Shown here in pieces: positions 1 to 64,000 of a stretch of DNA of 64,000 bases. The position numbers and the translations under genes were made by a program. The stretch is from contig OZ025869.1 of the NCBI GenBank assembly GCA_964019415.1, positions 11,302,598 to 11,366,597 of the forward strand, read 5' to 3'. The DNA comes from Ianthella basta (taxonomy: Eukaryota; Porifera; Demospongiae; Verongiida; Ianthellidae). Every line of letters starts with the position of its first letter. The first letter of the stretch is position 1. The notes beneath the pieces are model-generated. The model had not been told where the DNA came from, did not search any database, and saw nothing but the letters and a program-made list of their open reading frames with translations.

Positions 1-394
1 TTTCACAGATGAATGTATGTACAGTTATTTAATTATAGTGATGTGAGTCATATTGTTAATATTGATGGCTAGTGTGGAACCCTGTATATTGATGCATAAT
101 AAAGGATATGTATACTGTGTTAAGTCAGAAGCACAATAAGAATGGAAAGGGTTCCCTTCCTGTTTTCTCATTATGCGCTCCTGGTTAGGTCTTTAAGGCA
201 ATATGGTATTAGCAGACCTATATATGAGGACCATGCATTCCTTTTATGTATTATCTGTGCATAATATAGAATCATGCATGTACGTAATACCTAATACTTA
301 TATCGAAACACAATATCATGGTGAATACAGGTATGTGCTGTATACCACATCATAGTAGGATGGCATTCTTGGCTTTTCATAGCATGTTTAATAA
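1..394. other. AT-rich intergenic DNA, nothing recognised
   Basis: No open frame of note, no RNA gene and no clear repeat is visible here. Similarity to the second copy of this region starts at about 395. Confidence 0.6.
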
Positions 395-821
395 ACTGTC
401 CACCCTGTGAATATGCTTGGTAATCTACAATCATTTAACGACATTAATTTACTGTCATTTGCATTTATTGTCGGGCAACAGCAATTATTGCAGCCCATAT
501 TAAAATATTAACTGCTTTGACTGTAACTGAGAGTTTACTGCTGTACATAATCTCAATGAATTAAAAATAATTCAGCTTTCGAGAAGCTGATCAATTAAGG
601 CGAGCTGTAGAGAAATTAATTACAGCTAATAAGTAAAAGAATGCACAATGTCATGCTGAGGGTGAATAGGAAAAGGTGAGGCTCATGCAAGTTTGATAGA
701 ATAATATTAATGCATTCAGTACATGGTCTCACCCAGTCAATTTTGTCCATACTAGCTATATATAAAAAAAGTATTGTTTCAGTTTAGGGCAGAAAAAGAT
801 GCGATGATTGAACATACATAA

Positions 822-1024
822 CACAGTGGAACCGGTGTGATCCAGTGGTCACTGTGTTAAACAAACATGGCCACTTCTCAAAACAGCCAGACTGCCTGGC
901 CCCTAATAGCACTAAAACATTGCAATCTACCTCTAACAGGTGGGCAGCCACCTTTCTATAAAGGTCAGTTCGAACTGGGCCATAAAGGTGCACGTGGCTG
1001 TCCCAGACATGCAGGTTACGCTGA
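822..1024. mobile_element. Pogo/Tigger-like MITE (copy in duplication A)
   Basis: The left end reads ACAGTGGAACCGG and the right end, reverse-complemented, begins CAGCGTAACCTGCATG, giving short imperfect terminal inverted repeats of the CAGTGGAACC type known from invertebrate pogo/Tigger elements. The interior has loosely repeated GGCCAC/TATAAAGG-type segments. The same element is at the matching place in copy B (57758-57961), so it predates the duplication. Family assignment rests only on the terminal motif. Confidence 0.45.
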
Positions 1025-1273
1025 ATATTGTTACAGTATGACATGCAAGAATTGAGTTGCGAAATTGTGGCTGCTTATAATCATTATAATTAATTAACAC
1101 ATAGGTAGCGCTAATATTGAAAACTATAATGTCATGAATATCATCAAACCTGACTTGCATGAATTAGTGACAAACAGAACCTGGAGTTGTGTACCAATAA
1201 TGTGTTTCAAGTTAGTACAACACAGACTATATTGAGGGGTGCTGTTAATTTACTTCATATATGAGCTCAACAA

Positions 1274-3709
1274 TTACTGCTTAAATGCGCTCAGAAGTGT
1301 TGAATGTCTCTCGCGAACACTTTGTTCACTATCTTTGTCGTTCACAGCACTATCTCTTGAGTTTCCTTCATGCAGTAAAGGCTCCTGCAGCTGTTCAGTC
1401 ACTGCTAACTCATCTGGACCTGTCACACTTTCGAGCCATTTGGAGCCAATCTTTCGCAGAGTCCATCCAAATGCTAAGAGAAATGTTGGTGCAACTAAAG
1501 CAGAAACTGTGGAGTAGGGGCTATTCAGTACTGTCCTGTAGTTGGCCAAGACACTGGCGAAACCAACCAGGAATCCAAATCAAACTGCGGTTGTGAAGAG
1601 AACCAGAAACACAAGAATCTGAAGTAATTCATAGAAGATAGAAGCAACTTTTGTCCTCAATGATTGTTTCTTCTTTGCTTTAAGTTTGGTAAATGCAAAG
1701 AGTATGGCAAGAAGGTGCACAGAGTAGAAGACAACAAGGATGTACAGAAGGGTGGTAGAGATGACAGTGGGTGGTCTGCCAAGCAGTGCTAGGAATACAC
1801 CACTTGTGCGGCAACAGACGTGAAGAAGGAATAAAAGTAAATTCCATATTGATAGACACCGCACAATTTTCTTGCTTATCTCATGGGCGCCATTGCAACA
1901 GCAGAGGATGGCAAATGGTAATAGGAAGAGAGACGGAATGGCAAAACTGAGCTTCCTGCCATGATAAATGGCAACAATCAGTGTAGCTGATGTTCCAAAC
2001 ACTAGTAGACCCAACACCATATATACTTCCAGCCCTAATGTGTATAGCCACATCAGAGGATAGGTGTACTATTTCAGTCATTAATGTAAGGACAGTCATA
2101 AGAATATTCCCCAGGAATGACACTGTAACACATCCCCAGAAAATGCCATAGTTGTTAAATGAAGACTTTGCTGTGTTGTCATGGTAATTGCTTGCTAAAG
2201 TAGATCCTTGCTTGTGAAGGAAATGTACACTCCTTAGAAGAATTAGGACTGTTAGAAAGTAGTTTCCTGCGGAGTAGATGGCTAGCATTGCACTAGCTAG
2301 AATCTCCAGCCATTGCTCACCATTGTGTAAAGTGACAGAATACGCAGTTATCTGTGGGTCAGTATAGCACCCACGGAGCACATATCCAAGATATCCACCT
2401 TCGCTAGATATTTGAGCAGCAGCATACAACTGGATCTGCATGTGCACATGTTTGCATATGAAAAAGAGATATAATGATTTGTGTTCACTTTCCAATTATC
2501 ATCAAATTGCATGAGGGATACATAGTATTTCCACTGCTGTATTCTAGATGGCCTACGTATATAATTGAATATAATTAAGCCACGAGGTACATACTAAACC
2601 ACTTCATGTGTGGCATGGGCCGATGCATTCATGCATGATATAATAGAGTTGTAGGCCTGGAGACTGTGAAACCCAATTCATCATTTAACCATGTATGTAG
2701 TGATCGTCTACATGGCAATCCGGCCAGTATTACAGAGTTTCAAAGCTGAAAAGGTTTTAGGAACTCGTTCGCTGTATATAGCAATAAGTGTCATGCCAGC
2801 TTCAGAGCTTAAAGTATAACCAAGAGTAGATAAGAGATGAGAGTATGCAACCGCGTATCCCTGCGTGTATAACAGCATTTTCTAAAATGATGTATCAATA
2901 CGTCACACGTGGGCATGGTAACACTACTTAATATTCTGATGTAATGGACTATTAACTCGATCCGCCAGTCTCTACGTACTCAGCAATGTCAACATCAATT
3001 GCGCAGCTGTTTGATTTGTTAGCCGTGAATTTTAACAGTGTCTAAGGCCAGCTGGTTGACGCCGGTCTCTTCCCTGGATAGATCGAGCCCAGAACTAGCT
3101 GCGTAGCCACCGTGAAACTCCGAGGAGAGAGCTGTAAAACTGTGGATGGCAGCGCTGCTCTCGAGTGACACAAATCGATGCTTGCTGTCCCGGTCCTTCC
3201 TCGCGGGTGCTGCAGGGGTGTTGTTGCAACTTCCAACTAACAAACCGAAGAGCTCGCAATCGATGCTGTGTACGTACAGACTGGCGGATTGAGTTAATAA
3301 TATTCATCCATTACATCAGAATATTAAGTAGCGTTACCATGCCCACGTGTGACGTGTTGTTGCGTCATTTTAGAAAAATGCCTTTACGCGTGCGTATACG
3401 CGGTTGCATACTCTCATCTCTTATCTACTCTTGGTATAACCATAGAATGTGTAATTTACACAGTCATTATTCACCCAATCCGTCTATTCTTGTATTAAGA
3501 CTGTTTCCTCACTACAGAAAACTCACCCTCATTGTTAGGCCATTAAGGAAGTTGAAGTGACTGAGATTTGTGTTACAAAGGCTTGGTATTGTGATGTTCA
3601 CCAGCCGCGGTGTCCAGGGAGTGAAGTAATTCAGAGTGAATAGCGCATACTCATTAAGCACAGTAGGGTTTATGAAAATGAATACAGGTGAAGGTACCCA
3701 TAGCCACAT
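1274..3709 (-). pseudogene. Decayed paralogue of the polytopic membrane-protein gene at 58186-60257
   Basis: Exon-1 remnant 3527-3709 matches the last ~60 residues of exon 1 of copy B and ends at a conserved donor (GG|GTGAGT). Intron 2436-3526 holds an inserted element. Exon 2 is 1274-2435, with the conserved acceptor CACATGCAG|ATCCAG. Two lesions break it. Near 2015 there is about 8 bp more than in copy B, which shifts the frame (2053-1580 carries the frame onward). A TGA at 1580-1582 stands where copy B has a Cys codon, after which the same frame stays open to 1274. The signal peptide and about the first 100 residues of copy B have no counterpart upstream of 3709. Membrane segments and the acidic tail are otherwise well conserved. 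Calling it a pseudogene is inference; sequencing error could explain the indel but not the missing 5' part. Confidence 0.8.
2821..3433. mobile_element. Non-autonomous DNA transposon with ~165-bp terminal inverted repeats, 7-bp TSD
   Basis: The left arm (2821 to about 2988) and the right arm (about 3265-3433) are imperfect reverse complements; the ends read CAAGAGTAGATAAGAG and CTCTTATCTACTCTTG. GTATAAC occurs directly before (2814-2820) and after (3434-3440), a clean 7-bp target-site duplication. If the ends are taken one base further out (CC...GG) the duplication becomes 5 bp (TATAA). The GC-richer core (about 2990-3265) has no convincing coding frame. The matching intron of copy B is uninterrupted at this point, so it serves as an empty site and the insertion is younger than the gene duplication. 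Superfamily not recognised. Confidence 0.85.
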
Positions 3710-4611
3710 CTCTATTGTAGTATAAATTGCTCATTTGAGTGAAGCATAACTTCAGTATATACAACCCACATTTAAAGCATACCCTGGCTCTGTACACCTC
3801 CATAACGATTGATGACAACCCAGCTACACACATCAAGATATGTATTCAAGACTCGATGAAGATGCTTCCCTAGTCATGACCTCTACTGCACTTAGAGGTC
3901 ACTGATGCATGGGTGTATAATTATACGTAAGTACCAACGAAAGAGAACGCCAGGCCCTCTATCAATTGAGGACATATACAGTGCAGCTACATACTGTAAT
4001 AATGGAGATATGTGTATAACTAGACAGGTTTCATAACAGTATTCAGACACTGCAGTTTTCAGTTACCTTCATCATTTAATAATTATTAAATTTTACAGAT
4101 ATAATATTATAAAGGTAGTCAAAACTGCACACTGAAATACCAACATTGATCTACGTGATCATGAACCCTGGCTGGTGTGAACGAATCTGAGCATGTCATT
4201 TAGTGAATAGTCTAACCAGTCAGGCCTCAATCATCGATCCTGGCATACAAGTGACAGTCATCTACAGACAATTCTAAGAAACATTATCTTTACCTTTAAC
4301 TATTATCATTGCCTTTGTCATGCCACTTGTCATGTCACCTTCACCAAAGGATCTCAGTGGCTGTCCAGCGCTGCTGTGATAAAGGGCACATCCCCAGTTT
4401 GCCGTGGCATTGTTTCTGATTGTGCAATTTTGCATGCAGCAGACACAAGTCTGGCCATGAATGCTAACACTATCAAAACAGTCATCATTAATTAACGTAA
4501 CCGTGGTAATTACATTACTTCACTATTTTATTCCATTAATTTCTTATTATTTCATAGTCATTTAATTTCCTGAGGCTATTTTGTGTTCATTGTAAATGAT
4601 TGTATAATTTA
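3710..4611. other. Non-coding stretch between pseudogene A and the satellite
   Basis: AT-rich sequence with no supported gene. The first ~100 codons of copy B have no recognisable match here. The last ordinary sequence is about 4611; the satellite starts within the next few bases. Confidence 0.55.
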
Positions 4612-7600
4612 TTATCAATAAGATATTGCAAGATGAAGCAAGAAATTGCAAGATAAGGCAAGAAAATGCAAGATGAGGCGAGATATTGAAAGATGAAGTT
4701 AGATATAGCAAGATGAGGCAAGATATTGCAAGATGAAGTTAGGTATAGCAAGATGAGGCAAGAATTAGCAAGATGAGGCATAATATTGCAAGATGAGGGA
4801 AGAAATTGCAAGAAGAGGCAAGAAAATGCAAGATGAGGTAAGATATTGCAAGATGAGGCAAGAAATAGCAAGATGAGGCAAGAAAACGCAAGATGAGATA
4901 AGATATAGCAAGATGAGGCAAGAAAGGGCAAGATAAGACAAGATATAAGAAGATAAGGCAAGAAATTGCAAGACATGGCAAGAAATTGCAAGATGAGGCA
5001 AGAAAATGCAAGATGAGGCGAGAATTAGCAAGATGAGGCCTAATATTGCAAGATGAGGCAAGAAATTGCAAGATGAGGCAAGAAAATGCAAGATGAGGCA
5101 AGACATTGTTAGATGAGGCAAGAAATAGCAAGATGAGGCAAGAATCAGCAAGATGAGGCAAAATATAGCAAGATAAGGCAAGAAATAGCAAGATTAAACA
5201 AGATATAGTAAGATGAGGCAAGAAAATGCAAGATCAGCAAGATGAGGCATAATATTGCAAGATTAGGCAAGATATAGGAAGATGAGGCAAGGAAATGCAA
5301 GATTAGGCAAGAATCAGCAAGATGAGGCATAATATTGCAATATGAGGCAAGATATAACAAGATGAGGCAAGATGAGGCAAGATATTGCAAGATGAAGCAA
5401 GAAATTGCAAGATAAAGCAAGAAAAAGACAAGATGAGGCTAGATATTTCAAGATGAAGTTAGATATAGCAAGATGAGGCAAGAATCAGCAAGATGAGACA
5501 TAACATTGCAAGATTAGGTAAGACATAGGAAGATGAGACAAGAAAATGCATGATCAGGCAAGAATCAGCAAGATGATGCATAATATTGAAAGATGAGGCA
5601 AGAAATTGCAAGATGAGGCAAGAAAATGCAAGGTGAGGCAAGATAACGCAAGATGAGGCAAGAAAATGCAAGATGAGGCAAGAAATAGCAAGATGAGGCA
5701 AGAAATTGCAAGACGAGGCAAGAAATTGCAGATTAGGCAAGAAAATGCCAGATGAGGCAAGAATCAGCAAGATGAGGCATAATATTGCAAGATTAGGTAA
5801 GTCATAGGAAGATGAGGCAAGAAATTGCAAGATAAGGCAAGATATTGCAAGATGAGGCAAGATATTGCAAGATGAGGAAAGAAATTTCAAGATAAGGAAA
5901 GATATTGCAAGATTAGACAAGAAATAGCAAGATGAGGCAAGAAAATGCAAGATGAGGCAAGAAATAGCTAGATGAAGCAAGAAATTGCAAGATGAGGCAA
6001 GAAATTGCAGATTAGGCAAGAAAATGCCAGATGAGGCAAGAATCAGCAAGATGAGGCATAATATTGCAAGATTAGGTAAGTCATAGGAAGATGAGGCAAG
6101 AAATTGCAAGATAAGGCAAGATATTGCAAGATGAGGCAAGATATTGCAAGATGAGGAAAGAAATTTCAAGATAAGGAAAGATATTGCAAGATTAGGCAAG
6201 AAATAGCAAGATGAGACAAGAAAATGCAAGATGAGGCAAAAATCAGCAAGATGAGACATAATATTGCAAGATTAAGTAAGATATAGGAAGATGAGGCAAG
6301 AAAATGCAAGATGAGGCAAGTAATAGCAAGATGAGGCAAGATATAGTAAGATGAGGCAAGATATTGCAAGATTGGGCAAGAAATTGCAAGATAAGGCAAG
6401 AATAGGCAAGATGATGCAAGATATTGGGAGATGTGGCAAGGTATTGCAAGATGAGGCATAATATTGCAAGACGGGTTAGATATTGCAAGATGAGGCAAGA
6501 TATAGCATGATGAGGCAAGAAATTGCAAATTTAGGCAAGATATTTTAAAATGAGGCAAGAAAATGCAAGATGAGGCCAGAATCAGCAAGATGAGGCATAA
6601 TAGTGCAAGATTAGGAAAGATGTAGAATGATGAGGTAAGAAAGGCATGATTAAACAAGATATAGTAAGATGAAGCAAGAAAATGAACGATCAGCAAGATG
6701 AGGCATAATATTGCAAGATTAGGCAAGATATAGGACGATGCGGCAGGGAAATGCAAGATTAGGCAAGAATCAGCAAGATGAGGCAAGATATTGCAAGAAG
6801 AGGCAAGAAATAGCACGATGAGGCAAGATATAGCAAGATGAGGCAAGATATTGCAAGATTGGGCAAGAAATTGCAAGATAAGGCAAGAAAAGGCAAGATG
6901 ATGCAAGATATTGGGAGATGTGGCAAAGTATTGCAAGATGAGGCATAATATTGCAAGACGGGTTAGATATTGCAACATGAGGCAAGATATAGCATGATGA
7001 GGCAAGAAATTGCAAAATTAGGCAAGATATATTAAGATGAGGCAATAATATGCAAGATGAGGCCAGAATCAGCAAGATGAGGCATAATAGTGCAGGATTA
7101 GGAAAGATATAGAAAGATGAGGCAAGAAAATGCAAGATAAGGCAAGAATCAGCAAGAGGAGGCATAATATCGCAATATGAGGCAAGATATGACAAGATGA
7201 GGCAAGGTGAGGCAAGATATTGCAAGATGAAGTTAGATATAGCAAGATGAGGCAAGAATTAGCAAGATGAGGCCAAATATTGCAAGATGAGGCCAGAAAT
7301 TGCAAGATGAGGCAAGAAAATGCAAGATGAGGCAAGATATTGCAAGATGAGGCAAGAAATAGCAAGATGAGGCAAGAATCAGCAAGATGAGGCAAGATAT
7401 AGCAAGATGAGGCAAGATATAGCAAGATGAGGCAAGTAAAAGCAAGATGAGGCAAGAAACAGCAATAGGAGGCATAATATTGCAATATGAGGCAAGATAT
7501 TGCAAGATGAAGTCAGATATAGCAAGATGAGGCAAGAATTAGCATGATGAGGCCTAATATTGCAAGATGAGGCTAGAAATTGCAAGATTAGGCAATAAAA

Positions 7601-10600
7601 GGTAAGATGAGGCAAGACATTGCAAGATGAGGCACAAAGTAGCAAGATGAGGCAAGAATCAGCAAGATGAGGCAAGATATGAGAAGATGAGGCAAGAAAT
7701 AGCAAGGTTAAACAAGATATAGTAAGATGAGGCAAGAAAATGCAAGATGAGGCAAGAATCAGCAAGATGAGGCATAATATTGCAAGATTAGGCAAGATAC
7801 AGGAAGATGAGGCAAGGAAATGCAGGATGAGGCAAGATATTGCAAGATGAGGCAAGAATCAGCAAGATGAGGCATAATATTGCAGTATGAGGAAAGATAT
7901 AACAAGATGAGGCAAGATGAGGCAAGATAGAGCAAGATGAGGCAAGAATATGCAAGATGAGGCAAGAAAACGCAAGATTAGGCAAGACATTGCAAGATGA
8001 GGCAAGAAATAGCAAGATGAGGCAAGGAAATGCAAGATGAGGCAAGACATTGCAAGATGAGGCAAGAAATAGCAAGATGAGGCAAGATATAGCAAGATGA
8101 GGTAAGATATTGCAAGATAAGCAAGAAATAGCAAGATTAAGCAAGATATAGGAAGATGAGGCAATAAAATGCAAGATGAGGCAAGAATCAGCAAGATGAG
8201 GCAAGAATCAGTAAGATGAGACATAATATTGCAAGATAAGGCAAGATATAGCAAGATGAGGCAAGATATAGCAAGATGAAGCAAGAATTAGTAAGATGAG
8301 GCCTAATATTGCAAGATGAGGCAGGAAATTGCAAGATGAGGCAAGAAAATGCAAGATGAGGGAAGACATTGCCTGATGAGGCAAGATATAGCAATATGAG
8401 GCAAGAAATATATAGCAAGATGAGGCAAGATATAAGAAGATGAGGCAAGAAATAGCAAGATTAAACAAGATGTAGGAAGATAAGGCATAATAGTGCAAGA
8501 TTAGGCAAGATATAGGAAGATGAGGCAAGAAAATGCAAGGCAAGGCAAGATACTGCAAGATGAGGCACGAAAATGCAAGATGAGGCAAGAATCAGTAAGA
8601 TGAGACATAATATTGCAAGATTAGGCAAGATATTGCAAGATGTGGCAAGAATTAGCAAGATGAGACCTAATATTGCAAGATGAGGCAAGACATTGCAAGA
8701 TGAGGCAAGACATTGCAAGATGAGGCAAGAAAATGCAAGATGAGGCAACGTATTGCAAGATGAGGCAAGAAATAGCAAGATGAGGCAAGATATAGCAAGA
8801 TGAGGCAAGACATTGCAAGATGAGGCAAGAAAATGCAAGATGAGGCAACGTATTGCAAGATGAGGCAAGAAATAGCAAGATGAGGCAAGATATAGCAAGA
8901 TGAGGCAAGAAAGTGCAAGATTAGGCAAGTTATAGGTAGATGAAGCAAGAAATTGCAAGACGAGACACGATATTGCAAGATGAGGCAAGGAATTGCAAGA
9001 TGAGGCAAGAAAATGCAAGATGAGGCAAGATATAGCAAGATGAGGCAAGATATTGCAAGATAAGGCAAGAAATTGCAAGATGAGGCAAGAATCAGTAAGA
9101 TGAGACATAATATTGCAAGATTAGGTAAGACATTGCAAGATGAGGCAAGATAATGCAAGATGAGGCAAGATATTGCAAGATGCGGCAAGAATTAGCAAGA
9201 TGAGACCTAATATTGCAAGATGAGGCAAGACATTGCAAGATGAGGCAAGAAAATGCAAGATGAGGCAACGTATTGCAAGATGAGGCAAGAAATAGCAAGA
9301 TGAGGCAAGATATAGCAAGATGAGGCAAGAAAGTGCAAGATTAGGCAAGTTATAGGTAGATGAAGCAAGAAATTGCAAGACGAGACAAGATATTGCAAGA
9401 TGAGGCAAGGAATTGCAAGATGAGGCAAGAAAATGCAAGATGAGGCAAGATATAGCAAGATGAGGCAAGATATTGCAAGATAAGGCAAGAAATTGCAAGA
9501 TGAGGCAAGAATCAGTAAGATGAGACATAATACTGCAAGATTAGGTAAGATATAGGAAGATGAGGCAAGAAAATGCAAGATTAGGAAAGATGAGGCAAGA
9601 TATTGCAAGATGAAGCAAGAAATTGTAGGATAAGCAAGAAATAGCAAGATGAGGCCAGATATAGCAAGATGAGGCAAGAATTAGTATGATGAGGACTAAT
9701 ATTGCAAGATGAGGCAAGAAATTGCAAGATGAGGCAAGAAAATGCAAGATGAGGAAGACATTGCAAGATGAGGCAAAAAATGCAAGATGAGGCAAGAATG
9801 ACCAAGATGAGGCATGATATTGCAAGATTAGGCAAGTTATAGGAAGATGGGGCAAGAAAATGCAAGATGAGGCAACATATTGCAACATGAGGCAAGAAAT
9901 TGCAAGATGAGGCAAGAAAATGCAAGATGAGGGAAGACATTGCAAGATGAGGCAAGATAATGCAAGATGAGGCAAAAAATTAAAAGATGAGGCAAGAAAA
10001 TGCAACAAAGGCAAGAATCAGTAAGATGAACCATAATCTTGCAAGATTAGGCAAGATATAGGACGATGAGGCAAGAAAATGCAAAATGAGGCAAGATATT
10101 GCAAGATGAGACAAGAAAATGCAAGATGAGGCAAGAATCGGTTAGATGAGACATAATATTGCAAGATTAGGCAAGATATAGCAAGATGTGGCAAGAATTA
10201 GTAAGATGAGGCCTATTATTGCAAGATGAGGCAAGATATTGCGAGATGAGGCAAGAAAATGCAAGATGAGGCAAGAATCAGTAAGATGAGACATAATATT
10301 GCAAGATTAGGCAATATAGAGAAAGATGAGGCAAGAAAATCCAAGATGAGGAAAGATTAGGGAAGATATTGCAAGATCAAGCAAGAAATTGCAAGATAAG
10401 GCAAGAAATAGCACGATGAGGCAAGATATAGCAAGGTGAGGCAAGATTTTTCAAATGAGGCAAGAAATTGCAAGATGGGGCAAAAAATGCAAGATGAGGC
10501 AAGAATCATGAAGATGAGGCATGATATTGCAAGATTAGGCAAGTTATAGGAATATAAGGCAAGAAAATGCAAGATGAGGCAAGATATTGCAACATGAAGC

Positions 10601-13600
10601 AAGAAATTGCAAGATGAGGCAAAAAATGCAAGATGAGGCATGACATTGCAAGATGAGGCAAGATATTGCAAGATGAGGCAAAAATTTTAAAGATAAGGCA
10701 AGTAAATGCAACAAAAGGCAAGAATCAGTAAGATAAGACATAATATTGCAAGATTAGGCAAGATATAGGAAGATGAGGCAAGAAAATGCAAGACGAGGCA
10801 CGATATTGCAAGATGAGGCAAGATATTGCAAGATGAGGCAAGAAAATGCAAGATGAGGCAAGAATCAGTGAGATGAGACATAATATTGCAAGATGAGGCA
10901 AGATATTGCAAGGTGAGGCAAGAAATTGCAAGATGAGACAAGATATTTCGAGATGAGGCAAGACAATGCAAGATGAGACAAGAATCAGTAAGATGAGACA
11001 TAATATTGCAAGATTAGGCAAGATATAGGAAGATAAGGAAAGAAAATGCAAGATGAGGAAAGATGAGGCAAGATATTGCAAGATGAAGCAAGAAATTGCA
11101 AGATATAGCAAGAAATAGTAAGATGAGGCAAGATATAGCAAGATGAGGCAAGATTTTTCAAAATGAGGCAAGAAATTGCAAGATGAGGCAAGATATTGCA
11201 AGACGAGGCAAGAAATTGCAGGATGAGGCAAGATATTGCGAGTTGAGGCAAGAAAATGCAAGATGAGGCAAGAATCAGTAAGATGAGACATAATAGAGCA
11301 AGATTAAGCAATATATAGGAAGATGAGGCAATAAAATGCAAGATGAGGCAAGATTTTTCAAAATGAGGCAAGACATTGCAAGATGGGGCAAGACATTGCA
11401 AGATGAGGCAAAAAATTGGAAGATGAGGCAAGAAAATGCAACAAAGGCAAGAATCAATAAGATGAGGCATAATATTGCAAGATTAAGCAAGATATAGGAA
11501 GATGAGGCAAGAATTAGCAAGATGAGGCCTAATATTGCAAGATGAGGCAAGAAAATGCAAGATGAGGCAAGAAATTGTAAAATGAGGCAAGGAAATGCAA
11601 GATGAGGCAAGAATCAGCAAGATGAGGCATAATATTGCAAGATTAGGCAAGCTATAGAAAGATGAGGCAAGAAAATGCAAGATGAGGCAAGATATTGCAA
11701 GATGAAGCAAGAAAAGGCAAGATGAGGCAAGAAAATGCAAGATGAGGCAAGATATTACAAGATGAGGCAAGAAATTGCAAGATGAGGCAAGAAATTGCGA
11801 GATGAGGTAAGAAAATTCAAGATGAGACAAGAATCAGTAAGATAAGACATAATATTGCAAGATTAGACAAGATATAGGAAGATGAGGCAAGTAAATGCAA
11901 GATGAGGAAAGATATAACAAGATGAGGCAAGTTATTGCAAGACGAGGCAAGAAATTGCAAGATGAGGCAAGATATTGCGAGATGAGGCAAGAAAAAGCAA
12001 GATGAGGCTAGAATCAGTAAGATGAGACATAATATTGCAAGATTAAGCAATATATAGGAAGATGAGGCAAGAAAATACAAGATGAGGAAAGATGAAGCAA
12101 GATATTGCAAGATGAAGAAAGAAATTGCAAGATAAGGCAAGAAATAGCAAGATGAGGCAAGAAATAGCAAGATGAGGCAAATAATGCAAGATGAGGGAAG
12201 AGATTGCAAGATGAGGCAAGATATTGCAAGATGAGACAAAAAATTGAAAGACGAGGCAAGGAAATGCAACAAAGGCAAGAATCAGTAAGATGAGACATAA
12301 TATTGCAAGATTAGGCAAGCTATAGGAAGATGAGGCAAGAAAATGCAAGATGAGGCAAGATATTGCAAGATGAGGCAAGAAAATGCAAGACGAGGCAAGA
12401 AAATGCAAGATGAGGCAAGATATATCAAGATGAGGCAAGGTATTGCAAGATGAGGCAAGAAATTGCAAGATGAGGAAATAATTTGCAAGATGAGGCATAA
12501 TATTGCAAGTTTAGGCAAGGTATAGGAAGATGAGGCAAGCAAATGCAAGATGAGGAAAGATATTGCAAGATGAGGCAAGAAAATGCAAGATGAGGCAAGA
12601 ATCAGCAAGATGAGGCATAATAGTGCAAGATTAGGCAAGATATAGGAAGATGAGGCAATAAAATGCAAGATGAGGCAACTTAAGAATCAGCAAGATGAGG
12701 CAAGAAATTGCGAGATGAGGCAAGAAAATGAAAGATGAGGCAAGAATCAGTAAGATGACATAATATTGCAAGATGAGGCAAGATATTGCGAGATTTGGCA
12801 AGACAATGCAAGATGAGACAAGAATCAGTAAGATGAGACATATTATTGCAAGATTCGGCAAGATTATAGGAAGATGAGGCAAGAAAGTGCAAGATGAGGA
12901 AAGATGAGGCAAGATATTGCAAGGTGAAGCAGGTAATTGCAAGATAAGGCTAGAAATAGTAAGATGAGGCAAGATATAGCAAGATGAGGCAAGATTTTTC
13001 AAAATGAGGCAAGAAATTGCAAGATGAGGCAAGATATTGCAAGACGAGGCAAGAAATTGCAGGATGAGGCAAGATATTGCGAGTTGAGGCAAGAAAATGC
13101 AAGATGAGGCAAGAATCAGTAAGATGAGACATAATAGAGCAAGATTAAGCAATATATAGGAAGATGAGGCAATAAAATGCAAGATGAGGCAAGATTTTTC
13201 AAAATGAGGCAAGACATTGCAAGATGGGGCAAGACATTGCAAGATGAGGCAAAAAATTGGAAGATGAGGCAAGAAAATGCAACAAAGGCAAGAATCAATA
13301 AGATGAGGCATCAATAAGATGAGGCAAGATAATGCAAGATGAGGCAAGAAAAAGCAAGATGAGGCAAGATATAGCAAGATGGGGCAAGAAATTGCAAGAT
13401 TAGATAAGAAATTGCAAGATAAGGCAAGAAAATGCAAGATGAGGCAAGATATTGGTAGATGAGGCAAGATATTGTAAGGTGAGGCATAATATTGCAAGAT
13501 GGGTTAGATATTGCGAGATTTGGCAAGACAATGCAAGATGAGACAAGAATCAGTAAGATGAGACAGTCATATTATTGCAAGATTCGGCAAGATTATAGGA

Positions 13601-16600
13601 AGATGAGGCAAGAAAGTGCAAGATGAGGAAAGATGAGGCAAGATATTGCAAGGTGAAGCAGGTAATTGCAAGATAAGGCTAGAAATAGCAAGAAGAGGCA
13701 AGATATTGCAAGATGAGGCAAGATTTTTAAAATGAGGCAAGAAATTGCAAGATGAGGCAAGAATCAGAAAGATGAGGCATGATATTGCAAGATTAGGCAA
13801 GTTATTGGAAGATGAGGCAAGAAAATGCAAGATGAGGCAAGATATTGCAACATGAGGCAAGAAATTGCAAGATAAGGCAAGAAAATGGAAGATGAGGGAA
13901 GACATTGCAAGATGAGGCAAAATTTATAAGATGAGGCAAGAAAATGCAAGAAAAGGCAAGAATCAGTAAGATGAGGCATAATATTGCAAGATTAGGCAGG
14001 ATATAGGAAGATGAGGCAAGAAAATGCAAGATGAGGTAAGAAATTATAAGATGAGGCAAGGAAATGCAAGATGAGGCAAGAATCAGCAAGATGAGGCATA
14101 ATATTGCAAGATTAGGCAAGCTATAGGAAGATGAGGAAAGAAAATGCAAGATGAGGCAAGATATTGCAAGATAAGGCAAGAAGTTGCAAGATGAGGCAAG
14201 AAAATGCAAGGCAAGGCAAGAAAATACAAGATGAGGCAAGAATCAATATGATGAGACATAATATTGCAAGATTAGGCAAGATACAGGAAGATGAGGCAAG
14301 AAAATGCAAGATGAGGAAAGATATAGCAAGATGAGGCAAGAAAATGCTAGATGAGGCAAGAATCAGTTAGATGAGACAAGATATAGCAAGATGAGGCAAG
14401 AAATAGCAAGATTAAACAAGATGTAGGAAGATGAGGCAAGAAATAGCAAGATGAGGCAAGAAAGTGCAAGATAAGGCAATATATAGGAAGATAAGGCGAG
14501 AAAATGCCAGACAAGGCAAGATATTGCAAGATGAGGCAGAAATTGCAAGATGAGGCAAGAAAATGCAAGATGAGGCAAGACATTGCAAGATGAGGCAATA
14601 TATAGCAAGATGAGGCAAGAAATAGCAAGATGAGGCAAGATATAGGAAGATGAGGCAAGAAATTGCAAGACGAGGCAAGATACAGCAAGATGAGGCAAAA
14701 TATTGCTAGATAAGGCAAGATATAGCAAAATAAGGCAAGAAAATCCAAGATGAGGCAAGACATTGCAAGATGAGGCAAGGAAATGCAAGACAAGGCAAGA
14801 AAATGCAAGATGAGGCAAGGTATTGCAAGTTTAGGCAAGAAATAGCAAGATGAGGCAAGATATAGCAAGATGAGGCAAGATATTGCAAGATGAGGCAAGA
14901 AACAGCAAGATAAGACATAATATTGCAAGATTAGGCAAGATATAGGAAGATGAGGCAAATAAATGCAAGATGAGGAAAGATATAACAAGATGAGGCAAGA
15001 TATTGCAAGATGAGGCAAGAAATTGCAAGATGAGGCAAGATATTGCGAGATGAGGCAAGAAAATGCAAGATGAGGCTAGAATCAGTAAGATGAGACATAA
15101 TATTGCAAGATTAAGCAATATATAGGAAGATGAGGCAAGAAAATACAAGGAGGAGGAAAGATGAAGCAAGATATTGCAAGATGAAGAAAGAAATTGCAAG
15201 ATAAGGCAAGAAATAGCAAGATGAGGCAAGAAATAGCAAGATGAGGCAAAAAATGCAAGATGAGGGAAGAGATTGCAAGATGAGGCAAGATATTGCAAGA
15301 TGAGACAAAAAATTGAAAGACGAGGCAAGGAAATGCAACAAAGGCAAGAATCAGTAAGATGAGACATAATATTGCAAGATTAGGCAAGCTATAGGAAGAT
15401 GAGGCAAGAAATAGCAAGATTAAACAAGATGTAGGAAGATGAGGCAAGAAATAGCAAGATGAGGCAAGAAACAGCAAGATAAGACATAATATTGCAAGAT
15501 TAGGCAAGATATAGGAAGATGAGGCAAATAAATGCAAGATGAGGAAAGATATAACAAGATGAGGCAAGATATTGCAAGATGAGGCAAGAAATTGCAAGAT
15601 GAGGCAAGATATTGCGAGATGAGGCAAGAAAATGCAAGATGAGGCTAGAATCATGAGACATGAGACAATCAGTAAGATGAGACATAATATTGCAAGATTA
15701 GGCAAGCTATAGGAAGATGAGGCAAGAAATAGCAAGATTAAACAAGATGTAGCAAGATGAGGCAAGATATTGCAAGATGAGGCAAGAAACAGCAAGATAA
15801 GACATAATATTGCAAGATTAGGCAAGACATGGTAAAATGAGGAAAGAAATGCAAGATGAGGCAAGAATCAGCAAGATGAGGCATAAAATTGCAAGATGAG
15901 GCATAAAATTGCAAGATGAGGCAATATATGACGAAATATATAAGGCATGAAATTGCAACATGAGGCAAGAATCAGCAAGATGAGACATAATATTGCAAAA
16001 TTATGCAAGATATAGCAAGATGAGGCAAGACTTAGTAAGATGAGGCCTAATATTGCAAGATGAGGCAAGAAATTGCAAGATGAGGCAAGAAAATGCAAGA
16101 TGAGGCAAGACATTGCAAGAAGAGGCAAGATATAGCAAGATGAGGCAAGAAATAGCCAGATTAGGCAAGAGATAGGAAGATGAGGCAAGAAAGTCCAAGA
16201 TAAGGCAAGATATATGAAGATGAGACAAGAAAATGCAAGATGATGCAAGGTAATGCAAGATGAGGCAAGAAAAAGCAAGATGAGGCAAGATATAGCAAGA
16301 TGAGGCAAGAAATTGCAAGATTAGGCAAGAAATTGCAAGATAAGGCAAGAAAATGCATGATGAGGCAAGATATTGGGAGATGAGGCAAGATATTGCAAGA
16401 TGAGGCATAATATTGCAAGATGGGTTAGATATTGCAAGATGAGGAAAGATATAGCATGATGAGGCAAGAAATTGCAAGATTAGGCAAGATATAGGAAGAT
16501 GAGGCAAGAAAATGCAAGATGAGGAAAGAATCAGCTAGATGAGGCATAATATTGCAATATGAGGCAAGATATGACAAGATGAAGCAAGATGAGGCAAGAT

Positions 16601-19600
16601 ATTGCAAGATGAAGTTAGATATAGCAAGATGAGGCAAAAATTAGCAAGATGAGGACAAATATTGCAAGACGAGGCAAGAAATTGCAAGACGAGGCAAGAC
16701 ATTGCAAGAAGAGGCAAGAAAATGCAAGATGAGGCAAGAATCAGCAAGATGAGGAATAAAAATTGCAAGATGAGGCAAGATAGAGAAAGATGAGGCAAGA
16801 AAATGCAAGATGAGGCAAGATATTACAAGATGAGGCAAGAAAATGCAAGATGAGGCAAGATTCAGTTAGATGAGACAAGATATAGCAAGATGAGGCAAGA
16901 AATAGCAAGATTAAACAAGATGTAGGAAGATGAGGCAAGAAATAGCAAGATGAGGCAGGTTATAGGAAGATGAGGCAAGAAAGTGCAAGATAAGGCAATA
17001 TATAGGAAGATGAGGCAAGAAAATGCAAGAAGTGGCAAGATATTGCAAGATGAGGCAAGACATTGCAAGATGAGGCAAGAAAATGCAAGATGAGGCAAGA
17101 CATTGCAAGATGAGGCAATATATAGCAAGATGAGGCAAGAAATAGCAAGATGAGGCAAGATATAGGAAGATGAGGCAAGAAAGTGCAAGATAAGGCAAGA
17201 TATAGGAAGATGAGGCAAGTTATTGCAAGATGAGGCAAGAAATAGCAAGATGAGGTAAGATATAGCATGATGAGGCAAGATATTGCAAGATGAGGCAAGA
17301 AGTTGCAAGATGAGGCAAGAAAATGCGAGATGAGGCAAGAAAATGCAAGACAAGGCAAGAAAATGCAAGATGAGGCAAGATATTGCAAGTTTAGGCAAGA
17401 AATAGCAAGATAAGGCAAGATATAGCAAGATGAGGCAAGATATTGCAAGATGAGGCAAGAAACAGCAAGATGACGCATAATGTTGCAAGATTAGGTAAGA
17501 TATAGTATAATGAGGAAAGAAATGCAAGATGAGGCAAGAATCAGCAAGATGAGGCATAAAATTGCAAGATGAGTCAATATATGACGAAATATATAAGGCA
17601 AGAAATTGCAACATGAGGCAAGAATCAGCAAGATGAGACATAATATTGCAAGATTAGGCAAGGTATAGCATGATGAGGCAAGAATTAGTAAGATGAGGCC
17701 TAATATTGCAAGATGAGGCAAGAAATTGCAAGATGAGGCAAGAAAATGCAAGATGAGGCAAGATATTGCAAGATGAGGCAAGAAATAGCAAGATCAAACA
17801 AGATATATGAAGATGAGGCAAGAAAATGCAAGATGAGGCAAGACATTGCAAGATGAGGCAATATATAGCAAGATGAGGCAAGAAATAGCAAGATGAGGCA
17901 AGATATAAGAAGATGAGGCAAGAAATTGCAAGATAAGGCAAGATATAGGAAGATGAGGCAAGTTATTGCAAGATGAGGCAAGAAATAGCAAGATGAGGTA
18001 AGATATAGCAAGATGAGGCAAGATATTGCAAGATGAGGCAAGAAGTTGCAAGATGAGGCAAGAAAATGCAAGATGAGGCAAGAAAATGCAAGACAAGGCA
18101 AGAAAATGCAAGATGAGGCAAGATATTGCAAGTTTAGGCAAGATATAGCAAGATGAGGCAAGATATAGCAAGATGAGGCAAGATATTGCAAGATGAGGCA
18201 AGATATTGCAAGATGAGGCAAGAAACAGCAAGATGACGCATAATGTTGCAAGATTAGGCAAGACATAGTATAATGAGGAAAGAAATGCAAGATGAGGCAA
18301 GAATCAGCAAGATGAGGCATAAAATTGCATGATGAGTCAATATATGACGAAATATATAAGGCAAGAAATAGCAACATGAGGCAAGAATCAGCAAGATGAG
18401 ACATAATATTGCAAGATTAGGCAAGGTACAGCAAGATGAGGCAAGATTTAGTAAGATGAGGCCTAATATTGCAAGATGAGGCAAGAAATTGCAAGATGAG
18501 GCAAGAAAATGCAAGATGAGGCAAGACATTGCAAGAAGAGGCAAGATATAGCAAGATGAGGCAAGAAATAGCCAGATGAGGCAATATATAGGAAGATGAG
18601 GCAAGAAAGTGCAAGATAAGGCAAGATATATGAAGATGAGGCAAGAAAATGCAAGACGAGGCAAGATATTGCAAGATGAGGCAAGAAATTGCAAGATGAG
18701 GCAAAAAATGCAAGATGAGGCAAGAAAATGCAGCAAAGGCAAGAATCAGTATATGATGAGACATAATATTGCAAGATTAGGCAAGATATAGGAAGATGAG
18801 GCAAGAAAAAGCAAGATGAGGTAAGATATTGCAAGATGAGGCAAGAAAATGCAAGATGAGGCAAGATATAGCAAGATGAAGAAAGATATTGCAAGATGAG
18901 GCAAGAAATTGCAAGATGAGGTATGAAAATGCAAGATGAGGCAAGAATCAGCAAGATGAGGCATAATATTACAAGATTAGGCGAGATATAGGAAGATGAG
19001 GCAAGAATACAAGATGAGGCAAGATGTTGCAAGTTGAGGCAAGGAATTGCAAGATGAGGCTAGGAAATGCAAGATGAGGGAGGATATTGCAAGATGTGGA
19101 AAGATATTGCAAGATGAGGCGAGAAATTGCAAGATGAGGCTAGAAAATGTAAGATGAGGCAAGAATCAGCAAGATGAGGCATAGTCTTGCTAGATTAGGC
19201 AAGATATAGGAAGATGAAGCACGAAAATGCAAGATGAGGCAAGAAATTGCAAGATGAGGCAAGAAAATGCAAGATGAGGCAAGAAACAGCAAGATGAGGC
19301 ATAATATTGCAAGATTAGGCAAGACATAGTAAAATGAGGAAAGAAATGCAAGATGAGGCTAAAATCAGCAAGATGAGGCATAATATTGCAAGATGAGGCA
19401 ATATATGACGAAATATATAAGGCAAGACATTGCAACATGAGGCAAGAATCAGCAAGATTAGGCCTAATATTGCAAGATGAGGCAAGAAATTGCAAGATGA
19501 GGCAAGAAAATGCAAGATGAGGCAAGACATTGCAAGAAGAGGCAAGATATAGCAAGATAAGGCAAGATATAGGAAGATGAGGCAAGATATTGCAAGATGA

Positions 19601-22487
19601 AGTTAGATATAGCAAGACGAGGCTTAATATTGCAAGATTAGGTAAGATATAGGAAGTTGAGGCAAGAAAATGCAAGATAAGGAAAGATATTGCAAGATGA
19701 GGCGAGAAATTTCAAGATGAGGAAAGCTACAGCAAGATTAGGTAAGAAATAGCAAGATGAGACAAGAAAATACAAGATGAGGCATACATTAGCAAGATGA
19801 GGCATACATTAGCAAGATGAGGCATAATTTTGCAAGATTAAGTAAGATATAGAAAGATGAGGCAAGAAAATTCAAGATGAGGTAAGAAAATGCAAGATGA
19901 TGCAAGATAATGCAAGATGAGGCAAGAAAAAGCAAGATGAGGCAAGATATAGCAAGATGGGGCAAGAAATTGCAAGATTAGATAAGAAATTGCAAGATAA
20001 GGCAAGAAAATGCAAGATGAGGCAAGATATTGGTAGATGAGGCAAGATATTGTAAGGTGAGGCATAATATTGCAAGATGGGTTAGATATTGCAAGATGAG
20101 GCAAGATATAACATGATGAGGCAAGAAATTGCAAGATTAGGCAGGAATCAGTTAGATGAGGCATAATATTGCAATATGAGGCAAGATATGAGAAGATGAA
20201 GCAAGATGAGGCAAGAATTAGCAAGATGAGGCCAAATATTGCAAGACGAGGTAAGAAATTGCAAGATGAGGCAAGAAAATGTAAGATGAAGCAAGACATT
20301 GCAAGATGAGGCAAGAAATAGCAAGATGAGGCAAGAATCAGCAAGATGAGGCATGATAGTGCAAGATTTGGCAAGATATAGGAAGATGAGGCAAGAAAAT
20401 GCAAGATGAGGCAAGATATTGCAAGATGAGACAAGAAAATGAAGATGAGGCAAGAATCAGTTAGATGAGACATAATATTGCAAGATTAGGCAAGATATAG
20501 CAAGATGAGGCAAGAATTAGTAAGATGAGGCCTAATATTGCAAGATGAGGCAAGAAATTGCAAGATGAGGCAAGAAAATGCAAGATGAGGCAAGAATTAG
20601 CAAGATGAGGCATAATAGTGCAAGATGAGGCAAGAAATTGCAAGATGAGGCAAGAAAATGCAAGATGAGGCAAGAATCAGCAAGATGAGGCATAATATTG
20701 CAAGATTAGGCAAGATATAGGAAGATGAGGCAAGAAAATGCAAGATGAGGCAAGATATTGCAAGATGAGACAAGAAAATGCTAGATGAGTCAAGAATCAG
20801 TATGATGAGACATAATATTGCAAGATAAGGTAAGATAAAGCAAGATGAGGCAAGAATTAGTAAGATGAGGCCTAATATTGCAAGATGAGGCGAGCAATTG
20901 CAAGATGAGGCAAGAAAATGCAAGATGAGGCAAGAAATAGCAAGTTGAGGCAAGAAATAGCAAGATGAGGCAAGATATAGGAAGATGAGGCAAGAAAGTG
21001 CAAGATAAGGCAAGATATAGGAAGATAAGGCAAGATAATGCAAGACGAGGCAAGATATTGCAAGATGAGGCAAGAAAATGCAAGATTAGGCAAGAAATAG
21101 CAAGATGAGGCAAGAAATAGCAAGATGAGGCAAGTTATAGGAAGATGAGGCAAGAAAGTGCAAGATAAGGCAAGATATAGGAAGATAAGGCAAGATAATG
21201 CAAGACAAGGCAAGATATTGCAAGATGAGGCAAGAAATTGCAAGATGAGGAAGAAACAGCAAGATGAGGCAAGATATTGCAAGATGAGGCAAGAAAATGC
21301 AAGATGAGGGAAGATATTGCAAGATGTGGAAAGATATTGCAAGATGAGGCAAGAAATTGCAAGATGAGGCAAGAAAATGCAAGATGAGGCATAATAGTGC
21401 AAGATTAGGCAAGATATGGGAAGATGAGGCAAGAAAATGCAAGATGAGGCAAGATACTGCAAGTTTAGGCAAGAACTAGCAAGATGAGGTAAGATATAGC
21501 AAGATGAGGCAAGATATTGCAAGATGAGGCAAGAAATTGCAAGATGAGGCATGAAAATGCATGACGAGGCAAGATATAGGAAGATGAGGCAAGAAAATGC
21601 AAGACGAGGCAAGATATTGGAAGATGAGGCAAGAAATTGCAAGATGAGGCAAGAATATGCAAGATGAGGCAAGATATAGCATGATGAAGTGAGATATAGC
21701 AAGATGAGGCTTAATATTGCAAGATTAGGTAAGATATAGGAAGATGAGGAAAGAAAATGCAAGATAAGGCAAGATATTGCAAGATGAGACAAAAAATTTC
21801 AAGATGCGGAAAACTATTGCAAGATTAGGCAAGAAATAGTAGGATGTGGAAGAAAATGCAAGATGAGGCAAACATCAGCAAGATGAGGCATAATTTTGCA
21901 AGATTAAGTAAGATATAGAAAGATGAGGCAAGAAAATTCAAGATGAGGCAAGAAAATGCAAGATGATGCAAGATAATGCAAGATTATGCAAGAAATTGCA
22001 GGACGAGGCAAGATATAGCAAGATGAGGCAAGATATTGCAAGATTAGGCAAGAAATTGCAAGATAAAACATGAAAATGCAAGATGAGGCAAGATATTGGG
22101 AGATGAGGCAAGATATTGCAAGATGAGGCATAACATTGACAGATGGGTTAGATATGGCAAGATGAGGCAAGATATAGCATGATGAGGCAAGAAATTGCAA
22201 GATTAGTCAAGATATAGGAAGATAAGGCAAGAATCAGCAAAATGAGGCAAGAATCAGCAAGATGAGGCATAATAGTGCAAGATTAGGCTAGATATAGGAA
22301 GATGAGGCAAGAAAACGCAAGATGAGGCAAGAATCAGTTAGATGAGGCATAATATTGCAATATGAGGCAAGATATGACAAGATGAAGTTAGATATAGCAA
22401 GATGAGGCAAGAATTAGCAAGATGAGGCCAAATATTGCAAGATGAGGCAAGAAAGTGCAAGATGAGGCAAGAAAATGCAAGATGAGG
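4612..22487 (+). repeat. Giant 20-bp satellite, block 1 (about 17.9 kb)
   Basis: Uninterrupted head-to-tail copies of a 20-bp monomer, consensus GCAAGATGAGGCAAGAAATT, whose last four to five bases vary most. The monomer is itself two related 10-mers, GCAAGATGAG and GCAAGAAATT, and occasional 10-bp half-steps (ATGAGGCAAGATGAGGCAAG) occur. Orientation never flips. The listed strand is purine-rich (15 of 20 bases) with G well above C. Variant monomers recur in fixed orders, and blocks of hundreds of bases are duplicated, for example 8821-9120 and 9241-9540. Long minus-strand open frames result from the lack of stop codons in this composition; none is supported as a gene. Confidence 0.97.
8821..9540 (+). 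repeat. 420-bp tandem higher-order duplication inside the satellite
   Basis: 8821-9120 and 9241-9540 match base for base except for about two substitutions, at an offset of 420 bp (21 monomers). Shared rare variants include GGCAACG, TATAGGTAGATGAAGC and GACGAGAC. A shorter 100-bp duplication (8721-8820 against 8821-8920) is nested in it. Such near-identity next to divergent monomers shows recent local amplification. Confidence 0.9.
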
Positions 22488-22741
22488 TGTACTGTATACA
22501 CTGATTTATGGTTTTGTCTGTTACTATTTGTGGTAGTGTTACATTATTATTTGCTGTTATATTTGGTAGTGACTGCTGTGTCTGCTGTTATACTTAGTAG
22601 CATGTCTGGTGATCACTTATTGCGCATGCGTAGTGTGTTGGCACGTTGTTGCAGTGTTATTTGGAATCATTGCTGGCGGTGTTCCCAGTGCGTTGCATGA
22701 TCGAGTCGCGATCGTTTGTCTGTGATAGAGAAGACATCACA
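22488..22741 (+). repeat. 5' LTR
   Basis: It begins TGTACTGTATACACTG and ends GACATCACA. It matches the 3' LTR except at about 22677-22679 (TGGCGG here, TGATGG there). Confidence 0.95.
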
Positions 22742-22743
22742 AG

Positions 22744-22761
22744 TGGCGACGAAGGTGGGAT
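22744..22761 (+). promoter_or_regulatory. Primer-binding site, probably tRNA-Ser-like
   Basis: TGGCGACGAAGGTGGGAT starts two bases after the 5' LTR and ends exactly at the gag ATG. TGG pairs with a tRNA CCA end; the next C implies a G discriminator base, which is usual for serine tRNAs. The tRNA identity is inference. Confidence 0.7.
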
Positions 22762-23193
22762 ATGGCAGTTGCAGCAATTGGTCAAGTGGAGACCTTCAAT
22801 GCCGACCGCAAATCGATCGCGGCTTATCTGGAGAGGATTGACTTGTTCCTGGCGGCTAACGCGATACCGGACGACCGCAAAGTCCCAGTTTTTCTTACCC
22901 TCATTGGTGGACAGACGTATGCCCTCTTGAGGGACTTGTTGTCACCAGTTAAACCATCCGTGAAAACGCTGGCGCAGCTCAAGGAGACGCTGAAGAAGCA
23001 CTATGAACCCAAGAAGATCATTATGGCGGAACGTTTTCGGTTCCATCAGCGACGACAGGAACCGGGAGAGACCGTGGCCAAATTCGAAGCGGAGTTGCGG
23101 AAGTTGGCATCCAGGTGTGAGTTTGGGGAAGGGCTGGAAGATGCTTTGATGGATCGATTGGTTTGTGGCCTGAGGGAGGAGTTGCACCCGTAA
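22762..23193 (+). pseudogene. gag: Ty3/gypsy Gag, N-terminal part, ends at a premature stop
   Basis: 143 codons begin at the ATG directly behind the primer-binding site. The protein resembles the capsid-type Gag of K02A2.6-like metazoan elements (AAYLERIDLFLAAN near residue 20, RFRFHQRRQEPGE near residue 92, LMDRLVCGLREEL near the end). The frame closes with TAA at 23191-23193. The rest of Gag, including both zinc knuckles, continues in another frame from just after this point, so there is a one-base frame break at about 23190-23197. Programmed frameshifting is unlikely because the break lies in mid-Gag, before the zinc knuckles, with no slippery heptamer seen. Gag would form the particle that packages element RNA. 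Confidence 0.8.
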
Positions 23194-23196
23194 GTG

Positions 23197-25534
23197 CCTG
23201 CTAGCTGAGTCCGAGTTGACTCTGAGTAAGGCACTGACCATAGCACATAGCTTGGAGTTAGCAGAGCAGAATGCTAGAGAGTTGAGAGGTGCTGTCTCCA
23301 GTAGTGCTGTTCACCAGGTTTCTCATAGCAGGACCCCATACAAAGGGCCAGCCCAGTGTCATAGCAGCAGTAAACCCCAGGGTCGTGGGAAGGAGTGCTA
23401 TCGCTGCGGTAGCACTGATCACTTGGCTGCTACATGTCGTTTTACTGATACCATTTGCCACCAGTGCAAGAAAAAGGGGCATTTGGCTCGTGTCTGCCGT
23501 TCAGCCAAGTCTAGAGGGGGGCACAAGGGTGCTAGGCCTCAGGGCTCTAGAACACAGCGACTGGCTGCAGTGGAGGTGTCAGAGGAAGCCGACCTTCCTA
23601 TTATGTGCCTAGGATCCAGGCGGACTGATCCAATGGTAGTAGAGGTCGGGGTAGAGGGTGTCCCTGTGTCAATGGAAGTTGACACAGGTGCGGCTGTGTC
23701 CATAATGTCACTGAAGCAGCAACAGGAGCTGTTTCTGGATGGACAGCTCCAGCCGGCTGGTATTGCCTTGCACACATACACTGCACAGCGAGTGGAAGTG
23801 GTGGGCAGGTTGCCTGTCCATGTTGTGTACAAAGACCAGGAGAAGGATCTGTCATTGGTCATAGTGAAGAGCGAGGGACCAGCCTTGCTAGGGAGAGATT
23901 GGCTGGCTCACATTCGCCTGGACTGGGCTCTCCTTGCATACCAGACACGAGGTAATCTTCCGCTGGAGGAGCTTCTGCACAAATACGAAGATGTATTCCG
24001 TGAGGAGCTCGGGACGGTGAAGTCAGTTCAGGTCAATTTGAAGTTGAAGGAGAATAGCCAGCCCAAGTTTTTTCGTCCAGGTTCGGTCCCTTTTGCCATC
24101 AAAGATGCGATTGGCAAAGAAATTGAACGTTTAGAATCCAGTGGAGTCTTGGAGAAGGTAGAGTTCAGTAAGTGGGCTACTCCCATCGTACCTGTCTCCA
24201 AGAAAGATGGTTCTTTCCGTCTTTGTGGTGACTACAAGGTAACCCTTAACCCTGCTCTGGAGGTGGACCAGCACCCTCTTCCCAAACCAGAAGAGATCTT
24301 CGCCTCATTGGCTGGTGGCCAGTCGTTTAGTAAGCTGGATTTGTCGCAAGCGTATCAGCAGTTGCCGTTAGATGCTGCTTCCAGTGAGCCGGTGACAATC
24401 AATACACATCTTGGTCTTTACCGTTATACCTGCTTGCCATTTGGCGTGGCCTCTGCTCCCGCCATATTTCAACGCACCATGGACGCGGTCCTCCATGGTT
24501 TGCCTCGGGTGATGTGTTACTTGGATGACATCATCCTGACTGGGTCGACCGAGGCAAAGCACTTAGCCACTCTAGCAACTGTCCTGGAGCGCCTCCGTAG
24601 CCATGGGTTCAGGTTGAAGCGTCAGAAGTGCTCATTCCTTCAGCCGTCGGTAGAGTACTTGGGGCATGTGGTGGATGCACAAGGTCTGCACACAACCAGA
24701 GGAAAACAGCAGGCCATGGCAGATGCTCCTACACCCACCAATCTCACTGAGTTGCGTTCCTTCCTGGGGTTGGTGAACTATTATGGACGGTTCATTTCAA
24801 ACCTGGCAACCCGGTTACAACCTTTGACTCAGTTGCTCCACAAGGGTGAGTCATGGAAGTGGACAGTGGAGTGTGAAACAGCGTTCAGGGACATCAAGGC
24901 AGTTTTGTCTTCGTCACAGGTCCTTGCCCATTACGACCCGTCATTGCCTCTATCACTTGCAGCTGATGCGTCATCATACGGAGTGGGTGCCGTAATCTCT
25001 CTGCAGTATTCGGATGGGTCGGAGAGGCCCATTGCCTATGCCTCACGTACGCTAACAGCCAGTGAGAAGAACTATCCGCAAATCGAAAAGGAAGCTTTGG
25101 CCCTGGTGTTTGGTGTCAAACGGTTTCACCAGTACCTGTATGGACGGAAGTTTTGCCTTATAACGGATCACAAACCCCTGACAACCATCCTGGCCTCAGA
25201 TCAGGCTATTCCTTCGCTGTCTGCTGCTCGCTTGCAGAGATGGGCTATTCTGCTGTCAGCCTATCGTTATGACATCCGTTTTCGTCGTACACAGGATCAC
25301 GCAAATGCTGATGGGTTGTCACGGCTGCCAGTGTCCGTTCCACCTGGAGAGGAGTTCTCCAGTGTAGCAGCCTGTTTCAACCTCGCACAGATTAACTCAC
25401 TTCCAGTCACAGCTGGCGCAGTCGCTACAGCCACACGGCAGGATCCCCTTTTGAGTAAGGTGTTGCTGTACTTGCGGCAAGGGTGGCCTGCTAGTGTGCC
25501 AGCGAACTGCAGCCGTTCTCGTCACGTCGGCTGA
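23197..25534 (+). pseudogene. pol: Ty3/gypsy Gag zinc knuckles, protease, reverse transcriptase, RNase H
   Basis: One long open frame; residues are counted from 23216. Two CCHC knuckles (61-74 and 81-94, C-X2-C-X4-H-X4-C) finish Gag. An aspartic protease follows with DTGA at 156-159. Reverse transcriptase shows LDLSQAY (374-380) and catalytic YLDD (435-438). RNase H shows the acidic set D584, E624, D651 (ITDHKP) and D699 (NADGLSR). The codon at 23216 is TTG, so it is not a genuine start; the frame joins Gag through the break near 23193. The frame ends at a stop at 25532-25534, in the linker before integrase, where a further frame change near 25500 moves the coding sequence into the frame used downstream. 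All core RT and RNase H motifs are intact; only continuity is lost. Confidence 0.9.
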
Positions 25535-25542
25535 AGCTCACC

Positions 25543-26976
25543 GTGGAAAGCCAATGTCTGCTATGGGGCATCCGAGTGGTTGTTCCTCAGAAGCTGAGGG
25601 CCTCAGTCTTGAAAGAGCTGCACAGTGACCATGGTGGAATGGTCAGGATGAAGTCTGTGGCGAGGAGCTATTTCTGGTGGCCAGGTCTTGACAAGGATGT
25701 AGAGGGGATTGTGAAATCCTGCCAGTCATGCCAGGCTGTCAAGAGTGCTCCCAGTAGTGCACCTTTGCACCCGTGGGTCTGGCCGGAGCATCCATGGCAA
25801 CGGGTGCACATTGACTTTGCTGGGCCGTTTAAGGGTAGGATGTTCTTTCTACTCATTGATGCACACTCCAAGTGGCCAGAAATCCATGAAATGCCATCAA
25901 CCACTGCCGATCGCACCATTGCGGTGCTGAGACACATCTTCGCAGCTTTTGGGTTGCCTCAGCAAGTGGTATCTGACAATGGGCCACAGTTTACTTCAGG
26001 AGAGTTCATGGAGTTCTTGCAGTCAAATGGGGTGAAGCATGTGCGGACAGCACCGTATCATCCTTCCTCGAATGGAGCAGTTGAACGTCTGGTGTAAACG
26101 TTTAAGCAGTCAATGAAAGCCGGAGAGGGGGATGGCAGACCACTGCAGCACCAGTTGCAGAGTTTTCTCATGTCTTATCGCAGTACTCCACATGCCACAA
26201 CTGGGGTATCACCAGCGTCTTTGTTTCTTGGTCGTCCCATCCGAACTCGGTTTGACTTGTTGAGGCCTAACCTGGGAGAGAGAGTTTGTGTTTCCCAAGG
26301 CAAGCAGAAATGCCACCATGACAGGAAAGGCACACTGAGAGAGTTTGCAGTCGGTGCTAGGGTGATGGTGCGAGATGGGAGGGATGCATTTCGTTGGGTT
26401 CCAGGTACTATTCTGGAACGTCGAGGACCAGTCTCGTACGTGGTAGAATTGGATAGTGGTGTGGTTGGCAGGAAGCATGTGGATCACATCCGAGCCTGGG
26501 AAGAGCAGGACTCAGACTTGCCATCAGCCACCCAGACTCCGACACCGGAGCCAATTGATGTGTTGCCACCGGTATCCTTGCCAGAGGGAACTGTTGTGGC
26601 TGGTACTGATAGTTCCGTAGAGTCAGTGTCACCTTCACAGGTGAATCCTGTGTCATCTGGGCTGCCGCCTCAGCCCTCAGCAGAGGACACACGCGTCCTC
26701 CACAAGTACGACGTTCAACACGGGTTTACCGTCCCGTGGACAGATTTACCTTTTGATTCATTGGGTTTTGTTTTAAGAGGGGAGGAGTGTACTGTATACA
26801 CTGATTTATGGTTTTGTCTGTTACTATTTGTGGTAGTGTTACATTATTATTTGCTGTTATATTTGGTAGTGACTGCTGTGTCTGCTGTTATACTTAGTAG
26901 CATGTCTGGTGATCACTTATTGCGCATGCGTAGTGTGTTGGCACGTTGTTGCAGTGTTATTTGGAATCATTGCTGA
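25543..26976 (+). pseudogene. pol: Ty3/gypsy integrase, interrupted by one in-frame stop
   Basis: The first part, 25543-26097 (184 codons), has the zinc-binding H27/H30 and C60/C63 set, then the catalytic core D91 (HIDFAGPF), D145 (VSDNGPQFT) and E181 with 35 residues between the last two, the D,D35E signature. A TAA at 26095-26097 interrupts the frame. Coding resumes in the same frame to about 26976 with the C-terminal domain, including a GPY/F-type module (RRGPVSYVVELDSG, about 26423-26464) and a Pro/Ser-rich tail. The frame runs through the polypurine tract into the 3' LTR and stops at a TGA created by one of the two LTR differences. The protein would insert element cDNA into the host genome. 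Confidence 0.88.
26775..26787 (+). promoter_or_regulatory. Polypurine tract for plus-strand priming
   Basis: AAGAGGGGAGGAG is all purine and abuts the 3' LTR, the position of the plus-strand primer in LTR elements. Confidence 0.85.
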
Positions 26977-27041
26977 TGGTGTTCCCAGTGCGTTGCATGA
27001 TCGAGTCGCGATCGTTTGTCTGTGATAGAGAAGACATCACA
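26788..27041 (+). repeat. 3' LTR
   Basis: It is the same 254-bp sequence as 22488-22741 with two substitutions, followed by the duplicated target TGAGG at 27042-27046. Confidence 0.95.
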
Positions 27042-30000
27042 TGAGGCAGGATATTGCAAGATGAGGCAAGAAATAGTAAGATCAAACAAGATATATGAAG
27101 ACGAGGCAAGAAAATGCAAGATGAGGCAAGAATAACCAAGATGAAGCATGAAAATTGCAAGATTAGGCAAGATAGAGAAATATGAGGCAAGAAAATGCAA
27201 GATGAGGCAAGATATTACAAGATTAGGCAAGAAATTGCAAGATGAGGTAAGAAAATGCAAGATGAGGCAAGACATTGCAAGATGAGGCAAGAATTAGTAA
27301 GATGAGGCCTAATATTGCAAGATGAGGCAAGAAATTGCAGGATGAGGCAAGAAAATGAAAGATGAGGCAAGACATTGCAAGAAGAGGCAAGATATAGCAA
27401 GATGAGGCAAGAAATAGCCAGATGAGGCAAGATATAGGAAGATGAGATAGGAAAATGCAAGATGAGACCTAATATTGCAAGATGAGGCAAGAAAATGCAA
27501 GATGAGGCAAGACATTGCAAGAAGAGGCAAGATATAGCAAGATGAGGCAAGAAATAGCCAGATGAGGTAAGATGTAGGAAGATGAGGCAAGAAATTGCAA
27601 GATAAGGCAAGATATAGGAAGATGAGGCAAGAAAATGCAAGACGAGGCAAGCTATTGCAAGATGAGGCAAGAAATTGCAAGATGAGGCAAGATATAGCAA
27701 GATGAAGTTACATATAGCAAGATGAGGCTTAATATTGCAAGATTAGGCAAGAAATAGCAAGATGAGGCAAGAAAATGCAAGATGAGGCAAACATCAGGAA
27801 CATGAGGCATAATTTTGCAAGATTAAGTAAGATATAGAAAGATGAGGCAAGAAAATGCAAGATGAGGCACGAAAATGCAAGATGATGCAAGATAATGCAA
27901 GCTGAGGCAAGAAAAAGCAAGATGAGGCAAGATATAGCAAGATGAGACAAGATATTGCAAGATTAAACAAGATATAGGAAGATAAGGCTAGAAAATGCAA
28001 AATGAGGCAAGATATTGGGAAATGAGGCAAGATATTGGGAAATGAGGCAAGATATTGCAAGATGAGGCATAATATTGCAAGATGGGTTAGATATTGCAAG
28101 ATGAGGCAAGATATAGCATGATGAGGCAAGAAATTGCAAGATTAGGCAGGATATAGGAAGATGAGGCAAGAATCAGCAAGATGAGGCATAATAGTGCAAG
28201 ATTAGGCAAGATATAGAAAGATGAGGCAAGAAAATGCAAGATGAGGCAAGATGAGGTAAGATATTGCAAGATGAAGTTAGATATAGCAAGATGAGGCAAG
28301 AAATAGCAGGATGAGGCCAAATATTGCTAGACGAGGCAAGAAATTGCAAGATGAGGCAAGAAAATGCAAGATGAGGCAAGTAAATGCAAGATGAAGCAAG
28401 TAAATGCAAGATGAGGCAAGAATCAGCAAGATGAGGCATAATAGTGCAAGATTAGGCAAGATATAGAAAGATGAGGCAAGAAAATGCAAGATGAGGCAAG
28501 ATGAGGTAAGATATTGCAAGATGAAGTTAGATATAGCAAGATGAGGCAAGAAATAGCAGGATGAGGCCAAATATTGCTAGACGGGGCAAGAAATTGCAAG
28601 ATGAGGCAAGAAATAGCAAGATGAGGCAAGAATCAGCAAGATGAGGCATGCAAGATATAGGAAGATGAGGTAGGAATATGCAAGATGAGACCTAATATTG
28701 CAAGATGAGGCAAGAAATTGCAAGATGAGGCAAGAAATAGCAAGATAAGGTAAGATATAGGAAGATGAGGCAAGAAAGTGTAAGATTAGGCAAGATGTTT
28801 GAAGATGAGGCAAGAAAATGTAAGACGAGGCAAGATATTACAAGATGAAGCAAGAAATTGCAAGATGAGGCAAGACAATGCAAGATGAGGCAAGAAAATG
28901 CAAGATGAGGGAAGATATTGCAAGATGTGGAAAGTTATTGCAAGATGAGGCAAGAAATTGCAAGATGAGGCAAAATAGTGCAAGATGAGGCATAATAGTG
29001 CAAGATTAGGCAAGATATAGGAAGATGAGGCAAGAAAATGCAAGACGAGGCAAGATATTGCAAGATGAGGCAAGATATTGCAAGATGAAGTTAGATATAG
29101 CAAGATGAGGCAAGAATTAGCAAGATGAGGCCTAATATTGCAAGATGAGGCAAGAAATTGCAAGATGAGGCAAGAAAAAGCAAGATGAGGCAAGATATAG
29201 GAAGATGAGGCAAGAAAGTGTAAGATAAGGCAAGATATATGAAGATGAAGCAAGAAAATGCAAGATGAGGCAAGATATTGCAAGATGAGGCTAGATATAG
29301 GAAGATGAGGCAAGAAATAGCAAGTTGAGGCAAGATATATGAAGATGAGGCAAGAAAATGCAAGATGAGGCAAGAATCAGCAAGATGAGGCATAAAATTG
29401 CAAGATAAGGCAAGAAAATGCAAGACGAAGCAAGATATTGCAAGATGAGGCAAGAAATTGCAAGATGAGGCAAGAAAATGCAAGATGAGGCAAGAAATAG
29501 CAAGATGAGGCAAAATAAAGGGAGATGAGGCAAGAAAGTGTATGATAAGGCAAGATATCTGAAGATGAGGCAAGAAAATGCAAGACGAGGCAAGATATTG
29601 CAAGATGAGGCAAGAAAGTGCAAGATGAGGCAAGACATTGCAAGATGAGGCAAGATATAGCAAGATGAGGCAATAAATAGCAAGATGAGGCAAGATATAT
29701 GAAGATGAGGCAAGAAAATGCAAGATGAGGCAAGAATCAGCAAGATGAGGCATATAAATTGCAGGATTAGGCAAGATAGAGAAAGATGAGGCAAGATAAT
29801 GCAAGATGAGGTAAGAATCAGTTAGATGAGACGAGATATAGCAAGATGAGGCAAGATCTAGCAAGATGTGGCAACATATTGCAAGATTAGGTAAGAAATT
29901 GCAAGATGAGGCAAGAAAATGCAAGATGAGGCAAGATATTGGGAAATGAGGCAAGATATTGCAAAATAAGGCATAATAGTGCAAGATTAGGCAAGATATA

Positions 30001-31737
30001 GAAAGATGAGGCAAGAAAATGCAAGATGAGGCAAGATATTACAAGATGAGGCAAGATGAGGCAAGATATTGCAAGATGAAGTCAGATATAGCAAGATGAG
30101 GCAAGAACTAGCAAGATGAGGCCAAATATTGCAAGATGAGGCAAGAAATTGCAAGATGAGGCAAGAAATTGCAAGATTAAACAAGATATAGGAAGATGAG
30201 GTAAGAAAATGCAAGATGAAGTAAGATGGGGGAAGACGAAGCAAGTTGGGGTAAGATGAGGCAAAATGAGGTGGGATAAAGGAAGATGAAGCAAGATGAA
30301 GCTAGATGAAGCAAGAATCAGCAAGATGAGGCAAGATATAGCAAGATGAGGCAAGAAATAGCAAGATTAAACAAGATATAGGAAGCTGAGGTAAGAAAAT
30401 GCAAGATGAGGCAAGAATCAGCAAGATGAGGCATAATATTGCAAGATTAGGCAAGATATCTGAAGATGAGGCAAGAAAATGCAAGATGAGGCAAGATATT
30501 GGAAAATGAGACAAGAAAATGCAAGATGAGGCAAGAATCAGTAAGATGAGGCATAATATTGCAAGAGTAAGCTAGATACAGCAAGATGAGGCAAGAATTA
30601 GTAAGATGAGGCCTAATATTGCAAGATGAGGCAAGAAATTGCAAGACGAGGCTAGAAAATGCAAGATGAGGCAAGAATCAGCAAGATGAGGCATAATCTT
30701 GCAAGATTAGGCAAGATATAGGAAGATGAGGCAAGAAAATGCAAGATGAGGCAAGAAATTGCAAGATGAGGCAAGAAAATGCAAGATGAGGCAAGAAACA
30801 GCAAGATGAGACATAATATTGCAAGATTAGGCAAGACATAATAAAATGAGGAAAGAAATGCAAGATGAGGCAAAAATCAGCAAGATGAGGCATAATATTG
30901 CAAGATGTGGCAATATATGACGAAATATATAAGGCAAGAAATTGCAACATGAGGCAAGAATCAGCAAGATTAGGCCTAACATTGCAAGAAGAGGCAAGAT
31001 ATAGCAAGATAAGGCAAGATATAGGATGATGAGGCAAGATATTGCAAGATGAAGTTAGATATAGCAAGACGAGGCTTAATATTGCAAGATTAGGTAAGAT
31101 ATAGGAAGTTGAGGCAAGAAAATGCAAGATAAGGAAAGATATTGCAAGATGAGGCGAGAAATTTCAAGATGAGGAAAGCTATAGCAAGATTAGGCAAGAA
31201 ATAGCAAGATGAGACAAGAAAATACAAGATGAGGCATAAATTAGCAAGATGAGGCATAATTTTGCAAGATTAAGTAAGATATAGAAAGATGAGGCAAGAA
31301 AATTCAAGATGAGGCAAGAAAATGCAAGATGATGCAAGATAATGCAAGATAAGGCAAGAAAATGCAAGATGAGGCAAGATATTGGGAGATGAGGCAAGAT
31401 ATTGTAAGATCTGGCATAATATTGCAAGATGGGTTAGATATTGCAAGATGAGGCAAGATATAACATGATGAGGCAAGAAATTGCAAGATTAGGCAAGACA
31501 TAGGAAGATGAGGCAAGAAAATGCAAGATGAGGCAAGAATCAGTTAGATGAGGCATAATATTGCATTATGAGGCAAGATATGAGAAGATGAAGCAAGATG
31601 AGGTAAGATATTGCAAGATGAAGTTAGATATAGCAAGATGAGGCAAGAATTAGCAAGATGAGGCCAAATATTGCAAGACGAGGCAAGAAATTGCAAGATG
31701 AGGCAAGAAAATGCAAGACGAGGCAAGACATTGCAAG
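27042..31737 (+). repeat. Giant 20-bp satellite, block 2 (about 4.7 kb)
   Basis: The same monomer and orientation as 4612-22487 resume directly after the Ty3/gypsy element. A recent 250-bp tandem duplication is visible (from 28161 and from 28411, about 175 bp near-identical); its size is 12.5 monomers because it contains a 10-bp half-unit. An unusual G-rich, T-poor patch lies at about 30215-30310 (GTAAGATGGGGGAAGACGAA type). Higher-order blocks here match blocks on the far side of the retrotransposon, for example 30785-31345 against 19280-20000. Confidence 0.97.
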
Positions 31738-32634
31738 CTTGGTTTGGTTTGGTTTGGTTTGGTTTGGTAAGCTTATTTATACAGGGGAAGCCTTTAGCCA
31801 GCGGCTACTATTCTAGGCACCCTGAAAGAACACAGTACAAGAAGACAAAAAAAGAAGACAAGACAGAAAAGGTACAAGGCAGGTGAAAATTCAAAAATTT
31901 GGCATGCAAACAGTAATAGTCATTCAAGTGTCAAAGAATATAATGTTCAGGGAATCAAGACATACAGATTGGTCAGTTAAGTGAGACAAAATAGTGAAAT
32001 GCTGCTCTTGAGAATCCCTCTAGGGTTCCAGATTCACGCAGTGAAGCTGGCAGGGAGCGCCACAGAGATGCACCCGAGTATGCAAATGCATGCTGCCCAA
32101 ACATTGTCTTGACGACGGGAAGGTTGACAAGGCTTTTTGTCCGCGTGTTATGGTGGTGGGTGGGGAGACAGAAGAGAGATGAAAGGTAGGAAGGAGCAAG
32201 TGAATTATGACATTTGTATGTCAGCTCAGCAAGATGTAGTTTTCGGCGACAACAAAGAGAAGAGAGACCAAGTTCATGCCATAGGGCAGAGGAGGAAGAG
32301 AGACGAGGGCGATGTAGGGCAAGACGACAAGCATAGTTAAAAAGATTTTGTAGTCGAGAAGCATCATGCTGGGAACAGTTGTCCCATACTACATCGCAGT
32401 AGTCAACTAGAGGCAGGATGTACGATTTGAGGTAAAGGACCAGGAGAGATTGTGGAAGAAACCAGGACAGGCGCCTGAGGAGGTTTACACTGCGAGACAC
32501 TTTGGAGACAACATGGTTGATGTGGCTGGTCCAGGTAAGAGTGTCATTTATGAGCATACCGAGAAGCTTGAAACTGGAGACCTGCTCAATTTGAGAACCA
32601 GAGAGGTGTATGTGTAGGAGTGGTAGATGAACTC
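31738..32634 (-). mobile_element. 5'-truncated LINE (CR1/L2/jockey-type) inserted in the satellite
   Basis: About 0.9 kb of non-satellite sequence with satellite on both sides. On the minus strand it holds the C-terminal end of a non-LTR reverse-transcriptase frame, then about 235 bp of 3' UTR, then a tail of AAACC pentamers (GGTTT on the plus strand, about 31739-31768) flanked by AAGCTT. Missing 5' sequence plus a short tandem-repeat tail is the usual result of incomplete target-primed reverse transcription in CR1/L2-like elements. No convincing target-site duplication was found, partly because both flanks are the same repeat. Confidence 0.88.
31973..32625 (-). pseudogene. Non-LTR reverse transcriptase, C-terminal fragment
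   Basis: The frame is open from about 32625 to the stop at 31973; 194 codons follow the first internal Met at 32557. It shows the characteristic end of CR1/L2-type RTs: a thumb segment beginning SFKLLGMLINDTLTWTSHI, LLRRLSWFLPQSLLVLYLKS, then ILPLVDYCDVVWDNC, a Cys/His-rich stretch, and a terminal SLPASLRESGTLEGFSRA motif. The endonuclease and the RT catalytic core (YxDD) are absent through truncation. No stop or frameshift is seen in the remaining part, so the insertion is not very old. It makes no functional protein alone. Confidence 0.85.
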
Positions 32635-35600
32635 AATGCAATATGAGGCAAGAATTTGCAAGCTGAGGCAAGAAATAGCAAGATGAGGCAAGAATCAGCA
32701 AGATGAGGCATAATGGTGCAAGATTAGGCAAGATATAGGAAGTTGAGGCAAGAAAATGCAAGATGAGGCAAGATATTGCAAGATGAGACAAGAAAATGCA
32801 AGATAAGGCAAGAATCAGTTAGACGAGACATAATATTGCAAGATTAGGCAAGATATAGCAAGATGAGGCAAGAATTAGTAAGATGAGGCCTAATATTGCA
32901 AGATGAGGCAAGAAATTTCAAGATGAGGAAAACTATTGCAAGATTAGGCAAGAAATAGCAAGATGAGGCAAGAAAATGCAAGATGAGGCAAACATTAGCA
33001 AGATGAGGCATAATTTTGCAAGATTAAGTAAGATATAGAAAGATGAGACAAGAAAATGCAAGATGAGGCAAGAATCAGCAAGATGAGGCATAATAGTGCA
33101 AGATTAGGCAAGATATAGGAAGATGAGGCAAGAAAATGCAAGATGAGGCAAGATATTGCAAGATGAGACAAGAAAATGCAATATGAGGCAAGAATTAGCA
33201 AGATGAGGCATAATAGTGCAAGATTAGGCAAGATATAGGAAGATGAGGTAAGAAAATGCAAGATGAGGCAAGATATTGCAAGATGAGACGAGAAAATGCA
33301 AGATGAGGCAAGAATCAGTTAGATGAGACATAATATTGCAAGATTAGGCAAGACATAGCAAGATGAGGTAAGAATTAGTAAAATGAGGCCTAATATTGCA
33401 AGATGAGGCAAGACATTGCAAGAAGAGGCAAGAAAATGCAAGATGAGGCAAGAATTAGCAAGATGAGGCATAATAGTGCAAAATTAGGCAAGATATATAG
33501 GAAGATGAGGCAAGAAAATGCAAGACGAGGCAAGAAATTGCAAGATGAGGCAAGACATTGCAAGATGAGGCAAGAAAAAGCAAGATGAGGCAAGAATCAG
33601 CAAGATGAGGCAAGATATAGGAAGATGAGGCAAGAAAATGCAAGATGAGGCAAGAATCAGCAAGATGAGGTATAATAGTGCAAGATTAGGCAAGATATAG
33701 GAAGATGAGGCAAGAAAATGCAAGATGAGGCATGATATTGCAAGATGAGACAATATTACAAGATTAGGCAAGAAATTGCAAGATGAGGTAAGAAAATGCA
33801 AGATGAGGCAAGATATTGGGAGATGAGGCAAGATATTGTAAGATGAGGCATAATATTGCAAGATGGTTTAGATATTGCAAGATGAGGCAAGATATAGCTT
33901 GATGAGGCAAGACATTGCAAGATTAGGCAAGATATAGGAACATGAGGCAAGAAAAGTCAAGATGAGGAAAGAATCAGTTAGATGAGGCATAATATTGCAA
34001 TATGAGGCAAGATATGACAGGATGAAGCAAGATGAGGCAAGATATTGCAAGATGAAATTAGATATAACAAGATGAGGCAAAAATTAGCAAGATGAGGCCA
34101 AATATTGCAAGACGAGGCAAGAAATTTTAAAGATGAGGCAAGACATTACAAGATGAGGCAAGAAAAAGCAAGATGAGGCAAAACTCAGCAAGATGAGGCA
34201 AGATATAGGAAGATGAGGCAAGAAAATGCAAGATGAGGCAAGAGTCAGCAAGATGAGGCATGATAGTGCAAGATTAAGGCAAGACATAGGAAGATGAGGC
34301 AAGAAAATGCAAGATGAGGCAAGATATTGCAAGATGAGACAAGAAAATGCAAGATGAGGCAAGATATAAGAAGATGAGGCAAGAAAGTGCAAGATAAGGC
34401 AAGATATAGGAAGATGAGGCAAGAAAATGCAAGAAGTGGCAAGGCTATTGCAAGATGAGGCAAGACATTGCAAGATGAGGTAAGAAAATGCAAGGTGAGG
34501 GAAGATATTGCAAGATGAAGTTAGATATAGCAAGATGAGGCAAGAATTAGCAAGATGAGGCCAAATATTGCAAGATGAGGCAAGACATTGCAAGATGAGG
34601 CAAGAAAATGCAAGATGAGGCTAGATATTGCAAGATGAGGCAAGAAATAGCAAGATCAAACAAGATATATGAAGACGAGGCAAGAAAATGCAAGATGAGG
34701 CAAGAATAACAAAGATGAAGCATGAAAATTGCAAGATTAGAAAAGATAGAGAAAGATGAGGCAAGAAAATGCAAGATGAGGCAAGATATTGCAAGATAAG
34801 GTAAGAAAATGCAAGATGAGGCAAGACATTGCAAGATGAGGCAAGAAAATGCAAGATGAGGCAAGACATTGCAAGATGAGGCAAGAAATAGCAAGATGAG
34901 GCAAGAATCAGCAAGATGATGCAAGATATAAGAAGATGAGGTAGGAAAATGCAAGACGAGACCTAATATTGCAAGACGAGGCAAGAAATTACAAGATGAG
35001 GCAAGAAATAGCAAGATAAGGCAAGATATAGGAAGATGAGGCAAGAAAGTGTAAGATAAGGCAAGATATATGAAGATGAGGCAAGAAAATGTAAGACAAG
35101 GCAAGATATTGCAAGATGAGGCAAGAAATTGCAAGATGAGGCAAAAAATGCAAGATGAGGCAAGACCTTGCAAGATGAGGCAAGATATAGCAAGATGAGG
35201 CAGGAGAGTGCAAGATAAGGCAAGATATAGGAAGATGAGGCAAGAAAATGCAAGACGAGGCAAGATATTGCAAGATGAGGCAAGATATTGCAAGATGAAG
35301 TTAAATATAGCAAGATAAGGCAAGAATAAGCAAGATGAGGCCTAATATTTCAAGATGAGGCAAGAAAAAGCAAGATGAGGCAAGAAATAGCAAGATGAGG
35401 CAAGATATAGGAAGATGAGGCAAGAAAGTGTAAGATAAGGCAAGATATATGAAGATGAGGCAAGAAAATGCAAGATGAGGCAAGATATTTCAAGATGAGG
35501 CAAGATATAGGAAGATGAGGCAAGAAATAGCAAGATGAGGCAAGATATATGAAGATGGGGCAAGAAAATGCAAGATGAGGCAAGAATCAGCAAGATGAGG

Positions 35601-38600
35601 CATAAAATTGCAAGATAAAGCAAGATAGAGAAAGATGAGGCAAGAAACAGCAAGATGAGGCAAGATATTAGAAGTTGAGGCAAGAAAATGCAAGACAAAG
35701 CAAGATATTACAAGATGAGGCAAGTAATTGCAAGATGAGGCAAGAAAATTCAAGATGAGGTAAGATATTATGAAATGAAGTTAGATATAGCAAGATGAGG
35801 TAAGGATTAGCAAGATGAGGCCTTATATTGCAAGATAAGGCAAGAAAATGCAAGATGAGGCAAGAATCAGCAAGATGAGGCATAATCTTGCAAGATTAGG
35901 CAAGATATAGGAAGATGAGGCAAGAAAATGCAAGATGAGGCAAGAAATTACAAGATGAGGCAAGAAAATGCAAGATGAGGCAAGAAATTGCAAGATGAGG
36001 TAAGAAAATGCAAGATGAGGCAAGACATTGCAAGACGAGGCAAGAAAATGCAAGATGAGGCAAGAATCAGCAAGATGAGGCATAATATTGCAAGATTAGG
36101 CAAGATATAGGAAGATGAGGCAAGAAAATGCAAGATGAGGCATGAAATTGCAAGATGAGGCAAGAAAATGCAAGACGAGGCAAGAAACAGCAAGATGAGG
36201 CATAATATTGCAAGATTAGGCAAGACATAGTAAAATGAGGAAAGAAATGCAAGATGAGGCAAAAATCAGCAAGATGAGGCATAATATTGCAAGATGAGGC
36301 AATATATGACGAAATATATAAGGCAAGAAATTGCAACATGAGGCAAGAATCAGCAAGATTAGGCCTAATATTGCAAGATGAGGCAAGAAATTGCAAGTTG
36401 AGGCAAGAAAATGCAAGATGAGGCAAGACATTGCAAGAAGAGGCAAAATATAGCAAGATAAGGCAAGATATAGGAAGATGAGGCAAGATATTGTAAGATG
36501 AAGTTGGATATAGCAAGACGAGGCTTAATATTGCAAGATTAGGTAAGATATAGGAAGTTGAGGCAAGAAAATGCAAGATAAGGAAAGATATTGCAAGATG
36601 AGGCAAGAAATTTCAAGATGAGGAAAGCTATTGCAAGATTAGGCAAAAACATACAAGATGAGGCAGACATTAGCAAGATGAGGCATAATTATGCAAGATT
36701 AAGTAAGATATAGAAAGATGAGGCGAGAAAATTTAAGATGAGGCAAGAAAAAGCAAGATGAGGCAAGATATAGCAAGATGAGGCAAGAAGTTGCAAGATT
36801 AGACAAGAAATTGCAAGATAAGGCAAGAAAATGCAAGATGAGGCAAGATATTGGGAGATGGGGCAAGATATTGCAAGATGAGGCATAATATTGCAAGATG
36901 GGTTAGATATTGCAGGATGAGGTAAGATATAACATGAAGAGGCAAGAAATTGCAAGATTAGGCAAGATATAGGAAGATGATGCAAGAAAATTTAAGATGA
37001 GGAACGAATCAGTTAGATGAGGCATAATATTGCAATATGAGGCAAGATATGACAAGATGAAGCAAGATGAGGCAAGATATTGCAAGATGAAGTTAGATAT
37101 AGCAAGATGAGGCAAAAATTAGCAAGATGAGGCCAAATATTGCAAGACGAAGCAAGAAATTGCAAGATGAGGCAAGACATTGCACGATGAGGCAAGAAAA
37201 AGCAAGATGAGGCAAGAATCAGCAAGATGAGGCAAGATATAGGAAGATGAGGCAAGAAAATACAAGATGAGGCAAGAATCAGCAAGATGAGGCATAATAG
37301 TACAAGATTAGGCAAGATATAGGACGATGAGGCAAGAAAATGCAAGATGAGGCAAGATATTGCAAGATGAGACAAGAAAATGCAAGATGAGGCAAGAATT
37401 AGCAAGCTGAGACATAATATTGCAAGATTAGGCTAGATATAGCAAGATGAGGCTAGAATTAGTAAGATGAGGCCTAATATTGCAAGATGAGACAAGAAAT
37501 TGCACGATGAGGCAAGAAAATGCAAGATGAGGCAAGAATCAGCAAGATGAGGCATAATAGTGCAAGATTAGGCAAGCTATAGGAAAATGAGGCAAGAAAA
37601 AGCAAGATAAGGTAAGGTATTGCAAGATGAGGCAAGAAAATGCAAGATGAGGCAAGATATAGCAAGATGAGGAAAGATATTGCAAGATAAGGCAAGAAAT
37701 TGCAAGATGAGGGATGGAAACGCAAGATGAAGGAAGAATCAGCAAGATGAGGCATATTATTACAAGATTAGGTGAGATATAGCAAGATGAGGCAAGAATA
37801 CAAGATGAGGCTAGATGTTGCAAGATGAGGCAAGAAATTGCAAGATGAGGCTAGAAAATGCTAGATGACGGAAGATGTTGCAAGATGTGGAAAGATATTG
37901 CAAGATGAGGCGAGAAATTGGAAGATGAGGCTAGAAAATGCAAGATGAGGCATAATCTTGCAAGATTAGGCAAGACATAGTAAAATGTGGAATGAAATGC
38001 AAGATGAGGCAAAAATCAGCAAGATGAGGCAAAGATTAGTAAGATGAGGCCTAATATTGCAAGATGAGGCAAGAAATTACAAGATGAGGCAAGAAAATGC
38101 AAGATGAGGCAAGACATTGCAAGAAGAGGCTAGATATAGCAAGATGAGGTAAGAAATAGCAAGAAGAGGCAAGATATAGGAAGATGAGGGAAGAAAGTGC
38201 AAGATGAGGCAAGATATAGGAAGATGAGGCAAGAAAATGCAAGAAGTGGCAAGATATTGCAAGATGAGGCAAGAAATTGCAAGATGAGGCAAGAATCAGT
38301 TAGATGAGACAAGATATAGCAAGATGAGGCAAGAAATAGCAAGATTAAACAACATGTAGGAAGATGAGGCTAGAAATAGCAAGATGAGGCAAGATATAGG
38401 AAGATGAGGCAAGAAAGTGCAAGATAAGGCAATATATAGGAAGATGAGGCGAGAAAATGTAAGACAAGGCAAGATATTGCAAGATGAGGCAAGAAATTGC
38501 AAGATGAGGCAAGAAAATGCAAGATGAGGCAAGACATTGCAAGATGAGGCAATATATAGCAAGATGAGGCAAGAAATAGCAAGATGAGGCAAGATATAGG

Positions 38601-41600
38601 AAGATGAGGCAAGAAAGTGCAAGATAAGGCAAGATATAGAAAGATGAGGCAAGTAATTGCAAGATGAGGCAAGAAATTGTAAGATGAGGCAAGAAACAGC
38701 AAGATGAGGCAAAATATTGCAAGATGAGGCAAGATATAGCAAGATAAGGCAAGAAAATCCAAGATGAGGCAAGACATTGCAAGATGAGGCAAGAATTTGC
38801 AAGTTTAGGCAAGAAATAGCAAAATGAGGTAAGATATAGCAAGATGAGGCAAGATATTGCAAGATGAGGCAAGAAAATGCAAGACAAGGCAAGAAAATGC
38901 AAGATGAGGCAAGATATTGCAAGTTTAGGCAAGAAATAGCAAGATGAGGCAAGAAACAGCACGATGAGGCATAATATTGCAAGATTAGGCAAGACATAGT
39001 AAAATGAGGAAAGAAATGCAAGATGAGGCAAGAATCAGCAAGATGAGGCATAATATTGCAAGATTAGGCAAGATATAGCAAGATGAGGCAAGAAATAGCC
39101 AGATGAGGCAAGATATAGGAAGATGAGTCAAGAAAGTGCAAGATAAGGCAAGATATATGAAGATGAGGCAGGAAAATGCAAGACGAGGCAAGATATTGCA
39201 AGATGAGGCAAGAAATTACAAGATGAGGCAAAAATGCAAGATGAGGGAAGACATTGCAAGATGAGGCAAGATATTGCAAGATGAGGCAAAAAATTGAACG
39301 ATGAGGCAAGAAAGTGCAGCAAAGGCAAGAATCAGTAAGATGAGACATAATATTGCAAGATTAGGCAAGATATAGGAAGATGAGGCAAGAAAATGCAAGA
39401 TGAGGTAAGATATTGCAAGATGAGGCAAGAAATTGCAAGATGAGGCAAGAAAATGCAATATGAGGCAAGAATCAGCAAGATCATGTATAATATTGCAAGA
39501 TTAGGAAAGCTATAGGAAGATGAGGCCAGAAATAGCAAGATGAGGTAAGATATTGCAAGATGAGGCAAGAAAATACAAGATGAGGCAAGATATAGGAAGA
39601 TGAGGCAAGAAAATGCAAGATGAGGTAAGATATTGCAAGATGAGGCAAGAAATTGCAAGATGAGGTATGAAAATGCAAGATGAGGCAAGAATCAGCAAGA
39701 TGAGGCATAATATTACAAGATTAGGCGAGATATAGGAAGATGAGGCAAGAATACAAGATGAGGCAAGATGTTGCAAGTTGAGGCAAGGAATTGCAAGATG
39801 AGGCTAGAAAATGCAAGATGAGGGAAGATATTGCAAGATGTGAAAAGATATTGCAAGATGAGGCAAGAAATTGCAAGATGAGGCAAGAAAATGCAAAATG
39901 AGGCAACAATCAGCAAGATGAGGCATAATCTTGCAAGATTAGGCAAGATATAGGAAGATGAGGCAAGAAAATGCACGATGAGGCAAGATATTGCAAGATG
40001 AGGCAAGAAAATGCAAGATAAGGCAAGAAACAGCAAGATGAGGCATAATATTGCAGGATTAGCCAAGACATAGTAAAATGAGGAAAGAAATGCAAGATGA
40101 GGCAAAAATCAGCAAGATGAGGCATAATATTGCAAGATGAGGCAATATATGACGAAATATATAAGGCAAGAAATTGCAACATGAGGCAAGAATCAGCAAG
40201 ATTAGGCCTAATATTGCAAGATGAGGCAAGAAATTGCAAGATGAGGCAAGAAAATGCAAGATGAGGCAAGATATAGGAAGATGAGGCAAGAAAATGCAAG
40301 ATGAGGTAAGCTATTGCAAGATGAGGCAAGAAATTGCAAGATGAGGTATGAAAATGCAAGATGAGGCAAGAATCAGCAAGATGAGGCATAATATTACAAG
40401 ATTAGGCGAGATATAGGAAGATGAGGCAAGAATACAAGATGAGGCAAGATGTTGCAAGTTGAGGCAAGGAATTGCAAGATGAGGCTAGAAAATGCAAGAT
40501 GAGGGAAGATATTGCAAGATGTGGAAAGATATTGCAAGATGAGGCAAGACATAGTAAAATGAGGAAAGAAATGCAAGATGAGGCAAAAATCAGCAAGATG
40601 AGGCATAATATTGCAAGATGAGGCAATATATGACGAAATATATAAGGCAAGAAATTGCAACATGAGGCAAGAATCAGCAAGATTAGGCCTAATATTGCAA
40701 GATGAGGCAAGATATAGGAAGATGAGGCAAGAAAATGCAAGATGAGGTAAATATTGCAAGATGAGACAAGAAATTGCAAGATGAGGCTAGAAAATGCAAG
40801 ATGAGGGAAGATATGGCAAGATGTGGAAAGATATTGCAAGATGAGGGAAGAAATTGCAAGATGAGGCAAGAAAATGCAAGATGAGGCAACAATCAGCAAG
40901 ATGAGGCATAATCTTGCAAGATTAGGCAAGATATAGGAAGATGAGGCAAGAAAATGCACGATGAGGCAAGAAATTGCAAGATGAGGCAAGAAAATGCAAG
41001 ATAAGGCAAGAAACAGCAAGATGAGGCATAATATTGCAAGATTAGGCAAGACATAGTAAAATGAGGAAAGAAATGCAAGATGAGGCAAAAATCAGCAAGA
41101 TGAGGCATAATATTGCAAGATGAGGCAATATATGACGAAATATATAAGGCAAGAAATTGCAAGATGAGGCAAGAATCAGCAAGATGAGGCATAATATTAC
41201 AAGATTAGGCAAGAAATTGCAAGATGAGGCAAGAAAATGCAAGATGAGGCAAGACATTGCAAGAAGAGGCAAGATATAGCAAGATAAGGCAAGATATAGG
41301 AAGATGAGGCAAGATATTGCATGATGAAGTTAGATATAGCAAGATTAGGCAAGACATAGTAAAATGAGGAAAGAAATGCAAGATGAGGCAAACATCAGCA
41401 AGATGAGGCATATTATTGCAAGATGAGGCAATATATGACGAAATATATAAGGCAAGATATTGTAACATGAGGCAAGAATCAGCAAGATTAGGGCTAATAT
41501 TGCAAGATGAGGCAAGAAATTGCAAGATGAGGCAAGAAAATGCAAGATGAGGCAAGACATTGCAAGAAGAGGCAAGATATAGCAAGATAAGGCAAGATAT

Positions 41601-44600
41601 AGGAAGATGAGGCAAGATATTGCATGATGAAGTTGGAAATAGCAAGACGAGGCTTAATATTGCAAGATTAGGTAAGATATAGGAAGTTAAGGCAAGAAAA
41701 TGCAAGATAAGAAAAGATATTGCAAGATGAGGCGAGAAATTTCAAGATGAGGAGAGCTATAGCAAGATTAGCCAAGAAATAGCAAGATGAGACAAGAAAA
41801 TACAAGATGAGGCAAAACATTAGCAAGATGAGGCATAATTTTGCAAGATTAAGTAAGATATAGAAGATGAGGCAAGAAAATGCAAGATGAGGCAAGAAAA
41901 TGCAAGATGATGCAAGATAATGCAAGATGAGGCAAGAATCATCAAGATGAGGCATAAAAATTGCAAGATTAGGCAAGATAGAGAAAGATGAGGCAAGAAA
42001 ATGCAAGATGAGGCAAGAATCAGTTAGATGAGACAAGATATAGCAAGATGAGGCAAGAAATAGCAAGATGAGGCAAGATATAGCAAGATGAGGCAAGAAA
42101 TTGCAAGATTAGAAAAGATATAGAAAGATGAGGTAAGAATCAGTTAGATGAGGCATAATATTGCAATATGAGGCAAGATATGAGAAGATGAAGCAAGATG
42201 AGGCAAGATATTGCAAGATGAAGTTAGATATAGCAAGATAAGGCAAGAATTAGCAAGATGTGGTCAAATATTGCAAGACGAGGCAAGAAATTGCAAGATG
42301 AGGCAAGAAAATGCAAGATGAGGCAAGACATTGCAAGATGAGGCAAGAAATAGCAAGATGAGGCAAGAATCAGCAAGATGAGGCATAATAGTGCAAGATT
42401 AGGCAAGATATAGGAAGATGAGGCAAGAAAATGCAAGATGAGGCAAGATATTGCAAGATGAGACAAGAAAATGCAAGATGAGGCAAGAATCAGTTAGATG
42501 AGACATAATATTGCAAGATTAGGCAAGATATAGCAAGATGAGGCAAGAATTAGTAAGATGAGGCCTAATATTGCAAGATGAGGCAAGAAATTGCAAGATT
42601 AGGCAAGAAAATGCAAGATGAGGCAAGAATCAGGAAGATGAGGCATAATAGTGTAAGATGAGGCAAGATATAGCAAGATGAGGCAAGAAAGATTCGGCAA
42701 GAAAATGCAAGATGAGGCAAGAATCAGGAAGATGAGGCCTAATATTGCAAGATGAGGCAAGAAATTTCAAGATGAGGAAAACCATTGCAAGATTAGGCAA
42801 GAAATAGCAAGATGAAACAGAAAAATGCAAGATGAGGCAAACATTAGCAAGATGAGGCATAATTTTGCAAGATTAAGTAAGATATAGAAAATGAGGCAAG
42901 AAAATGCAAGATGAGGCAAGAAAATGCAAGATGATGCAAGGTAATGCAAGATGAGGCAAGAAAAAGCAAGATGAGGCAAGATATAGCAAGATGAGGCAAG
43001 AAATTGCAAGATTAGGCAAGAAATTGCAAGATAAGGCAAGAAAATGCAAGATGAGGCAAGAAAATGCAAGATGAGGCAAGATATTGCAAGATGAGGCATA
43101 ATATTGCAAGATGGGTTAGATATTGCAAGATGAGGCAAGATATAGCATGATGAGGCAAGAAATTGCAAGATTAGGCAAGATATAGGAAGATGAGGCAAGA
43201 AAATTCAAGATGAGGAAAGAATCAGTTAGATGAGGCATAATATTGCAATATGAGGCAAGATATGACAAGATGAAGCAAGATGAGGCAAGATATTGCAAGA
43301 TGAAGTTAGATATAGCAAGATGAGGCAAAAATTAGCAAGATGAGGCCAAATATTGCAAGACGAGGCAAGAAATTGCAGATGAGGCAAGACATTGCAAGAT
43401 GAGGCAAGAAAAAGCAAGATGAGGCAAGAATCAGCAAGATGAGGCAAGATATAGGAAGATGAGGCAAGAAAATGCAAGATGAGGCAAGAATCAGCAAGAT
43501 GAGGCATAATAGTGCAAGATTAGGCAAGATATAGCAAGATGAGGCAAGAAAATGCCAGATGAGGCAAGATATTGCAAGATGAGACAAGAAAATGCAAGAT
43601 GAGGCAAGAATCAGTTAGATGAGACATAATATTGCAAGATTAGGCAACATATAGCAAGATGAGGCAAGAATTAGTAAGATGAGGCCTAATATTGCAAGAT
43701 GAGGCAAGAAATTGCACGATGAGGCAAGGAAATGCAAGACGAGGCAAGAATTAGCAAGATGAGGCATAATAGTGCAAGATAAGGCAAGATATAGGAAGAT
43801 GAGGCAAGAAAATGCAAGAATTGGCAAAATATTGCAAGATGAGGCAAGACATTGCAAGATGAGGTAAGAAAATGCAAGATGAGGCAAGATATTGCAAGAT
43901 GAAGTTAGATATAGCAAGATGAGGCAAGAATTAGCAAGATGAGGCCAAATATTGCAAGATGAGGCAAGAAATTGCAAGATGAGGCAAGAAAATGCAAGAT
44001 GAGTCTAGATATTGCAAGATGAGGCAAGAAATAGCAAGATCAAAAAGATATATGAAGACGAGGCAGGAAAATGCAAGATGAGGCAAGAATAACCAAGATT
44101 AGGCAAGAAATTGCAAGATGAGGTAAGAAAATGCAAGATTAGGCAAGACATTGCAAGATGAGGCAAGATATAGCAAGATGAGGCAAGAAATTGCAGGATG
44201 AGGCAAGATATAGCAAGATGAGGCAAGATATTGCAAGATTAGGCAAGAAATTGCAAGGTAAAACATGAAAATGCAAGATGAGGCAAGATATTGGGAGATG
44301 AGGCAAGATATTGCAAGCTGAGGCATAACATTGACAGATGGGTTAGATATTGCAAGATGAGGCAAGACATAGCATGATGAGGCCAGAAATTGCAAGATTT
44401 GTCAAGATATAGGAAGATAAGGCAAGAATCAGCTAAATGAGGCAAGAATCAGCAAGATGAGGCATAATAGTGCAAGTTTAGGCTAGATATAGGAAGACGA
44501 GGCATAATATTGCAATATGAGGCAAGATATGACAAGATGAGGCAAGATGAGGCAAGATTATGCAAGATGAAGTTAGATATAGCAAGATAAGGCAAGAATT

Positions 44601-47600
44601 AGCAAGATGAGGCCAAATATTGCAAGATGAGGCAAGAAATTGCAAGATGAGGCAAGAAAATGCAAGATGAGGCTAGATATTGCAAGAAGAGGCAAGAAAT
44701 AGCAAGATCAAACAAGATATATGAAGACGAGGCAAGAAAATGCAAGATGAGGCAAGAATAACGAAGATGAAGCATGAAAATTGCAAGATGAGGCAATATA
44801 GAGAAAGATGAGGCAAGAAAATGCAAGATGAGGCAAGGTATTACTAGATTAGGCAAGAAATTGCAAGATGAGGCAAGAATTAGTAAGATGAGGCCTACTA
44901 TTGCAAGTTGAGGCAAGAAATTGCAAGATGAGGCAAGAAAATGCAAGATGAGGCAAGGCATTGCAAGAAGAGGCAAGATATAGCAAGATGAGGCAAGAAA
45001 TAGCCAGATGAGGTAAGATGTAGGAAGATGAGGCAAGAATTAGCAGGATGAGGCAAGCTATTGCAAGATGAGGCAAGATATTGCAAGATGAAGGTAGATG
45101 TAGTAAGATGAGGCTTAATATTGCAAGATTAGGCAATAAATAGCAAGATGAGGCAAGAAAATGCAAGATGAGGCAATCATCAGCAAGATGAGGCATAATT
45201 TTGCAAGATTAAGTAAGATATAGAAAGATGAGGCAATAAAATGCAAGATGAGGCAAGAAAATGCAAGATGATGCAAGATAATGCAAGATGAGGCAAGATA
45301 TTGCAAGATTAAGCAAGATATAGGAAGATAAGGCAAGAAAATACAAAATGAGGCAAGATATTGGGAAATGAGGCAAGATATTGCAAGATGAGGCATAATA
45401 TTGGAAGATGGGTTAGATATTGCAAGATGAGGCAAGATATAGGATGATGAGGCAAGCAATTGCAAGACTAGGCAAGATATAGGAAGATAAGGTAAGAACC
45501 AGCAAGATGAGACAAGAATCAGCAAGATGAGGGATAATATTGCAATATGAGGCAAGATATGACAAGATGAAGCAAGATGAGGCAAGATATTGCAAGATGA
45601 AGTTAGATATAGCAAGATGAGGCAAGAATTAGCAAGATGAGGCCAAATATTGCAAGATGAGGCAAGAAATTGCAAGATGAGGCAAGAAAATGCATAATGA
45701 GGCAAGACATTGCAAGATGAGACAAGAAAATGCAAGACGAGGCAAGAATCAGTTAGATGAGACATAATATTGCAAGATTAGGCAAGATATAGCAAGATGA
45801 GGCAAGAATTAGTAAGATGAGGCCTAATATTGCAAGATGAGGCAAGAAATTGCAAGATGTGGCAAGAAAATGCAAGATGAGGCAAGAAAATGCAAGATGA
45901 GGCAAGACATTGCAAGATGAGATATGATATAGCAAGATGAGGCAAGAAATAGCAAGATGAGGCAAGAAAATGCAAGATGAGGCAAGATATTGCAAGATGA
46001 GGCAAGAAAATGCAAGATGAGGCAAGATATTGCAAGATGAAGTTTGATATAGCAAGATGAGGCAAGATATAGCAAGATGAGGCAATAAATAGCAAGACGG
46101 GTTAGATATTTCAAGTTGAGCCAAGATATAGCATGATGAGGCAAGAAATTGCAAGATTAGGCAAGATAAAGGAAGATGAAGCAAGAATCAGCAAGATGAG
46201 GCATAATAGTGTAAGATTAGGCAAGATATAGAAAGTTGAGGCAAGAAAATGCAAGATGAGGCAAGATGAGGTAAGATATTGCAAAATGAAGTTAGATATA
46301 GCAAGATGAGGCAAGAAATAGCAAGACGAGGCCAAATATTGCAAGACAAGGCAAGAAATTGCAAGATGAGGCAAGAAAATGCAAGATGAGGCAAGACATT
46401 GCAAGATGAGGCAAGAAATAGCAAGATAAGGCAAGATATAGGGAGATGAGGCAAGAAAGTGTAAGATAAGGCAAGATATATGAAGATGAGGCAGGAAAAT
46501 GTAAGACGAGGCAAGATATTGCAAGATGAGGCAAGAAATTGCAAGATGAGGCAAGAAAATGCAAGATGAGGCAAAACCTTGCAAGATGAGGCAAGATATA
46601 GCAAGATGAGGCAGGAGAGTGCAAGATAAGCAAGATATAGGAAGATGAGGCAAGAAAATGCAAGACGAGGCAAGATATTGCAAGATGAGGCAAGATATTG
46701 CAAGATGAAGTTAGATATAGCAAGATGAGGCAAGAATTAGCAAGATGAGGCCTAATATTTCAAGATGAGGCAAGAAAAAGCAAGATTAGGCAAGAAATAG
46801 CAAGATGAGGCAAGATATAGGAAGATGAGGCAAGAAAGTGTAAGATAAGGTAAGATATATGAAGATGAGGTAAGAAAATGCAAGATGAGGCAAGACATTG
46901 AAAGATGAGGCAAGATATAGCAAGATGAGGCAGGAGAGCGCAAGATAAGGCAAGATATAGGAAGATGAGGCAAGAAAATGCAAGACGAGGCAAGAAAATG
47001 CAAGATGAGGCAAGATATTGCAAGATGAAGTTAGATATAGCAAGATGAGGCAAGACATTGCAAGATGAGGCAGGATATAGCAAGATGAGGCAAGAAATAG
47101 CAAGATAAGGCAAGATATAGGAAGATGAGGCAAGAAAGTGTAAGATAATGCAAGATATATAAAGATGAGGCAAGAAAATGTAAGACGAGGCAAGATATTG
47201 CAAGGTGAGGCAAGAAATTGCAAGATGAGGCAAGAAAATGCAAGATGAGGCAAGACATTGCAAGATGAGACAAGATATAGCAAGATGAGGCAGGAGAGTG
47301 CAAGATAAGGCAAGATATAGGAAGATGAGGCAAGAAAATGCAAGACGAGGCAAGATATTGCAAGATGAGGCAAGATATTGCAAGATGAAGTTAGATATAG
47401 CAAGATGAGGCAAGAATTAGGAAGATGAGGCAAGAAAGTGTAAGATAAGGCAAGTTATATGAAGATGAGGCAAGAACATGCAAGATGAGGCAAGATATTG
47501 CAAGATGAGGCAAGATATATGAAGATGAGGCAAGAAAATGCAAGATGAGGCAAGAATCAGCAAGATGAGGCTTAAAATTGCAAGATAAGGCAAGATAGAG

Positions 47601-48065
47601 AAAGATGAGCCAAGAAAAAGTAAGATGAGGCAAGATAGAGAAAGATGAGGCAAGAAAATGCAAGATGAGGCAAGATATTGCAAGATTAGGCAAGATAATT
47701 ATAGGAAGATGATGAGGCAAGAAAATTCAAGATGAGGAAAGAATCAGTTAGATGAGGCACAATATTGCAATATGAGGCAAGATATGACAAGATGAAGCAA
47801 GATGAGGCAAGATATTGCAAAATGAAATTACATAATAGCAAGATGAGGCAAAAATTAGCAAGATGAGGCCAAATATTGCAAGACGAGGCAAGAAATTGCA
47901 AGAGGAGGCAAGACATTGCAAGATGAGGCAAGAAAAAGCAAGATGAGGCAAGAATCAGCAAGATGAGGCAAGATATAGGAAGATGAGGCAAGAAAATGCA
48001 AGATGAGGCAAGAATCAGCAAGATGAGGCATAATAGTGCAAGATTAGGCAAGATATAGAAAGATG
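32635..48065 (+). repeat. Giant 20-bp satellite, block 3 (about 15.4 kb, runs into the gap)
   Basis: Monomer and orientation continue after the LINE up to the first N at 48066. Higher-order blocks are prominent. A module carrying ATATATGACGAAATATATAA recurs at about 36300, 40143, 40624, 41127 and 41429, and the pair at 40143/40624 is part of a 480-bp tandem duplication. Blocks with a GATGGGTTAGATATTGC variant recur at about 36897, 43112, 44336 and 45410. The right end is unknown because it lies in the gap. Confidence 0.97.
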
Positions 48066-48265
48066 NNNNNNNNNNNNNNNNNNNNNNNNNNNNNNNNNNN
48101 NNNNNNNNNNNNNNNNNNNNNNNNNNNNNNNNNNNNNNNNNNNNNNNNNNNNNNNNNNNNNNNNNNNNNNNNNNNNNNNNNNNNNNNNNNNNNNNNNNNN
48201 NNNNNNNNNNNNNNNNNNNNNNNNNNNNNNNNNNNNNNNNNNNNNNNNNNNNNNNNNNNNNNNNN
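48066..48265. other. Assembly gap, 200 N
   Basis: Exactly 200 N, a round figure typical of a scaffolding placeholder. Satellite is on the left and unique sequence on the right, so an unknown length of satellite is probably missing. Confidence 0.95.
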
Positions 48266-48363
48266 CTACACTGCAAATATCACATGAATAACTCGATAGC
48301 TTCTTAGCTACATAATGAAATTATGTGATTTTACTTTTATCTGTGTTACTGCTGAATGCATTT

Positions 48364-48779
48364 TCATTCTGTACACTGCCCATGCAACATAATCTCACCA
48401 GTCCCAGTGGACAGATCGTCATTGATAGGTCTTGGCAGGTTCATGCTGTTCTTTGGTGTCAGACTCTTTAGGTTGCTAATGAATGCTTCCACAAGCTCAG
48501 AATATCCTGTCAGATCTGGGTGACTCCTCAGCATGTTAAAGAACTGCAGAATGAACCTGCAGTCCTTTCTCACCAAGACATCAAGGAGTGCCCTATTCTT
48601 TAAAATAGGATTACTGGCACTGCACACCAAAAGCACTTCTGTCTCCGTGACAATACCACGAGAGGCCAAAAGAGAGGGCAATATGTGGTCTGGCAGCCGG
48701 GATTCAAGAGATGGTCGAATGCGGCGAAGACTCTCACGTACAGAGTCCCCATCATAGGTCAGCCAGTGCAGTGGAATGT
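48364..48779 (-). CDS. CARD-domain protein, 3'-terminal coding exon (partial gene)
   Basis: A frame of about 138 codons ends with TGA at 48364-48366. The exon start is placed at 48779 because the minus strand there reads CTTACACTGCAG|ACATTCC, a good splice acceptor (phase 1). The encoded segment from DSVRESLRRIRPSLESRL to about ELVEAFISNL fits the six-helix caspase recruitment domain: basic helix 1, ILPSLLASRGIVTETEV as helices 2-3, ALLDVLVRKDCRFILQFFNML as helices 4-5. CARDs mediate homotypic binding in innate-immune and apoptotic signalling. A tail of about 35 residues rich in Asn, Pro and Thr follows. Upstream exons must lie at higher coordinates and were not identified, so the partner domains (NACHT, caspase, DEATH or other) are unknown. 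Confidence 0.65.
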
Positions 48780-49803
48780 CTGCAGTGTAAGCAGTGATCA
48801 ATAAAGACGTAAATACGACACAAAATGACTCATTACAATAAAATCCATGATATATTACTTGTGACATGCAGTCATTATCCTTATGAAGTATATACATTGT
48901 CTGTTGCATGACCTTGAATGGTACAATTATACGTACATATGTTGAGCACATATACTGAAGCCATTGCTGGATATGTAGACTTGTAAAGGCTTGAGTGGCC
49001 CTATGGCAGCCATATATATAGGCTCTGTGTAGCTAGCTAATTGGAAAATGGATCGGTGTACTTGTTCATAATAACAAAGCCAGCAGTGGCATTGTGGCCA
49101 TACCTGGTATATCATGCATGTAGCTTGACCCATAATTAATTATTGTGTGATTATGCATTAATGATTGATGCTAGGCAGAATTGAAAAAGTCTGTAGAGGT
49201 GTGTCATTGTCATATGGACATTATGGGAGTGACAACACAACTACACAGCCACAGCCTGGCACATACAGTACAAGAAAACAGAACAAATCAAGGACAGTTA
49301 GTTAGCTGCCATGCACAAGCACACTCTTGTTTACACTTACCTGTACTTTATAATAGACAGTGGATCATTGTAATCAGACACATGTACATCATCCAACACT
49401 AACAATCTGTTCCCTGCTTACTTTCCAAGCTGTAGCTACATAAATACTGCTGTTTAATGGTTCTGTTATACAACAGCACCATACGTAATTATAGAGATTG
49501 TGCATACTCAGTGGGCACTACGGACACATCCATCTTAGATGTAGTGATCGATGATATCTCCTGCATTATGCCATCTATCCTTTGATGTAAAATGTCATGG
49601 AGGACATTACATATGTGCATGCATCTGACTTGCAATGCTTGTTGAAGTTAGTGTTCACTGTCTGCTATTTCAACAGCGTCTAGTGAAATAATTGCATAAT
49701 GATACCTTTATAATAAATATAATCTTACATAGTGATAAATTTCTAAAATTATAACATGAATAATAAAGTAATGGTCATGCTTCACTGTTGGCTAGTTAGC
49801 TAG
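48780..49803. other. Presumed intron/intergenic DNA, nothing recognised
   Basis: AT-rich sequence with short frames only. It may be an intron of the CARD gene, but no further exon could be supported. Confidence 0.5.
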
Positions 49804-50513
49804 TTAAAAAAGGAAGTCCTGACCAGGCAGCTGGCCAGTGGTCCCCAGCACTGATGCCGAGTTCCCTCTCTGAACAGCCACAGACAGCCTTTGGAAGAGG
49901 TAGGTGGTGGACCTCTCATCTCCAGATGCTTGAGCTAACCGCTGACCCAACTCCTTCAGGAATGCCATGGTCTGTGGCCCAAAGACTCCAGATGTCTCAA
50001 TGGCAACTGGAGTGAAGGCATGCGTGGGGTTGAGATGGGCATACTTGGCTGTCTTCCTCTCCTCTGCCAGGGCTGCCACAGCTTCTGCTTCCCTGGTGGC
50101 ACTTGAGGAGTAGGAGGAAGCAAAAGTATCGGGACAGGTTGCATCCCAGATCAGCAGCTTCCCCTTCTTCCAAGGAACCACTGTGATGCCATCAGGGCGC
50201 TTACCATCTGTATGATAGAGGCCAGAAGGCTCAAGGCGGGATGGTACTTTGGCTGCGACCAGGGCCCTGTGCGTGATGTCGTTCACTGCTGCATGTCGAT
50301 GGTGACGTCCTTCACTCCAACGGCAGCTGAGTCCATGAGTTGCAAGGCTGTCCACCTCTTCTCCGCAGTGGTGGCACATGTGTGGCCTGCATAGGGGGGC
50401 ACCCAGGCGAAGGCCTGTTGCTATCCTGATAGTGTCGTCGTCCATGCGCAGGCCAAGGGAGGAGATGGGTAGAGCATTCAGCCAGGCTCCTGACTCCCAG
50501 GCAGATACCTTTT
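49804..50513 (-). pseudogene. R2-type (restriction-like) endonuclease fragment of a non-LTR retrotransposon
   Basis: The frame is open from about 50513 (an in-frame stop lies immediately upstream) to the stop at 49804. Residues are counted from Met at 50445. A zinc motif C24-X2-C27-X9-H37-X3-C41 is followed by E72, R83-P84-D85 and W100-D101-A-T. A CCHC knuckle followed by an RPD...D core is the arrangement of the C-terminal restriction-like endonuclease of R2/R4-type elements, which nicks the target DNA. The flanking motifs LNALPISSLGLRMDDDTIRI and RLSVAVQRGNSASVLG are, from memory of the family, common in such proteins of marine invertebrates. The reverse transcriptase is absent, so this is a 5'-truncated remnant. 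Host domestication is possible but not supported. Confidence 0.6.
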
Positions 50514-50675
50514 ATAAGCTTTTGTTTGCCATACATACGTATACATGCCCAGTTTAGTGATTAACAAGTATGCAGTCACACATCTTTATGGTATGAAATG
50601 GCAACAAAAAATAATTCAAGGGTATCAAGCCGAGGAGGCAGCCACTTTGTTGCTTTTCAGGTAACACTGAAAATT

Positions 50676-50780
50676 ACCATATGGCCGGAGATTTTGGTGG
50701 GGAATTTATTTTGGTGGATTGGCAGTTTTGAGAGCAATTCGCCAATATTTCTTCCGCCAAACTTTGTGCAATCATATGGT
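50676..50780. mobile_element. Short MITE with ACCATATG ends
   Basis: The left part ACCATATGGCCGGAGATTTT and the right part, reverse-complemented, ACCATATGATTGCACAAAGT pair imperfectly across a 105-bp stretch. The inner TTTGGTGG/CCGCCAAA segments also pair. No clear target-site duplication and no coding capacity. Confidence 0.5.
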
Positions 50781-51640
50781 TTTCCTGCTTAACAAGCCTG
50801 ATTGAGCCAAGTCTATAGATTTATCGTCAGCATGGAGTTCACAACTGACAGCAGCGCATGGACACCACGTTTTTAAAGAGTTTTGCACACCGGAGGCGGA
50901 ATAAGAGTGCGGGGAAGCTGTAGTCAATTTGAACCATTTTCACTGTAATTATAGTCACATAGACAGAGCAACAATTAGCAGTACACACAGAGTTCAATTA
51001 TGGAATTTCAATGGCTTGTGCATGCAGCCATTGCAGTATTATAACAAACAAACTATGGTAATTCTTCTGCAAGATCCCATCTCAGTGAGCATGTTCTACT
51101 TGGCCTAGCTTCCAGTTAACATACACACTCCCTTCAGTATTCCACTGCTGTATATATCAGTAGCCCACTTATGCATTCATGTTGTATGCAGTATAACAAA
51201 GTGACAGTCAGCAAGACAACTGCAGACTATATGGCGCAACCGTACGTGGCCACCATGCTCATAGTATAGGTGTTGTTAGGCAACTCGGTGGTGTGATGGT
51301 TGGATGGTAAAATTCAGTATGTGTTTGTGAATAGCACGGAATTGTGTTGTGCAGTAAGTTGTTATTGCTGTACATAGGCTGCACTGTACTGATGAAAGCC
51401 ACCAGCCAGAAACACCCAACATTGGATGTCTGCAGTTTGCTGTATGCATGTTGGAGTTCGAATGAGTGAAAGGCCGGGAAGGGAAATGGGAGAGGAAAGG
51501 AAAGAAGAGGCCCCACCTTCATTCATGCAATGGTTGCTGCATGCAGGATGTGTACATTTGCATGTGTTGCAATTGTGCGCATGTTTGTGAGCTGGCTTAA
51601 GGGATGTGATGATGAAATGTACAATTTGTATTTGTTGGCA
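50781..51640. other. Unique sequence, nothing recognised
   Basis: No gene, RNA or repeat could be supported here. Confidence 0.5.
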
Positions 51641-51644
51641 TGAA

Positions 51645-51720
51645 ATGCCTCGTATCTAGCTTAGTGGCTATAGCAGTGGCAGCTTAAACCAGATGTCCTT
51701 GGGTTTGATTCTCAGCGGCA
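51645..51720 (+). repeat. tRNA-derived SINE-like head
   Basis: TAGCTTAGTGG (51657-51667) fits a polymerase III A box and GGTTTGATTCTC (51702-51713) fits a B box, about 35 bp apart, as in a tRNA. The ends do not fold into a proper acceptor stem, so an intact tRNA gene is unlikely and a tRNA-derived SINE is favoured. The 3' limit of the element is not visible. Confidence 0.4.
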
Positions 51721-52745
51721 CCACTTTCTGTCCAGTCCTATAGCTGTGTCGTTTCAATGGTCTACGAACAGTAACGACATCGATTGTGTCTTATTTCGAC
51801 ACGTTGCCTTAGTAAGGTCTTCGGACGTAGCTCCTTCCACCAGGCCTGGCTGCAATTACGCTTAGAATACTTTCCTTCTCGATTGATTCTACGCAGCAAT
51901 CATCGTGTAATATAGCGGCAATATACATCTTGTACACTTTGTACATTGTACACGCTTGGGAAGTCACGCATGGCCACTGATTTTTGCCTCCTCAGCCTCC
52001 AATTCCTATAGCTAGGCCCCTGCATGTTGCATAGTATATATGTACACTTATTGGCATAACAAACCTTTATCTTCCCCTGAATTGGTTGAGACTGCCATCC
52101 TGCTAATGAGGCCTAGGAGCTGACAACAGGCGATCACGTAAGAGAAAGACACCTCTGAGGCTCAGCAGATATCGAAAGCACTAAAGCTTCTGTATACTGA
52201 GTCCATTGAATATTAGGAACTATATTTTATATGTATGTTGGAATTGATGCATATGCCCATCAATGTTTAAGCACTGCGACTATGAATAGAGCTACTAAAG
52301 CTATAACCAAACCAAATAAGGACATAGAATAGAACTGGAGGATATCCTTCAACTCCGTCCACTTGCAAAAGTGACTTCCGACGTGCAGAGACCATCGTGA
52401 ATACGTTCACCTCGGTGAGCGTGCTTCTACGACGCCTAAATTGGGTCCTTCGCCGTGTCTCTTAGCCTTGCAGACGCTAAGATCTATCCCTCCTATCTAC
52501 CCCTCTAGTCAATGGTTGCATGAAAGAGCGAGCTAGGGCAGTATCTAGTTATGGGGGAAGGAAGTCGCTGATGGAGTTTCTGATGACGGAATCAATCCCT
52601 GCACAAAGGAATTAGGCGACGCAGCCTTCCAAGCCTTCGGTCAATCGCGTGCCTATGCTCTGCGAAGGCCTGCCCACCATAGCCGTTAGGAATGAGCCAA
52701 CAGAGTAGATAGGCCAAGAATTGAAGGTTTGCACGTAACAACTGA
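51721..52745. other. Unassigned sequence, GC-richer toward the right
   Basis: No supported gene. The stretch 52350-52720 is richer in G+C than its surroundings but carries stops in all frames at short intervals. It may be the body of an old mobile element. Confidence 0.4.
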
Positions 52746-52748
52746 TGT

Positions 52749-52907
<159 letters not shown>

Positions 52908-53074
52908 CATGAGCACGTGTTTACAAGTATACAGAATTATGTTGTCATGCTAAGTGCATTTGTATACATTCTGAGTGCATGCATATAGCATGACTGTGTA
53001 TTAGGTGTTGCTTACTGATAGCAAATTTGAATTCATGCCTATGATTAATCATTCAGTTATATTGTATGTATTAG

Positions 53075-53171
53075 TTATACCACGGCGCTGAGGTGTATAT
53101 GGATTTTAGGCGCACGATGCCCGAGGGCGAGTGCGTCTAAAATCCATATACACCGAAGCGCCGTGGTATAA
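53075..53171. repeat. Long palindrome P1
   Basis: The arms begin TTATACCACGGCGCT and end AGCGCCGTGGTATAA; the inner arms GTGTATATGGATTTTA and TAAAATCCATATACAC pair perfectly. The centre is GC-rich (GCCCGAGGGC). Confidence 0.93.
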
Positions 53172-53716
53172 GTGATATATACCCCGCCTAGCGCGTCTAG
53201 GCTCTTATTCGAAGGGCGGGCTTCAAGCGGCTGCCAAGTTTTGTTGAATTCACAAGTGCCGTGAAGTTTTTGCCTGAAGCTAAGCCATTGGAGAAACACT
53301 TTAAGGGGCCAGGGAAGTGATTGAGGCCTCTGCGACGTTCTCGGCCTTCGTCGGCTTCGAGTTTTTTTTGCCCTCGTTGCTCGACTTTCTATTCCCCATG
53401 AGACAGTGCGTTCCCACTGCTGCAGTGAGTTTGAGTGCCCTTGCGTACGAATTGGCGCACGAGCTTGGTGTTTCTAACCTGTGCACTGTGCGGGTCGCGT
53501 ACATGGTTTATCCAGCACGGCTGCGGAGCGCTTTACGTTGTTGGCTTGCGTGCATTGGTTGCAGCGTGATGGAGGGAGGTATTCTCCTTTTCAATGCTTT
53601 GCCGACTCTTCCAAAGCCACGCAAAGTTGCTGCATTTGTGCTTTGGTGTGATTTGACACCTTCGTTGTTATCAATAACAATTCTTTGTTATATCTCACAC
53701 CTTCCATATTTGGGCT

Positions 53717-53779
53717 GGGATATAACAGGATTTAAGCGCCCCTGTGCATATATATGCTTCTTAGATCCTGTTATATCCC
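53717..53779. repeat. Hairpin P2
   Basis: GGGATATAACAGGAT and ATCCTGTTATATCCC are perfect reverse complements about 33 bp apart, with further partial pairing inside. Confidence 0.85.
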
Positions 53780-53812
53780 GGCTGGCTTGTTTACGCGATA
53801 TATTTTCGCGCG

Positions 53813-53826
53813 GTTGCCATGGCAAC
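53813..53826. promoter_or_regulatory. Perfect RFX X-box-like palindrome
   Basis: GTTGCCATGGCAAC is a perfect 14-bp palindrome that fits the RFX X-box consensus (GTNRCC...RGYAAC). It lies 16 bp before the inverted repeat at 53842. Function is not shown. Confidence 0.3.
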
Positions 53827-53841
53827 GGGGTATATGTTATA

Positions 53842-54675
53842 TATATAGTATGGTGATTGCGCAACTATAGGGATTTAAGCATTGGCAGGTGGTCCTATAT
53901 ATGTGGTATAGACCTGAAAAGAGGTCTGATATCACGATATCAAAGCTCTGATTGCGCAACAGGTCTGATATCAAGAAGGAATGTAATGAAACCAGAGCCA
54001 AATGTGCGTACTGTCAGGCGAAGCAGTCTTACCATTTCACTGTGGCCGTGACAATCAGTGCTGCGGAGGATCTTGACGCTCCAAGAAAAACCGCGACCGC
54101 TAAAAATCGTCGCACGAAGGAAAGTCAGTTGGACAAGATACATGCGTAAAGGAACGTATTCTAGGAACCGAGCACTGAGTCCGGCTCTGTTGCGCGAAAC
54201 TATGGCGTGGAAGACGCGCAGACACGGTCCGTTGAGCGACTTCTTCAGATGACGAACACAAAGTCCAGCTGGATATCGTCGAAAGCTCTCAAATGTGGTT
54301 AAAATTGTCCCCTCTAGTTCTGAGTCCGCATCGAAGTCGGTGTTCTGCCAGAAAAGAAGCGTTTTCAGGACTCTCCGTCCAGCACCCTGTCACGGCCACA
54401 ACTAAAACTGCTGACTGTGCATTATTTTGAATTCGGTAATCTCATTGGTCAGCGTACTATCAATAGGCGCGCAGTATTCTCATTGGTCAGCCCTGAAGCT
54501 TGTTGTGACGTCAAGGAGGCGTCTACTGACTGCAATGGTGCCGTAGCCCGTTCCAGAAGGTTCAGTGACGTAATGCAGGCGCTTATGGAATGCAAATGGC
54601 GTCGTCGCCGGAGAGGTCTAGGCTCGATATTGCTGCAGAAGGTTCGTTCCTGTTGCGCACTCACCATACTATATA
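53842..54675. mobile_element. Nested element with 24-bp inverted repeats
   Basis: TATATAGTATGGTGATTGCG begins the 24-bp left repeat (53842-53865), which matches the reverse complement of 54652-54675 with one mismatch. The sub-motif TGATTGCGCAAC recurs inside near 53950. Target-site duplication is unclear because the flanks are TA-rich. No coding sequence was recognised. Confidence 0.6.
54441..54573. promoter_or_regulatory. Promoter-like cluster: two CCAAT boxes and two CRE-like sites
   Basis: CTCATTGGTCAGC occurs at 54441-54453 and again at 54479-54491 (inverted CCAAT). TGACGTCA, a full CRE, is at 54506-54513 and TGACGTAA at 54566-54573. The clustering suggests a promoter carried by the nested element; activity is not shown. 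Confidence 0.35.
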
Positions 54676-54678
54676 AGA

Positions 54679-54818
54679 CATATAGTACGGTAGGTCGGTC
54701 TATAGCCTCTATATAGGACCTCGGCGCTCATATTTACCTCGGCGCTTCGCGCCTCGGTAAATATGTAAGCGCCTCGGCCCTATATATCGGCTATAGACCT
54801 CCCTACCGTACTATATGT
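54679..54818. repeat. Long palindrome P3
   Basis: The arms CATATAGTACGGTAGG and CCTACCGTACTATATG pair. The inner arms carry TCTATAGCC/GGCTATAGA and ATATTTACC/GGTAAATAT, and the centre is GGCGCTTCGCGCC. Its outer arm resembles the inverted repeats at 53842 and 54652. Confidence 0.9.
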
Positions 54819-56035
54819 ATTACAAATGTTCATGTTCATGAGCAGTGTCACTCTATACATACATACCCACAGCTCCTTCCTTCACACATGTACAGTCATG
54901 TGGATTCCATTCATGCTTGAGTGTGACATGTGGACAGCCATGAAAAGAACACTTTAAATTCGTTCAACTATATTGTTATGTGAATTTGTATTTCCCTGGA
55001 AATTAGCTGGTAATGCCTGCCTGCATTTGACTATACATACCAAGTGTTGGATGTACAACATATCAGTAATGTCTCATAATATCTGCTTTGAGACTGTATT
55101 CAATTGATCACATGCAAACTATGACGAGGGGATTGTCACCTTTAGATCACAATTTTTGGGTGGTCGAACAAGTATATACTGTAGATCCCTCTGCCGTATA
55201 GAAATATGACTGTGTGAAAAGCATATACAGTCCTTTACTCTCAAATGTGTTGTTCATAGGTATACAGTCAGTAATTATACTACTTCATCTGTGTGTGTTT
55301 GATTTCATGTCAACTGTACTTTGTGCAAGTATAGTATACAGCGACTGATGTAGCTCAATGGCATCTTAAAGTGACCATCACACCTCGCACACTAGTTAAT
55401 GGAGGAAGTTTTTTGACCTCTTCTATAACTTTACATTTGTATTAAAGTGACTTGGTAAAGTTCATAGTATTCAGCTGTAGCCCCCATATTTCCTATTAGA
55501 GTTTGAGTTGTTGATGATATTTCCCAATTGTGTGGTGTTTCATTCAACAATTGAAAGTACTGTGTGTAACACTGAATTTGTCACAATTTAGTTACTGATT
55601 TATAAACATTGACACACTGAATGCTTTCAGTGGGCATTTAGTTTCCCTTCACAGTTCATGCCCATGCATGCACTTATGGGATATGCACATGAAAATAGTG
55701 ATGCGTATGTGCAGCAAATGACTGAACGTTGCTGATAATGTGTGCACACACTTATTCTGTTATATATTTAATTGTATACTTATACAATAATTGTATGTGT
55801 GCATGTACAACATGGAACACATACAGGAGAGTTTACCTCAGTTCTGTCTCTCTGTACCATTTGCTATAAAATACAATGTTACTTTTTACAGTCAATTCAT
55901 TACTATCAAACTCCTTCAAACATGAGCAGTTAAAGAGGCAACATACACCACTAAAGGGGCTATACACTTACACCCAGGGCAACAATCACCCTGGCCCCTG
56001 GCGCCATCCTCCAATATAATATAATAATATAATAA

Positions 56036-57395
56036 CCTAAATAGCTGTATATTTCCATATTTCCTATAATTATATGCACTCATTCAATTCCCTCTCTCCA
56101 ACCTGGCAGTTTCTCCAATATTACACCCTTTGTTGACATGCATTATGTGCTCATTTATCTATTATATGCCTCATTAAATACCTGGTTTCGGGAAAATTAG
56201 ATGAGCACTATGACAGCTTCAAGAATGCACCTTTGTCAACTGCTTACTGCAATATTGCTCGTCCAATTTTCCTTAATCTACATACAAGCACAGCTATGAG
56301 CCTCTACCAGATCAAACACCTGGATGTACCATAGCAACATGAAAGTTGCAGTTGGGGTCTACAATTCAGTGTATTATGCATCTGAGCTGAATTATTGTGT
56401 ACCTTAACTTCACAACCTTTTATAAGTGTATCTGACCAAATATATTATGGTTCACGTATGGTACATATAACCATTGAATTCATACAGATTAGTTATTTCA
56501 TGCTGCACATCCTCATATACAATTGTGCTAGCAATTTGCATTCTGCCTACTACCTTGTGAACAATACATGCCAATAAAAACTTATAAATACCTGATGAAC
56601 CCAAATTCACAGCATCGACAAGCGTGTATCAGATAAATGTTCACAAGCAGTTTGCTTGCCTGTGCAGCTACATTCCCGGCCCACTGTAATTCTATTGAAT
56701 ATACAATAACACAGCAATTACAATTATAGGAGTGACATGTTAATAAGTAATGTAATATAAGTTTTTGTATGAGTGCATGACCAGGTGCAATAAGATCAGC
56801 TGTTGGAGTCAACATTCAATCATGCATAAAGAGGTGTTCATACCAATGTGATCCCAGGTCTGCTGAGCAAGTGTTCCTTCCTTTAATTATATGTACACTG
56901 CAATTGCCAGGGTAGGGAAGGAGAAGTGGATGAACATTGGCTCACTGGCTACACAAGGACTGAGTGGGTCAGGGGAAGTGTACTGTAGTTTGATGGCTGG
57001 CTTGCTAGTTGTGACGGAAGTTGAATTGGTCCAGTACAGCTTCACATGCATACTTAGCCTTCCGCTGATGGGCGGGCCTCTCAGGTTCATGCATATGAGT
57101 TAGGGTACACTGGAGCAGTTGGCTGCACAAGGACTGCAGGAGAGGGGGCAGTGTGCTGCAGCTTTGCTACCATTTAGCTATCTACTCAGCCTTAATTGCT
57201 GGCTGTAGCCAAAGTTATAATTAAGGTTGGGTAAGTCTATTCCTTGTATATTGGTCACTTGCAATTAGGCAGCTGCATTCTGACACTGCATGACACACCT
57301 TAATGCAACTCCTGCTGGCACAGTCATTAATTACCACCATGCCCCTGCATGCATGCTCCGCTTGCCCCCAAAATGTTTTACATTCATCTAGTATA
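56036..57395. other. Intergenic DNA between block C and gene copy B
   Basis: AT-rich with short frames only. A patch near 56770-56885 resembles 60790-60890 in block D, so some of it belongs to the duplicated mosaic. No gene is supported. Confidence 0.5.
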
Positions 57396-57399
57396 ATAC

Positions 57400-60000
57400 A
57401 TCGCCCACCCTGTGAATAAGCTTTTTACATTCTACAATAATAATCATTTTGGGACATAAATTTACTGTCATTTGCATTTATTGTCCAGCAGCAGCAATTA
57501 TTCCAACCCATACCAAAATATCAAACTGCTTTACTGAAAGTTTACTGCTCTACATAATCTCAATGAATTAATAATGTGTCAGCTCTCGAGAGGCCATCAA
57601 GGCAAGCTGCATGTAGAGCAGTTAGTTACAGCTAAATATGTAAAAGACTGCACAATATCATGCTGAGGTTGAACGGAGTAAGGCTCATGCAAGTTTGATA
57701 GAATAATAAGAATGCATTTTAGGGCAGAAAAAGGATGCGATGATTGAACATACATAACACAGTGGAACCTGTCCAAACCAGTGGTCACTGTGTTAGGCGA
57801 ACATGGCCACTTCTCTAAACAGCCAGCCTGCCTGGCCCCTAATAGCACTAAAACATTGCAATCTACCTCTAGCGGGTGGGCAGCCACCTTTCTATAAGGG
57901 TCAGTTCGAACAGGGCCATATAGGTGCACGTGGCTGCCCCAGACATGCAGGTTACGCTGTATATTGTTACAGTATGACATGCAAGAATTGAGTTGTGAAA
58001 TTGTGGCTGCTTATAATCATTATAATTAATTAACACACAGGTAGCGCTAATATTGAAAACTATAATGTCATGAATATCATCAAACCTGACTTGCATGAAT
58101 TAGTGACAAACAGAACCTGGAGTTGTGTACCAATAATGTGTTTCAAGTTAGTACAACGCAGACCTTATTGAGGGGTGCTGTTAATTTACTGCATAAATGA
58201 GCTCAACAGTGTTGAATGTCTCTCATGAACACGTTGTTCACTGTCTTCGTTGCTCATAGCACAATTGCTTGAGTTTCCTTCCTGCAGTAAAGGCTCCTGC
58301 AGGTGTTCAGTCACTGCTAATTCATCTGGACCTGTCACACTTTTGAGCCATTGGGAGCCAATTTTTCGCAGAGTCCATCCAAACACTAAAAATATCGTTG
58401 GGGTAATTAGAGCAGAAAGTGTGGAGTAGGGGCTATTCAGTACTGTCCTGTAGTTGGCCAAGACACCGGCAAAACCAATCAGGGACGCAAAGCAGGCTGC
58501 GGTCATGAATAGAATAAAAAACACAAGGACCTGAGCTAATTCACGGAAGATAGAAGTGACTTTTGCCCTCCATGGTTGTTTCTTCTTTGCTTTGGTGAAC
58601 GCAAAGAGTATGGCAAGAAGGTGCACAGAGTAGAAGACAACAAGGATGTACAGAAGGGTGGTAGAGATGACAGTGGATGGCCTGCCAAGCAGTGCTAGGA
58701 ATACTAAACTTGAGCGGCAACAGATATGAAGAATGAATAGAAGTAAGCTCCATATTGAAAGACACCGCACAATTTTCTTACTTATCTCATGGGCACCATT
58801 GCAACAGCAGAGGATGGCAAATGGCAGTAGGAAGAGTGATGGAATGGCAAAACTGAGCTTCCTGCCGTGATAAATGGCAACAATCAGCGTAGTAGACGTT
58901 GCAAGCACCAGTAGACTCAACAATATCCAGCCAGTGTTAATGTGTGCAAGAGCACTAGAGGATAGGTTCACTATTTCAGTCATTAATGTAAGAACAGTCA
59001 TAAGAACATTCCCCAGGAATGACACTGTAACACTCCCCCAGAATATGCCGTAGTTGCTGAATGAAGACTTTGCTGTGCTGTCATTGTGACTGCTTGCTAA
59101 AGTAGATCCTTGCTTGTGAAGGAATTGCACACTCACGAGAAGTACTAAGATAATCAGAAAGAAGTTTCCCACTGCATAGACAGATAGCATTACTCTAGCT
59201 GAAATATCCAGCCATTTCTTGTCATTGCGTAAAGTGACAGTATACACTGTTTTCTGTGGGTCAGTATGGCAGCCGCGGAGCACATAACCAAGATATCCAC
59301 GCTCACTTGATATATGATCTGCAGCATACAACTGGATCTGCATGTGCACATGTTTACATATGAATAAAAAATTAATGATTGTGATCATTTTCCCAGTAAT
59401 CATCATATAATATTGCATGATGGACATTAATTATAGCCACTGCTATAGTATAGATGACCTACGTAGAATTATAAGTATGTAATTGTGGGAGATTAAACCA
59501 TAGCAGCAAGAGGCACTTGCTAAACCACTCCTTGCCTGGCACAGAACAATGCAGTAATGCATGTAGAGTTTGGCCTGGAGCTGTGAAAACCCAATATATA
59601 CACATCGATCTCCTACATGGCAACCCAGTAATACAGAGTTTAAAAATTGAATACTCTCCACTGCATATATCATGCTTACTGTCATTCTAGCTTCAGAGCT
59701 TAAATACAGCCATAAAAATGTGTTGTTTGTAATGTCATTTTACCCAATGCGTCTCATGATTTAAGACTGTTTCCTCGCTACAGATAACTCACCCTCATTG
59801 TTAAGTCATTAAGGAAATTGAAGTGAGTCAGACTGAGATTCGTGCTACAAATGTTAGGGACGGTGATGTCAGCTTGCCGTGGTTGCCATGGATAGAAATA
59901 GTTCAGAGTGAATAGCACATACGAATTTAGTCTAGTAGGGTTCATGAAGATGAACACAGGTGAAGGTACCCATAGCCACATCTCCTCCCCCGGGGGACAG
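57400..60000. repeat. Segmental duplication, copy B (partner 395-3709)
   Basis: The match to 395-3709 covers non-coding flank, MITE, coding exon 2, intron ends and the 3' part of exon 1. The intron here lacks the 613-bp element of copy A and therefore preserves the empty site. Confidence 0.85.
57758..57961. mobile_element. Pogo/Tigger-like MITE (copy in duplication B)
   Basis: The left end is CACAGTGGAACCTGTCC; the right end reverse-complemented is TACAGCGTAACCTGC. The internal segments include GGCCACTTCTCTAAACAG and CACCTTTCTATAAGGGTCAG, as in short pogo-derived elements. It corresponds to 822-1024. Confidence 0.5.
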
Positions 60001-60257
60001 TTAGGGTCAGTTGAAATGATGCTGTCTGTTCCATTGCTTGAGTTCACGTGGTAGACCACTTGCACTGATAGTGGGAAGACACTGTTAGCCTCGTAGAAGG
60101 CCTGTACCAAGGCATCCACATTGGCAGAGTTCTCAGTTATTGTGGCTTTCTTGAAATCACTGAAAGAATTCACGCAGTTGTCAGAAGCAATTCCAGCAGC
60201 AGACAAGACCAGAGCTGCTAACACTGCCACAGTGCTTATGAACTTGGGACACACCAT
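58186..60257 (-). CDS. Secreted-start polytopic membrane protein, two exons (copy B, apparently intact)
   Basis: Coding exon 1 is 59793-60257 (155 codons from ATG at 60257; in-frame ATGs at 60260 and 60290 are alternatives). Exon 2 is 58186-59337 (383 codons plus stop). The intron 59338-59792 is GT-AG, phase 0: AGG|GTGAGT to CACATGCAG|ATCCAG; copy A keeps both sites. The start fits a signal peptide (MVCPKFISTVAVLAALVLSA). An ectodomain of about 200 residues has Asn-glycosylation sites and cysteines. Exon 2 then gives 7-8 hydrophobic spans (frame residues about 80-103, 127-150, 164-186, 191-210, 218-238, 252-278, 296-324, 337-353, counted from ATG at 59427) and a polar tail with GPDELAVTEHLQEPLLQEG. 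No known receptor motif such as DRY or NPxxY was seen. I do not recognise the family; a 7TM-like receptor or transporter is possible. Confidence 0.72.
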
Positions 60258-60326
60258 CATCACACAGTATACGTACACTGTGGATAGCAAGCAGGATGCA
60301 TTATTGATTGCTGCTATGTCATACCA

Positions 60327-60334
60327 CTTTATAC
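60327..60334 (-). promoter_or_regulatory. Possible TATA box of gene B
   Basis: TATAAAGT on the minus strand lies 70-77 bp upstream of the preferred ATG at 60257. This would put transcription start near 60300 and favours the ATGs at 60257/60260 over that at 60290. Based on motif and spacing only. Confidence 0.3.
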
Positions 60335-61133
60335 GATTCAGTGCAGGTGGTATTGTCTTTTCATTACTGTGGTCGTATCACCTGATCATTGATCTGATAA
60401 TACAGATTACAATACTGTATTGAAACAGATTTCAATATGGAAATAGAACTGAAACTGTAGTGGTGTGAATAGATAGTAAGAAATGGAAAATAATAAGCAA
60501 AGAAGTGTTACAAACATTGTAACACACATGTTTTCATGTTAAGTGCATTTATGAGTGCATGCATACTGCATGACTGTGTATTGGGTGTTGCTTACTGATA
60601 GCAAGTTTGAATTCATGCATCTGACTACTGAAGATTAATCATGCAGTTATATTGTTTGTTATATTAATGTTCATGAGCATTGTCACTCTATACATACATA
60701 CCCACTGAAGTTCTATTGAATATTAAGCATCCACTCCACTTGCATATTAAGGATGATTTACACAAGTTATGACTGTACAAGTTCATGGCCACCTGCAATA
60801 AGATGTCTCACTGGAGACGACATTCATTCATGGTAGATACCAATGTGATCCCTGTAGAGCATGCATTCCTTTCTACACTGAGAACAGCTCCTTCCTTCAT
60901 CATACATGTAAAGTTAATGACAGAATCAGTACATGCATTAATTAACAGTTTGCAAAATCTCCATCATATGGATTCCATTCATGCATGAGTGTGACATGTG
61001 GACAGCCATGAAAAGAGCACTTTAAATTCATTCAACTATTGTTATATTATAACAGTATATCCCTGGAAATTAGCTGGTAATGCCTGCCTGCATTTGACTA
61101 TACATACCAAGTTTTGGATGTACAACATATCAT

Positions 61134-62655
61134 TGTTATATGAGGAAGCCATACATCAAAGCAAGCTGCAGTGGTCTAATTTTGCATAACGCCACTGTTT
61201 ACACTTTCACACCTCATAACACACTGCGTCGAGGGGGGCTCTTATTGGTTCACCCAATCACTTTCCACCCTTAAACAAACGTTTTGTTTACTGCTTTAGC
61301 AAAATGCCTTTGATATTCATCACCTTGTGAACTTTCTCATGAACATTGGCTCTGAAATGATGAGTGCTTGGCACTTGGAAGCATGGTCATTAACATAAAT
61401 ATATGCCTAGCACACGTGTATTTTTATGGCAGTGACATGTAATTGTGCATGTAATGTCTTTAGTGATAGAGAAACCAACATTCCCTTTTCCAAGTTCACT
61501 TTATGGATGAAATTGAAGGTAGGTCTTGCCATTCCCAAGTTCTCCAGTCGTTTAAATCCTAGTACACTCTCTAAAAAGAACGTTCTCCTTCATACGCTGC
61601 TTGCAGGACTTCTAATCATATGCCCTAGTGCCGACTCAAGCGGCGCCGACGTTTTATTCAGTACGAGAGGCCGCTGACAGCCTTTTTCTTGCGACGCTTC
61701 TCGCCTTTCGCCTTGTGCTCCGAGAAAAGCGTGTTCTCTGGTTTCTATAGTTACTTCTGTCAGGTTCGTTCGGTAAATTCATTCGACAGCGAACGAATTC
61801 AAGCGCTAATCCCTGCTGTTTGAATCGTAACAAGTCAGTTATAACATCTCTTGTTATATGAGGAAGCCATACATCAAATCAAGCTGCAGTGGTCTAATTT
61901 CGCATAACGCCACTGTTTACGCTTTCACACCTCATAACACACTGCGTCGAGGGGGGGCTCTTATTGGTTCACCCAATCACTTTCCACCCTTAAACAAACG
62001 TTTTGTTTACTGCTTTAGCAAAATGCCTTTGATATTCATCACCTTGTGAACTTTCTCATGAACATTGGCTCTGAAATGATGAGTGCTTGGCACTTGGAAG
62101 CATGGTCATTAACATAAATATATGCCTAGCACACGTGTATTTTTATGGCAGTGACATGTAATTGTGCATGTAATGTCTTTATTGATAGAGAAACCAACAT
62201 TCCCTTTTCCAACTTCACTTTATGGATGAAATTGAAGGTAGGCCGTGCCATTCCCAAGTTCTCCAGTCGTTTAAATCCTAGTACACTCTCTATAAAGAAC
62301 GTTCTCCCTTCATACGCTGCTTCTAATCATCTGCCCTAGTGCCGATTCAAACGACGCCGACGCTTTATTCCTGAGTACGAGAGGCCGCTGACAGCCTTTT
62401 TCTTGCGACGCGCTTCTCGCCTTTCGCCTTGTGCTCCGAGAAGAGCGTGTTCTCAGGTTTCTATAGTTACTTCTGTCAGGTTCGTTCGGTAAATTCATTC
62501 GACAGCGAACGAATTCAAGCGCTAATCCCTGCTGTTTGAATCGTAACAAGTCAGTTATAACATGGCCGCTCGGGCGCTTAGCTGATTTATCGCACTCGGG
62601 CGCTTCGCGCCCTCGTGTGATAAATCAGCCAGCGCCCTCGCGGCCATGTTATAAC
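61134..62655. mobile_element. Insertion in block D: ~717-bp tandem pair ending in a palindrome
   Basis: Block C runs directly from TACAACATATCA to CATAATATCTGC (around 55050-55085), while here about 1.5 kb intervenes. It consists of two head-to-tail copies (61134-61851 and 61852 to about 62563), highly similar with a few indels, followed by palindrome P4. Each copy starts TGTTATATGAGGAAGCC and ends CAGTTATAACAT, so the ends are short inverted repeats (TGTTATA/TATAACA). The right part of each copy is GC-richer. No transposase was recognised. Confidence 0.7.
62554..62655. repeat. Long palindrome P4
   Basis: The arms GTTATAACATGGCCGC and GCGGCCATGTTATAAC pair, as do GCTGATTTATC and GATAAATCAGC. 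The centre GGGCGCTTCGCGCCC is closely like that of P3. Confidence 0.95.
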
Positions 62656-62796
62656 TAGTACATAATATCTGCTTTGAGACTGTATTCAATTGATCACATG
62701 CAAACTATGACGAGGGGATTGTCACTATTAAATCACAATTCTTGGGTAGTCGAACAAGTATACTATAGACCCCTGAAGTATGACTGTGTGAAAAGC

Positions 62797-63240
62797 TTAT
62801 ACAGCCCTTCACTCTGGTACCAAATGTGTGGTTCATAGGCTTACAGTTTCACGTAGCAATTATACTAGTTCATCTGCGAGTGTTTGATTCCATGTCAACT
62901 GTACCACATTGTGCAAGTATAGCATACAGCGACCGATGTAGCTCAATGACATCTTAAAATTGCCCATCACACCTTGCACACTAGTTAATGGAGGAAGTAT
63001 GTATGACCTCATGCTATATAACTTTACGTTTGTACATATACAGTCCTTTACTCTCAAATGTGTTGTTCATAGGTATACAGTCAGTAATTATACTACTTCA
63101 TCTGTGTGTGTTTGATTTCATGTCAACTGTACTTTGTGCAAGTATAGTATACAGCGACTGATGTAGCTCAATGGCATCTTAAAGTGACCATCACACCTTG
63201 CACACTAGTTAATGGAGGAAGTTTTTTGACCTCTTCTATA
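62797..63240. repeat. Tandem ~200-bp duplication within block D
   Basis: 62797-63012 and 63038-63240 both correspond to 55225-55440 of block C. The second copy is much closer to block C than the first, so the first copy diverged longer or came from another source. Confidence 0.8.
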
Positions 63241-63926
63241 ACTTTACATTTGTATTAAAGTGACTTGGTAAAGTTCATAGTATTCAGCTGTAGCCCCCGT
63301 ATTTCCTACTAGACATTGAGTTGTTGGTGATATTTCCCAATTGTGTGCTGTTTTGTAAAGTTTACATTTCAATCAGCAATTGAAAGTACTGTAACACTGA
63401 ATTTGTCACAATTTAGTTACTGGTTTATAAACATTGACACACTGAATGCTTTCAGTGGGCATTTTATTTCCCTTCCCAGTTCATGCCCATGCATGCACTT
63501 ATAGGATATGCACATGAAAATAGTAATGCGCATGTGCAGCAAATGACTGAACGTTGCTGATAATGTGTGCACACACTTGTTCTATCAAGTGTATACTTAT
63601 ACAATAATTGTATGTGTGCATGTACAATCTGGAACACATACAATTACAGGAGAGTTTACCTCAGTTCTGTCTCTCTGTACCATTTGCTATAAAATACTAT
63701 GTTTACTTCCTACAGTACTTCCTACAGTCAATTCATTACTATCAAACTCCTTCAAACATGTGCAGTTAAAGAGGCAACATGCAGCACTAAAGGGGCTATA
63801 CACATACACCCAGGGCAACAATCACCCTGGCCCCTGGCGTCATCCTCCAATATAATATAGTAATATAATAACCTATATATGTTACTTAAAGTGGGCTAGG
63901 AGTGCTTTACGCGATTTATGGCTCGA

Positions 63927-64000
63927 GGTGTGGGGGTCGAGTTGCTGATAAAGCACGAGGCGAAGCCGAGTGCTTTATCACGCAACGAGACCCCCACACC
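63927..64000. repeat. Long palindrome P5, cut by the window edge
   Basis: GGTGTGGGGGTCGAGTTGC pairs with the last bases of the window (GCAACGAGACCCCCACACC), and GATAAAGCAC pairs imperfectly with GTGCTTTATC. The centre is GAGGCGAAGCCGAG. The left arm may extend further left, with its partner beyond position 64000. Confidence 0.9.

Follow-up and report, generated by a model that had tools for sequence, protein, structure and literature searches.

A satellite array within a gene cluster of the sponge Ianthella basta, probably an isolated interior subfamily of a genome-wide decamer family

The array and its surroundings

The window, by which we mean the whole stretch of 64,000 nucleotides analysed here (C2:11302598-11366597), contains a long tandem array lying about 4.4 Mb from the nearer end of scaffold C2, among copies of one gene (Table 1). 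The 413-aa protein of this gene matches eight places in the 141.5 kb around the window, all on one strand. Three of the eight are, by our own grouping, full or near-full length in one frame, and the remaining places are partial, frame-split, stop-bearing or cut by N. The two copies between which the array was originally predicted to lie are indeed two of these eight places. Neither frame of the right copy has a Pfam match at E 0.01. A second frame, of 195 aa, is also duplicated in this region (window 48364-48951 and C2:11279310-11279903; 86% identical), within a block that is 95-96% alike.

Table 1. Features of the window, in window positions, and related places elsewhere in the assembly
Feature	Position	Strand	Remarks
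Left gene copy	1277..2465	-	two frames, one stop; looks broken
Array-adjoining flank	3713..4611 (C2:11306310-11307208)		94.2% identity with the upstream array's flank
Left array piece	4612..22487	+	about 900 monomers of 20 bp; edge common with the upstream array
Ty3-type LTR element within the array	22488..27041	+	LTRs and flanks, domain matches
Middle array piece	27042..31735	+	about 237 monomers by wrap-around alignment; count starts at base 27040
LINE-like inserted piece	~31736..32636	-	about 0.9 kb, starts with a 5-bp microsatellite; class by eye
Right array piece	32637..48065	+	about 775 monomers, cut by the gap; count starts at base 32641
Assembly gap	48066..48265		200 N, window scan; cuts the array on its right side
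Right gene copy	58186..60290	-	frames of 413 and 170 aa; look of a multi-pass membrane protein by eye
Candidate interior clusters (Mb)	C1 13.95-14.00; C2 11.24-11.35; C3 3.45-4.12; C5 3.03; C6 1.32-1.40; C10 1.50-1.58; perhaps C4 12.19-12.27		pattern matches
21-bp satellite	C1:16515839; C2:186047; C4:436968; C6:102545 and 9744378; C9:8131124; C18:15593; C21:6502704; C23:160396		exact 69-mer

TRF reports a single array in the window, of period 20, at positions 4620-48065 with 69% matches. In an ungapped scan of the window allowing up to five mismatches, the 20-mer consensus is found at 1,791 places on the plus strand and at none on the minus strand, and the reversed 20-mer, scanned as a control, is found nowhere. 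Wrap-around alignment counts about 1,912 head-to-tail monomers in three pieces (900.4, 236.9 and 775.2) over 37,997 satellite bases, with a monomer identity of 86-87%, in good agreement with the original prediction of about 1,900 monomers in 38 kb. The right end was expected to be unseen and is so, with the array running into the 200-N gap; the 37,997 bp are therefore the visible part of the array, and its length across the gap may be wrong. The satellite strand consists of A 0.45, G 0.28, T 0.17 and C 0.10 (purine 73%), and in 1-kb windows wholly within the satellite the GC skew is 0.43-0.54 and the AT skew 0.40-0.52, which bears out the strong purine and G bias predicted for one strand; as to the heterochromatic or R-loop-prone domain also put forward there, this skew is what the sequence shows. 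Being a long head-to-tail array of one unit, it is short-unit satellite DNA, of a kind already known.

The predicted 20-bp monomer agrees with the TRF period, to which an underlying structure has to be added: the 20-mer is a dimer of a decamer, both halves of which share GCAAGA followed by four variable bases. The basic period of 10 bp is seen as a weaker signal in the window and as a full period-10 array in its relatives. In the wrap-around alignment the majority base reaches a frequency of 0.79-0.97 in monomer columns 1-16 and of only 0.49, 0.65 and 0.62 in columns 17, 19 and 20, respectively.

Two insertions interrupt the array. The Ty3-type element has LTRs of 254 bp each (22488-22741 and 26788-27041) that differ at two positions, is flanked by a 5-bp target duplication (TGAGG) and carries gag, reverse transcriptase, RNase H and integrase domains. 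The LINE-like piece carries a 194-aa frame which by eye resembles the end of a LINE reverse transcriptase and has no Pfam match at E 0.01. Since both split the array, the array is older than either of them. The LTR family of the Ty3-type element has 40 scored matches genome-wide, with identities of 97-100%; most of them lie in the interior of chromosomes, and they have no tie to satellites.

A second array with a similar flank

Another array is located upstream on C2 (11244290-11260418), with its left flank at C2:11243367-11244267. The two interior arrays of C2 are 47 kb apart with gene copies between them, and no further array was found in what can be read of the 141.5 kb surrounding the window. 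A neighbouring exon segment is 96.2% identical between the two array-bearing gene copies, compared with 80-84% in other copies. A third gene copy has a related flank (88-89%), in which the similarity ends short of the array position.

The similarity of the two array-bearing copies appears to continue into the satellite itself. Over the first 103 columns the array edges are 96.1% identical with a score of 87.5, and when the edge piece was compared with 1,004 places in the interior of the window array, no score exceeded 74.5. This edge-sharing result is modest, because among 400 random interior pairs, with a mean identity of 85%, the best scored 86.0 and also reached 96.1%. An earlier ungapped control gave an average of 70% and a maximum of 89%. 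The next seven collinear pieces past the edge, at 77-94% identity, resemble random interior pairs, so collinearity of the two arrays is lost after about 100 bp. The arrays match one another at about 80% in many registers, the same as each array against itself. The array was probably duplicated together with its gene, and the interiors were turned over in each copy afterwards.

A stretch of exactly 5,000 N (C2:11235598-11240597) lies inside a gene copy 3.7 kb before the upstream array; it differs from the 200-N gap of the window and could represent withheld sequence or a gap of a different type.

A subfamily private to the C2 interior

A diagnostic 48-mer of the window array has all 11 of its genome matches at C2:11252638-11341664, and a 50-mer has all 21 at C2:11.25-11.35 Mb. 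Long k-mers frequent in the end arrays of C1 and C2 are missing from the window and upstream arrays and vice versa; some other 36-mers are common to the C2 interior arrays and the end arrays. Judged by these private k-mers, the two C2 interior arrays therefore look like one closed pool. A minisatellite found only here, the outcome that the original prediction had set against itself, describes the subfamily, which is confined to the C2 locus, and not the wider family, which is genome-wide.

Distribution of the family in the genome

The assembly comprises 209.09 Mb in 96 contigs, with 206.2 Mb in 23 chromosome-size scaffolds, of which C2 is the second largest. The whole-assembly search proposed at the outset gave both the copy number of the exact 20-mer, 143 matches (114 on the plus and 29 on the minus strand), and its distribution; 62 matches lie in the window, and the sequence is not confined to it. 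Relatives that were read have array periods of 10, 20, 30 and 50 bp, and of 35 bp in another branch. For the 30/50-bp branch, a 70-mer gives 92 exact matches and is common letter for letter to 11 of the 23 scaffolds (C1, C2, C5, C6, C8, C10, C12, C15, C20, C21 and C23); it is also present in the small contigs C38, C42 and C60. A 50-mer of this branch (176 matches) adds C7 among the matches listed. Patterns of the 35-bp branch (68, 716, 20 and 59 matches) add C3, C4, C14, C17 and C22 among the matches listed, as well as further clusters and small contigs.

When the matches listed are merged by hand at about 300 kb, they form at least 28 clusters on at least 17 scaffolds, one of which (C1 8.27 Mb) is a single match and several others one or two matches; ends known by reading (C9 left, C13 right, C16 left and C17 right) and small contigs are left out of the 28. 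Among the matches listed, 21 of the 28 clusters are no more than 0.7 Mb away from a scaffold end, against an expected 4.4 (15.6%; P = 4e-12), and 17 lie within 0.2 Mb. The family as a whole is thus enriched near chromosome ends, though the window array itself is far from one. Counting the ends of C9, C13 and C16 in addition to the clusters, the family is present on at least 20 of the 23 chromosome-size scaffolds. Exact patterns among the matches listed and short end reads revealed no relative on C11, C18 and C19. Exact patterns miss diverged arrays, and array lengths outside the read stretches are spans of matches.

The 43 scaffold ends that were read (23 left and 20 right, with 200 bases to 10 kb covered at each) give the same picture. 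Eight stop inside the family (C1, C6, C10, C13 and C17 at the right, C9, C16 and C17 at the left), five have telomere repeats and one is all N. The array at the right end of C1 reaches the last bases of the scaffold, and on C21 a pattern match finishes 8 bases short of the right end. On the left arm of C2, an array of 370 bp lies 3.5 kb inward of the telomere repeats, and more of the family is found at 110-155 kb, where the strand switches at sharp junctions (about 131.5-132.7, 137.66 and 146.8 kb). The single orientation noted in the original prediction therefore stands for the window and is not a rule of the family. Among the matches listed, the purine strand of the 30/50-bp branch runs inward at nine ends and outward at two, with C2 left mixed. 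A rule of orientation relative to the telomere is ruled out for the family by the 35-bp branch, which is split nine to nine among the matches listed.

A 21-bp satellite, GGGGGTCCAGTGCATCCTGTA, is present beside end arrays. Its 69-mer has 11 exact matches, all within 0.45 Mb of scaffold ends, and on nine ends it lies on the minus strand at the left and on the plus strand at the right, in the orientation of the telomere G-strand. On C2 (131.5-132.7 kb), a diverged stretch of it is oriented the other way round. Both sampled ends of C15 have another short repeat, of CTGCAGACAGGAAGTCGTTTG type, in mirror orientation, and at the left end of C3 (1-400) CCCTAA repeats give way, head to head, to TTAGGG repeats. 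The contig C96 (21,233 bp) contains COX1 with nine in-frame TGA codons; sponges and cnidarians have a mitochondrial code in which TGA encodes tryptophan, and the codons fit such a code.

Searches outside the assembly found no match of the 20-mer in viral_contigs and none of a 27-mer in genome_contigs; these cover viruses and prokaryotes and carry little weight. A text search of the literature for the decamer found no satellite-titled paper among the matches listed.

Origin of the array and alternative explanations

Taken together, the shared flank and edge, the private variants, the pool shared by the end arrays and the end-weighted map make it likely that the window array belongs to a genome-wide satellite family, with a unit of about 10 bp made up of GCAAGA and four variable bases, and forms an interstitial subfamily of it that is locally isolated. 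One array would have existed beside one gene copy before array and neighbouring gene were copied together. Unequal exchange or slippage would enlarge the arrays and repeatedly overwrite their interior, and the outermost monomers would escape overwriting and retain the old order. Arrays at chromosome ends would exchange among themselves. The C2 interior pool, isolated by its position, would exchange only with itself and, as we propose, has therefore drifted to its 20-bp organisation. Exchange or slippage as the driver, exchange among end arrays and isolation by position are what we infer from the pattern of repeats. The interior clusters on C5 and C6 contain the end-type 70-mer, so it takes more than an interior position to isolate an array.

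A centromere satellite is the alternative that we have kept, because five of the six largest scaffolds have an interior cluster lying over 0.7 Mb away from an end (a C4 cluster lies 0.46 Mb from the end of its scaffold). The interior clusters would then be centromeres or pericentromeres and the end arrays spill-over or acrocentric centromeres. It is consistent with this that the matches listed within each interior cluster are on one strand and that the excerpt of PMC8122249 lists satellites of 10 bp as centromeric for two species of Drosophila. However, one main cluster per chromosome is not what was found: among the matches listed, 10 of the 23 scaffolds have two or more clusters (C1 has three and C3 two) and 11 of the 17 mapped scaffolds have end clusters only, and with exact patterns three scaffolds have none. 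The C2 locus, moreover, is a gene cluster: the arrays lie among gene copies of which some have open frames, and about 47 kb occupied by gene copies separates them. The family's presence at many scaffold ends and this setting speak against the centromeric domain suggested in the original prediction, and we consider such a role unlikely. It is slightly more doubtful still that the decamer family forms centromeres through chromosome-specific subfamilies, such as that of C2, in the interior clusters, with GCAAGA presented once per helical turn to a dedicated binding protein.

The remaining readings have less in their favour. A function within the gene cluster, by which the array would regulate the neighbouring gene or its other strand would code for a repeat protein, could be suspected from the start of both arrays beside the same gene-copy flank, on the upstream side of the gene, and from open runs of up to 315 codons on the pyrimidine strand. 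Yet eight gene places match in the 141.5 kb and no other array was found there, both array-bearing copies look broken or N-interrupted, and shuffling the monomers of the left piece equalled or exceeded the observed 308-codon run in 140 of 200 trials, so a coding repeat on that strand is unsupported and a functional element is very improbable. We give still less credence to a relic of chromosome fusion, in which a former chromosome end now lies inside C2. The mainly terminal family and the rank of C2 as second largest scaffold would suit it, but the C2 subfamily is private to its locus and not of the end type, and in the 141.5 kb neither the 21-bp end satellite, at up to five mismatches, nor any TTAGGG/CCCTAA units in runs of two or more were found, though the 5,000-N and 200-N stretches could conceal some. 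Just as remote is an assembly artefact, with the array misplaced or collapsed; the 200-N gap on its right and the 5,000-N stretch 3.7 kb before the upstream array might hint at one, but both arrays have unique left junctions with gene flanks, the upstream array has a right junction with gene-cluster sequence, and the window array contains private variants and two insertions.

With the array as an isolated interior subfamily, no positive function is needed. Its physical effect is likely to be that of a repetitive, strongly strand-biased chromatin block within a gene cluster. The GCAAGA core varies less than the tail. Its columns do not, however, contain fewer low-frequency variants than those of the tail, and turnover of variants, instead of selection, can therefore explain the constancy of the core, as far as the monomer alignment tells.

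Comparison with known satellites

One and the same repeat is seen here in two settings, as arrays near chromosome ends with long identical stretches in common between scaffolds and as an interior pool evolving by itself. For this pool, the gene duplication around it serves as a clock, with flanks 94% alike, an array interior that has turned over and an outer edge that is kept. The map also names the interior clusters as first candidates for centromere function. Sponge satellites are little described as far as the literature searched shows; a search for Porifera and satellite DNA found nothing on them by title or abstract start.

The rep20 repeat of Plasmodium falciparum resembles the present family in being subtelomeric and tandem, with a short and degenerate unit of about 20 bp; organism and sequence are different. 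We know of no private interior subfamily of rep20.

The Drosophila 10-mer satellites, Prodsat (AATAACATAG) and AATAGAATTG of D. simulans, are listed as centromeric in the excerpt of PMC8122249. Like the C2 array they have a 10-bp unit, long arrays and an A-rich strand. The unit found here, GCAAGATGAG, is by eye unrelated to either of the units given there, and in contrast to their listed centromeric position the decamer family lies mostly near scaffold ends. The potato satellites CL14 and CL34 are described, in the part of PMC3276127 drawn on here, as subtelomeric, with units of 182 and 339 bp, and restricted to distal ends, whereas the present family has a 10-bp unit and several interior clusters. 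As with CL14 and CL34 in that part of the paper, long arrays of the family occupy many chromosome ends, some of them near telomere repeats, and evolve rapidly.
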